Source: Paludibacteraceae bacterium
GTDB lineage: Bacteria > Bacteroidota > Bacteroidia > Bacteroidales > Paludibacteraceae
NCBI GenBank assembly: GCA_017387515.1
Contig: JAFOFC010000062.1
Location: 1 to 41,816, forward strand
DNA length: 41,816 nt
Direction: 5' to 3'
A program made the translations under genes and the position numbers. The notes below the pieces were generated by a model, which was given only the letters and a program-made list of their open reading frames with translations, was not told the DNA's origin and did no database searches. Every line of letters starts with the position of its first letter. Positions within the stretch are counted from its first letter, which is position 1. Below, piece by piece: positions 1-41,816 of this stretch.

Positions 1-20
1 GCATAAATAGATTTTTTTTG

Positions 21-28
21 TATTTTTG
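21..28 (+). promoter_or_regulatory. -7 promoter element for korAB
   Basis: TATTTTTG matches the Bacteroidetes -7 consensus TAnnTTTG and lies 42 nt before the korA ATG. The expected -33 element would fall at or beyond the window edge, so it cannot be checked. Confidence 0.45.
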
Positions 29-70
29 TGCTTTCTGTATCGAAAATAAATAAAACTAACTATATAAACT

Positions 71-1906
71 ATGAAAGTAGAAGCATTGGAAGACGTAACG
101 GTGCGCTTTTCTGGCGACTCCGGAGACGGTATGCAATTGGCTGGAAATATTTTTTCTACCATTTCGGCTACCGCAGGTAATGACATTAGTACATTTCCCG
201 ATTATCCTGCCGATATCCGTGCCCCACAAGGTACATTAACGGGTGTGTCAGGATTTCAAGTACATATTGGTTCTTCAAAAGTATTAACCCCTGGCGATAA
301 ATGCGATGTGTTAATTGCGATGAACCCAGCTGCATTAAAAACCCAATACAAATTCTGTACATCACGTTCGATTATCATTATCGATACCGATTCGTTCCAA
401 GAAAACGATTTGAAAAAAGCCCTATTTACTACCGATAACCCATTTGAAGAATTGGGTATTAAAAACCAAGTAGTAGAAGCGCCTATTTCTAGCATGTGCA
501 AAGAATCGTTGAAAGATTCTGGATTGGATTTTAAAGCAGCTATGCGTTGTAAAAACATGTTTGCTTTGGGTTTGGTTTGCTGGTTGTTTAACCGCGATAT
601 TCCTGCTGCCGAAGCTATGTTGCGCGAAAAATTTGCTAAAAAACCTGCTATTGCCGAAGCTAATATCAAGGTGTTGAACGATGGTTATAACTATGGTCAC
701 AACATTCACGCATCGGTAAGCACTACCTATAGCATCGAAACCAAAGAAAAGAAAGCTGCTGGTTTGTATATGGATATTAACGGTAACAAGGCAACTTCTT
801 ACGGCTTTATTGCTGCTGCCGAAAAATCGGGCTTGCCTTTGTATTTGGGTTCTTATCCTATTACTCCTGCAACCGATGTGTTGCACGAACTTTCTAAACA
901 TAAATCGTTGGGCGTAATGACCGTTCAATGCGAGGACGAAATTGCTGGTTGTGCATCGGCAGTGGGTGCTTCTTATGCAGGTGCATTGGCCATTACCTCT
1001 ACCTCGGGTCCTGGTGTTTGCTTAAAAAGCGAAGCCATGAACTTGGCTGTTATTGCCGAATTGCCTTTGGTAGTGCTTAACGTTCAACGTGGTGGCCCTT
1101 CAACCGGTCTTCCTACCAAATCAGAACAAACCGACCTTTTGCAAGCCCTTTATGGACGTAACGGCGAAAGCCCAATGCCTGTTATTGCAGCTAAATCGCC
1201 CGGCGATTGCTTCGATTCAGCTTACATGGCTTGTAAAATTGCCTTGGAACACATGACTCCTGTTGTGTTGTTAACCGATGCCTTTATTGCCAACGGTTCG
1301 GCTGCATGGAAATTGCCTAACTTGGCCGATTATCCAGCCATTCAACCTCCATACGTTAAGCCAGAAATGGCAGGCAATTGGACACCATTCCAACGCAACG
1401 AGGAAACCGGCGTACGTTATTGGGCAGTTCCTGGTCAAGAAGGATTTATGCACCGCATTGGTGGTTTGGAAAAGAGCAACGAAACAGGTACTATCTCTAC
1501 CGAACCCGAAAATCACCACAAAATGACCTTGCTTCGTCAAGCTAAAGTAGATAAAATTCCTGTGCCCGATGTTGAGGTAGAAGGAGCCGAAGATGCCGAT
1601 TTGTTGGTGGTTGGTTTTGGTGGTACTTACGGTCACCTTTGCTCGGCTGTCGAAGAAATGAACAAAGCTGGCAAAAAAGTGGCATTAGCACACTTTAGCT
1701 ACATCAATCCACTACCCAAAAACACCGAAGAGGTATTGAAAAAATACAAAAAAGTGGTGGTGGCAGAACAAAACATGGGCCAATTTGCCGGATACCTTCG
1801 CATGAAGATAGATGGTTTCTGCCCAATGCAATTTAACCAAGTAAAAGGTCAGCCATTCGTAGTAGAAGAGTTGATTGAAGCATTTACTAAAATGATGGAG
1901 GCATAA
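71..1906 (+). CDS. korA: 2-oxoacid:ferredoxin oxidoreductase, fused gamma-alpha subunit
   Basis: This 611-residue protein is the fused gamma-alpha subunit of a 2-oxoacid:ferredoxin oxidoreductase, probably the 2-oxoglutarate enzyme, which interconverts 2-oxoglutarate plus CoA and succinyl-CoA with ferredoxin. The N-terminal part (about 1-190) is the gamma domain, beginning with the glycine-rich VRFSGDSGDGMQLAG segment. From about residue 240 the alpha domain starts, with the family signature SYPITPATD and the TSTSGPG loop. The length suits the fused form common in Bacteroidetes. The beta subunit follows after 3 nt, so the two are one transcription unit in the cytoplasm. Substrate choice (2-oxoglutarate versus a branched-chain 2-oxoacid) is inferred from this architecture and cannot be read directly from sequence. 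Confidence 0.9.
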   Translation: MKVEALEDVTVRFSGDSGDGMQLAGNIFSTISATAGNDISTFPDYPADIRAPQGTLTGVSGFQVHIGSSKVLTPGDKCDVLIAMNPAALKTQYKFCTSRSIIIIDTDSFQENDLKKALFTTDNPFEELGIKNQVVEAPISSMCKESLKDSGLDFKAAMRCKNMFALGLVCWLFNRDIPAAEAMLREKFAKKPAIAEANIKVLNDGYNYGHNIHASVSTTYSIETKEKKAAGLYMDINGNKATSYGFIAAAEKSGLPLYLGSYPITPATDVLHELSKHKSLGVMTVQCEDEIAGCASAVGASYAGALAITSTSGPGVCLKSEAMNLAVIAELPLVVLNVQRGGPSTGLPTKSEQTDLLQALYGRNGESPMPVIAAKSPGDCFDSAYMACKIALEHMTPVVLLTDAFIANGSAAWKLPNLADYPAIQPPYVKPEMAGNWTPFQRNEETGVRYWAVPGQEGFMHRIGGLEKSNETGTISTEPENHHKMTLLRQAKVDKIPVPDVEVEGAEDADLLVVGFGGTYGHLCSAVEEMNKAGKKVALAHFSYINPLPKNTEEVLKKYKKVVVAEQNMGQFAGYLRMKIDGFCPMQFNQVKGQPFVVEELIEAFTKMMEA

Positions 1907-1909
1907 GTT

Positions 1910-2920
1910 ATGAACGAAACACAATATACAGCAAAAGATTTTAAAGCAGGACAACCTCGTTGGTGTCCAGGATGTGGCGACCACGCTTTGTTAGCCGTGC
2001 TTCATAAAGCCATGGCAACCTTGGGTGTTGCACCTCACGAAACCGCCGTTATTTCGGGTATTGGTTGCTCGTCGCGTCTACCTTATTATATGAATACCTA
2101 TGGTATGCACACCATTCACGGCCGTGCAGCTGCCATTGCTACCGGTGCAAAAGTTGCTAATCCTAACTTGACTATTTGGCAAATTAGTGGCGACGGCGAC
2201 GGATTGGCTATTGGTGGTAACCACTTTATTCACGCTATGCGTCGTAACATCGACCTAAATATTATTCTACTTAACAACCGCATTTACGGTCTAACCAAAG
2301 GTCAATATTCGCCTACATCGCCTCGTGGCTTTGTAAGTAAATCGTCTCCTTATGGCACTGTAGAAGATCCTTTCCGTCCAGCCGAACTTTGCTTTGGCGC
2401 ACGTGGCCGTTTCTTTGCTCGTTGCGTAGCGGTTGATGCCAAAGGTGCAGAACCTGTATTGGTAGCCGCTGCTAAACACAAAGGCGCATCGGTGGTTGAG
2501 GTATTGCAAAACTGTGTAATCTTTAATAATGGTACCCACGATGCGGTTGCCACCAACGAAGGTCGTGCTAAAAACGCCATTTACCTAGAACACGGCAAAC
2601 CCATGCTATTTGGCGAAAACAAAGAATTTGGTTTGATGCAAGAAGGCTTTGGTCTTAAAGTAGTTAAATTGGGCGAAAACGGCATTACCGAAAAAGACAT
2701 TTTGGTACACGATGCGCACTGCGAAGACAATACCTTGCAACTAAAATTAGCGTTGATGGAAGGTCCTGATTTCCCCATTGCATTGGGTGTTATCCGCGAC
2801 GTAGAAGCGCCTACCTACAACGACGCAGTGCACGGTCAAATTGCCGAAGTTAGCGAAAAAGCCAAATACCACAACTTCCAAGAGTTGCTTCTTACTAACG
2901 ATACTTGGGAAGTGAAGTAA
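1910..2920 (+). CDS. korB: 2-oxoacid:ferredoxin oxidoreductase beta subunit
   Basis: This 336-residue protein is the thiamine-diphosphate-binding and iron-sulfur beta subunit partnering the gamma-alpha protein just upstream. It shows the CPGCGD motif (Cys19, Cys22), a third cysteine in GIGCSS (Cys53) and a fourth in the VLQNC segment (Cys202). These are the usual four ligands of the [4Fe-4S] cluster in this family. The ThDP/Mg motif GDGDGLAIGGNH starts at residue 94 and continues into a downstream NN pair. The gene is followed by a strong bidirectional hairpin at about 2946, which ends the korAB unit against the opposing gene. Assignment to KorB rather than another 2-oxoacid enzyme rests on length and pairing. 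Confidence 0.9.
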   Translation: MNETQYTAKDFKAGQPRWCPGCGDHALLAVLHKAMATLGVAPHETAVISGIGCSSRLPYYMNTYGMHTIHGRAAAIATGAKVANPNLTIWQISGDGDGLAIGGNHFIHAMRRNIDLNIILLNNRIYGLTKGQYSPTSPRGFVSKSSPYGTVEDPFRPAELCFGARGRFFARCVAVDAKGAEPVLVAAAKHKGASVVEVLQNCVIFNNGTHDAVATNEGRAKNAIYLEHGKPMLFGENKEFGLMQEGFGLKVVKLGENGITEKDILVHDAHCEDNTLQLKLALMEGPDFPIALGVIRDVEAPTYNDAVHGQIAEVSEKAKYHNFQELLLTNDTWEVK

Positions 2921-2945
2921 ACTTCGGTTTATTCTACTAAAAACC

Positions 2946-2988
2946 AATCGGTCCCTGAGCGAAGCGAATAAGGGACCGATTTTTTTAT
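2946..2988. terminator. Bidirectional terminator built from a dispersed repeat
   Basis: An 11-bp perfect inverted repeat (aatcggtccct at 2946-2956 and agggaccgatt at 2971-2981) closes a 14-nt loop and is followed by a T-run on the + strand, with a shorter T-rich run on the other strand. It lies between the convergent korB and DUF3089 genes. The stem and loop (gagcgaagcgaata) belong to the dispersed repeat family seen elsewhere in the window. Confidence 0.75.
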
Positions 2989-2999
2989 ATACTCGGTGG

Positions 3000-3944
3000 C
3001 TATCTCCCAAACGCTGCAATTCTTTGTTTTATATTTTTACGCAAGCACTCGCTGTAAACCCAAGGCTCAATACCGTGATAATCGCCCACGTTTATAATGT
3101 CTAAGATATTAGGCAGATAACTACCGTCAAAACCTTCTAGAACCAAAACCTTGTACTGCGTATCTAACGTAACGGTAATGGTGTCTTGTAGGGTAGCGGG
3201 AGTGCCATCGGTACGCCAATTAACTGGGTTAATGCACATAACATTATTCTTGCAAAGTATGTCTTTTGTGTATTTTACATCCGATACCGAGTTGTAGCAA
3301 ATGGTTACGCCCGTGTCGATAGAGTCTTTAGCAGCACGAATCCAGGGCGCTGCGGCAATGTCATTGGCCGTAACCTTATAACCCAACACATACGCCGCTA
3401 CCATTCTGTTTTTAGCCTCATCGGGCATGGTTTTCATCAACTCTACCACCGATTTGCCCCCTTGGCTAAAGCCGGCCAAAATAAAAGGACGTTGCTGGTT
3501 AAACTTATTCAGGAAGTAATTAAACGCCTGTTGAACATCATTAAACGATACCTTGTTGTATCGCGCTTGGATGGTATCTTCGTTCAAGGTAGCCCACGTA
3601 TCGAGTGTAATGTGTCGATAAAAAGGAGAGTAGAAACGGTTGCCATCGGCCATGTAATCCGCTACTTTTCGCATCTCAATGCTCATGTTATCCAGGTGCT
3701 GTAGGTTGCTGATGTCGGCATAATGGCACACCACGCTATCCTTTGTAAACCAATCAAACTCCCAAGTAGACGGAATGTAAAATACGTCCACACCGCTTTG
3801 GTCATTGTCCAAAATAGTGAACCACATGTTCTCTTGGCTGTAGTCGGGTGCAGGCGGTATATACGCTGTGTTTTTTAGCGATGGGTTGTTTTCGCACGAT
3901 GTTAAAATCGCAACAAAGCAAAAAAGTAACGTTAGTTTTTTCAT
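3000..3944 (-). CDS. DUF3089-type alpha/beta hydrolase lipoprotein
   Basis: This 314-residue protein starts with a lipoprotein signal peptide whose lipobox LTSC places the acylated cysteine at residue 17, so the mature protein should sit on a membrane facing the periplasm or outside. The body resembles DUF3089 alpha/beta hydrolases, with the FYIPSTWEFDW opening and a nucleophile elbow GFSQGG (Ser160). An acid and histidine are expected further on but were not assigned with certainty. The substrate is unknown. It is monocistronic, convergent with korB and divergent from the toxin-antitoxin pair. A -7-like element lies 25 nt upstream of its ATG. Confidence 0.75.
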   Translation of the reverse strand: MKKLTLLFCFVAILTSCENNPSLKNTAYIPPAPDYSQENMWFTILDNDQSGVDVFYIPSTWEFDWFTKDSVVCHYADISNLQHLDNMSIEMRKVADYMADGNRFYSPFYRHITLDTWATLNEDTIQARYNKVSFNDVQQAFNYFLNKFNQQRPFILAGFSQGGKSVVELMKTMPDEAKNRMVAAYVLGYKVTANDIAAAPWIRAAKDSIDTGVTICYNSVSDVKYTKDILCKNNVMCINPVNWRTDGTPATLQDTITVTLDTQYKVLVLEGFDGSYLPNILDIINVGDYHGIEPWVYSECLRKNIKQRIAAFGR

Positions 3945-3968
3945 GAGTAGAAGATAAGTTGTTTACTG

Positions 3969-3976
3969 CAAAAATA
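3969..3976 (-). promoter_or_regulatory. -7 promoter element of the DUF3089 gene
   Basis: On the minus strand this reads TATTTTTG, fitting TAnnTTTG, 25 nt before the ATG of the DUF3089 gene. No convincing -33 TTTG was found at the right distance. Confidence 0.4.
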
Positions 3977-4080
3977 AACAATTTATTGAAATGTATGCAT
4001 GCGATATCGTGGCATTGAAAGAAAAGTTTTCAGTTTTAAAAAGGCAACGATCGTCACTACTGGTGCTTATCTGTACAGAG

Positions 4081-4126
4081 TAACAGGGCTACCTTAACCC
4101 ACGCCAGGTAGCCCTGTTATTTGTTT
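4081..4126 (+). terminator. Strong orphan hairpin with T-rich tail
   Basis: A perfect 14-bp inverted repeat (taacagggctacct, 4081-4094, against 4106-4119) with an 11-nt loop is followed by tttgttt. It resembles an intrinsic terminator, but no + strand gene lies directly upstream, so it may be the leftover of a lost gene. The rest of 3945-4080 shows nothing else recognisable. Confidence 0.6.
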
Positions 4127-4134
4127 CTTGAAAC

Positions 4135-4239
4135 TTATGATTTTTTTGCCAGAGTTAAGCACACCGTCTCATTCTCCAAACGCACTTCCAGACTAATCGT
4201 ATCGTTAGGACGATAAAGAATAATTTGATTGGAATTTTG
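4135..4239 (-). pseudogene. Fossil N-terminal fragment of a RhuM-like protein
   Basis: Read on the minus strand, this stretch encodes an open segment containing IILYRPNDTISLEVRLENET followed by VCLTLAKKS and a stop (4135-4137). The segment strongly resembles the conserved N-terminus of RhuM-family proteins, in which the same string normally continues as VWLTQAQMA. Here the Trp is Cys, the continuation is lost after four residues, and there is no upstream ATG in frame. I read it as a decayed remnant beside the toxin-antitoxin pair. The family identification is from memory of the motif, not a search. Confidence 0.5.
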
Positions 4240-4273
4240 CAGAAAATATAAAGTGTATATAAAATATATTATA

Positions 4274-4281
4274 TATATTTG
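4274..4281 (+). promoter_or_regulatory. -7 promoter element of the toxin-antitoxin operon
   Basis: TATATTTG fits TAnnTTTG and lies 20 nt before the antitoxin ATG. It is embedded in an almost pure A/T, partly palindromic stretch (about 4249-4280) that could be the autoregulatory operator typical of such operons; the operator role is inferred. Confidence 0.5.
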
Positions 4282-4301
4282 CAAAAGAAAAACAGTGTAT
4301 T

Positions 4302-4598
4302 ATGGAAACAGTAGCAATTAAAAGAAAGAATATAGATCTGCCGGTAGAAACATTGCAAAGATTGTCGTTAATGGCGGTAGCAAGCGGCAAAAGTTTAAAG
4401 GCGTATATTGAGCAAATCTTAATTAACAAGGCAAATAATATCAATATCGAGGTAAATGAAAATCCTTCGCCCTCTAGCGACAAATGGTTTTCTAATTACG
4501 AGAATCTAGAAGAAGTAGAACGCGGTATCTTTATGGTAGAAGAAGGAAAAACTAAGGTATATTCTATTGACCATTTAAAAGATTTGTTGGGCGAATGA
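4302..4598 (+). CDS. RHH-like antitoxin of a YoeB-type toxin-antitoxin pair
   Basis: This 98-residue protein has a basic N-terminal segment, KRKNIDLPVETLQRL, followed by a helix ending SLKAYIEQIL. This suits a ribbon-helix-helix DNA-binding domain with the beta-strand at about residues 5-12. The acidic C-terminal half (SNYENLEEVERG, then YSIDHLKDLLGE) is what normally wraps the toxin. It would bind its own promoter and neutralise the downstream YoeB-like toxin. The stop codon overlaps the toxin start by 4 nt (ATGA), the usual translational coupling of these pairs. The exact antitoxin family was not recognised; its role is inferred mainly from its partner. Confidence 0.7.
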   Translation: METVAIKRKNIDLPVETLQRLSLMAVASGKSLKAYIEQILINKANNINIEVNENPSPSSDKWFSNYENLEEVERGIFMVEEGKTKVYSIDHLKDLLGE

Positions 4599-4873
4599 AA
4601 TATAAATTAGTGTTGACTGAATTGGCAGAAGAACATCTGCTAAAATGGAAGAAATCGGGTCAGAAGAAAACCTTGCAGAAAATTATCAAGCTGTTTGAAG
4701 AGTTAGAAGAGCACCCTTATACAGGGACAGGACAGGTAGAGGCACTTAAAGGCAATTTATCTGGCTACTGGAGTAGACGAATAGATAAAGGTTCTAGAAT
4801 TATTTATTCTGTAAACGACGATATTGTAACAGTAGTAGTTGTTTCAGTTTATGGACATTATGGAGATAAGTAA
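4595..4873 (+). CDS. yoeB: YoeB/Txe-like mRNA interferase toxin
   Basis: This 92-residue protein has the RelE-fold YoeB pattern. It contains HPYTGTGQVEALKGNLSG followed by YWSRRI, with Glu49 and Arg61/Arg62 at the places of the catalytic Glu and Arg. A histidine and tyrosine close to the C-terminus (His88, Tyr89) replace the usual HxHY-like end. Such toxins cleave mRNA in the ribosomal A-site. The segment that reads EHR(L/I)VY in typical YoeB is KGSRIIY here, so one conserved His is missing, and the tail GHYGDK is slightly longer than usual. Whether it is active is therefore open. It is coupled to the upstream antitoxin by a 4-nt overlap. Confidence 0.8.
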   Translation: MKYKLVLTELAEEHLLKWKKSGQKKTLQKIIKLFEELEEHPYTGTGQVEALKGNLSGYWSRRIDKGSRIIYSVNDDIVTVVVVSVYGHYGDK

Positions 4874-4904
4874 TGTTTATTTGTTTTCCTAACATACGAT
4901 TATA

Positions 4905-4926
4905 AAATCCACCATGCGGTGGATTT
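4905..4926 (+). terminator. Hairpin after the toxin-antitoxin operon
   Basis: A 9-bp inverted repeat aaatccacc / ggtggattt with a 4-nt loop stands 31 nt after the toxin stop. The following sequence is gttgttgttg rather than a T-run, so termination may be weak. Confidence 0.5.
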
Positions 4927-4952
4927 GTTGTTGTTGCTTGAGTCGGTTTACG

Positions 4953-5140
4953 CGGTCCCTGAGCTTGTCCTAATCGGTCCCTGAGTTTGTCGAATTTTTG
5001 TGCGAGGTGAGTGCAGAAGAAAAACTGTTTGGATTATGCCGAACCGATGCCAAAAATCATGAGCGAAGCGAATAAGGGACCGATTGGTTTTTTTTCTTCA
5101 TACTCAATCCCTAAGCTTGTCTACAGCTGAAGTGACCGAT
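4953..5140. repeat. Cluster of dispersed short repeats (GGTCCCTGAGCTTGTC family)
   Basis: At least four degenerate copies are packed here. Two are in tandem at 4953-4994 (cggtccctgagcttgtc, then cggtccctgagtttgtcgaa). One is inverted at 5058-5084 (gagcgaagcgaataagggac, then cgatt). One is diverged at 5106-5140 (ccctaagcttgtc ... gtgaccgatt). No gene was recognised in 4874-5216 apart from this cluster and the promoter at its end. Confidence 0.75.
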
Positions 5141-5147
5141 TGTTTTT

Positions 5148-5178
5148 TTTGTATCTACCGAAAAATACGCTATCTTTG
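5148..5178 (+). promoter_or_regulatory. Promoter of the polyene-like gene cluster
   Basis: A TTTG at 5148-5151, a 19-nt spacer and TATCTTTG at 5171-5178 form a full-consensus Bacteroidetes sigma-ABfr promoter. Transcription would start at about 5184, giving a leader of roughly 33 nt before the first ketoreductase gene. No other equally good promoter was noticed inside the cluster. Confidence 0.75.
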
Positions 5179-5216
5179 TAGAAATTGTACCTATATTTTT
5201 TTTAGCCTGAATTTTT

Positions 5217-5945
5217 ATGAAATATGCACTTGTTACCGGAGGTTCCAGAGGTTTAGGCCGCGCTATTTGTTGCAAGTTAGCCAAAATGGGAATACCGGTA
5301 CTTATCAACTATCAGTCCAATCAACAGGCTGCAGAAGAAGTGCGTGATGCCATCCAAAGCGAAGGGGGCAGTGCGGCGCTTATTCAGTTTAATGTAGCCA
5401 ATAAAGATGAGGTAATGGCAGCGTTGAATCAATGGGAACAAGAACACCCAGATGATTACATTGCTTACTTGGTGAACAATGCAGGCATCCGCCGCGATAA
5501 TGTGATGTTTATGATGCCCGAAGAAGATTGGAATGCTGTGATTGATACTTCGTTAAACGGATTTTTCTACGTGACTCGCCAGTTGTTGCCCAAAATGATG
5601 ATGCGCAAACACGGCGGTCGCATCATCAATATGACCTCCTTGTCGGGTTTAAAAGGCATGGCGGGTCAAACCAATTATTGTGCCGCTAAAGCCGCTTTGA
5701 TAGGAGCCACCCGTGCGCTTGCTCAAGAAGCTGCTGTGCGCAACGTAACCGTAAATGCCGTTGCCCCAGGTTTTATTGAAACCGATATGACCAAAGACCT
5801 TCCCCAAGAAGAATTGAAACAATTGGTTCCCATGAAACGATTTGGCAAACCAGAAGAAGTGGCTTCTTTGGTGGCCTTTTTGTGTTCCGATGAAGCCAGC
5901 TACATTACCGGCGAAGTGATTAGTATAAACGGAGGTCTTTATTAA
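5217..5945 (+). CDS. 3-oxoacyl-ACP reductase (FabG-like, cluster KR)
   Basis: This 242-residue short-chain dehydrogenase has the NADPH-binding TGGSRGLGR motif at residue 7, VNNAG at 86-90, and the catalytic Ser141, Tyr154 and Lys158 (in NYCAAK). It ends with the family's [17 protein letters not shown] segment. It should reduce 3-oxoacyl-ACP to 3-hydroxyacyl-ACP. As the first gene after the promoter and 18 nt ahead of a ketosynthase, it is best read as the dedicated ketoreductase of the polyene-like pathway (the ApeQ role), not the housekeeping FabG. All active-site residues are intact. Confidence 0.9.
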
Positions 5946-5963
5946 CCAATAAAACAAGAAACT

Positions 5964-7190
5964 ATGAGGCGTGTTGTTATTACAGGAATGGGTATTTGGT
6001 CTTGCTTAGGTACCTCGGTAGAGGAGGTAAAAGCATCTTTGTATGCCGGCAAATCGGGCATTGGCATAGACCCAGAAAGAACCAAATACGGATACCGTTC
6101 GCCTTTAACAGGCATTGTGCAAACCCCTGTTTTGAAAGGGAAAATAGACCGTCACATGCGTCGTGGCATGTCGGAAGAGGCCGAATACGCTTTTATGGCC
6201 AGTTCGCAAGCCTTTGAGATGGCCCATATCGATGCAGATTATTTGGAACAAAACGAGATAGGCTGTATTTTTGGCAACGACTCATCGGCTAAACCCGTTA
6301 TTGAGGCGCATAAAACCATGGAAGAAAAGAACGATACCGAATTATTGGGTCAATCTTTTATCTTCCAAGCCATGAACTCTACCGTTACCATGAATTTGAG
6401 CACCATTTTTAAATTAAAAGGGGTGAATTTTACGGTAAGTGCGGCTTGTGCCAGCGGTAGCCACTCCATTGGTTTGGCGTACATGATGATTAAAAGCGGC
6501 CAACAAGATTTGGTGCTATGCGGAGGTGCGCAAGAAACCAACCATTATTCCATGGTAACCTTTGATGCGTTGGGTGCTTTTTCAAGAAATACCGCAAACC
6601 CAGCCCAAGCCAGTAGGCCTTTTGATAGCAACCGCGACGGTTTGGTGCCCAGTGGGGGTGCAGCCGCTTTGGTGTTAGAAGATTACGACCACGCTGTGGC
6701 CCGCGGTGCCAACATCTTGGCCGAGGTGGTAGGGTATGGTTTCTCGTCAAACGGAACGGCCGTAATTAGCCAGCCCAGCGACGAGGGTTGCTTAAGAGCC
6801 ATGCAAAGAGCCCTAAAAGATGCCCAAGTAGAGCCCAAAGACATCGATTATATCAATGCCCATGCTACCAGTACCAAGCAAGGCGATGTGTTTGAGGCCA
6901 TAGCCATTGATAAACTGTTTGGCGAGCACCATACTTTGGTAACTAGTACCAAAAGTATGACGGGCCACGAATGTTGGATGGCAGGTGCCAGCGAAATTGT
7001 CTATTCCCTTATCATGATGCAAAACAATTTTGTGGCGCCCAATATCAATTTTGAGACCCCCGACGAGTATTCTAAAAAACTCAATATCCCCAACAAAACT
7101 GTAGACGTAGAGCTAAATACCGTGTTAAGCAATTCGTTTGGTTTTGGAGGAACCAACAGTGCCCTTGTGATAAAAAAAATAAATCCTTAA
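5964..7190 (+). CDS. Beta-ketoacyl-ACP synthase I (FabF-like), single domain
   Basis: This 408-residue protein is a FabF/KAS-II-type condensing enzyme of ordinary length. Its catalytic residues are Cys162 (SAACASGS), His300 (NAHATST), Lys330 and His335 (TGHE). The gatekeeping C-terminal loop reads NSFGFGGTNSALV. It would join malonyl-ACP to an acyl chain carried on one of the cluster's carrier proteins. The usual second-histidine region GHxxGAAG reads GHECWMAGAS, so an aromatic and bulky group replaces the small residues near the active site; this could affect substrate shape (inference). It is the only one of the three ketosynthases here without a C-terminal extension. Confidence 0.9.
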   Translation: MRRVVITGMGIWSCLGTSVEEVKASLYAGKSGIGIDPERTKYGYRSPLTGIVQTPVLKGKIDRHMRRGMSEEAEYAFMASSQAFEMAHIDADYLEQNEIGCIFGNDSSAKPVIEAHKTMEEKNDTELLGQSFIFQAMNSTVTMNLSTIFKLKGVNFTVSAACASGSHSIGLAYMMIKSGQQDLVLCGGAQETNHYSMVTFDALGAFSRNTANPAQASRPFDSNRDGLVPSGGAAALVLEDYDHAVARGANILAEVVGYGFSSNGTAVISQPSDEGCLRAMQRALKDAQVEPKDIDYINAHATSTKQGDVFEAIAIDKLFGEHHTLVTSTKSMTGHECWMAGASEIVYSLIMMQNNFVAPNINFETPDEYSKKLNIPNKTVDVELNTVLSNSFGFGGTNSALVIKKINP

Positions 7191-7208
7191 CAAATAACAC
7201 TTTGAATT

Positions 7209-7451
7209 ATGAATAGAGCAGAAATTGAAGAAAAAGTAAAAGCTTTTCTTATTGACGAATTGGAAGTAGACGAAAACAAAATTTTTCCCGAAGCCAAATT
7301 GAAAGAAGACATGGACATTGACAGCCTTGACTTCTTGGATATTGTGGTGATTGTAGAAAAGAACTTTGGCTTTAAAATCAATGCAGACGAGATGGCTGGC
7401 GTAGATACGTTTACCAAATTCTGCGGTTACATAGAAAGCAAAATAAGCTAA
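7209..7451 (+). CDS. Acyl carrier protein 1
   Basis: This 80-residue acidic helical protein carries the phosphopantetheine attachment site IDSLDFLD with Ser39. It follows the first ketosynthase by 18 nt and precedes the LpxL-like acyltransferase by 3 nt, so it probably presents growing or finished acyl chains to these enzymes. The sequence DMDIDSLDF is closest to the ACPs of aryl-polyene and flexirubin clusters in general style. Whether this carrier holds the starter or the growing chain cannot be told from sequence. Confidence 0.9.
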   Translation: MNRAEIEEKVKAFLIDELEVDENKIFPEAKLKEDMDIDSLDFLDIVVIVEKNFGFKINADEMAGVDTFTKFCGYIESKIS

Positions 7452-7454
7452 TAT

Positions 7455-8333
7455 ATGGCCGATAAAGCTTGGGCAGGTACCACGTATGGAGGTAGCAAAA
7501 TGCACCGTTATTTGGTGACAACCTTGCGCTATATAGATGTAAGGTTGCTGTATGGTTTTGCTGCTATCTTTGTAGTGCCTGTCTGTTTGGTTTTAAATGA
7601 AAGCCGAAAAACAGCGTACCGTTATTTTAGAGACAGGCATCAGTATGGCCGATGCAAGGCCATGTGGACCACCTACGTAAATCACTGTAAATTTGCGCAA
7701 GTGGTGATTGATAAATTTGCCATGTATGCCGGTAAAACCTTTGATGTAAAGGTAGAGGGTTTGGAGCATTTCAATGCTTTGGCCAATGGAGAAGAAGGTT
7801 TTTTGCATTTAAGTTCGCACATTGGCAATTACGAGATTGCGGGCTATACCTTAGGTTCGGATAAGAAAACCATCCAAGCAGTGGTGTATGCTTTTGAAAA
7901 AGCATCGGTTATGCAAAACCGAAACAACATGTTTTCTAAAACCAATGTAAGCATGATTACGTTGAAAGAAGACATGAGCCACCTTTTTGAAATAGACCAA
8001 GCCATTTGCAAGGGCGATATAATAAGTTTCCCTACCGACCGTTGCATGGGACAAACCAAGGTGGTAGAAGCCCTTTTTATGGGGGCAAAAGCCAAGTTTC
8101 CACAAGGTCCATTTAGTGTGGCCACCATGCGTAGCCTAAACGTATTGGCTGTAAATGTTATGAAAACGGGGCTTACCCAGTATACCATTTACGTTACACC
8201 TTTGGTATACGATAAAAGCCAGCCTCGCAAAGTACAAATGCAGCAATTGATAGCTGCCTATACCGCCGAGTTAGAGCGCCAATTGAAACAATATCCTACG
8301 CAATGGTATAATTTCTATGATTTTTGGAATTGA
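7455..8333 (+). CDS. LpxL/HtrB-like lysophospholipid acyltransferase
   Basis: This 292-residue protein resembles the LpxL/HtrB late acyltransferase family, which moves an acyl chain from ACP to a lipid at the inner membrane. The motif HxxxxE is visible as HIGNYE (His122-Glu127), and a hydrophobic anchor lies at about residues 31-47. The downstream sequence contains the family's DRCMGQTKV and FPQGPFSVA segments. In the pathway it may transfer the polyene chain, or a normal fatty acid, onto a lipid carrier. It overlaps the next gene by one base. The N-terminal 15 residues before MHRYL are not typical, so the real start could be Met16. Confidence 0.8.
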   Translation: MADKAWAGTTYGGSKMHRYLVTTLRYIDVRLLYGFAAIFVVPVCLVLNESRKTAYRYFRDRHQYGRCKAMWTTYVNHCKFAQVVIDKFAMYAGKTFDVKVEGLEHFNALANGEEGFLHLSSHIGNYEIAGYTLGSDKKTIQAVVYAFEKASVMQNRNNMFSKTNVSMITLKEDMSHLFEIDQAICKGDIISFPTDRCMGQTKVVEALFMGAKAKFPQGPFSVATMRSLNVLAVNVMKTGLTQYTIYVTPLVYDKSQPRKVQMQQLIAAYTAELERQLKQYPTQWYNFYDFWN

Positions 8334-8782
8334 TGGGTTCGATACAATTTTCTGAAGATTTTCTTCGTTCAATTGATGTACATACCATTCTGCCACAGCA
8401 AGAGCCTTTTGTTATGATAGACAAATTGATTGCTTTTTCGGCAGATGCATCTACTACGGAAACCACGGTTTCCGATAGCAATATTTTTGTAGACAACGGG
8501 TACTTTTCGGCATCGGGCATGATGGAAAATATTGCCCAAACCTGTGCCGCCCGCGTAGGTTTCTACAACAAATACGTGTTGCACAACGAGGTGCAAATAG
8601 GTTTCATCGGGGCTATTCGTAATTACATGATACACGAACTGCCTGCCGTAGGAACCGTTATTCACACCAAAGTGGACATTATACAAGATATTTTTGGCAT
8701 GACACTGGCCAATGCTACTATTGTAAGTGGCGATAAAGTGTTTGTTACAGCCGAAGTAAAATTATCGGTTGAAACGGTATAA
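8333..8782 (+). CDS. ApeP-like hot-dog dehydratase
   Basis: This 149-residue protein has a FabZ-like hot-dog outline: ILPQQEPFVMIDKL, then GYFSASGMMENIAQTCA. The ATG at 8333 overlaps the upstream stop by one base and is preferred over an in-frame TTG at 8324. In FabZ the catalytic pair is His in GHFPG and Glu fourteen residues on. Here Glu65 is present, but the His position is Tyr57, the PG loop is shortened by about six residues, and the otherwise conserved His of LPHR is Gln22. A shortened loop before an E..AQ motif is, as I recall, characteristic of ApeP-type proteins of aryl-polyene clusters. Its catalysis must differ from FabZ. Confidence 0.8.
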   Translation: MGSIQFSEDFLRSIDVHTILPQQEPFVMIDKLIAFSADASTTETTVSDSNIFVDNGYFSASGMMENIAQTCAARVGFYNKYVLHNEVQIGFIGAIRNYMIHELPAVGTVIHTKVDIIQDIFGMTLANATIVSGDKVFVTAEVKLSVETV

Positions 8783-8809
8783 GGGGTACGTAAATGCGCT
8801 ACATGTAGT

Positions 8810-10507
8810 ATGATTCAGGTTCTTGCCACAAATATAATTTCTCCGCTTGGGTTTACTACCCAAGAAAACTACCAAGCCGTTAAGGCCGGTAAATCGGCTC
8901 TTTTTTGCCAAGAAGTATGGAAGGGCATTCCACATGCCTTTACTGCATCGCTGTTTTCTAAGGAACAAGAGGACAGGTTTTTGGTACCGGGTTTTACCCG
9001 CTATGAATCGTTGGTGATTGCCTCCATAAAGGAAGCCTTGTTGCACACCGATGTAAACCTGCATGGCAACCGCACTGCCTTGGTAATAAGCACTACCAAA
9101 GCCAATGTAGAAAATCTGTCTATGGATGCTCATGCAGACAATAGCTATAGCAGCCCTGCCACCTCGGCCCTTAAAATAGCCCGCCATTTGGGCTTTACCA
9201 CGCAACCCATTGTGGTGTGCAATGCGTGTATCTCGGGGGTAGCGGCACAGGTGTTGGCCGATAGGTTGATTACCCACGGCAGTTACGATACGGTGGTGGT
9301 ATGTGGTGCCGATGTGCAAAATCCCTTTGTGGTATCTGGCTTTATGTCTTTTAAATCGCTTTCTCCCTATGCTTGTAGGCCGTTTGATATAGAACGTTTG
9401 GGCTTGAATTTAGGCGAGGCGGCGGCTACCATGGTGTTTGGCAAAGACCAAGCCCCCCATGCTGCTTGGAAAATGGTAGCGGGTGCGCTTAACAACGATG
9501 CTTACCACGTAAGTGCGCCATCGCCTGTGGGCGAGGGGGCGTATGCCTTGCTACAAGGTATTCAGGTCTATGCTACGCCTGCATCCTTGGCGCTGTTAAG
9601 TGTGCACGGTACGGCTACCATGTTTAACGACCAAATGGAGTCTAAAGCCATTGAAAGAGCAGGTCTTTCGGCCGTGCCTGTATCGGCTGTGAAAGGTTAT
9701 TACGGCCATACGTTGGGCGCAGCAGGGGTGGTGGAAACCATCGTTTCCATGGAATCGGTGTCCGATGGCGCGGTATTGCCCGTAAAAGGCTTTATCGAAA
9801 TAGGCGTAAGCGGCAAGGTTACCATTAGCAGTGAGGCTGTCCCTACCACTAAATCCAATTTTGTGAAAATGATATCGGGTTTTGGGGGTTGCAACGGGGT
9901 GGTGCTGTATGCCCAAAAGGAAGATTTTACCGCACCGGTTTACCAGCCTAAAAAAATCAAAACCGTGCGCCAGGTAACCATTACGCCCCAAGGTTATGCC
10001 ATAGACGGCGTAGCGCAAGCGGTGCAAACCAATGGCAAATCCTTATTGACCGAAATATACAAAACACACGTGGGCGATTACCCCAAATTCCACAAAATGG
10101 ACGTGCTGTGCAAGGTAGCTTTTTTAGCGGCCGAATTGGTGTGCAAAGACAGACCTTCCACCTGCGATGCTAACCAACGTGCTGTGGTGTTGTTTAACCA
10201 TTCGTCTTCTGTAGTGGCCGATAAAAAGCACTTGGCTACCATCCAAAAGGCAGACGAGTTTTATCCCAGCCCTTCGGTTTTTTTGTATACCTTGCCCAAT
10301 ATTACCACGGGCGAAATAGCCATTCGTCACGGTATAAAAGGCGAAACATCGCTGTATATTTTACCCGAAAACGATGCGTCACTGATGCACACCATAGTGG
10401 AAAGTACTTTTGCCTTATCGCCTGTAAAAGAAATGATTACGGGGTGGGTAGATTGCAGTGATGCCAACCTATTTGAAGCAAATATTAAGTTATTAACAAT
10501 AGAATAA
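8810..10507 (+). CDS. Beta-ketoacyl-ACP synthase II with C-terminal KS-like half domain
   Basis: This 565-residue protein has an N-terminal condensing domain with Cys140 (CNACISG), His266 (SVHGTAT), Lys295 and His300 (GHTLGAAG), followed by GFGGCNGVV near residue 365. About 185 further residues follow. In them, SVFLYTLPNITTGEIAIRHG and the final MITGWVDCSD segment look like the beta-ketoacyl-synthase N-terminal-like family (PF13723, Ketoacyl-synt_2) that occurs as a separate small protein in polyene clusters. The extension lacks catalytic residues and may be structural, replacing a chain-length factor; this is inference. The cluster has no Cys-less chain-length factor, so this KS could still pair with another KS. 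Confidence 0.85.
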   Translation: MIQVLATNIISPLGFTTQENYQAVKAGKSALFCQEVWKGIPHAFTASLFSKEQEDRFLVPGFTRYESLVIASIKEALLHTDVNLHGNRTALVISTTKANVENLSMDAHADNSYSSPATSALKIARHLGFTTQPIVVCNACISGVAAQVLADRLITHGSYDTVVVCGADVQNPFVVSGFMSFKSLSPYACRPFDIERLGLNLGEAAATMVFGKDQAPHAAWKMVAGALNNDAYHVSAPSPVGEGAYALLQGIQVYATPASLALLSVHGTATMFNDQMESKAIERAGLSAVPVSAVKGYYGHTLGAAGVVETIVSMESVSDGAVLPVKGFIEIGVSGKVTISSEAVPTTKSNFVKMISGFGGCNGVVLYAQKEDFTAPVYQPKKIKTVRQVTITPQGYAIDGVAQAVQTNGKSLLTEIYKTHVGDYPKFHKMDVLCKVAFLAAELVCKDRPSTCDANQRAVVLFNHSSSVVADKKHLATIQKADEFYPSPSVFLYTLPNITTGEIAIRHGIKGETSLYILPENDASLMHTIVESTFALSPVKEMITGWVDCSDANLFEANIKLLTIE

Positions 10508-10513
10508 AACAGT

Positions 10514-10771
10514 ATGGAACAATTAGTATTGACTTTAAAAGAACAAATTATTGAAACCCTTAATTTGGAAGAAATTACTCCCGATGATATTGAAAACGAT
10601 GCACCTCTTTTTGGTGATGGTTTGGGTCTTGACTCCATTGATGCCCTTGAGTTGATTGTTATTTTGGACAAATACTATGGCATTAAATTGGGTAGCCCTG
10701 CCGAAGCAAAAGAAATTTTTACCAGCATCAATACCATTGCAGATTACGTTGTAAAAAATCGAACAAAATAA
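10514..10771 (+). CDS. Acyl carrier protein 2
   Basis: This 85-residue carrier protein has the phosphopantetheine site LGLDSIDALEL with Ser41. It lies 6 nt after one large ketosynthase and 3 nt before the other, so it is probably the carrier used by that KS pair during chain extension. Its site (GLDSIDALEL) is closer to the canonical FAS type than those of the other two ACPs in the cluster, which would suit polyene elongation. Confidence 0.9.
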   Translation: MEQLVLTLKEQIIETLNLEEITPDDIENDAPLFGDGLGLDSIDALELIVILDKYYGIKLGSPAEAKEIFTSINTIADYVVKNRTK

Positions 10772-10774
10772 AAA

Positions 10775-12523
10775 ATGAAAAGTTTCATATCGGTAACCGG
10801 AATGGGCATTATATGCTCCATTGGTAAGGATGCAAATGCCGTGTTGGATGCGCTTAAAAAGGGCGAATCGGGCATTGGACAAATGCAATACCTACAGTCT
10901 AAACATGCTTATTTACCCGTAGGTGAGGTTAAACTTTCCAACGATGAAATGAAGCAAATGCTTGGCATTGAGGATGCTACGCCTATGAGCCGTACGTCCT
11001 TGATGGGTGCCATTGCCATAGGTGAGGCGCTGCAGCAAGCTGGCCTTACGGTAGAAAGCTTGAAGCAAAAGCGGGTAGCCCTAATATCGGGTACCACCGT
11101 GGGCGGCATGGACTTAACCGAGAATTATTACCAACAGATGAAACAAGACGATTCATTGCTGTATCTTCCCAAAAGCAATGAATGCGGCAAAAGTACCGAT
11201 GAAATGGCCCAATTGGTGGGCTTAGATGGGGCAGAAACCTGTACCATTTCTACCGCTTGTTCTTCAGCTCTGAACGCCATTATCTTGGGATCGGAAATGC
11301 TGAAGAGAGACGAGGTAGATGTGGTGATTGCCGGCGGGTCCGAAGCCCTAAGCAAGTTCCACTTAAACGGCTTTCACACCTTGATGATATTGGACAAGGA
11401 AAGATGCCGTCCTTTTGACGATACCCGTGCGGGGCTTAACTTAGGCGAGGGGGCTGCTTTTGTGGTGTTGCAAAAAAATGCCGAAAATGCATTGGCTTAT
11501 GTGTCGGGCTACGGAAACCGTTGCGACGCTTTCCACCAAACAGCTTCGTCGGATAATGGCGAGGGGGCTTATTTGGCCATGAAAGATGCCTTGGAAATGG
11601 CGGGCCTTGCTCCTAATGCCATACAGTATGTAAATGCCCACGGCACCGGAACACCCAATAACGACATTTCGGAAAGTCAATCGTTGAAACGTATTTTTGG
11701 CGACAACATGCCCTTGGTATCCAGTACCAAATCGTTTACAGGACATACCACCTCGGCATCGGGTTCCATTGAAACGGTTATATGCATCTTGGCCATGCAA
11801 AACCAGTTTGTGCCTGGTAATTTAGGCTGGAAAAACCCCATAGACGGCGGTGTAGTGCCTACCTTAGGGGCTGAAAATATCGCCTTGCAACACGTTATTT
11901 GCAATTCCTTTGGTTTTGGCGGTAATGACTCTTCCATGGTGATTAGCCTTACGGAACCTGCTACATTTGCTGCCCAATCAGAAGAGTATGCTTATAGTGT
12001 AGTAGCCGATGAAACCTTGCAAGATGCCGAAGAATTAAAGCAACTTAAGGAGTTTGTGTCGCCCATGGAATCAAGACGCATGGGTAAACTCATGAAAGCG
12101 GCTCATTTGGTGTCGTTGCGTGCGTTGCAAAAGGCCAATTTGGCTTGTCCCGATGCCATTATTACGGCCACTTCGCGCGGCATGTTGGAAACCAGTTTGC
12201 AGTTTTTGGACGATATCAACCAGTTAGACGAAGAAACCTTGAAACCTACTTTGTTTATGCAAAGTACGCACAATACGCTTAGTTCGGCCATTGCGATTCG
12301 TACCAAGTGTTATGGGTATAACTCTACCTATTCGCACGGCGACGATTCTTTCAAATGGGCCATGCGCGATGCCGAACGCTTGATTCAAACCGGCAAGGTG
12401 CAATCGGTATTGGTAGGTTGTTTTGACGAGTCTACCCCCGATTTTTCGCAAATAGCCCAAAGGTGCGGCGAGCCCATCCCTGCTGATTTGTACGCCAAAG
12501 CCGTTGTATTAGTAAGAAAATAA
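10775..12523 (+). CDS. Beta-ketoacyl-ACP synthase III with C-terminal KS-like half domain (third KS gene, FabF type)
   Basis: This 582-residue protein is FabF-type, not a FabH. The condensing domain has Cys162 (STACSSAL), His289 (NAHGTGT), Lys319 and His324 (GHTTSASG), and ends at about residue 395 with NSFGFGGNDSS. A C-terminal extension of about 185 residues follows, holding FMQSTHNTLSSAIAIRTKC, then SHGDDSF and VLVGCFDES. This is again reminiscent of the Ketoacyl-synt_2-like fold found alone in related clusters. The GHTTSASG motif replaces the usual GHxxGAAG. Together with the gene at 8810 it may form a heterodimer that sets chain length, although both retain the active-site cysteine. Confidence 0.85.
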   Translation: MKSFISVTGMGIICSIGKDANAVLDALKKGESGIGQMQYLQSKHAYLPVGEVKLSNDEMKQMLGIEDATPMSRTSLMGAIAIGEALQQAGLTVESLKQKRVALISGTTVGGMDLTENYYQQMKQDDSLLYLPKSNECGKSTDEMAQLVGLDGAETCTISTACSSALNAIILGSEMLKRDEVDVVIAGGSEALSKFHLNGFHTLMILDKERCRPFDDTRAGLNLGEGAAFVVLQKNAENALAYVSGYGNRCDAFHQTASSDNGEGAYLAMKDALEMAGLAPNAIQYVNAHGTGTPNNDISESQSLKRIFGDNMPLVSSTKSFTGHTTSASGSIETVICILAMQNQFVPGNLGWKNPIDGGVVPTLGAENIALQHVICNSFGFGGNDSSMVISLTEPATFAAQSEEYAYSVVADETLQDAEELKQLKEFVSPMESRRMGKLMKAAHLVSLRALQKANLACPDAIITATSRGMLETSLQFLDDINQLDEETLKPTLFMQSTHNTLSSAIAIRTKCYGYNSTYSHGDDSFKWAMRDAERLIQTGKVQSVLVGCFDESTPDFSQIAQRCGEPIPADLYAKAVVLVRK

Positions 12524-12526
12524 GGT

Positions 12527-12877
12527 ATGCCACTGTTTTTATTAGCGATAGTACAAAGCTTGCTGTTAGCAGGAGGACAGGTGTTTCTCAAATTTGGGTT
12601 GGCACGCATGCTTCCTTTTGCCTTTTCAAAGGAATTTTTTGCTTCCTTTTTTGCCAATTGGCAGTTTGCCTGTGCAGGACTTTGCTACGGGGCAGGCAGC
12701 ATCCTTTGGTTTTATATTATCAAGCATTATCCCTTTAGCATGGCTTACCCCTTGGTGTCATTAAGCTATGTGTTTGGCATGATAGCTGCCATTGTCTTTT
12801 TTCACGAAACCGTGGATTGGGTAAAATGGTTAGGGGTACTCTTTATTATGTTAGGTTGTTATTTGATTGCAAAATAA
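12527..12877 (+). CDS. Small four-helix membrane protein of the DMT superfamily
   Basis: This 116-residue, strongly hydrophobic protein shows four membrane spans (about 3-23, 45-68, 70-90 and 95-114) and the pattern SMAYPLVSLSYVFGM, typical of EamA/ArnE-ArnF/SMR-like small transporters. A partner subunit is often needed, as ArnE-ArnF is a heterodimer. In this cluster it could flip a lipid-linked intermediate across the inner membrane. That role is inferred from the neighbours only. It overlaps the next gene by one base at its stop. Confidence 0.7.
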   Translation: MPLFLLAIVQSLLLAGGQVFLKFGLARMLPFAFSKEFFASFFANWQFACAGLCYGAGSILWFYIIKHYPFSMAYPLVSLSYVFGMIAAIVFFHETVDWVKWLGVLFIMLGCYLIAK

Positions 12878-13473
12878 TGAAACGTTGTATTTTTTTGCTG
12901 TGGTGCCTGATGGGGTTTGCCCTAAGCCATGCGCAGACAGATGCTGAAATTTTAGAAAAAATAAAACAAGCCAGTTTGCAAGTGCACAGTTTGGCGTGCG
13001 ATTTTACGCAAGAAAAACACATCAGCATTTTAGACGATGCGTTGGTTTCTACGGGTAAAATGCAGTACCAAGCATCGGATAAGTTAAGGTGGGAATATAC
13101 CAGCCCATCGGCTTTTGTGTTTACCATGAATGGCAACCAAGTATGCTTAAAAAGCGAGGCAGAAAGCAAAGTGATTGATAGCAAAAAGGACCGCCGCTTT
13201 AAGCACATTGCCAAAATGATGGAAGGCAACTTGGTTGGCAATAGTTTGGCCGATACCAAGTCTTTTAAAACCGAGCTGCAACAGGTAGATGGCCAGTGGC
13301 AGGTGACCCTTATTCCCTTGCGTGCTGATTTGAAGCAGATGTGGCAAAAGTTGGTGTTGTACATCCCAGCAGATTTAAAAATGGTATCTAAAGTGGAGTT
13401 TTACGAGGTGTCGGGCGATTATACCAGCATAGCATTTAAAAACATCCAAGTAAACCAACCCGTCGACTTTTGA
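12877..13473 (+). CDS. LolA-like outer-membrane lipoprotein carrier homologue
   Basis: This 198-residue protein starts at the ATG overlapping the upstream stop, giving a signal peptide with probable cleavage after residue 19 (SHA-Q). The mature protein resembles the LolA/LolB fold used for periplasmic lipid transfer: LACDFTQEKHISILDDALVS, then SGKM-like strands, FTMNGNQVCLKSEAESKV and a C-terminal SGDYTSIAFKN. Polyene clusters of the aryl-polyene class commonly carry such a protein beside an MMPL exporter. It is proposed to ferry the hydrophobic product across the periplasm. Family is fairly sure; cargo is inference. Confidence 0.8.
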   Translation: MKRCIFLLWCLMGFALSHAQTDAEILEKIKQASLQVHSLACDFTQEKHISILDDALVSTGKMQYQASDKLRWEYTSPSAFVFTMNGNQVCLKSEAESKVIDSKKDRRFKHIAKMMEGNLVGNSLADTKSFKTELQQVDGQWQVTLIPLRADLKQMWQKLVLYIPADLKMVSKVEFYEVSGDYTSIAFKNIQVNQPVDF

Positions 13474-13582
13474 TTTTATTCGGGCTGCGCCCTCATGATG
13501 AATCGTTTAATCGATGAATCGTTTTTTATTGCGATTAGGCGATTAAACAATTTAACGTCGCGAAGCGACTTTATCGACTTTT
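13474..13582. repeat. Repeat-rich gap inside the cluster
   Basis: This is the longest gap in the cluster (109 nt). It holds gggctgcgccc (short hairpin), an aatcgtttaatcgatgaatcg direct/inverted motif, gcgattaggcgattaaac, and the hairpin gtcgcgaagcgac with loop gaa. No start codon or promoter with full consensus was seen. Confidence 0.5.
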
Positions 13583-14020
13583 ATGAGATTACAAGATAGT
13601 TTATACCGTATTTTGGCAGAAAAGGCTGTAGATAGCGGACATCAGTTTGACATCAGCCTAAACGCTAACCATGTTATTTACCAAGCGCATTTTCCCGGCG
13701 AACCCATTACGCCCGGGGTTTGCATCATGCAAATAGCCGTAGAGTTGCTGGAGCATGTGGTGCAAACGCCTGTGCAGTTGCAGTGCGTAAAGAACATCAA
13801 ATTTTTAAACATCATTACGCCCGATGAGGTTTCTGCCGTAACCTATACCTTTCACAAGATGACCCAAGAAGAGGGCATGGTAAAGGTGCAAGTGGAAGTA
13901 ACCTCTTGTGCGGCTTCTTCGTTCCCTTCGGTCCCTGAGCTTGTCGAAGGGCCCGAAGGGAACGAAACACCCCCCATTACCTACGCCAAATTATCGCTCA
14001 TTTGTACCAAAAGCGCCTAA
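13583..14020 (+). CDS. FabZ/ApeI-like hot-dog dehydratase carrying a repeat-derived insert
   Basis: This 145-residue hot-dog protein shows the FabZ motif AHFPGEPITPGVCIMQIAVE. The catalytic His36 is present, while the acid 14 residues on is Gln50, where FabZ has Glu. This looks like the ApeI-type dehydratase of polyene clusters, and it complements the ApeP-like protein at 8333, which keeps the acid but not the His. Residues about 112-128 (FPSVPELVEGPEGNE) come from the dispersed DNA repeat at 13918-13966, inserted in frame between the last two beta-strands. The strand after it (YAKLSLICT) looks undisturbed, so the protein may still fold. It is 3 nt before the next gene. Confidence 0.8.
   Translation: MRLQDSLYRILAEKAVDSGHQFDISLNANHVIYQAHFPGEPITPGVCIMQIAVELLEHVVQTPVQLQCVKNIKFLNIITPDEVSAVTYTFHKMTQEEGMVKVQVEVTSCAASSFPSVPELVEGPEGNETPPITYAKLSLICTKSA
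13918..13966. repeat. GGTCCCTGAGCTTGTC-family repeat inside the dehydratase gene
   Basis: A 14-bp perfect inverted repeat (ttcgttcccttcgg 13918-13931; ccgaagggaacgaa 13953-13966) encloses the core tccctgagcttgtcgaaggg. It is in frame with the gene and translated as ...VPELVEG..., a peptide typical of this repeat class. Confidence 0.8.
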
Positions 14021-14023
14021 TCT

Positions 14024-15517
14024 ATGACCCCACAACAGCAAACATTAAAAGATAGAGGCATTTGTGTTATCATTCCTACGTACAACAACGCAGGAACCAT
14101 CGCCCATGTGGTAAAGCGCGCCTTGGAGCAATGTGCCGATGTAATAGTGGTGTGCGATGGCTGTACCGATGATACGCTTCAACGATTGGATGCGTTGGAA
14201 AATAAACCCGTAGTGGTGAACCTGCCCAAAAACGCAGGCAAAGGCACAGCCCTTAAAAAAGGCTTCCAATACGCCCTAAAGCAAGGGTTTGCTTATGCCA
14301 TTACCTTGGATGGCGATGCGCAACATTACCCTGAAGACATCCCCTTGCTATTGGCAGCTAACCAAAAGCACCCCGGAGCCATAGTAGTGGGCGAGCGCAA
14401 AAACTTAGAAACCATGGAGCGCAGCGCAGGAAGCAAGTTTGCCAATGCGTTTAGTAACTTTTGGTTTGCCGTTCAAACGGGACAATACCTCAAGGATACC
14501 CAAACGGGTTATCGGCTCTATCCTTTAAAAAAACTGTACGGTTTATCGTTGCTTACCTCCCGTTACGAGGCCGAATTGGAACTATTGGTTTTTGCCTCGT
14601 GGCATGGCGTAAAAATAGTAAACCAACCCGTGAATGTGTTTTACCCTTCACGCGAGGAAAGGGTATCGCATTTTAGACCCGGCAAAGATTTTACCCGTAT
14701 TTCGGTGCTGAACACCATTCTTTGCGTGTTGGCACTGGTGTATGCCTTGCCGCTTGCTATTTTGCGCAAAACCTATGCCGTAGTAAAAACCGTGTACTTG
14801 CTGTTGGTGTTTGTGTTTGCTACGCTGTTTGTGCTTACCCCGCTTATTCATTTGTACTTAAAAATAGGGGGCATTACCGAGAAAAAGAAAGAGAACCTGC
14901 ATCGTATATTCAATGTGGTTACCAAATTTGCCCGCAAAAGAATACCCGGTGTTACCTATTCGGAAAGCAATCCAAACGGCGAAGATTTTTCAAAACCCGC
15001 CGTTATTATTTGCAACCACCAGTCGCACTTGGATTTGGTTTCTTTGTTGGCGGTGCACCAAAAAATGGTGATTTTAACCGCTCAATGGGTGTGGAACAAT
15101 CCCTTGTACCGCTATGCCATTCGCAATGCCGATTTCTTGCCCGCATCGGAAGGCATGGAAAAAATATTGCCCCAATTAAAAGTGTTGGTAGAAAAAGGGT
15201 ATTCGGTGGCCATTTATCCCGAAGGAACCCGCTCTTTGGATGGCAACATAGGCCGTTTCCATCAAGGGGCTTTTTACTTGGCAGACCAGTTGAACATAGA
15301 CATTGTGCCTTTGGTATTGTATGGTTCGGGCCGTGCCTTGCCCAAGCATAAGTTTTTATTGCGAAAATGGCCCATGCACTTAGAAATAGACCAACGCATT
15401 GCACCCGATACGTTAAAACAATACGGAAAAACGTATTTTAAACAAGCATCGCACATGCGCCAATATTATATCAAACGTCTGGAACAAATAGCCAATCGGA
15501 TAGAGCAACATGTCTAA
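14024..15517 (+). CDS. Bifunctional GT2 glycosyltransferase / PlsC-like acyltransferase
   Basis: This 497-residue fusion has a family 2 glycosyltransferase at about 10-225, with IIPTYNNAGTI, the DGD motif (96-98) and DTQTGYRLYP. Two hydrophobic segments follow at about 228-280. A PlsC-like acyltransferase at about 325-480 has NHQSHLD (His332, Asp337) and YPEGTR (Glu400, Arg403). The same fusion occurs in aryl-polyene gene clusters (ApeJ type) and is thought to glycosylate and acylate the polyene during attachment to a lipid. Both active sites look intact. It sits in the inner membrane, facing the cytoplasm. It overlaps the next gene by 8 nt. Confidence 0.85.
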   Translation: MTPQQQTLKDRGICVIIPTYNNAGTIAHVVKRALEQCADVIVVCDGCTDDTLQRLDALENKPVVVNLPKNAGKGTALKKGFQYALKQGFAYAITLDGDAQHYPEDIPLLLAANQKHPGAIVVGERKNLETMERSAGSKFANAFSNFWFAVQTGQYLKDTQTGYRLYPLKKLYGLSLLTSRYEAELELLVFASWHGVKIVNQPVNVFYPSREERVSHFRPGKDFTRISVLNTILCVLALVYALPLAILRKTYAVVKTVYLLLVFVFATLFVLTPLIHLYLKIGGITEKKKENLHRIFNVVTKFARKRIPGVTYSESNPNGEDFSKPAVIICNHQSHLDLVSLLAVHQKMVILTAQWVWNNPLYRYAIRNADFLPASEGMEKILPQLKVLVEKGYSVAIYPEGTRSLDGNIGRFHQGAFYLADQLNIDIVPLVLYGSGRALPKHKFLLRKWPMHLEIDQRIAPDTLKQYGKTYFKQASHMRQYYIKRLEQIANRIEQHV

Positions 15518-17000
15518 GGTAATCATCATAGGATCTGGTTTAGGTGGACTAACCTGTGGCTACATCTTGCAAAAAAACGGCTTTGATGTAACCATCTTGG
15601 AACAAGGCATTCAGATAGGTGGATGCCTGCAATGTTTTGTGCGCAGGGGAGTGAAGTTTGAAACGGGTATGCACTTTATTGGTTCTGCCATGCCGGGACA
15701 AACCATGCACCGCATGTTGCGCTATTTTGGGTTAGAAAACCTTCCCTTAAGTCCTTTAGATACCGATGGCTACAATACCATTGCTTTGCAAGGACAAAAT
15801 TTTCGCATACCCAATGGAAAAGAAGCTTTTGTAGAGCGCATGGGTAGTTATTTCCCACACCAAATAGACCCACTGCATCGATACATTGAAATCATCGAGC
15901 AAATTTCCCAAGCCTCTACCATAGATTCGCTTACGTCGGCTACCCGCGATTTGGCTGCCAATACCACTTATCAATTGCGTGCTATCAACGAGGTGCTGGA
16001 TGCTATTTTTACCGATGAAATGCTGAAAAACGTATTGGTGGGCGATTTGCCGCTTTATGCGGCCGAAAAAGACAAAACTCCCTTCTCACTGCATGCTTTT
16101 ATCATGGACTTTTACAACCAAAGTTCCTTCCGCATAGCCGGTGGTAGCGATGCCATTGCCCAATCATTGGCCCGTAGCATTGAAAAAATGGGAGGGCAAA
16201 TCTTAACCAAAAAGAAAGCGATAAAGGTGCATTGCGATGATACCAAGGCCACAGCCGTGGAGACCGATACGCAAGAGTTGTTTTCGGCCGATTATGTGAT
16301 TAGCACGGTTCACCCCAATAGGTTGTTGGAAATGTTGGACACCAAGTTGATTCGTCCTGCTTTTAGAACCCGCATTCACCAAATTCCACAAACCGCTGCG
16401 GTATTTGCCGTGTATGTGCATTTTAAAGAAAATACCGTGCCCTACATGAATACCAATTACTATGCCTATAGTGGTAATACGGTGTGGAATGGCGAGCACT
16501 ATGCCCCACAAGAGTGGCCCAAATCCTTTTTATACATGCACATGTGCCATAAGGCAAATGCCCAATGGGCGCAAAGTGGGGTAGTGTTGGCTTATATGAA
16601 CATGGAGGAGGTAGCCCAATGGAAAGGTACAGGCATTGGTCGCCGTGGTGCCGATTATGAGGCGTTCAAAAAACAACGAGCCGAGCGTTTGCTGGCCGAA
16701 GTAGAAAAGCACCAGCCTGGTTTTATCCAATCCATTGAGCATTATTATACCTCTACGCCCTTAACGTATTTGGATTATACCGGAACCGAGGATGGCTCTA
16801 TGTATGGGGTGGCCAAAGATATTCATTTGGGTCCCAGCGGACGGGTGCCTTATGTTACTCGCATCCCAAACCTTTATTTGGCGGGCCAAAATGTCAATTC
16901 ACACGGCATGTTGGGGGTAATAGTGGGTACCATTGTTACGTGTAGCGAGTTGGTTCCTGCGAATAAAATTTTAAAACAAATAGACGATTTAGAAGCCTAA
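15510..17000 (+). CDS. CrtI/phytoene-desaturase-like FAD oxidoreductase, copy 1
   Basis: This 496-residue flavoprotein opens with the dinucleotide-binding motif IIIGSGLGGLTCGYIL (GxGxxG at about 8-13) and a FAD-binding strand ending in LEQ. Near the C-terminus LYLAGQNVNSHGMLGVIVG matches the second FAD motif of phytoene desaturase/retinol saturase-like enzymes. In polyene and flexirubin clusters such proteins are assumed to reduce, desaturate or isomerise the chain, but their reactions are unknown to me. The next gene is a tandem paralogue with the same layout. It is translationally coupled upstream (8-nt overlap) and 1 nt before the next ORF. Confidence 0.85.
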   Translation: MSKVIIIGSGLGGLTCGYILQKNGFDVTILEQGIQIGGCLQCFVRRGVKFETGMHFIGSAMPGQTMHRMLRYFGLENLPLSPLDTDGYNTIALQGQNFRIPNGKEAFVERMGSYFPHQIDPLHRYIEIIEQISQASTIDSLTSATRDLAANTTYQLRAINEVLDAIFTDEMLKNVLVGDLPLYAAEKDKTPFSLHAFIMDFYNQSSFRIAGGSDAIAQSLARSIEKMGGQILTKKKAIKVHCDDTKATAVETDTQELFSADYVISTVHPNRLLEMLDTKLIRPAFRTRIHQIPQTAAVFAVYVHFKENTVPYMNTNYYAYSGNTVWNGEHYAPQEWPKSFLYMHMCHKANAQWAQSGVVLAYMNMEEVAQWKGTGIGRRGADYEAFKKQRAERLLAEVEKHQPGFIQSIEHYYTSTPLTYLDYTGTEDGSMYGVAKDIHLGPSGRVPYVTRIPNLYLAGQNVNSHGMLGVIVGTIVTCSELVPANKILKQIDDLEA

Positions 17001-17001
17001 T

Positions 17002-18510
17002 ATGAGTAAAAGCGCAGTAATCATAGGAGGTGGCTTGGGTGGCCTTTTTACCGGAGCGATATTGGCCAAAGAAGGAGTCAAGGTAACGGTGATAGAGAAA
17101 AATACCACCGTTGGTGGAGGCTTGCAAAGTTTTACCCGTTTTGGCGAGGTGTTTGATACCGGCATGCACATCTTGGGCGGTATGAACCCAAGCGGCAATG
17201 CCTATAAGGTGTGCCAATACTTGGGTATTTTAGATAAGGTGTGCCACCAAGAGGTAGATGCACAGGTGGTAGATAGCATTTATTTTGCATCGGATAAAAC
17301 CTATTACCACACGGCCAAAGGCAAAGAAAACTTTGTAGCAGCCTTAGCAGCGCAATTTCCTCACCAAAAAGACCATCTAACAGCCTATGTAGAAGCCATT
17401 TATCGCATAGTAGGTGAATTTGATTTGTTTTACCTGCGTTCCACAAAAGAAGGCGCGTTTCTTCCCACGTATTCAAACGAGGCCATGAGCCCCGTTAATC
17501 ACTTTATAGCCCAATACATATCCGATGAAAAATTGAGAAACGTATTGGCTTACCTCAATCCTTTCTACGGAGGGGTAGAAAACGTAACCCCTACGTACAT
17601 CCACGCCCTTATTTCGGTGTTGTACATCAACGGACCCACTCGCTTGGCTGGCGGAAGCTATTTGTTTGCCGAAGCTCTGAAAGAGGTTATTTTGCAAAAC
17701 GGGGGCGAGGTAAGGGTATCCGATGGGGTAGCCAAGGTAATGAGTGCCGATAAAACCATTACCAGCGTGATTACCCAAAAAGGCAAGGTTTATACGGCCG
17801 ATTATTACATTTGTGCCATCCATCCTTGCACCTTTTTAACCCTTTTAGACGATGTCACCTTGTTGCCCAAAGCCTTTCGCAACCGGTTAGATTCCATACC
17901 CAATACAGGGTCGGCCTTTCTTTTAAACATCAAGTTCAAAAAAGATACCTTCCCGTATATCAACCATTCCTCTTACTACATGAACAATTACGAGGATATA
18001 TGGCGTTTTGGCGACGAAACTTTTCATTGGCCCTTGGGCTTTTTGTATATTACGCCTCCCGAAAAGGAGCAAGGCGCATTTGCTAACAAACTGATAGTAA
18101 CCGCCCCCATGTCCTGGAACGAGGTGAAACAGTGGGAGCATACCACCTTGGGCCACAGACCTGCCGATTACCAGCAGTGGAAAGAAGCATGTGCCGAAAA
18201 ATTGATCCAAAAATTGACCGAAATTTATCCAAACTTTAGGGATTGCATAGAGGCCATCAATACCGCATCGCCCCTTACCATTCGCGATTATTACGGTACC
18301 AAAGAGGGGTCGATGTACGGTTTTTGCAAGGATGCCAACAACATCGTGTTATCGCAGATTCCCATCTTTACCAAAGTGCCCAATTTGTTTCTGACGGGCC
18401 AAAACTGTGGTGGACACGGCTTTTGCGGGGTGATGCTTACTGCCATTCAAACCAGCGAAGCCTTGTTGGGACAAAATTATGTGTTGAATAAAATAAATAG
18501 CCATGAGTGA
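17002..18510 (+). CDS. CrtI/phytoene-desaturase-like FAD oxidoreductase, copy 2
   Basis: This 502-residue protein is a paralogue of the preceding one, with VIIGGGLGGLFTGAILAKEG at the N-terminus, ITTVGGGLQSF-like FAD contacts (residues about 33-45), and LFLTGQNCGGHGFCGVM near residue 470. It matches copy 1 in length and in the internal RLAGGS(Y) motif for the flavin pocket, but many surface residues differ. The two copies may act on different double bonds or form a heterodimer; neither is proven. It overlaps the next acyltransferase gene by 8 nt. Confidence 0.85.
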   Translation: MSKSAVIIGGGLGGLFTGAILAKEGVKVTVIEKNTTVGGGLQSFTRFGEVFDTGMHILGGMNPSGNAYKVCQYLGILDKVCHQEVDAQVVDSIYFASDKTYYHTAKGKENFVAALAAQFPHQKDHLTAYVEAIYRIVGEFDLFYLRSTKEGAFLPTYSNEAMSPVNHFIAQYISDEKLRNVLAYLNPFYGGVENVTPTYIHALISVLYINGPTRLAGGSYLFAEALKEVILQNGGEVRVSDGVAKVMSADKTITSVITQKGKVYTADYYICAIHPCTFLTLLDDVTLLPKAFRNRLDSIPNTGSAFLLNIKFKKDTFPYINHSSYYMNNYEDIWRFGDETFHWPLGFLYITPPEKEQGAFANKLIVTAPMSWNEVKQWEHTTLGHRPADYQQWKEACAEKLIQKLTEIYPNFRDCIEAINTASPLTIRDYYGTKEGSMYGFCKDANNIVLSQIPIFTKVPNLFLTGQNCGGHGFCGVMLTAIQTSEALLGQNYVLNKINSHE

Positions 18511-19645
18511 ACGTTTTGATGATATCCGCCCTTATTACGATAGTGAAATAAACGATGCCATGTTGCGCATTGTAAAAGACCCTATCTTCTCAACACTTTC
18601 CCAATTTGTTTTTCCCAATAGGGATGTGGAAGAGGTAAAGCAGCAGGTGGCTTCCATTGATTGCATCCACCATTTTCAGCACCATGTGATGTATCCAGCC
18701 ACCCTAAGCATCGTCCAAAAAACCATGGATGACTTTACCTATAGTGGTTTGGAGCATGTTGACCCTGCCCAAAGTTACCTGTATGTTTCAAACCACCGCG
18801 ATATCATGCTGGATGCTGCCTTGTTGCAATCGGTGTTTATCAAGAATCAACTAAAAACCACCGAGATTACCTTTGGGGCCAACCTGATGCAACATCCCGT
18901 GGTAATTGACATTGGCAAATCCAATAAAATGTTTAAGGTGGAACGCCCTGGAGGTGGGCTAAGGGAGTTTTATCGGGCTTCCAAACACCTGTCTGAGTAT
19001 ATCCGCACCACCTTATTGGAAAAAAAAGAATCGGTGTGGATAGCCCAACGCAACGGTCGCACCAAAGACGGCATAGACCGCACAGACCAAGGCATCATCA
19101 ACATGTTTCGCATGAGTAGCCGCGGCAACCAAGTACAATCCATAGCCGAATTGCAAATTTTACCCGTTGCCATCTCGTATGAATGGGAACCTTGTGATGT
19201 ATTGAAAACATGGGAACTGTATGCTACCCAGCAACATGGTACGTATGTAAAACAAAAAGGCGAAGACCTAAACAGCATCCTCACCGGCATTATGCAACCC
19301 AAGGGCAAGGTGCACATTGCGCTGTGCCCACCCATTACTGCGGGCGATTTGTTGCCTTACGCCGCGTACTCAACCAATGATTTCAACCGCAAAGTAGCCG
19401 AAATCATGGACCAACGCATTTGCTCTGCCTATGTGCTGTACGCCAATAATTACATAGCGCACGATTTATTGAGCGGAACCGATACCTATGCTCAACACTA
19501 TACCGCAGCGCAAAAAGAAAAATTTGAAGCACACATGGCACATATAGATGCCCATGCACCCCAAAAAGATGTAGCCCTGTTGCGTCGTATTTTCTTGGGA
19601 ATTTATGCCCATTGTATTGATAGTAAATTGATTTTCAAGGCCTAA
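18503..19645 (+). CDS. NHRD-type glycerophosphate acyltransferase-like protein
   Basis: This 380-residue protein shows the acyltransferase signature YVSNHRDIMLDAALLQ (His98), followed by the KSNKMFKVERPGGGLREFY region and WIAQRNGRTKDGID, which replaces the usual EGTR block. It is larger than a simple PlsC and resembles a set of Bacteroidetes 1-acylglycerol-phosphate acyltransferases, some of which are fused to the MMPL exporter next door. It lacks clear membrane spans, so it probably binds the inner membrane peripherally. With the LpxL-like and PlsC-fused enzymes it makes three acyltransferases in one cluster. The stop overlaps the MMPL start by one base. Confidence 0.75.
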   Translation: MSERFDDIRPYYDSEINDAMLRIVKDPIFSTLSQFVFPNRDVEEVKQQVASIDCIHHFQHHVMYPATLSIVQKTMDDFTYSGLEHVDPAQSYLYVSNHRDIMLDAALLQSVFIKNQLKTTEITFGANLMQHPVVIDIGKSNKMFKVERPGGGLREFYRASKHLSEYIRTTLLEKKESVWIAQRNGRTKDGIDRTDQGIINMFRMSSRGNQVQSIAELQILPVAISYEWEPCDVLKTWELYATQQHGTYVKQKGEDLNSILTGIMQPKGKVHIALCPPITAGDLLPYAAYSTNDFNRKVAEIMDQRICSAYVLYANNYIAHDLLSGTDTYAQHYTAAQKEKFEAHMAHIDAHAPQKDVALLRRIFLGIYAHCIDSKLIFKA

Positions 19646-22407
19646 TGAGTTTTGTAGTAAATACCTATACGGCATTGGCCAAGCGTCGCAAGTTGCTTTG
19701 GCTTAGCTTAACCTGTTTTATCTTGCTGTTTGTATCGCTTATTTTAAAACTGAATTACAGCGAGAACATAGACGATTTTTTGCCCCTTGGTACCAGCGAC
19801 AAGGAAGCCTTGGAACTATTTAAAAACATATCGGGGGCCGAGCGCATCTACATGCTTTTTAGCAATCCAAACGATGAAGACCGCACCATTGAGGCAGCCG
19901 AATATTTTTTTGAAACGGTAAATCAGCTGGATTCTACACAGCTTTGTGGCGAAATAACGGCCCAATACGACATGCGTACCATGCAAGAAATGACCCAATT
20001 TATGTACAGCAACATGCCGTATTTTTTAACCACGGCCGATTATGCCCGCATGGATTCTTTGCTGTTGCAACCGGGTTACTTGGATCATTGCATGCAACTC
20101 AATAAACAGAAGTTGATGTTCCCATCCATGGGCATCACTACTTCTACCATTACCCACGACCCATTGGGGCTATTCTCGCCTGTGTTTGCTCCGTTGCAAC
20201 GCCTCAATCCGCAGGTAAACTTTGAAATGTACGAGGGGTATATTTTTACGCCCGATATGAGCCGATGCATTGCCATGATGGATTCGCCCTATGGCAACAC
20301 CGAAACCAACCAAAATGCCCAAATGTTGGCCGTGTTGCACCAAGCGGTCGATAGCCTGAGCCTGCATTATCCCGATGTACCCCTGCACATCATTGGCGGC
20401 CCCGAAATAGCCATGGGCAATGCCAGTAGAATCAAGCAAGACACCGTTATCACCGTTATGATATCGGTTATCCTCATAACGCTTTTGATAGTGTATGCCA
20501 TAGGTTCCGTGCGCAACCTGTTGCTTATCTTTTTAAGCATCGGGTGGGGTGGATTGTTTGCTTTGGCAGGCATGTCGCTCTTGGTAGATAAGGTTTCCAT
20601 CATTGTGTTGGGTATCTCCAGCGTGATAGTAGGCATTGCCGTGAATTATCCCTTGCACCTTATTGTACACCACGCGCACCAGCCCAATATCAAAGCCACC
20701 CTCAAAGATTTGTTGCGTCCCTTGCTTATAGGCAACATCACCACCGTGGGTGCCTTTATGACCCTGATACCCCTTAAATCGGTGGCGTTGCGCGATTTGG
20801 GCTTGTTTGCCTCGTTGCTTTTGGTGGGCACCATTTTGTTTGTGATTTTTTACTTGCCCCACCTGCTTTCCTCGCGTAAAATTACTGAAAAACGCTCGCA
20901 GGCAATTGATAAAATAGCCCGCATGGAGCCCGATAAAAACAAGTGGATTACTACTGGTGTAGTGGCGTTAACTGCCGTGTTGCTGCTGTTTAGTTTCCAT
21001 ACGGAATTTGACTCCAATGTAGCCAATATCAACTACATGACCGATGAAATGCGCAGCGATATGCAGTATTTTCAGCAAATTTTGTCCGATGGAGCTACCC
21101 ACGATACCCGCCAAGTGTACGTTTTTACAGCTGCCCCCAATTACGACGAAGCCCTGATGCAAAACACGGCTGTGGTTCAAACATTGGACAGCCTGCAGGC
21201 AGCCGGTTTGATAAACCATTACAAAGGCGTGGCACCTTTCTTGGTGTCTAAGCAAGAGCAACAGCAAAGATTGGACCAATGGCTTGCTTTTGTAAACAAA
21301 CACCGTGCCCAATTCACTACTGAATTGACGGCAGCCGCCCAACGCCAAGGGTTCTCTGCCAAAGCCTTTGCACCTTTTCAATATTTGGTAGAGAAGGCAG
21401 GCAGTTTGACCCCGCAAGATATGGCATTCTTTGCCCCGCTTACCCACAAATTATTGAGCCAACAAGTGGCCCAAGTGGGCAGCACCCAAAAATCGTACAT
21501 TGTAAACACCCTTACGGTGCACAAGGACCAGGTTGAAAACATCAAAACCTATTTTGATAATAGTTTTGATGTGGTTAGCATGAACAGTGCCTTGTCTAAT
21601 AATTTATCCGATAATTTCAACTACATCGGTTTGGTGTGTTCTACCATTGTGTTCTTGTTTCTTTGGTTCTCTTTTGGTCGCATCGAGTTGGCTATTATTG
21701 CCTTTGTTCCCATGGTAGTCAGTTGGATTTGGATATTGGGCTTGATGTCGCTGTTAGGTATCAAGTTTAACATTGTCAATGTGATATTGGCCACCTTTAT
21801 TTTTGGACAAGGCGACGATTACACCATCTTTATGACCGAGGGTTGCCAATACGAGTACACGCACGGAAAACCCGTCTTGGCATCGTACAAAAGCAGTATC
21901 TTGCAATCGGCCCTTATCATGTTGGTAAGCATAGGTACGCTTATTTTTGCCCAACACCCAGCCATGCGTTCGTTGGCCGAAGTGACTATTGTGGGCATGC
22001 TGTCGGTGGTGTTGATGTCTTTTACCTTGCCCCCGTGGCTGTTTGGCCTGCTTACCCAGAAAAACGGCAAGCCAAGGCTGCATCCCATTACTTTAAAGAT
22101 CTTGCTAAAAGGTGTACCAAAAAATGATACAGAGTTGGTGATAGGCAGGTACCTATACAAAGGCACGTTTTTGGTAAATGCTGTAAAACAAAACTTAAAA
22201 AGCCAAGTACCTGCATTAGAGGCTCTTCCTGTAAACGGTGCGGCTACGTATGCCTATACCGATACCGGTTACGGCGAGTGTGCGTTGCTGTTAGCCTTGC
22301 GCCATCCATCTACCCAAATAGTGGTGACCATGCCCGATGATGAAAAAAGAAACATCGCCCAAATGGCTGCCCAAGGATGGGTAAACAACCTTGAATTTAA
22401 ACCCTAA
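19645..22407 (+). CDS. MMPL/RND-type exporter with C-terminal Rossmann-like remnant
   Basis: This 920-residue inner-membrane exporter has one N-terminal span (about 17-37), a periplasmic region, a bundle of spans at about 268-410 and another at about 660-800, as expected for a duplicated RND/MMPL fold. The second half contains FIFGQGDDYTIF with acidic residues that could form the proton relay. After the last span there are about 95 cytoplasmic residues with GYGECALLLALRHP and IVVTMPDDEK, looking like the SAM-binding edge of a class I methyltransferase. Related Bacteroidetes proteins are trifunctional MMPL-acyltransferase-methyltransferases. Here the acyltransferase is separate and the methyltransferase is incomplete. 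It likely exports the polyene lipid. Confidence 0.85.
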   Translation: MSFVVNTYTALAKRRKLLWLSLTCFILLFVSLILKLNYSENIDDFLPLGTSDKEALELFKNISGAERIYMLFSNPNDEDRTIEAAEYFFETVNQLDSTQLCGEITAQYDMRTMQEMTQFMYSNMPYFLTTADYARMDSLLLQPGYLDHCMQLNKQKLMFPSMGITTSTITHDPLGLFSPVFAPLQRLNPQVNFEMYEGYIFTPDMSRCIAMMDSPYGNTETNQNAQMLAVLHQAVDSLSLHYPDVPLHIIGGPEIAMGNASRIKQDTVITVMISVILITLLIVYAIGSVRNLLLIFLSIGWGGLFALAGMSLLVDKVSIIVLGISSVIVGIAVNYPLHLIVHHAHQPNIKATLKDLLRPLLIGNITTVGAFMTLIPLKSVALRDLGLFASLLLVGTILFVIFYLPHLLSSRKITEKRSQAIDKIARMEPDKNKWITTGVVALTAVLLLFSFHTEFDSNVANINYMTDEMRSDMQYFQQILSDGATHDTRQVYVFTAAPNYDEALMQNTAVVQTLDSLQAAGLINHYKGVAPFLVSKQEQQQRLDQWLAFVNKHRAQFTTELTAAAQRQGFSAKAFAPFQYLVEKAGSLTPQDMAFFAPLTHKLLSQQVAQVGSTQKSYIVNTLTVHKDQVENIKTYFDNSFDVVSMNSALSNNLSDNFNYIGLVCSTIVFLFLWFSFGRIELAIIAFVPMVVSWIWILGLMSLLGIKFNIVNVILATFIFGQGDDYTIFMTEGCQYEYTHGKPVLASYKSSILQSALIMLVSIGTLIFAQHPAMRSLAEVTIVGMLSVVLMSFTLPPWLFGLLTQKNGKPRLHPITLKILLKGVPKNDTELVIGRYLYKGTFLVNAVKQNLKSQVPALEALPVNGAATYAYTDTGYGECALLLALRHPSTQIVVTMPDDEKRNIAQMAAQGWVNNLEFKP

Positions 22408-22411
22408 AAAT

Positions 22412-22636
22412 ATGAAAGCAAACATTCTCTCTTTACTTACCGATGCATTGCCCGCGGTAGATTTTGAATCCGATTTTTTATTCAGCGAGTTGGACTCGTT
22501 GGGCATTGCAACCATCATTGTGTTGTTGGCCAAAGAATACAACATCTCTTTGGATGCAACCGATGTTACCCCTAAAAACTTTAAAACCATCGATGCTATT
22601 GTGAACATGGTGGCATCAAAAATCGAACAAAAATAA
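22412..22636 (+). CDS. Acyl carrier protein 3
   Basis: This 74-residue protein is counted from the ATG 4 nt after the exporter stop; an in-frame TTG upstream would lie inside the exporter gene. It has the carrier-protein motif FSELDSLGIATIIVLL with the phosphopantetheine Ser29. It stands 2 nt before the adenylating ligase, the usual setting of the ACP that receives the activated starter. The short first helix and the absence of the acidic D before DSL (it reads ELDSL) make it the most divergent of the three carrier proteins. Confidence 0.8.
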   Translation: MKANILSLLTDALPAVDFESDFLFSELDSLGIATIIVLLAKEYNISLDATDVTPKNFKTIDAIVNMVASKIEQK

Positions 22637-22638
22637 CC

Positions 22639-23958
22639 ATGACTTTAGAAAATTACATAGCGCAACACGCCCTGTCTATGCCCCATAAGGTAGCGGTAGA
22701 GTGTGCAGGCGATTCCATTACCTATGCCCAGCTGTGGGAGCAAATTCAACTGCGTGCCGAGAAGCTAAAAGCGCAGGGTGTAGAGCCTCACAGACCTTAC
22801 GTTTTTAGGGCTTCGCAAAACATTGACTTTATTATTTCTTATTGTGCCGTGCACCATGCTGGTGCCATTGCCGTTCCTTTGGAACAAGGGGCAACGGATG
22901 CTTACTTTCAGCAAGTGCAGGCCGAGGTGGAAGCGTGTACCTTTGCCGATGATATAGTAGATATTCTCTATACCACGGGCACTACGGGCAAGGCGAAAGG
23001 CGTGATGCTGTCGGAAACAGCCTTGGACGCTTGTACCGATAATTTTATTGCCGATTTGCAGTTTACCCCCGAATTGCTGTTTATCATTAGCGGCCCCCTA
23101 AGCCACATTGCATCTTTGTTTAAAATGCACCCTGTGCTAACCGTGGGTGGAACCGTATGCGTGTTAGACGGACTAAAAGACATCAACGCTTTCTTCCAAG
23201 TGTTTGATTTGCCTTACCAAAAATTTGCCACCTTTTTGGTACCTGCCAGCATCCGCATGATTATGCAATTCTCTTACGAAAGGTTGTGTCAATTGGCCGA
23301 TAAAATTGACTTTATTGAAACAGGTGCTGCGCCCATTACGGGGCACGATATGCAAATGCTAAGCGAGGCTTTGCCGCATTCGCGCCTGTACAATACCTTG
23401 GGCGGTACGGAAATTGGCGCCGTTTGTACGTACAATTTCAACGATGGCAAATACATGGAAGGCTGCATTGGCCGCCCCATGAAAAACTCTACCGTTGAGG
23501 TGATGGCCGATGGCGGCATTGTGGTATCGGGCTCTACCATTATGAGTGGTTACGTAGCCGATGAGCAAACCACAGCCAGTGTGTTAAAGGACGGCAAAAT
23601 TTACCTATCCGATTTGGGTTACGTGGATGAGGAAGGATTGATTCACCTAATTGGTCGTCAAGGTGACGTAATCAACGTAGGGGGGTACAAAGTGAATCCT
23701 GTTGAGGTAGAAAGTGCTGCCATATCGCACCCTGCTGTGAAAGATTGCATTTGTATCAAAGCCGAACACCCTGTTATTGGTACGGTGCTAAAATTGTTGC
23801 TGGTATTGGCCGATGGCTTTGATTTGGATAAACGTTCCATTGCGGTGCACATCAAGTCCAAATTGGAATCGTACAAAATTCCTACTTATTACGAGGCTGT
23901 AGACCGTATAGAGCGTACTTATAACGGAAAATTAGACAGAAAATATTATCAAAAATAA
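22639..23958 (+). CDS. ANL-superfamily acyl/aryl-AMP ligase (starter activation)
   Basis: This 439-residue adenylating enzyme has the ATP motif YTTGTTGKAKG (111-121), LYNTLGGTEIGAV, the DLGYVDEEG hinge region and GRQGDVINVGGYKVNPVEVE. Near the end, YNGKLDR supplies the catalytic Lys431. It would activate an aromatic or fatty acid and, by position, load it on the carrier protein encoded just upstream (the ApeH role). At 439 residues it is clearly shorter than the usual 500-550 because the N-terminal region before the ATP motif is reduced; all core motifs remain. No gene for making the aromatic acid lies in the window, so the substrate is unknown. Confidence 0.85.
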   Translation: MTLENYIAQHALSMPHKVAVECAGDSITYAQLWEQIQLRAEKLKAQGVEPHRPYVFRASQNIDFIISYCAVHHAGAIAVPLEQGATDAYFQQVQAEVEACTFADDIVDILYTTGTTGKAKGVMLSETALDACTDNFIADLQFTPELLFIISGPLSHIASLFKMHPVLTVGGTVCVLDGLKDINAFFQVFDLPYQKFATFLVPASIRMIMQFSYERLCQLADKIDFIETGAAPITGHDMQMLSEALPHSRLYNTLGGTEIGAVCTYNFNDGKYMEGCIGRPMKNSTVEVMADGGIVVSGSTIMSGYVADEQTTASVLKDGKIYLSDLGYVDEEGLIHLIGRQGDVINVGGYKVNPVEVESAAISHPAVKDCICIKAEHPVIGTVLKLLLVLADGFDLDKRSIAVHIKSKLESYKIPTYYEAVDRIERTYNGKLDRKYYQK

Positions 23959-23962
23959 CAAC

Positions 23963-24772
23963 ATGGCATTATTTAGCAAGTTAAAGGCTCTGTTTGGGGG
24001 CAAAAAAGAAAAATACATAATTTTTGGCGAGCAAGGTGGCATTTCCTCTTGCATTACCTTGCCAAAAGGCTTTAATCCGTCTACCGACAAATGCCGCATG
24101 GCCATTTTGATGCATGGTTTTATGGCGAGCAAGCGGTTTTATCCCATACCCAATTTGGCGCAAGCGTTGGCCGATGTGGGTATTGCATCCATCAGTTTTG
24201 ATTTCAATGCGCATGGTAAAAGCCAAGGGGAGTTTATCAACATGACCATAGAAAATGAAATATCCGATGCCAAAGCGGTGTTGGATTACGTAAGAACTTT
24301 ACCTTATGTAACGGATGTGGTTTTTGTGGCCCACTCGCAAGGTGGAGTAGTGGCCAGTATGTTGGCGGGTAGATTGCTCAAGGGTGAACAGCCCTCTTGT
24401 ATGGTGTTATTGGCTCCTGCGGCAGTGTTGAAAGACGATGCGCTTGCGGGTACTTGTATGGGTAAAAAATACGACCCCGTAAATATTCCCGAATACGTGA
24501 ATGTGATGTTCCACAAATTGGGCCGTGAATTTATTCAAATTGCCCAAAAGCTGCCCATTTATGAGACGGCTTGTGCTTACCAAGGCCCTGTTTGCCTCAT
24601 CCACGGCAAAAAAGATACCATTGTACCTTTTTCATACAGCGAGAAATTCCATCAGCAATACGCTCACAGCGAACTGCACTTGTTAGAAGAAGAAGGACAC
24701 TTCCTCCGCTCCAACAAACCAGCCGTGATGCAGCTGGTAACCCAATTTATCACCGCTACCCCCAACTCTTAA
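23963..24772 (+). CDS. Alpha/beta hydrolase (esterase/thioesterase-like), last cluster gene
   Basis: This 269-residue serine hydrolase has the oxyanion HGFM motif at 51-54, the nucleophile elbow in AHSQGG (Ser125), Asp218 in HGKKDTIVP and His246 in EEEGHF. It is like the BAAT/feruloyl-esterase-like monoacyl hydrolases. As the last gene of the cluster, 4 nt after the ligase, it might release or edit misprimed carrier-bound chains, or cleave the product from a lipid. It lacks a signal peptide, so it should act in the cytoplasm. The specific reaction cannot be read from sequence. Confidence 0.8.
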   Translation: MALFSKLKALFGGKKEKYIIFGEQGGISSCITLPKGFNPSTDKCRMAILMHGFMASKRFYPIPNLAQALADVGIASISFDFNAHGKSQGEFINMTIENEISDAKAVLDYVRTLPYVTDVVFVAHSQGGVVASMLAGRLLKGEQPSCMVLLAPAAVLKDDALAGTCMGKKYDPVNIPEYVNVMFHKLGREFIQIAQKLPIYETACAYQGPVCLIHGKKDTIVPFSYSEKFHQQYAHSELHLLEEEGHFLRSNKPAVMQLVTQFITATPNS

Positions 24773-24781
24773 CTTTCCAGC

Positions 24782-24867
24782 GTAGGGGGTGTTTATCATA
24801 GGCAGGTCTTAAGCAAGCGAAGCGCAGCGCAAGGCCTGTACAAAAGCATCCCCCCCTCCCTTTTTTT
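24782..24867 (+). terminator. First terminator after the cluster (large imperfect hairpin)
   Basis: Outer arms aggggg-tgttt (24784-24794) and aaagcatccccc (24843-24855) with inner arms gcaggtctt / aaggcctgt form a long imperfect stem, followed by ctttttttc (24860-24868). This fits an intrinsic terminator for the polyene-like cluster, with a G/C-rich, repeat-like loop (aagcgaagcgcagcgc). Confidence 0.6.
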
Positions 24868-24886
24868 CAACCAGCATCGCGGGTTG

Positions 24887-24951
24887 CAGCCGATGGTCTT
24901 TTGTAGTCTATCGGCTATTTTTTACCCAATCATTTGCTCAATAATCCCTCT
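24887..24951. repeat. Left copy of hemolysin III 3' end plus terminator (att-like direct repeat)
   Basis: The segment 24887-24947 aligns over 61 bp with 26673-26733 at roughly 85% identity by eye. On the minus strand 24951-24922 encodes RGIIEQMIG plus stop, matching the GRIIEQMIG tail of the hemolysin III protein, with no coding continuation beyond it. It also contains a stem agccgat / atcggct (24888-24894 / 24910-24916) and a T-run. Confidence 0.75.
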
Positions 24952-24979
24952 TAAGGAATAAAAATAATTATAATAACTA

Positions 24980-25009
24980 TTGTAAATCCAATGATTATTG
25001 CTATATTTG
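24980..25009 (+). promoter_or_regulatory. Promoter of the hipBA-like operon
   Basis: TTG at 24980-24982, a 19-nt spacer and TATATTTG at 25002-25009 match the Bacteroidetes promoter. The imperfect palindrome ttattgc...gtaataa (24995-25020) across the -7 element could be the HipB operator; that is inferred. Confidence 0.65.
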
Positions 25010-25031
25010 CTTTGTAATAATTGAAAAAGCA

Positions 25032-25376
25032 ATGATTAAGGATTTGTATTCGCTTACGGATAATATGATTCTCCAAAAGATAGGAGAGTTTGTTAGGCGG
25101 CAGCGGCTTAATCGGAATACCAGTCAAAAGGATTTAGCAAATGCGGCTGGAGTTTCAATAAGTAGTGTGGCTGCCTTGGAACGTGGAGAAAGTGTTTCTT
25201 TAAAAACACTAATACCTTTACTCAGAACCTTAGGGGAATTGCATATGCTTGCCGAGTTTTTGAAGGAACCAGAGATAAGCCCTATAGCATACGCAATGCA
25301 ATTAGAGAATAAGAAGTTGCGTAAACGCGCATCGTCCATAAAAAATAATAACGATAAAACAGAATCTGAATGGTAA
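25032..25376 (+). CDS. hipB: HipB-like XRE-family antitoxin/repressor
   Basis: This 114-residue protein has a helix-turn-helix of the XRE/Cro-CI type between about residues 16 and 70: QRLNRNTSQKDLANAAGVS, then SSVAALERGESVSLKTLIPL. Its C-terminus is basic and low-complexity (KKLRKRASSIKNNNDKTESEW). It overlaps the hipA-like gene by 7 nt, the organisation of HipBA modules, so it should repress the operon and hold HipA inactive. The base composition is more A/T-rich than the polyene cluster next to it. Confidence 0.85.
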   Translation: MIKDLYSLTDNMILQKIGEFVRRQRLNRNTSQKDLANAAGVSISSVAALERGESVSLKTLIPLLRTLGELHMLAEFLKEPEISPIAYAMQLENKKLRKRASSIKNNNDKTESEW

Positions 25377-26653
25377 ATTTAGCAAAAGTATATATATGGG
25401 GAGAATATGCAGGTGCTGTTCTATGGAACGAAAATACAGCTTCTGCAACTTTTGAGTATGAACCATCTTTCGTTAATAAAGGTTGGGACTTATCACCATT
25501 AATGATGCCAATTAACGAAAATCGAGCACATTCATTCAGAGACCTATCAAAAGACACCTTTATGGGATTACCAGGGCTTTTGGCTGATGCATTACCGGAT
25601 GCATACGGAAAAGCATTGTTAGATAGATGGCTGGTGTCATTAGGACGTACATTTGCCAATCCTGTGGAAAGATTATGCTATCAAAGTAAACGATCAATGG
25701 GAGCATTGGAATTTATTCCAGCCAAGGATGATTACTTAGATAAATCATCTGTCATTGAAATAAGTTCTTTGGTTCAAGTTGCTGCAGAGGTTTTATCTGA
25801 CAAATCTAATTTGGAAACAAACCTAAAAGAAGATACAAAAGAAGCGCTCATCAATATTATAAAAGTGAGTACATCGGCAGGAGGACAAAGAGCAAAAGCT
25901 GTCATTGCTTATAATGATATTACAGGTGAAGTTCGTTCAGGGCAATTGGATGCAGCAGAAGGTTTTGACCATTGGTTATTGAAATTAGATGGAGTAACAA
26001 ATGCCGTATTGGGCGATCCACAGCATTATGGTAAGATTGAATATGCTTACTACAAGATGGCGTTAAAGGCTGGCATTGAGATGACAGAGTGCCGATTGCT
26101 GGAGGAGAATGGTAGATCGCACTTTATGACAAAGCGATTTGACCGCAAGGGAGGCAATGAGAAGATACATATGCAGACACTATGTGGAATCGCTCACTAC
26201 GATTACAAGATGCTGCATGCTTACTCGTATGAACAAGCTTTTCAAGTGATGCGTCGTCTTCGTTTGCCATACGGACAAGCAGAGCAGATGTTCAAAAGAA
26301 TGGTATTCAATGTGATTGCTCGTAATCAAGACGATCATACAAAGAATATTTCGTTCTTAATGGATAGAACTGGTACATGGATGCTATCACCAGCATATGA
26401 TATGTCATGGGCATATAATCCGCAAGGCGAATGGACCTCGCATCATCAGATGTCTATCAATAACAAATGGGATAATATTACTAGAACTGATTTGCTGGCT
26501 GTGGCAGAGGCTATGCATATTAAAAAAGCAGATAGTATCATCAATGAGATTTGTGATGCCGTTTCTATGTGGCCTATCGTTGCAAAGGAACTTGATATTC
26601 CTTATAATATGATTGCTATGATTGACGATACTTTATTGTATCGTAGTTACTAA
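25370..26653 (+). CDS. hipA: HipA-like serine/threonine kinase toxin
   Basis: This 427-residue protein is a full-length HipA-family kinase. It shows the activation/nucleotide-loop region STSAGGQRAKAVIA (about 167-180), the ATP-anchoring lysine in HWLLKLDG (Lys205), the catalytic NQDDHTKN (about 319-326, probable base Asp321) and the metal-binding SPAYDM (Asp344). HipA kinases phosphorylate aminoacyl-tRNA synthetases or related targets and cause growth arrest. It is coupled to the HipB-like gene. The module lies between two copies of the hemolysin III 3' end, and its codons look richer in A/T than those of its neighbours; both fit acquisition by transfer. Confidence 0.85.
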   Translation: MVNLAKVYIWGEYAGAVLWNENTASATFEYEPSFVNKGWDLSPLMMPINENRAHSFRDLSKDTFMGLPGLLADALPDAYGKALLDRWLVSLGRTFANPVERLCYQSKRSMGALEFIPAKDDYLDKSSVIEISSLVQVAAEVLSDKSNLETNLKEDTKEALINIIKVSTSAGGQRAKAVIAYNDITGEVRSGQLDAAEGFDHWLLKLDGVTNAVLGDPQHYGKIEYAYYKMALKAGIEMTECRLLEENGRSHFMTKRFDRKGGNEKIHMQTLCGIAHYDYKMLHAYSYEQAFQVMRRLRLPYGQAEQMFKRMVFNVIARNQDDHTKNISFLMDRTGTWMLSPAYDMSWAYNPQGEWTSHHQMSINNKWDNITRTDLLAVAEAMHIKKADSIINEICDAVSMWPIVAKELDIPYNMIAMIDDTLLYRSY

Positions 26654-26672
26654 TAAGGTAATAATACAACAC

Positions 26673-26733
26673 CAGCCGATAGTCTTTGTAGATTATCGGC
26701 TTTTGTTTTATCCTATCATCTGCTCAATAATCC
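26673..26733. repeat. Right copy of hemolysin III 3' end plus terminator (att-like direct repeat)
   Basis: This 61-bp counterpart of 24887-24947 contains the genuine stop codon and last eight codons of the hemolysin III gene (minus strand) and the hairpin between it and the hipA-like gene. The two copies enclose the hipBA-like operon exactly. Confidence 0.75.
26674..26710. terminator. Terminator shared by hipA-like and hemolysin III genes
   Basis: Arms agccgatagtct (26674-26685) and agattatcggct (26690-26701) form a 12-bp stem with one G-U pair and the 4-nt loop ttgt, followed by tttgtttta on the + strand. It lies between convergent genes. Confidence 0.75.
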
Positions 26734-27367
26734 GACCTACGGCTACAAAGTGGAAGGCGTCGCCTAGCATAATGAAGAAGTGAAAGACGGTGTGCATGTA
26801 CTTCACTTTGGTAATGCTGTACAGCACTGCGCCGGTAAGGTAGGCAATGCCTTCTAAAATTACCCAAATTAGGGTGGTTATGCCCACAATATCGTAAAAG
26901 GGTTTAATAGCAGCAACAATGGTAAGCCCCATTAGTACGTAGCAAATGGTTTCGATGTTGCTGTGTTCCTTTACCTTGTGTAGCAATCTAATGGTGCCCA
27001 CCGTGGCAAATAGCCAGCAGAAGGCAAAAATGCCCCAGCCCCAGGCTAGTTCGCCGCCGCGCAAAAATGCAATAAGGGTAACGGGCGAGTAGCAGGCAGC
27101 AATGTGCCAAAAAATAGAGGCATGGTCGTATTTGCGCGATTTTTCTTTCCAGGGCCAACGTGCGGGTAGCCCGTGGTACATGGCCGAAAATATGTACGAA
27201 CTTACAACTCCCAATAAAAGCAAAGCAATGCTTAAAATATCCAAGGCATTTCCGCGTTGGATGGTTTGAATTAAAAAGATAAGACAAACAACCCCCGAGC
27301 CCACAGCACCCACTATGTGCGTGTAGGCATTCCAACGTTCTTCTAGTAGGGTATAACGGAATTTCAT
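26708..27367 (-). CDS. Hemolysin III / YqfA-type seven-span membrane protein
   Basis: This 219-residue protein belongs to the PAQR-like hemolysin III family. It starts with EERWNAYTHIVGAVGSG and has about seven membrane segments. Its conserved polar residues are seen as SAMYHGL, DHASIFWHIAA and, near the end, HTVFHFFIMLGDAFHF; the histidines and aspartate are likely metal-site or hydrolase residues. Some members have been described as hemolysins or adiponectin-receptor relatives; the physiological role is unclear. It is transcribed toward the hipBA-like module and shares its terminator. Metabolic genes metA and metY lie upstream on the same strand, separated by repeat cassettes. Confidence 0.85.
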   Translation of the reverse strand: MKFRYTLLEERWNAYTHIVGAVGSGVVCLIFLIQTIQRGNALDILSIALLLLGVVSSYIFSAMYHGLPARWPWKEKSRKYDHASIFWHIAACYSPVTLIAFLRGGELAWGWGIFAFCWLFATVGTIRLLHKVKEHSNIETICYVLMGLTIVAAIKPFYDIVGITTLIWVILEGIAYLTGAVLYSITKVKYMHTVFHFFIMLGDAFHFVAVGRIIEQMIG

Positions 27368-27372
27368 AATTT

Positions 27373-27442
27373 ATTGGTGATTTGGTGATTTGGCGATTTG
27401 GTGATTCCTATCACCGCATCACCGTATAACCGTATCACCAAT
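27373..27442. repeat. GGTGATTT octamer repeat cassette, left of metA
   Basis: Four GGTGATTT-like octamers (27376-27407) are followed by the partly inverted run tatcaccgcatcaccgtata and accgtatcacc, able to fold back on the octamers. It is very similar to the cassette at 28387-28464 on the other side of metA. Confidence 0.8.
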
Positions 27443-27470
27443 TAAGTAGTTGCGAAGCAACTACTTAATT
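27440..27470 (-). terminator. Perfect 14-bp hairpin at the metA stop codon
   Basis: aattaagtagttgc (27440-27453) and its complement (27457-27470) form a perfect 14-bp stem with a gaa/ttc loop. The right arm contains the metA stop and the last two codons. It has no T-run, so it may act as an mRNA-stabilising hairpin or weak terminator. Confidence 0.55.
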
Positions 27471-28378
27471 GTATCAATATCGTACGGAGTTTCTTGGTAA
27501 ACAAAGTAGTTTAGCCAGTTGGTAAACAGTAGGTTTGCATGGCTTTTCCAACGCACTACAGGCCCTTCTTCGGGGTTGTCGTTGCGGTAGTAGCCTTTGG
27601 GCGGTAAAATAGGTAAGCCCTTGCCCAAATCGCGTTTGTATTCTTCGTCCAAGGTAAATGGAGCATACTCCGAGTGGCCTGTAATAAAGAATTCCCTGCC
27701 CCCACGTGCCATTACCATGTACACACCTGCATCGTCCGATTGTGAAATAATTTGCAATTCTTTTACCTTCTCGATGTCTTCGGCACGCACTTCGGTGTGG
27801 CGGCTATGAGGTACGTAAAACTCATCGTCAAAGCCCCTAAATATGGGGTTTTGTTTGTCCGATACGGTATGTTTAAACACCCCAAACATTTTATCGTTTA
27901 ATTGGTATTTGGGTACACCATAATAGTGGTACAAGCCAGCTTGGGCTGCCCAGCAAATGTATAGGGTAGAGGTTACATGGTGACGCGCCCAATCAAAAAT
28001 GGTGGTTATCTCGTTCCAATAGGTAACTTCTTCGTACTCAAACTTCTCTACAGGTGCCCCTGTAATAATCATGCCGTCGTAATTGTGCTCTTTAATGCTG
28101 TCAAAATCCTTGTAGAACATTTGTAGGTGTTCTATTGGCGTATTTTTTGACGTATGACTTTTAAGTTTAATAAAGTCAATCTCAATTTGCAAAGGCGAGT
28201 TAGATAACAACCTGATTAAATCGGTTTCGGTGGTTATCTTAATGGGCATTAAATTGAGTATGGCAATTTTAAGCGGGCGTATTTCTTGCGATAGCGCGCG
28301 CTCATCGTCCATAACAAAGATGTTCTCTTGTTTAAGAACCTCAATAGCCGGTAATTTTTTAGGAATATTTAAAGGCAT
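27461..28378 (-). CDS. metA: Homoserine O-acetyltransferase (MetA family)
   Basis: This 305-residue enzyme acylates homoserine at the first committed step of methionine synthesis. The sequence keeps the catalytic Cys142 in YICWAAQAG and the conserved ITGAP loop with Glu at position 111 (GAPVEKFEYEE). In the family, Glu111 goes with acetyl-CoA and Gly111 with succinyl-CoA, so this is predicted to be an acetyltransferase. That is consistent with the O-acetylhomoserine-using MetY encoded just upstream on the same strand. Length is typical. Its 3' end lies in a hairpin and both flanks carry the same octamer repeat cassette. Confidence 0.9.
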   Translation of the reverse strand: MPLNIPKKLPAIEVLKQENIFVMDDERALSQEIRPLKIAILNLMPIKITTETDLIRLLSNSPLQIEIDFIKLKSHTSKNTPIEHLQMFYKDFDSIKEHNYDGMIITGAPVEKFEYEEVTYWNEITTIFDWARHHVTSTLYICWAAQAGLYHYYGVPKYQLNDKMFGVFKHTVSDKQNPIFRGFDDEFYVPHSRHTEVRAEDIEKVKELQIISQSDDAGVYMVMARGGREFFITGHSEYAPFTLDEEYKRDLGKGLPILPPKGYYRNDNPEEGPVVRWKSHANLLFTNWLNYFVYQETPYDIDTIK

Positions 28379-28386
28379 ATTATAAT

Positions 28387-28464
28387 CGGTGATTTGGTGA
28401 TTTGGTGATACGGTGATACGGTTAAGTTTTTCAACTCACCGCATAACCGAATCACCGTATAACC
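28387..28464. repeat. GGTGATTT/GGTGATAC octamer repeat cassette, right of metA
   Basis: Two GGTGATTT and two GGTGATAC units (28388-28419) are followed by a t-rich loop and the inverted run caccgcataaccgaatcacc then gtataacc. The layout matches the cassette on the other side of metA. Confidence 0.8.
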
Positions 28465-28465
28465 A

Positions 28466-29740
28466 TTATTGTAGCGCTTGTTCAATATCTTCAATAATAT
28501 CGTCGGCGTCTTCGATACCTACCGAGAAACGGATTAGGTCGGGTTGAACGCCTGCTTCTATAAGTTGTTGGTCCGATAATTGACGGTGTGTATGGCTAGC
28601 AGGGTGCAATACGCAGGTACGTGCATCGGCTACGTGGGTTACAATGCAAGCCAATTTTAGGTTGTCCATAAATTTAATAGACTCTTCGCGGCCACCTTTT
28701 AGTCCAAAGGTAACTACACCGCAAGAACGTCCGCCATCAAATTGTTTTTGTGCCAACTCGTAGTAAGGGCTATCTTTTAATCCGCTGTAATTAACCCAAG
28801 CTACTTTGGGGTTGTTTTGCAAGTATTCGGCTACCTTTTGGGCATTTTCGCAGTGGCGAGGCACGCGCAAGTGCAAGGTCTCCAAACCAAGGTTCAAAAG
28901 GAAGGCATTTTCGGGTGCTTGAATAGAACCCAAATCGCGCATCAATTGAGCGGTGGCTTTGGTAATGTATGCCCCTTTGCCAAAGGCTTTGCTGTACGCC
29001 AAACCGTGGTACGACGGGTCGGGTTGGGTAAGGCCTGGGAATTTATCGGCATGCGCTTCCCAATCAAAATTACCGCTATCTACAATGCAACCGCCCACAG
29101 CTGTAGCGTGTCCGTCCATGTATTTGGTGGTAGAGTGGATCACAATATCGGCACCCCATTCAATAGGACGGCAGTTAATAGGGGTAGGGAAGGTGTTATC
29201 TACAATCAAAGGCACACCGTTTTTGTGCGCAATGCGAGCAAATTTTTCAATGTCCAATACGCCCAATGCAGGGTTGGCAATGGTTTCGCCAAACAACGCC
29301 TTGGTATTGGGACGGAAAGCCTTTTGAATTTCTTCTTCGCTAGCATCGGCATCAATAAAGGTGCATTCAATGCCCAATTTTTTCATGGTAACAGCAAACA
29401 AGTTGAAAGTGCCACCGTAAATAGCCGATGCACTTACAAAGTGGTCGCCCGCTTCGCAAATATTAAAAATAGAATAGAACGAAGCCGCTTGGCCCGATGA
29501 GGTAAGCATGCCAGCAAAACCGCCTTCTAGTTCGGTAATTTTAGCCGCTACTGCATCGTTGGTAGGGTTTTGCAAGCGAGTATAAAAATAGCCATTGGCT
29601 TTAAGGTCAAACAAGTCGGCCATTTGCTCGCTAGTTTCGTACTTAAAGGTTGTACTTTGATAAATGGGCAAAATACGTGGCTCGCCTTTTTTAGGTTGCC
29701 AGCCCGATTGTACGCAAATGGTGTTGATTTTCTTTTTCAT
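28466..29740 (-). CDS. metY: O-acetylhomoserine sulfhydrylase
   Basis: This 424-residue PLP enzyme of the Cys/Met-metabolism family incorporates sulfide into O-acetylhomoserine to give homocysteine. The lysine that binds PLP is in STTKYMDGHATAVGG (Lys206). The tail has ARTCVLHPASHTHRQL, typical of MetY, and it starts KKINTICVQSGWQP. With metA downstream on the same strand (87 nt apart, repeat cassette between) it forms a methionine unit. The opposite strand of this gene is largely open, but that is a codon-usage shadow. The promoter is not clear. No SAM riboswitch was recognised in the short gap to the divergent B12 leader. Confidence 0.9.
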   Translation of the reverse strand: MKKKINTICVQSGWQPKKGEPRILPIYQSTTFKYETSEQMADLFDLKANGYFYTRLQNPTNDAVAAKITELEGGFAGMLTSSGQAASFYSIFNICEAGDHFVSASAIYGGTFNLFAVTMKKLGIECTFIDADASEEEIQKAFRPNTKALFGETIANPALGVLDIEKFARIAHKNGVPLIVDNTFPTPINCRPIEWGADIVIHSTTKYMDGHATAVGGCIVDSGNFDWEAHADKFPGLTQPDPSYHGLAYSKAFGKGAYITKATAQLMRDLGSIQAPENAFLLNLGLETLHLRVPRHCENAQKVAEYLQNNPKVAWVNYSGLKDSPYYELAQKQFDGGRSCGVVTFGLKGGREESIKFMDNLKLACIVTHVADARTCVLHPASHTHRQLSDQQLIEAGVQPDLIRFSVGIEDADDIIEDIEQALQ

Positions 29741-29825
29741 AATCGATACATTTTAAATCGTTAAGACTGCGAAATTACAAAAAAAATCAATGCAATGTTG
29801 ATAGTTTCAAAAAATCTATTCAAAA

Positions 29826-29856
29826 TTTGCTGTATATTATTTTTTTACTACCTTTG
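29826..29856 (+). promoter_or_regulatory. Promoter of the cobalamin operon
   Basis: TTTG at 29826-29829, a 19-nt spacer and TACCTTTG at 29849-29856 match the Bacteroidetes promoter exactly. Transcription would begin at about 29862, just before the riboswitch. Confidence 0.75.
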
Positions 29857-29864
29857 CCCTTGCA

Positions 29865-30065
29865 TTAGGTGCTCCTAAGTCTTATCGATAAGGGAGTGAA
29901 AAGGGAATTGGGTGAAAATCCCAAACAATGCCTGTTGCTGTAAGTTCCTCTTACATAGTAAGAAAAAGTTTTTTTTACATACACTTTGTCACTGGCCAAA
30001 GGGCTGGGAAGGCGTAATAAAAACGGAACAAGTCAGAAGACCTACCAATGCATCAAAAGATTTAA
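29865..30065 (+). ncRNA. Adenosylcobalamin (B12) riboswitch aptamer
   Basis: The conserved blocks appear in order: gtgaaaagggaa (29896-29907), ggtgaaaatcc (29911-29921), cctgttgctgtaa (29931-29943), cactggcc (29990-29997), gctgggaaggcg (30003-30014) and the B12 box aagtcagaagacctacc (30030-30046). AdoCbl binding represses the downstream uptake operon. The switching parts are described at 30027-30129 and at the terminator at 30217. Confidence 0.9.
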
Positions 30066-30129
30066 CCTGCAGGATTACGGGTATAGAATCGCAAAATGCT
30101 TTTAAGCCAAAAAAAGTTTCTGACTTGTT
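30027..30129 (+). promoter_or_regulatory. Mutually exclusive pairing of the B12 box (expression platform)
   Basis: Part of the B12 box, aacaagtcagaa (30027-30038), is exactly complementary over 12 nt to ttctgacttgtt (30118-30129), and the helix can be extended by a few wobble pairs. This would compete with the kissing-loop/aptamer pairing, a plausible ON-state switch. The arrangement is read from sequence; the mechanism is inference. Confidence 0.65.
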
Positions 30130-30216
30130 TCGTTATTTTTTGTGTCCATTTGTTTAACAGTGCGGACGTGTTAGCTTCTTTTTAGTGTTTGGTGGGTGTA
30201 TTTTGAGTTATTCTAT

Positions 30217-30253
30217 TATCCGTTTCCTTGCAAGGGAAATGGATATTTTTTTT
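30217..30253 (+). terminator. Riboswitch-controlled intrinsic terminator
   Basis: A 12-bp stem with two G-U pairs (30217-30228 with 30234-30245), loop ttgca-like of 5 nt, and eight Ts (30246-30253) stand 28 nt before the first start codon. This is a classic terminator that would stop transcription when AdoCbl is bound. Confidence 0.75.
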
Positions 30254-30281
30254 ACTCAATATTCACTCATTATTTTTTTCT

Positions 30282-30752
30282 ATGAAACGATTTTATGCTT
30301 TACTCACGCTCTTGGGCATTGCCTTTTGTGGTGTGGCGCAAGTACCTGCCATTATTGCGGTGGGTGCCGATGGGCAGGAACAGACGTATCAGCTGTCGCT
30401 TGCCAAAGAAATTGTGTTTGATACTGCTGGTGATGTTCCAACCATGCAACTTACTTTACTGGATGGAACGCAAGTAGTAGGTTTAACCGAAGTCCTTTTT
30501 GGAAGTATGGACCCTGATGTTCCTACAAACATTACGGGTACGGATGCACCTATGGTGTACATTTTTCCTAACCCCGTGGTTGCTACCCTTTATGTAAGTG
30601 GTGTGGGCGATAACACCCAATTACAAGTGTTTGATTTATCAGGTAAATTGATAAAATCAGATATCGGAAGTAGTATTTCTGTAGATAACCTACAGCAAGG
30701 TACATACCTTTTACGCATCGAAAACAAAGTCGTTAAATTTATAAAACAATAA
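30282..30752 (+). CDS. Small T9SS-exported protein, first gene of the B12 operon
   Basis: This 156-residue protein starts at ATG 30282, giving signal peptide MKRFYALLTLLGIAFCGVAQ. A frame-open extension upstream lies across the terminator and is not used. The N-terminal part (about 21-85) contains a short AIIAVGADGQEQTYQLSLAK-like strand region of unknown function. From about residue 88 (VYIFPNPVVATLYV) to the end (GTYLLRIENKVVKFIKQ) it is a type A T9SS C-terminal sorting domain. It should therefore be secreted or surface-anchored via T9SS. It is directly behind the B12 riboswitch and 4 nt before the DUF4465 gene. A role in surface handling of cobalamin is inferred. Confidence 0.8.
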   Translation: MKRFYALLTLLGIAFCGVAQVPAIIAVGADGQEQTYQLSLAKEIVFDTAGDVPTMQLTLLDGTQVVGLTEVLFGSMDPDVPTNITGTDAPMVYIFPNPVVATLYVSGVGDNTQLQVFDLSGKLIKSDIGSSISVDNLQQGTYLLRIENKVVKFIKQ

Positions 30753-30756
30753 ACCT

Positions 30757-31728
30757 ATGAAAAGAATTTTACCCCTATTGATAGCTAGTGTTGTAAGTGT
30801 TGCCCTTTTGGCACAAAACAGTTTTTATATCTATAAATTAGATGGTAGCGTAGAGCAGTATTTGGTCGATGAAGTGGAGCGCATTAGCTTTGAAGCACCC
30901 GAAGTTGATCCAGACCAACCTATCGACCCTGAACCACAAGTAGCGGTGCTTACCTTTGAGGACGATGATGCTAAATTCCCTGCCTATACCTTAGATTATT
31001 GTGGGGTAGATGTAGCTACCTGGTCAGACCTTATTCCTGCCGAAGATGAACAATATTACGGCGGCAGTACCCTTATTTATGGCGATTGGAGCAATCCTGA
31101 TGGGGCTCCTTACACTTGGACAGACCAAGGTAATACCCAACTATCGCACACCTTCCCATACAATTATGATACCTATGGTTTTGCAGGCGGTGGTTTTGTT
31201 ATCTCTCACCACTACGTAACCTTAGAAGAGTTAGAAAACGTTGGAACAGCTGGGATGTACAATTATCAGCTAAGTGCATTGGGCGAAAAAACAGATAATA
31301 CTTTTGCCATTGCCTATTGCGATTCAAAAGTGGGAACCGATGTTAAAGTCGAATTGGCATTTGAAGATGGCGTAGCGCGCCAAATTAACAAAATGTCGGT
31401 GGTAATGACCGCATTGCCCATTTACAGCCTTCTATACGGTAGCGATTTTAGCGAAGCCTACGACGATGACGATTACCTAAAACTAGTCATTACCGGTTAT
31501 GCCGAAGATGGCAGCACCCAAGAAATAGAAGTAATGTTGGCCGATGGTGCAGACCCTTCTACATGGGTAGTGGATTGGACAGAAGTAGATTTGTCATCGC
31601 TTGGAAAAGTAACCAAAATTGCATTCCACATGGACGAAGCACAACAAATTAGCTACGATGGCGGTGAAACCATTTATTATAAATCTCCTTTATATTTTGC
31701 TATCGATGATGTGGAAGTTCAACTATAA
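30757..31728 (+). CDS. DUF4465-domain secreted protein
   Basis: This 323-residue protein has a cleavable signal peptide (MKRILPLLIASVVSVALLAQ), then a short FYIYKLDGSVEQYLVDEVER segment that also begins many other Bacteroidetes surface proteins. From about residue 65 (LTFEDDD) it matches the DUF4465 style of domain, with motifs YGGSTLIYG, GGGFVISHHY and AIDDVEVQL at the end. DUF4465 genes recur in Bacteroidetes cobalamin operons. One class of extra B12-binding protein (BtuH) has been described there, but I cannot say whether this is it. No T9SS domain is seen. The next gene starts inside its last 20 nt. Confidence 0.8.
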   Translation: MKRILPLLIASVVSVALLAQNSFYIYKLDGSVEQYLVDEVERISFEAPEVDPDQPIDPEPQVAVLTFEDDDAKFPAYTLDYCGVDVATWSDLIPAEDEQYYGGSTLIYGDWSNPDGAPYTWTDQGNTQLSHTFPYNYDTYGFAGGGFVISHHYVTLEELENVGTAGMYNYQLSALGEKTDNTFAIAYCDSKVGTDVKVELAFEDGVARQINKMSVVMTALPIYSLLYGSDFSEAYDDDDYLKLVITGYAEDGSTQEIEVMLADGADPSTWVVDWTEVDLSSLGKVTKIAFHMDEAQQISYDGGETIYYKSPLYFAIDDVEVQL

Positions 31729-32710
31729 GAACCTAGCTAAATGGGCAATGATTACGCTGTTGATGGGTGGCTTTGCCGCCTGCAACAGCGATCAAGATGT
31801 GTTTGGTCCCGATGCAGATACGCCATCGGGTCCATCCCATCCATCTAACCCCTCTACGCCTGTGTCGTATTATCGACCCAAAACCAGCGAATCAAAAGCT
31901 ACTTTTGACCAAGTGTACCAGTATATGCCCGCCCCAGGTCAGTTTATTAACGAGCTAAAAACGGGTGGATTTAACAGTACGCATACCACGCAAGAAGCCG
32001 CCAATTTATATGCCAAAGAGCGTCTTGATAAAGGCATTTGGGTGTCGTTAGGAGGTTTTGGTGGTTACATTGTGTTGGGTTTTGATCACAGCATCGACAA
32101 TACAGGCGGGTACGATTTTGCCATTGTAGGCAATTCGTTTAATAACTCGTCCGAGCCTGGCATTGTATGGGTAATGCAAGACGAAAATGGCGACGGATTG
32201 CCCAACGATACGTGGTACGAACTACGCGGTAGCGAAACAGGCAAGGAAACAACCATTCAAAACTATGCCGTTACTTACTATCGCCCCGAAACCGTACAAA
32301 GTCCTGTAAAATGGACCGATAGTGAGGGAGCTAGTGGCGAAATAGATTACTTAAAAGCCTATCACAATCAGGATTACTACTATCCGCTTTGGGTAGAAAG
32401 CGATACCTATACCCTGGTAGGCACGCGTTTGGAGCCTAAAAACTACGACCAATCGGGCAAAGGTACGTATTGGGTATTGCCCACCTTTGATTGGGGGTAC
32501 GTCGATAACTTTAGCAGCATCGATCGTCCTACCGAAAAATCGGTTGATAATCGTTTTAGAATTTCCGATGCCATGGACCAAAACGGCAATGCCGTATCGC
32601 TCGCTTACATCGATTTTGTAAAGGTACAAACCGCCATCAACAGCAAAAGCGGCTGGTTAGGCGAAGTCTCCACCGAAGTCGTTGGCTTTTACGACTGCTC
32701 CATGAAATAA
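31709..32710 (+). CDS. Surface lipoprotein of the cobalamin operon
   Basis: This protein (333 residues) starts best at the ATG at 31709, which overlaps the DUF4465 gene by 20 nt. That start gives a basic n-region, a hydrophobic core and lipobox GFAAC with Cys25; the longer upstream reading frame has no such structure. After a Ser/Pro-rich linker (about 35-55) comes a domain with SLGGFGGYIVLGFDHSI, then GGYDFAIVGNSFNNSSEPG and QDENGDGLPNDTWYEL. It is like cell-surface proteins encoded next to BtuB/BtuG in related genomes. It should face outward on the outer membrane. Binding of cobalamin or cobamide precursors is inferred from operon position only. Confidence 0.75.
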   Translation: MWKFNYKNLAKWAMITLLMGGFAACNSDQDVFGPDADTPSGPSHPSNPSTPVSYYRPKTSESKATFDQVYQYMPAPGQFINELKTGGFNSTHTTQEAANLYAKERLDKGIWVSLGGFGGYIVLGFDHSIDNTGGYDFAIVGNSFNNSSEPGIVWVMQDENGDGLPNDTWYELRGSETGKETTIQNYAVTYYRPETVQSPVKWTDSEGASGEIDYLKAYHNQDYYYPLWVESDTYTLVGTRLEPKNYDQSGKGTYWVLPTFDWGYVDNFSSIDRPTEKSVDNRFRISDAMDQNGNAVSLAYIDFVKVQTAINSKSGWLGEVSTEVVGFYDCSMK

Positions 32711-32847
32711 GATAACTCCTAACTATTCGCTCCGCTCATGATTTTGCTCCCGCTCGGCATAATCAAATAAATTTGCTTCTGCTCTCGCTTATTCGCAAAA
32801 TTCCTAACTCCTAACTCCTAATTCCTAACTTCTAACTTCTAACTATC
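32711..32847. repeat. Heptamer tandem repeats and dispersed-repeat fragment before the BtuG-like gene
   Basis: The gap has attcgctccgctcatg (complement of the catgagcgaagcgaat motif of the dispersed family) and, at 32802-32845, a run of degenerate heptamers (cctaact / cctaatt / tctaact) reaching the start codon. No promoter with full consensus is visible. Confidence 0.7.
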
Positions 32848-33903
32848 ATGAGGTTTCTTTACCCAATCATTCTGATTTTTCTAACCGCTTCTTGCATGCA
32901 GTGGGACTACGGTTACGAAGAAGATTTTACCGCACCCAAGCAGGGACTGTTCATTACCAACGAGGGCAATTTCCAGTACGGCAACGCCTCGCTCTCGTTT
33001 TACGACCCTGCAGCAGATACCGTACAAAACGAAATCTTTTTTAGAGCCAATGCCATGAAATTGGGCGATGTGGCCCAATCCATGCTCATCAAAGACGACA
33101 TTGGTTGGGTGGTAGTAAACAACTCGCACGTAGTGTTTGCCATCAATACCACCACATTCAAAGAAGTAGGGCGCATTACCAATTTAACATCGCCCCGTTA
33201 CATACACTTTGTATCCGATACCAAGGCCTACATAACCCAATTGTGGGATAACCGCATCTTTATTGTCAATCCCAAACGATACGAAATTACGGGCTACATT
33301 CTTTGCCCCAACATGACCATGGAGAGCGGATCTACCGAACAAATGGTGCAAAAAGGCAAGTACGTGTACGTAAACTGTTGGTCGTACCAAAATAGGATAC
33401 TAAAAATAGATACCGAAACCGATCAGGTAGTAGATGAGTTAACCGTCGGCATTCAGCCCACCTCGTTGGTACTCGATGCCAACGGCATGCTTTGGACCAT
33501 AACCGATGGTGGTTACGAAGGTTCGCCCTATGGCTATGAGGCGCCATCACTCTACTGCATCGACCCCGACCAGATGCGCATTACCAAGCAATTTCGTTTT
33601 GCCATGGGCGATAGCCCCTCCGAAATCCAGCTCAGCGGCGATAAAAAGACCCTTTACTGGATAAACCGAGCTATTTGGAAAATGTCTATCGATGCTACGG
33701 TGTTGCCACAAACGCCCTTTTTGCCCGATCAGGGCACACTTTACTACGGACTAACCATTTGTCCTACATCGGGCGATGTGTACGTGGCCGATGCCATCGA
33801 CTATGTGCAACAAGGCAAAATTTATCGCTATAACAGCGATGCGAATTTAATAGATGAATTTTATGTAGGCATCATTCCGGGTGCTTTTTGTTGGAAACCA
33901 TGA
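32848..33903 (+). CDS. btuG: BtuG-like beta-propeller lipoprotein (DUF5074/YncE-like)
   Basis: This 351-residue lipoprotein has signal peptide and lipobox LTASC (Cys16). The rest has propeller-like repeated strands (for example GLFITNEGNFQYGNASLSFY, HFVSDTKAYITQLWDNRIFI and YVYVNCWSYQNRILKID) and a YNSDANLIDEF end. It resembles DUF5074 surface proteins such as BtuG, which capture vitamin B12 with high affinity and cap BtuB in Bacteroides. It immediately precedes the TonB receptor, sharing ATGA with its start, which supports a BtuG-BtuB pair. The gene is under the B12 riboswitch by operon position. Identity to BtuG proper is a family-level judgement. Confidence 0.8.
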   Translation: MRFLYPIILIFLTASCMQWDYGYEEDFTAPKQGLFITNEGNFQYGNASLSFYDPAADTVQNEIFFRANAMKLGDVAQSMLIKDDIGWVVVNNSHVVFAINTTTFKEVGRITNLTSPRYIHFVSDTKAYITQLWDNRIFIVNPKRYEITGYILCPNMTMESGSTEQMVQKGKYVYVNCWSYQNRILKIDTETDQVVDELTVGIQPTSLVLDANGMLWTITDGGYEGSPYGYEAPSLYCIDPDQMRITKQFRFAMGDSPSEIQLSGDKKTLYWINRAIWKMSIDATVLPQTPFLPDQGTLYYGLTICPTSGDVYVADAIDYVQQGKIYRYNSDANLIDEFYVGIIPGAFCWKP

Positions 33904-35957
33904 TGAAAAACAAGATATGGATAGCGGTGCTATGGGCGCTATTTTTGCCCATTTTATCGGCACAAACGGCCTCGGCAAGCAGGCTTAAGAAAGGTGTTGT
34001 ATTAGACGATGTAACCGTATGGGGAAAACGTCCACTCTCCGAGGTAGGCGTGCAAAAAACTACCTTCGATTCTGTGGCGCTCAAAGAGAATATTGCCCTT
34101 TCTATGGCCGATGTATTGAGCTATAACTCGTCCGTTTTTGTAAAAAGTTACGGCAGAGCCACCCTTTCTACGGTATCGTTTAGGGGAACATCACCCTCGC
34201 ACACGCAGGTTACGTGGAATGGTATGCGCATTAACAATCCCATGTTGGGCATGACCGATTTTTCCATGATTCCATCGTACTTTATTGACGATGCTTCGCT
34301 GTTGCACGGTACCTCGTCGGTCAACGAAACGGGTGGGGGATTGGGTGGCTCCGTAAAGATGAGCACCAAACCTGCCAATGCCCAAGGTTTTGGTGTGCAG
34401 TACATTCAAGGGGTAGGTTCTTTTTCTAGTTTCGACGAGTTTTTGCGCCTAACCTACGGCGATGCGCATTGGCAAGTTTCAACCCGTGCCGTACTGTCTA
34501 CATCGCCCAATAATTTTACCTACCGCAACCACGATAAGAAAGAAAACATCTACGACGAGGATATGAATATCGTCGATCAGTATTATCCCATCGAAGAGAA
34601 CAAAAGCGGGGCTTATCAAGACTTTCATTTGTTGCAAGAGGCCTATTACAATACCGGTACGGGACATCGTTTTGGGTTGAATGCGTGGTACTTGCAGTCC
34701 AAACGAGAGTTGCCCATGCTTACCACCGATTATGCCGACAATACGGCCTTCGAAAATGTGCAAAAAGAGCGCACCTTTAGGGGTATTCTATCGTACGATT
34801 ATAGTAAAAACTCGTGGAAAGTAGCCGCCAAAGCAGGCTATGTAAATACCTATCTTACCTACGATTACAAGCGCGATGTAGGCAACGGTAATATGGCTGT
34901 CATGACCCAGTCGCGTAGCAGCATTCATACAGTATACGCCCAGGCCGATGCTACCTATTGTATAGGTACCCAATGGATGTTTACTGCCAATTTGGCCTTT
35001 TACCAGCATTTTGTAGAAAGCCGGGATAAAAATATCATCAAAATAGATGGTGATAAAGCCATTGTGGGCTATAAAAAGGCGCGTACCGAGCTTTCGGGTG
35101 CAGTGTCGGCCAAATGGCAGCCCATCGATCGTTTGGGCATGTCGTTGGTGTTGCGCGAAGAAATGTACGGAACCGATTTTTCACCCTTGATTCCTGCCTT
35201 TTTTATCGATGGAGTTCTGTGGCCTAAGTTGGGGTTGACGGCCAAGGCATCGGTGTCGCGCAACTTTCGCTTCCCAACCCTTAACGACTTGTATTTTTTG
35301 CCCGGTGGTAACCCCGATTTAAAGCGCGAAAACGGTTGGACGTACGATGCAGGGTTAGCATTTGCCGTAGGCAAGCAGGGTGTTTACAACCTGTCGGGTA
35401 GTGCCACCTGGTTCGATTCGTACATCAACGATTGGATTATCTGGCTACCCACTACCAAAGGCTTCTTTTCGCCCCGAAACATTAAGGATGTACATGCTTA
35501 CGGTGTGGAATTAAAGGCCGATGCGCTGTTTCAACTTTCCGAAAATTGGAAGTTAGACCTAAGCGGATCGTTCTCGTGGACACCCTCTATTAACCACGGC
35601 GAACCACTTTCGCCTGCCGACCAATCCATCGGTAAGCAGCTGCCCTATGTGCCAGAATACACTGCCAGCGTTATTGGTAAGTTGAGCTATAAAACCTTCT
35701 CGTTTATGTACAAATGGAACTATTATAGCGAACGATACACCATGTCGAGTAACGATATAACCCTTACAGGCAAGTTGCCCGATTATTTTATGAGCAATAT
35801 ATCGGTAGAAAAATTATTGCTCTTTGATTGGGCTGATATTTCGCTCAAATTCAACATCAATAACTTGTTTAACGAAGATTATCTTTCGGTGCTATCGCGC
35901 CCCATGCCAGGTATCAATTTTCAACTCTTTTTAGGCATAACTCCTAAATGGCGTTAA
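33900..35957 (+). CDS. btuB: BtuB-like TonB-dependent receptor
   Basis: This 685-residue outer-membrane receptor starts at 33900 or, one codon later, 33903 (the ATGATGA overlaps the upstream stop). A signal peptide (about 1-25) precedes a TonB-box-like segment LDDVTVWGKRP and the plug domain (about 45-155, with SFRGTSPSHTQVTWNGMRIN and GGGLGGSVKM). The rest is a beta-barrel rich in aromatic strand ends, finishing INFQLFLGITPKWR. It lacks the N-terminal carboxypeptidase-like domain of SusC proteins, as is usual for BtuB. In the riboswitch operon behind a BtuG-like lipoprotein, cobalamin or cobamides are the likely ligand. Confidence 0.85.
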   Translation: MMKNKIWIAVLWALFLPILSAQTASASRLKKGVVLDDVTVWGKRPLSEVGVQKTTFDSVALKENIALSMADVLSYNSSVFVKSYGRATLSTVSFRGTSPSHTQVTWNGMRINNPMLGMTDFSMIPSYFIDDASLLHGTSSVNETGGGLGGSVKMSTKPANAQGFGVQYIQGVGSFSSFDEFLRLTYGDAHWQVSTRAVLSTSPNNFTYRNHDKKENIYDEDMNIVDQYYPIEENKSGAYQDFHLLQEAYYNTGTGHRFGLNAWYLQSKRELPMLTTDYADNTAFENVQKERTFRGILSYDYSKNSWKVAAKAGYVNTYLTYDYKRDVGNGNMAVMTQSRSSIHTVYAQADATYCIGTQWMFTANLAFYQHFVESRDKNIIKIDGDKAIVGYKKARTELSGAVSAKWQPIDRLGMSLVLREEMYGTDFSPLIPAFFIDGVLWPKLGLTAKASVSRNFRFPTLNDLYFLPGGNPDLKRENGWTYDAGLAFAVGKQGVYNLSGSATWFDSYINDWIIWLPTTKGFFSPRNIKDVHAYGVELKADALFQLSENWKLDLSGSFSWTPSINHGEPLSPADQSIGKQLPYVPEYTASVIGKLSYKTFSFMYKWNYYSERYTMSSNDITLTGKLPDYFMSNISVEKLLLFDWADISLKFNINNLFNEDYLSVLSRPMPGINFQLFLGITPKWR

Positions 35958-35962
35958 AAAGT

Positions 35963-36021
35963 TTCTCCGTTTCTCCATTTTTACGCCTTATTTATTATTT
36001 TTGTAAGGATATAACGGAGAA
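35963..36021. repeat. Inverted repeat around the leader of the FG-GAP gene
   Basis: ttctccgtt (35963-35971) and aacggagaa (36013-36021) form a 9-bp inverted repeat bracketing a -7-like TATTTTTG (35996-36003). In read-through mRNA it could fold just before the ATG at 36025. A regulatory effect is inferred. Confidence 0.45.
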
Positions 36022-36024
36022 TGC

Positions 36025-37476
36025 ATGAAAAATTGGGTACATAAACAGTTCGGAATGTGGTCCCTGAGCTTGTCAAAGGGCCTTCTCCTTCTCTGTCTCC
36101 TTATCATCACCCCCGTAACGGCGCAAAAAAACGCCTTCTTCGATATGAAACTTCTTAAAACCGTATCAGTAGGGGCATATCAGGGCGTTAATCCCATTTT
36201 TGTAGCCGATTTAGATGGCGACAATTTTCCCGAATTGGTCACCGTGCAATCCGACTATCGCGATAATGCGGCAACTTTGGTGATTGTGTCGGGTGCAGCT
36301 TCGTATAAGCAAACTCGCATTCACTTTGGATCGTCGTATGGTACGCCAGGGGTTTCGTTTGGCTATGCATGTGGTGCCATTGCACTGGCAAGAACACAAT
36401 TGCCCAATGGCAGTAAACGAGGTACTATTTATGTGGTTGCCGGTACTGCGCAACAAAAATTATTGTATGCTTACGCCTATTATGGCTACGAAAGGGTAGA
36501 AGAGATTGCCTCCGTTGCTTTGCAGCAAAACCTGTACGGCAATCCGGCTGTAGCCGATTTTGACGGCGACGGACGCGATGAGGTGTATGTGGGCAACGAA
36601 GTATTTGATGCCTATATGCTTAAGCCCATAGGATGTGCTACAGGTGGAAATGTAGGTAGGCATATGCAACACGATGGGGCTAATTTTACCATTTCGGTAG
36701 CGGCTGATGTGTTGCCCGAATTGCCCGGAAAAGAATTGGTTTGTGGTAACCAACTATACAGTGTACATCCTAACCAATCACCAACGGGGGTGCGCTTGGT
36801 GCAAACCGTAGGCGATGATGCCCAAGATGGTTCGGCTTTGGTGGCCGATTTTACAGGCGATGGTAACCTTGATATTTTGGTGCGCGATATAAACGGACAA
36901 CTCTCGTTGTATAACCCCGCCACCAACCAATGTCTGTTTCACAAAGATTATTTACCCATGCGGGCTTATCCTGCTGTGGGCGATATAGACGGCGATGGCT
37001 TGCCTGAAATAGTAGGGCTTAAAGACAATCATACCTTGGCGGCGTATAAGTACGTGCCTGCTCGTGGGTGTTTGCGCGAATTTTGGACCATGCATCACAC
37101 CGATGTTTCGTCGCAAACGTCTATGACGTTATTCGACTTTAACGTCGACGGTAAACAAGAAATTGTTTACCGCGACGAAACATCGCTGCGCGTCATCAAC
37201 GGCAGTGGTAAAAGCCACGTTACAGGCAACGATACCATCCAATCGGGCAGGCGAGTGGCGTACAACTTGGCTGCCTTTCAGGTGTCGTCCGTTACCAAAA
37301 GCGAGTATCCTGTGGTGGCTGATGTAAACGGCGATGGAAAAACCGAAATAGTGGTAGGCGGTACGCTGTACGAGCCTTACAAAGACGGCAACGCTACCAT
37401 CAATATCTTTGGTGCCAACATCGTGCCCTGGGCCGTAGCCCCGCCCCGCTGGATCAGCTATGTAGACCGTCATTAG
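36025..37476 (+). CDS. FG-GAP/VCBS repeat secreted protein
   Basis: This 483-residue protein has a signal peptide and six calcium-binding-like FG-GAP motifs: DLDGDNFPE (62), DFDGDGRDE (178), DFTGDGNLD (275), DIDGDGLPE (320), DFNVDGKQE (371) and DVNGDGKTE (433). This suggests a beta-propeller on the cell surface or outside. The C-terminus lacks an obvious T9SS domain. It may belong to the cobalamin operon or have its own promoter (67-nt gap). Within the signal peptide, MWSLSLSKGLLLL is encoded by a copy of the dispersed repeat (36059-36080), as SLSLSKG shows. The start could alternatively be Met11. Confidence 0.75.
   Translation: MKNWVHKQFGMWSLSLSKGLLLLCLLIITPVTAQKNAFFDMKLLKTVSVGAYQGVNPIFVADLDGDNFPELVTVQSDYRDNAATLVIVSGAASYKQTRIHFGSSYGTPGVSFGYACGAIALARTQLPNGSKRGTIYVVAGTAQQKLLYAYAYYGYERVEEIASVALQQNLYGNPAVADFDGDGRDEVYVGNEVFDAYMLKPIGCATGGNVGRHMQHDGANFTISVAADVLPELPGKELVCGNQLYSVHPNQSPTGVRLVQTVGDDAQDGSALVADFTGDGNLDILVRDINGQLSLYNPATNQCLFHKDYLPMRAYPAVGDIDGDGLPEIVGLKDNHTLAAYKYVPARGCLREFWTMHHTDVSSQTSMTLFDFNVDGKQEIVYRDETSLRVINGSGKSHVTGNDTIQSGRRVAYNLAAFQVSSVTKSEYPVVADVNGDGKTEIVVGGTLYEPYKDGNATINIFGANIVPWAVAPPRWISYVDRH
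36059..36080 (+). repeat. GGTCCCTGAGCTTGTC-family repeat inside the FG-GAP signal peptide
   Basis: ggtccctgagcttgtcaaag followed by gg is an almost intact copy of the dispersed repeat core. It is in frame and translated WSLSLSKG inside the signal peptide of the FG-GAP protein. Confidence 0.8.
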
Positions 37477-37699
37477 TCGAAAGTCAAAAGTCAAAAGTCG
37501 AAAGTCGCAATTCACCGATTCGTCGATAAAAAATCGCCTAAGTATCTATTCGGGCACTTCGACAAGCTCAGTGACCGAATAAGGTCGACTAAACGCCTAA
37601 AGTTGCGAGTAAGCGAGAGCAATGATAAGCTTGCTTAATCATTGCCGAGCGTGAGCAACTTCATGAGCGAAGCGAACTAAACAATTACACAACATAATT
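37477..37699. repeat. Repeat-rich gap with heptamers, dispersed repeat and nested palindrome
   Basis: Degenerate heptamers aaagtca/aaagtcg (37480-37506) are followed by cttcgacaagctcagtgacc with gaataag (dispersed family, 37557-37584). Then comes a nested palindrome (outer aagttgc 37600-37606 / gcaactt 37655-37661; inner gcaatgataagc / gcttaatcattgc) and atgagcgaagcgaac. No gene was recognised here. Confidence 0.75.
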
Positions 37700-37891
37700 A
37701 TGAACAAGAAAAACCTTATTTTATTTCAAATCTTTAGCATTTTAGGGTTAATGGCCTCTATTTTTTTGTGCGTAACCCTAGGCGATACCACCAGTTACAT
37801 CCTAGCTGGATTGTTTTTATTCTCGGCTGTGTTCTTTATCTATCAAATGCGATACTTTAAACACCGCGATAAGAACAAAAAAGACGCTTAA
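37700..37891 (+). CDS. Small two-span membrane protein, unknown function
   Basis: This 63-residue protein has two hydrophobic segments (about 5-27 and 31-50) separated by a short GDTTS turn and a highly charged C-terminal tail (FKHRDKNKKDA). I do not recognise a family. The downstream M16 peptidase starts 40 nt later on the same strand, so the two may be transcribed together. The topology suggests both ends in the cytoplasm, since the basic tail follows the second span. Coding character is supported by the clean membrane pattern and by open space on either side. Confidence 0.6.
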   Translation: MNKKNLILFQIFSILGLMASIFLCVTLGDTTSYILAGLFLFSAVFFIYQMRYFKHRDKNKKDA

Positions 37892-37931
37892 AACCTTGTA
37901 TTAATGTAAAACCATTTATTCTTCAACGTTT

Positions 37932-40748
37932 ATGAAAAAAATGTTGTTAGCCTGTTGTTGCCTAGTGGGTAGCATGGGGCTATTTGCGCAAACTGCTGCC
38001 TGTATGTCGCAACCTATTCCTGCCGATACATCGGTTGTAGTAGGAAAATTGCCAAACGGATTAACCTATTACATAAAGCACAACAGTTACATACCCAATC
38101 GGGCTGCTTTTCATATTGCTCAAAAAGTAGGTTCCATTCAAGAACAACCCGAACAACGCGGTTTGGCGCACTTTTTAGAGCATATGGCCTTTAACGGTAC
38201 CAAACATTTTCCCGATAAAGCACTTATCAACTACCTAGAAACCATTGGTGTAAAATTTGGGGCAAACCTAAATGCTTATACCAGTGTAGACGAAACCGTT
38301 TACATGATAACCGATGTCCCCACACAGCGCACCAGCACGGTAGACTCTTGCTTGCTTATTTTGCGCGATTGGTCGGATGGAATTTTGCTAGAATCAGAAG
38401 CCATAGATAAAGAACGTGGCGTTATTGAAGAAGAATGGCGCAGTCGCGACAACGCCGTAATGCGTCAAATAGAACAGATATTGCCCGATATGTATGGCAA
38501 GGATAAATATGCCGATTGCATGCCCATTGGCCATATCGACGTAATTAGAAATTTTGACTATAAAACTATCAGAGACTATTACCATACTTGGTATCGTCCC
38601 GATTTACAAGGCATTGTAGTAGTGGGTGATATTGATGTAAAACGTACCGAACAAAAAATTAAGGAACTATTTGCTAGTGCAAAAGTGCCCGATGGTGCAC
38701 CAGAACGAGTTTATTACCCTGTGTCAGATTATACCGTGCCAGTTGTTGCCTTTACCAAAGACAAAGAAATGCCTTATGTAATGCTTACGTTGTCTCAACG
38801 TATTCCCGATTTGTCGCCCATGGTAAAACAATCGGTAGAAGGAATGCATCAATCGTTTATTCGTTTTGCCGCTACACGTATGCTTGCCGAACGTTTAAAT
38901 CAATTGGTTAAACAACCCAACTCGCCTTTTGGCTATGCCGGTGTATATCAAGGTGATTTCTTTTTATCCAAAAAAGAAAAATCGTTCGAGATTAGCGCTA
39001 TTACATCGCCCGATAAAATAAATCAAGCTATACAACTGCTATTAACAGAACGTAAGCGTATGTACCAACACGGTTTTACGCAAGCCGAGTTAGATCGTGC
39101 CAAGGCCGCATATTTGGCAAATTTAGAACAGGACTATAAAAACCGTAATCAGCGCAAAAACGATGAGTATGTTCAACAATGCATCAGTCACTTTTTAGAA
39201 AATGAACCCTTATCGCCAGATGATTGGGATTACAAACAATGGAAAGTAGTGGTAGAACAAGCCACCTTGCAGCAAATGAATGATTGGTTAACTACGCATC
39301 ATTCCACCAATTGGTTGTTGTGGTTAGCCGGAACAGAAGATACACAGTTTCCCACTAAAGAGGCAGTTTTGCAGCAAATGGCCGCTATCGATGCTATGTC
39401 TTTAGAACCCTATGCCGAAGAAACGTTAGCCGATGCGCTGATAGCTTCACAAGACCTTCCCGCTAAAGGAAGCATTGTAAAAAAGCAAAGCCTTAAAAAC
39501 GGTGTTACCCAATATACCTTGTCAAACGGGGTTAAGGTGCAAGTAAAACCCGCTACTTTTAAAGAAGACCTAGTAGAACTAAAAGCCATGAGTAGAGGAG
39601 GGTTAATGCAGTTGCCAGAGGCAGATGTTATAGATGCCAGGTTTGCTACCGATTTAGCAGAAGAGGCTGGTATGGGACCTTTCTCGTCTACTCAGTTTGA
39701 TAAATTTATGGCCGATAAAAATGCCGAAATTTACCGAACTATTTACGCTGAAACCGAACAAATTAAGGGAATATCGTCTGTAAAAGATTTAGAAACCTTG
39801 TTTCAATTAGTATACCTATCGTTTACCCAAGTAAAAACAGATACCTTGGCTTTTCAGGCATACTCGCAAAGACTCCAGGTATTTCTTAAAGAAGTAGAAA
39901 AAGACCCATTAACGGCTTTGACCGATAGTGTAGATATGGCTTTGTACCAAGCACATCCCATTGAAAAACGATTAACGGTAGCCGATGTTGAACAACTGGA
40001 TTATGCCAAAGCCTTGCAAATATACCAACAGCGCTTTGCTAATGCAGCCGATTTTTCTTTTGCCGTGGTGGGTAATGTTAATTTGGAAGCGATAGAGCCT
40101 TTATTAGAGCAATACGTAGCTACTTTGCCTGCACAACAAGATCGCGAAAAATTAACACATCCTATCTTAGCCATTTCGGGTAAAAAAACAGTGCATTTTA
40201 CTACGGATATGGTGCAACCCAAAACAACGGTCTATATTTATAATTACAAAACAGGTGCGGTGTCGAGCAAACAAACCCTGGTATACAAACTATTAGATGC
40301 TGTTTTAGATATGGTTTATACCGAAAGTGTGCGCGAAGAACAAGGCGGTACGTATGGTGTTTCTACCAACATATCGGTAAATCAATTGCCTATACCTGCG
40401 GTTTACATGGCTATTCATTTCCAAACCGATTCGGCAAAGGTGGCTACTTTGTTGCCCATTATTTACGATGAATTGGGAAAAATTGCCGCACAAGGCCCTA
40501 AAGCAGAACACCTGCAAAAAGTCAAAGAATATGCCAAAAAAACATACATCGACCAACAAATAAACAATGGTTATTGGCTAGATCGCTTGGTCGATACGCA
40601 ATTCTACGGCTATGATAGCCAGGCTAGTTATCTGTCCGATTTAGAAAAAATTACAGCGAAAGACATACAAAAGGCGGCTAAAACCTTGTTAAACAGCCCT
40701 AATTTAAAAGAAGTAGTGCAAGTGGGTGTTACTCAATCACCCATTTAA
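37932..40748 (+). CDS. M16-family (insulinase/pitrilysin-like) zinc peptidase
   Basis: This 938-residue peptidase has a signal peptide ending near residue 19 (LFA-Q), so it works outside the cytoplasm. The inverted zinc motif HFLEH (His80, Glu83, His84) and third ligand Glu161 (in ERGVIEEEW) are intact in the first M16 domain. The second half is the inactive M16-like partner domain with the usual REEQGGTYGVS segment. The length suits the two-domain single-chain form (about 930 residues) common in Bacteroidetes. Its substrate is probably small peptides. The gene converges with the downstream glycosidase and overlaps it by 20 nt. Confidence 0.9.
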   Translation: MKKMLLACCCLVGSMGLFAQTAACMSQPIPADTSVVVGKLPNGLTYYIKHNSYIPNRAAFHIAQKVGSIQEQPEQRGLAHFLEHMAFNGTKHFPDKALINYLETIGVKFGANLNAYTSVDETVYMITDVPTQRTSTVDSCLLILRDWSDGILLESEAIDKERGVIEEEWRSRDNAVMRQIEQILPDMYGKDKYADCMPIGHIDVIRNFDYKTIRDYYHTWYRPDLQGIVVVGDIDVKRTEQKIKELFASAKVPDGAPERVYYPVSDYTVPVVAFTKDKEMPYVMLTLSQRIPDLSPMVKQSVEGMHQSFIRFAATRMLAERLNQLVKQPNSPFGYAGVYQGDFFLSKKEKSFEISAITSPDKINQAIQLLLTERKRMYQHGFTQAELDRAKAAYLANLEQDYKNRNQRKNDEYVQQCISHFLENEPLSPDDWDYKQWKVVVEQATLQQMNDWLTTHHSTNWLLWLAGTEDTQFPTKEAVLQQMAAIDAMSLEPYAEETLADALIASQDLPAKGSIVKKQSLKNGVTQYTLSNGVKVQVKPATFKEDLVELKAMSRGGLMQLPEADVIDARFATDLAEEAGMGPFSSTQFDKFMADKNAEIYRTIYAETEQIKGISSVKDLETLFQLVYLSFTQVKTDTLAFQAYSQRLQVFLKEVEKDPLTALTDSVDMALYQAHPIEKRLTVADVEQLDYAKALQIYQQRFANAADFSFAVVGNVNLEAIEPLLEQYVATLPAQQDREKLTHPILAISGKKTVHFTTDMVQPKTTVYIYNYKTGAVSSKQTLVYKLLDAVLDMVYTESVREEQGGTYGVSTNISVNQLPIPAVYMAIHFQTDSAKVATLLPIIYDELGKIAAQGPKAEHLQKVKEYAKKTYIDQQINNGYWLDRLVDTQFYGYDSQASYLSDLEKITAKDIQKAAKTLLNSPNLKEVVQVGVTQSPI

Positions 40749-41816
40749 TCACTTGATTTTTGTACTGAATAAAGTATATACCAGCAGTGGTAGGCGCCTT
40801 GGTGGCACTACCGCTGCTTTTTTGTAGGCATCTGCCTTGTAGGTCGTATAGAGTCCATTCATCTTTATCGCTTACACCTTGCAAGGTGGCATTTTCACCT
40901 ATGTGAGTAGGGTTTGGGTAGATGCTGTAGGTAGTTTCTGTATTTTCTTTTATATCGGTGCTGCTTAGTTTTTCTATCCAAATAATGTCGGTGTCAAAAT
41001 GTTTGGTCATACCAGTAACCAGCAAACCATCGTTCATCAGTTCCTTGCCCGATTTGGTACAAGACAGATTGGTTCTATCTTGAAATTCAACCTCATACCA
41101 AGCATTTTCTTCCAAACCTTGCAAATAAATGCGCTTGCTACTGCCATCGGCGCCACCGCCGTTTAGGTGCGAAAACAAGAAGACAGATCCTTTCTCTATT
41201 GCTGGATTGTAAAACTGCATGCCGTCCCAATGTTTGCCGTCGGGCATAGGTAAAATATGGTAAACATGGCCACCGCGCAGTATGGCACGTTGCTTTTGGT
41301 TGTATAGTTTCCAATGAATTTTAGCCTGATTAAATTCTATGGTACTCATATCTCGGCCCACAGCACAAGCCATCATGGCACCCATCATACTGCTTCTAAG
41401 CACGTATTTTGCCCAACTTTCAGGGTTGCTATTTATGTTGCCAGCATCTTGTGCAGAAGTCCAATCGTAACCTACATCAAATTTGAGTTGAACAGGATTT
41501 ATCATGTAACTGTTGCTGTAAAACGCCATACGATGGTTGAGCGGACCGCCTGAGTCTTCCATGGTCATAAACGTCATGCGTCGCAAGGTGGTAAAGTCTT
41601 TTAGCGAACCGCCAGCACTGCAATGCTCGTATCTAAACTGTGGATAGCGCGCAATAAGGGCATCTAAAATGTTTAAAAGTCCTTGATGCGATGCGTATGA
41701 GTTTGCTTTTTCAAGGTCGAAGTCGCTTCGCCAATAATCTATTTTCCAGTTTTCAATGCGATGTGCCAACGCATCAATCTGTGCCTGCTGTGCTTCTTTT
41801 TTGGCAATGTCTTGCC
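40729..41816 (-). CDS. Partial GH36-like glycosidase with T9SS sorting domain (5' end outside window)
   Basis: The frame stays open to the window edge, so this is the C-terminal part (at least 361 residues) of a larger protein. The fragment has WKIDYWRSDF, YEHCSAGGSLKDF and TFMTMEDSGG. These look like the nucleophile and acid/base regions of clan GH-D alpha-galactosidases (GH36 style), followed by a beta-sandwich domain. The end (YSIYPNPTHIGENATLQG to NQVIKWVIE) is a type A T9SS sorting domain, so the enzyme should be exported to the surface or outside. Its stop lies 20 nt inside the 3' end of the M16 gene. Exact family and substrate are uncertain. Confidence 0.75.
   Translation of the reverse strand, partial: QDIAKKEAQQAQIDALAHRIENWKIDYWRSDFDLEKANSYASHQGLLNILDALIARYPQFRYEHCSAGGSLKDFTTLRRMTFMTMEDSGGPLNHRMAFYSNSYMINPVQLKFDVGYDWTSAQDAGNINSNPESWAKYVLRSSMMGAMMACAVGRDMSTIEFNQAKIHWKLYNQKQRAILRGGHVYHILPMPDGKHWDGMQFYNPAIEKGSVFLFSHLNGGGADGSSKRIYLQGLEENAWYEVEFQDRTNLSCTKSGKELMNDGLLVTGMTKHFDTDIIWIEKLSSTDIKENTETTYSIYPNPTHIGENATLQGVSDKDEWTLYDLQGRCLQKSSGSATKAPTTAGIYFIQYKNQVIKWVIE

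What the first reader, a model, noticed from the sequence alone, without database searches (positions are those of the whole stretch)
5217..24772. 19.5-kb polyene-like biosynthetic cluster with non-standard content
Eighteen co-directional genes with a single full promoter and nearly all gaps under 30 nt or overlapping form one operon. The composition (KR, three KS, three ACPs, two dehydratases, AMP ligase, LolA, MMPL, GT2-acyltransferase, LpxL-like) is that of aryl-polyene/flexirubin pathways. However, no ammonia-lyase (ASGDL-type), no DarA/DarB and no complete methyltransferase are present, and all three KS keep the active-site cysteine, so there is no classic chain-length factor. The starter may be made elsewhere or may not be aromatic. 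The product could be a new acylated polyene lipid.
Basis: partly seen in the sequence, partly recalled or inferred. Interest (0 to 1): 0.7.

Follow-up and report, generated by a model that had tools for sequence, protein, structure and literature searches.

The report
Lyase-free polyene lipid gene cluster
This gut bacterium carries a known type of gene set for yellow polyene membrane lipids, but belongs to a widespread gut and rumen subgroup that has swapped the usual tyrosine-based first step for a different loading module, so its first building block is still unknown.

Summary
The cluster is real: 19 (not 18) intact co-directional genes at 5217-24772. It is an aryl-polyene (ape)/flexirubin-type type II PKS operon: 12 of 19 proteins match E. 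coli CFT073 ape proteins (E<=2.1e-5) and two pass NCBIfam flexirubin cut-offs. Two CrtD/CRTISO-like FAD oxidoreductases were missed.

What is new is the starter module. Most Bacteroidales clusters sit in genomes with a cluster-type tyrosine ammonia-lyase (TAL). This one has an ACP-AMP-ligase pair (ACP3-AMPL), fused in 17 of 80 relatives. TAL occurs in 78 of 94 cluster genomes without AMPL, 0 of 8 with it, and 0 of 50 further AMPL genomes. The window's AMPL clade mostly lacks the ring methyltransferase (35 of 37 rows, against 2 of 22 outside) and differs at two positions near the predicted acid pocket.

Verdict: new variant of a known kind, seen in many gut and rumen Bacteroidales. The product is probably a polyene glycolipid whose starter is not made by TAL. 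The starter's identity is open.

The parts
5148..5178 (+). Bacteroides-type promoter match TTTG-N19-TATCTTTG, 38 nt before the KR start
   Evidence: 5 matches in the window, 2.06 expected; consensus recalled
5217..5945 (+). KR, ketoreductase (FlxB/ApeQ type)
   Evidence: NCBIfam FlxB_rubin_SDR 397.1 bits, cut-off 340; 44% to E. coli ApeQ
5964..7190 (+). KS1, FabB/ApeR-like ketosynthase, catalytic Cys kept
   Evidence: ApeR 36%; solved FabB chains score above 7F27
7209..7451 (+). ACP1 (ApeF-like)
   Evidence: PF00550; ApeF 35%
7455..8333 (+). LpxL-type acyltransferase (like the C-terminal half of ApeJ)
   Evidence: PF03279; ApeJ residues 280-550, E 4.6e-18
8324..8782 (+). DH1, hot-dog dehydratase subunit with the Glu of the FabZ dyad but not the His (ApeP-like); start as listed (TTG)
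   Evidence: No Pfam match; FabZ model E 4e-5
8810..10507 (+). KS2, second ApeO-like ketosynthase with a C-terminal half-KS (CLF-like) extension
   Evidence: extension only weakly CLF-like
10514..10771 (+). ACP2 (ApeE-like)
   Evidence: ApeE 51%; NF006617 84.8 bits, cut-off 70
10775..12523 (+). KS3, natural fusion of an ApeO-like ketosynthase and an ApeC-like half-size chain-length factor (about residues 418-579)
   Evidence: PF13723; ApeC 31%, E 8e-11; 6QSP_B E 3.2e-8
12527..12877 (+). Small EamA/ArnE-F-like membrane protein, candidate flippase
   Evidence: PF00892; ArnF model E 1.4e-16, 61 bits against a cut-off of 99
12877..13473 (+). LolA2 flexirubin-type carrier (ATG at 12877; my searches read it from 12868, three codons earlier)
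   Evidence: NCBIfam LolA2_flexi 173.6 bits, cut-off 125
13583..14020 (+). DH2, partner dehydratase subunit with the His but not the Glu (ApeI-like)
   Evidence: FabA-like E 1.6e-4, just below cut-off
14024..15517 (+). GT2 glycosyltransferase fused to a PlsC acyltransferase (ApeJ N-half plus ApeD-like)
15510..17000 (+). FAD1, CrtD/CrtI-like FAD oxidoreductase
   Evidence: PF01593; CrtD model E 1.2e-36, below cut-off
17002..18510 (+). FAD2, CRTISO/CrtD-like FAD oxidoreductase
   Evidence: PF01593; carotenoid isomerase model E 5.7e-30, below cut-off
18503..19645 (+). PlsC-type acyltransferase
   Evidence: PF01553
19645..22407 (+). MMPL/RND transporter (ApeM-like)
   Evidence: PF03176; ApeM 21%, E 2e-13
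22391..22636 (+). ACP3, starter carrier; start as listed (TTG)
   Evidence: PF00550; adjacent to AMPL in 58 of 80 and fused in 17 of 80 loci
22639..23958 (+). AMPL, stand-alone AMP-forming ligase, starter loading
   Evidence: PF00501 and PF13193
23963..24772 (+). Alpha/beta hydrolase
   Evidence: PF12146; homologues in the locus, either strand, in 22 of 36 near-clade loci and 1 of 44 others (counted)

Best explanation
An aryl-polyene (APE/flexirubin-type) outer-membrane lipid operon with a replaced starter module. AMPL adenylates a ready-made carboxylic acid and loads it directly onto ACP3, so no tyrosine ammonia-lyase or CoA ligase is needed (inferred). KS1, KS2 and the KS3-CLF fusion extend it with malonyl units on ACP1/ACP2; KR reduces, and a DH1-DH2 heterodimer with a split His/Glu dyad dehydrates, giving a polyene (by homology). 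FAD1 and FAD2 probably isomerise or desaturate the chain (inferred, weak). GT2-PlsC, LpxL and PlsC attach the polyene to a sugar-lipid, the ArnE/F-like protein may flip it, and MMPL and LolA2 carry it to the outer membrane (by homology and inference). The starter is most likely an unmethylated aryl acid from another source, such as scavenged plant phenolic acid or 4-hydroxybenzoate (inferred).
For: Matches to ape proteins and two flexirubin NCBIfam models over cut-off. Of 393 genomes of the order, 102 have KS2 (E<=1e-60), 8 AMPL (E<=1e-70), 86 cluster-type TAL (E<=1e-120); among the 102, TAL is in 78 of 94 without AMPL and 0 of 8 with it (Fisher P 3.4e-6, phylogeny not corrected). Of 80 named AMPL loci (a capped list) I searched 50 genomes, the 36 closest and 14 I picked from the other 44: none has TAL above 36% identity; 10 have 33-36% relatives. 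ACP3-AMPL are one ORF in 17 of 80 loci, adjacent in 58, unlinked in 5. DH1 keeps Glu in 30 of 30 rows; DH2 keeps His in 34 of 34 and lacks Glu in 32 of 34 (read by eye). The window's AMPL clade (37 rows, SH-aLRT 99, quick tree) has the methyltransferase in 2; the other 22 rows have it in 20.
Against: AMPL is only weakly similar to ApeH (25%, C-terminal part, E 5e-6), so it is not shown to be its orthologue. No substrate can be read from sequence: the adenylation part matches malonyl-CoA synthetase, 4-coumarate ligase and feruloyl-CoA synthetase about equally (79.6, 77.0, 76.5 bits), and peptide synthetases top the whole-length lists. The genome lacks UbiC, so no 4-HBA source is known. On the KS3 tree the AMPL state needs only 2 changes and one is not ruled out, so exclusivity rests on few events. 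16 of 94 AMPL-negative cluster genomes also lack TAL, including single-contig G359, which has another ligase, AMP2. Methyltransferase loss is not tied to AMPL: same-genus G004 and G013 have TAL clusters and also lack it.
Confidence: 0.7

Rival explanations
1. Ordinary TAL-dependent flexirubin-type cluster whose TAL and methyltransferase lie in the unassembled part of the MAG.
For: Genome 86.9% complete; same-genus genomes G013, G004 and G006 have cluster-type TAL.
Against: Cluster-type TAL is absent from 8 of 8 AMPL genomes, from G031 (only a 32% relative) and from 50 of 50 further ones; methyltransferase absence is shared by 35 of 37 clade rows.
Confidence: 0.07
2. The starter is a non-aromatic acid, for example a branched or short fatty acid, giving a non-aryl acylated polyene lipid.
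For: TAL and ring methyltransferase are both missing, and the clade differs at AMPL positions 158 and 255. The long-chain-fatty-acid ligase subfamily PRK06187 is AMPL's best NCBIfam match, at 187.5 bits against a cut-off of 476.
Against: More distant AMPL clusters keep the ApeB-type methyltransferase (20 of 22 rows), arguing for an aryl head there. AMPL keeps PLxHIxSL and GAAP motifs aligned with 4-coumarate ligase.
Confidence: 0.2
3. The starter is 4-hydroxybenzoate, as in E. coli/Xenorhabdus APE (a special case of the best explanation, so the odds overlap).
For: Direct loading on an ACP without CoA is the ApeH mechanism (PMC8253772); the core modules match ape.
Against: No UbiC in the genome, control rang in E. 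coli; a chorismatase family (PF21168) was also negative but its control was silent; AMPL is not clearly ApeH.
Confidence: 0.3

Closest known systems
Aryl polyene cluster of E. coli CFT073 (apeA-R; PMC8253772)
   Same: KR, ApeR-type KS, ApeO-ApeC KS/CLF, two ACPs, split dehydratase pair, GT2/acyltransferases, MMPL, LolA; no ammonia-lyase, no dar genes
   Different: CLF fused to KS; extra KS with its own half-domain; third ACP beside a different AMP ligase; two CrtD-like oxidoreductases; EamA protein; no ApeB methyltransferase, no clear ApeA, ApeG, ApeK or ApeN
Flexirubin cluster of Chitinophaga pinensis (flxA-Y, darA-B; PMC3992019)
   Same: Gene classes by the paper's text: KR, several KS, dehydratases, glycosyltransferase, acyltransferase, LolA, exporter; NCBIfam FlxB and LolA2_flexi models met
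   Different: No TAL (FlxA) and no DarB; the starter ligase was not compared with FlxY itself
TAL-bearing clusters of other Bacteroidales (e.g. L033, L037)
   Same: Many of the same core genes, largely in the same order
   Different: They carry TAL and a ligase of another subfamily (AMP2); the window has ACP3-AMPL

Membership tests
Aryl polyene (ape-type) cluster | KS plus half-size chain-length factor (ApeO-ApeC) | tested here: met
   KS3 N-part ~ApeO 35%; C-part ~ApeC 31%; 6QSP_B 3.2e-8
Aryl polyene (ape-type) cluster | ApeR-type KS, ApeQ-type KR, ApeE/F ACPs, ApeI/P dehydratases | tested here: met
   ApeR 36%, ApeQ 44%, ApeE 51%, ApeF 35%, ApeP 27%, ApeI 21% (E 2e-5)
Aryl polyene (ape-type) cluster | MMPL, LolA and GT2/acyltransferase genes | tested here: met
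   (match to ApeL itself weak, E 0.01)
Aryl polyene (ape-type) cluster | ApeH-type acyl-ACP synthetase | tested here: inconclusive
   AMPL matches ApeH only at its C-terminus, 25%, E 5e-6
Aryl polyene (ape-type) cluster | Head-group methyltransferase ApeB | tested here: not met
   None in the genome at E<=1e-20; not treated as obligatory
Aryl polyene (ape-type) cluster | Aryl starter in the product | not testable with these tools
   Needs chemistry
Flexirubin cluster | FlxB-type KR and LolA2_flexi | tested here: met
   397.1 against 340 and 173.6 against 125 bits
Flexirubin cluster | Tyrosine ammonia-lyase FlxA | tested here: not met
   PF00221 absent from the 86.9%-complete genome, control rang in 5 of 14
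Flexirubin cluster | Dialkylresorcinol gene darB | tested here: not met
   Single PF08541 protein is FabH
Flexirubin cluster | Dialkylresorcinol gene darA | not tested
   No search run

The most novel reading that the evidence does not exclude
A large clade of gut and rumen Bacteroidales builds outer-membrane polyene lipids from a starter acid that is neither tyrosine-derived coumarate nor a methylatable phenol, for example a diet-derived phenylpropanoid or a non-aromatic acid. ACP3-AMPL loads it with an altered acid pocket (A158/G255 instead of G158/A255), and ammonia-lyase and ring methyltransferase were both lost.
Probability: 0.25. Interest if true: 0.7.

Novelty: new variant of a known kind. 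Interest (0 to 1): 0.5.

Why it matters
[quoted passage not shown] a rumen survey lists 2,800 and reports differential expression of Prevotella ones (PMC8241843, passages). If a major gut and rumen subgroup starts the chain with a different acid, pathway predictions based on TAL fail there, and the products could link host diet to bacterial outer-membrane pigments. Two AMPL carriers have strain names that suggest cultured isolates (Segatella baroniae B14, Prevotella sp. ne3005), so this can be tested, although both keep the methyltransferase.

Tried and rejected
Rejected: 'no chain-length factor'; dialkylresorcinol ester (DarB absent; DarA not searched); TAL missed by assembly; a degenerate cluster (ORF lengths are like those of relatives). 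Led nowhere: reading AMPL's substrate from solved relatives; a chorismatase search whose control was silent; testing KS1 for the ApeR aryl-stacking residues, because 7F27 was not among the five alignments shown. KS2's C-terminal extension as a second CLF is only likely: hhalign P 6.6e-5, probability 64%, one PDB match at E 0.31. Literature searches joining both subjects returned 0 papers; the library is open-licence only, so this is weak evidence that the variant is unreported. On re-checking I lowered the novel case from 0.30 to 0.25, because two same-genus TAL-cluster genomes also lack the methyltransferase.
Full report
Observation. The window (G000:C59, a 1.76-Mb genome in 81 contigs, 86.9% complete) carries 19 + strand ORFs from 5217 to 24772, with domains. 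In order: KR, KS1, ACP1, LpxL-type acyltransferase, DH1, KS2, ACP2, KS3, EamA, LolA, DH2, GT2-PlsC, FAD1, FAD2, PlsC, MMPL, ACP3, AMPL, alpha/beta hydrolase. Seventeen of 18 junctions overlap or are at most 27 nt; one is 109 nt. A Bacteroides-type promoter match ends 38 nt before KR, but 5 occur in the window against 2.06 expected.

What it is. NCBIfam calls KR a flexirubin FlxB (397.1 bits, cut-off 340) and LolA a LolA2_flexi (173.6, cut-off 125). Against the 18 ape proteins of E. coli CFT073 (fetched, compared): KR-ApeQ 44%, KS1-ApeR 36%, ACP2-ApeE 51%, ACP1-ApeF 35%, DH1-ApeP 27%, DH2-ApeI 21%, KS2 and KS3-ApeO 33% and 35%, LpxL-ApeJ C-half 24%, GT2-ApeJ N-half 35%, PlsC part-ApeD 28%, MMPL-ApeM 21%, AMPL-ApeH 25% over the C-terminus only. 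That is 12 of 19 window proteins at E<=2.1e-5; LolA-ApeL is weak (E 0.01). The listing (four best per protein) showed no convincing match to ApeA, ApeG, ApeK or ApeN. The ApeB match (42-45%) belongs to the relatives' methyltransferase, not to the window.

Chain-length factor. The C-terminal ~180 residues of KS3 match ApeC (31%, E 8e-11). A profile of 11 such domains finds 48 solved sequences at E<=1: first 6QSP_B (E 3.2e-8), second 6KXD_B (5.9e-5), then KS II chains of similar score, with 7F28_A (204 aa) at 1.4e-4. [quoted passage not shown] that 6QSP_B and 7F28_A are ApeC proteins is inferred from length and recall, not read. In relatives the domain is a separate ORF of about 340 aa (L032; L052). 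KS2 has a similar extension that is separate in some relatives (L036, L037), but its CLF nature is weaker. C. pinensis flexirubin has five KS-like genes (PMC3992019: abstract, introduction and part 1 of 2 of the results read); the window's three KS proteins may hold the same five units by fusion (inference).

Dehydratase. In 30 of 30 DH1 rows the FabZ-type Glu is kept and the His is missing; in 34 of 34 DH2 rows the His is kept and in 32 the Glu is replaced (L036 and L066 have Glu). E. coli ApeP and ApeI show the same split (dyad positions recalled, read by eye). The two dehydratases are best read as one heterodimer.

Starter module. Of the 40 relatives' stretches fetched, many cut by contig ends, 15 hold TAL; Pfam confirmed Lyase_aromatic in the five such ORFs I scanned (L032, L033, L036, L037, L050). 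Ligases scanned in L033, L037, L044 and L047 belong to another subfamily (AMP2). The window and G031 carry ACP3-AMPL instead. Searching 393 genomes of the order: KS2 in 102, AMPL in 8, cluster-type TAL in 86. Of the KS2 genomes, TAL is in 78 of 94 without AMPL and 0 of 8 with it (16 have neither, and 8 TAL genomes lack KS2 at the threshold). G031 has only a 32% relative. I searched 50 of those 80 genomes, the 36 closest and 14 picked by me from the other 44: none has TAL above 36% identity, including Segatella baroniae B14 and Prevotella sp. ne3005. This set may overlap with the 393. On a KS3 tree of 55 rows the AMPL label needs 2 changes, with one not ruled out, so the P value overstates independence.

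ACP3 and AMPL form one ORF in 17 of 80 loci, are adjacent in 58 and unlinked in 5. This is the strongest evidence that AMPL loads ACP3 directly.

Methyltransferase. An ApeB-type methyltransferase is absent from the window's genome and present in the 8 other AMPL genomes (G031, G061, G090, G146, G245, G326, G358, G419; E<=1e-20). In the 50 named genomes it is in 2 of the 36 closer ones (L086-L121) and 12 of the 14 more distant ones (E<=1e-40). On an AMPL tree of 59 rows (quick search, SH-aLRT only) the closer ones and the window form one group (99; 37 rows: 35 without, 2 with), against 20 of 22 with it outside. Completeness of these 50 genomes was not given. Against a special meaning: only 4 of the 15 same-genus genomes searched have the gene, and G004 and G013, which have TAL clusters, lack it. 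So the loss is not peculiar to AMPL clusters.

Pocket. Three AMPL columns separate the two groups perfectly (37 against 22 rows): F136/L, A158/G and G255/A; two more pass a looser filter. In the alignment to a 4-coumarate ligase (5bsw), 158 falls on the Tyr of its HIYSL motif and 255 on the Gly of its YGMTE motif; that these line the acid pocket is recalled. Shared ancestry alone could explain the pattern, but it fits a substrate change. The alpha/beta hydrolase also marks the group (22 of 36 near loci, 1 of 44 others, counted).

Attachment and export. The GT2 domain is nearest to polyprenyl-phosphate glycosyltransferases (AglJ, PpgS) and EamA to ArnF/ArnE, all below cut-off, suggesting a sugar-lipid that is flipped before MMPL/LolA2 export. 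FAD1 and FAD2 resemble CrtD/CRTISO but fall below cut-offs; FAD1-like genes are in 40 and FAD2-like in 43 of 80 AMPL loci and also beside clusters of TAL genomes (e.g. L049, L063), so they are not specific to this variant.

Known or not. Rumen genomes are known to carry many antiSMASH 'aryl polyene' clusters, Prevotella among the carriers (PMC8241843, passages); the flexirubin cluster cloud has at least five families (PMC9248904, passages). I found no description of the ACP3-AMPL variant: searches returned 0 papers, and in the listings I saw titles and abstract beginnings only; the library is partial. Celluxanthenes, arylpolyenes of other anaerobes, incorporate phenylacetate and not hydroxybenzoate (PMC12144888, passages), showing that other aryl starters exist.

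Noticed in passing
window 13918-13966: A near-perfect palindromic repeat (19-nt arms, 95% complementary, containing CCTGAGCTTGTCGAAGG) sits in frame inside DH2 and lengthens it; inexact copies of the core lie at 4980, 36063 and 37556 (4 matches with up to 3 mismatches, 0.02 expected).
   Followed up: partly
window 8324-8782 and 13583-14020; E. coli ApeP/ApeI in L085: The FabZ catalytic dyad is split between the two dehydratases, Glu in one and His in the other.
   Followed up: partly
G359 (L052, L082): A single-contig genome has the cluster with AMP2 ligase (81% to that of a TAL cluster) but neither cluster-type TAL nor AMPL, so a third starter arrangement exists.
   Followed up: no
L113-L116: In four relatives the cluster is split into oppositely oriented blocks around ACP3-AMPL, and GT2-PlsC is matched by two separate ORFs.
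   Followed up: no
window 4302-4873 and 25032-26653: The operon is flanked by a Txe/YoeB-type toxin gene with a small upstream ORF, and by a small ORF with a HipA-like gene (below its cut-off), possible traces of mobility.
   Followed up: no
window 71-2920: A two-gene 2-oxoacid:ferredoxin oxidoreductase lies 2.3 kb upstream; no link to the cluster shown.
   Followed up: no
L160 (Segatella baroniae B14): ACP3-AMPL lies beside an oppositely oriented KS2 without most of the cluster within 10 kb, so the pathway looks scattered in this strain.
   Followed up: no
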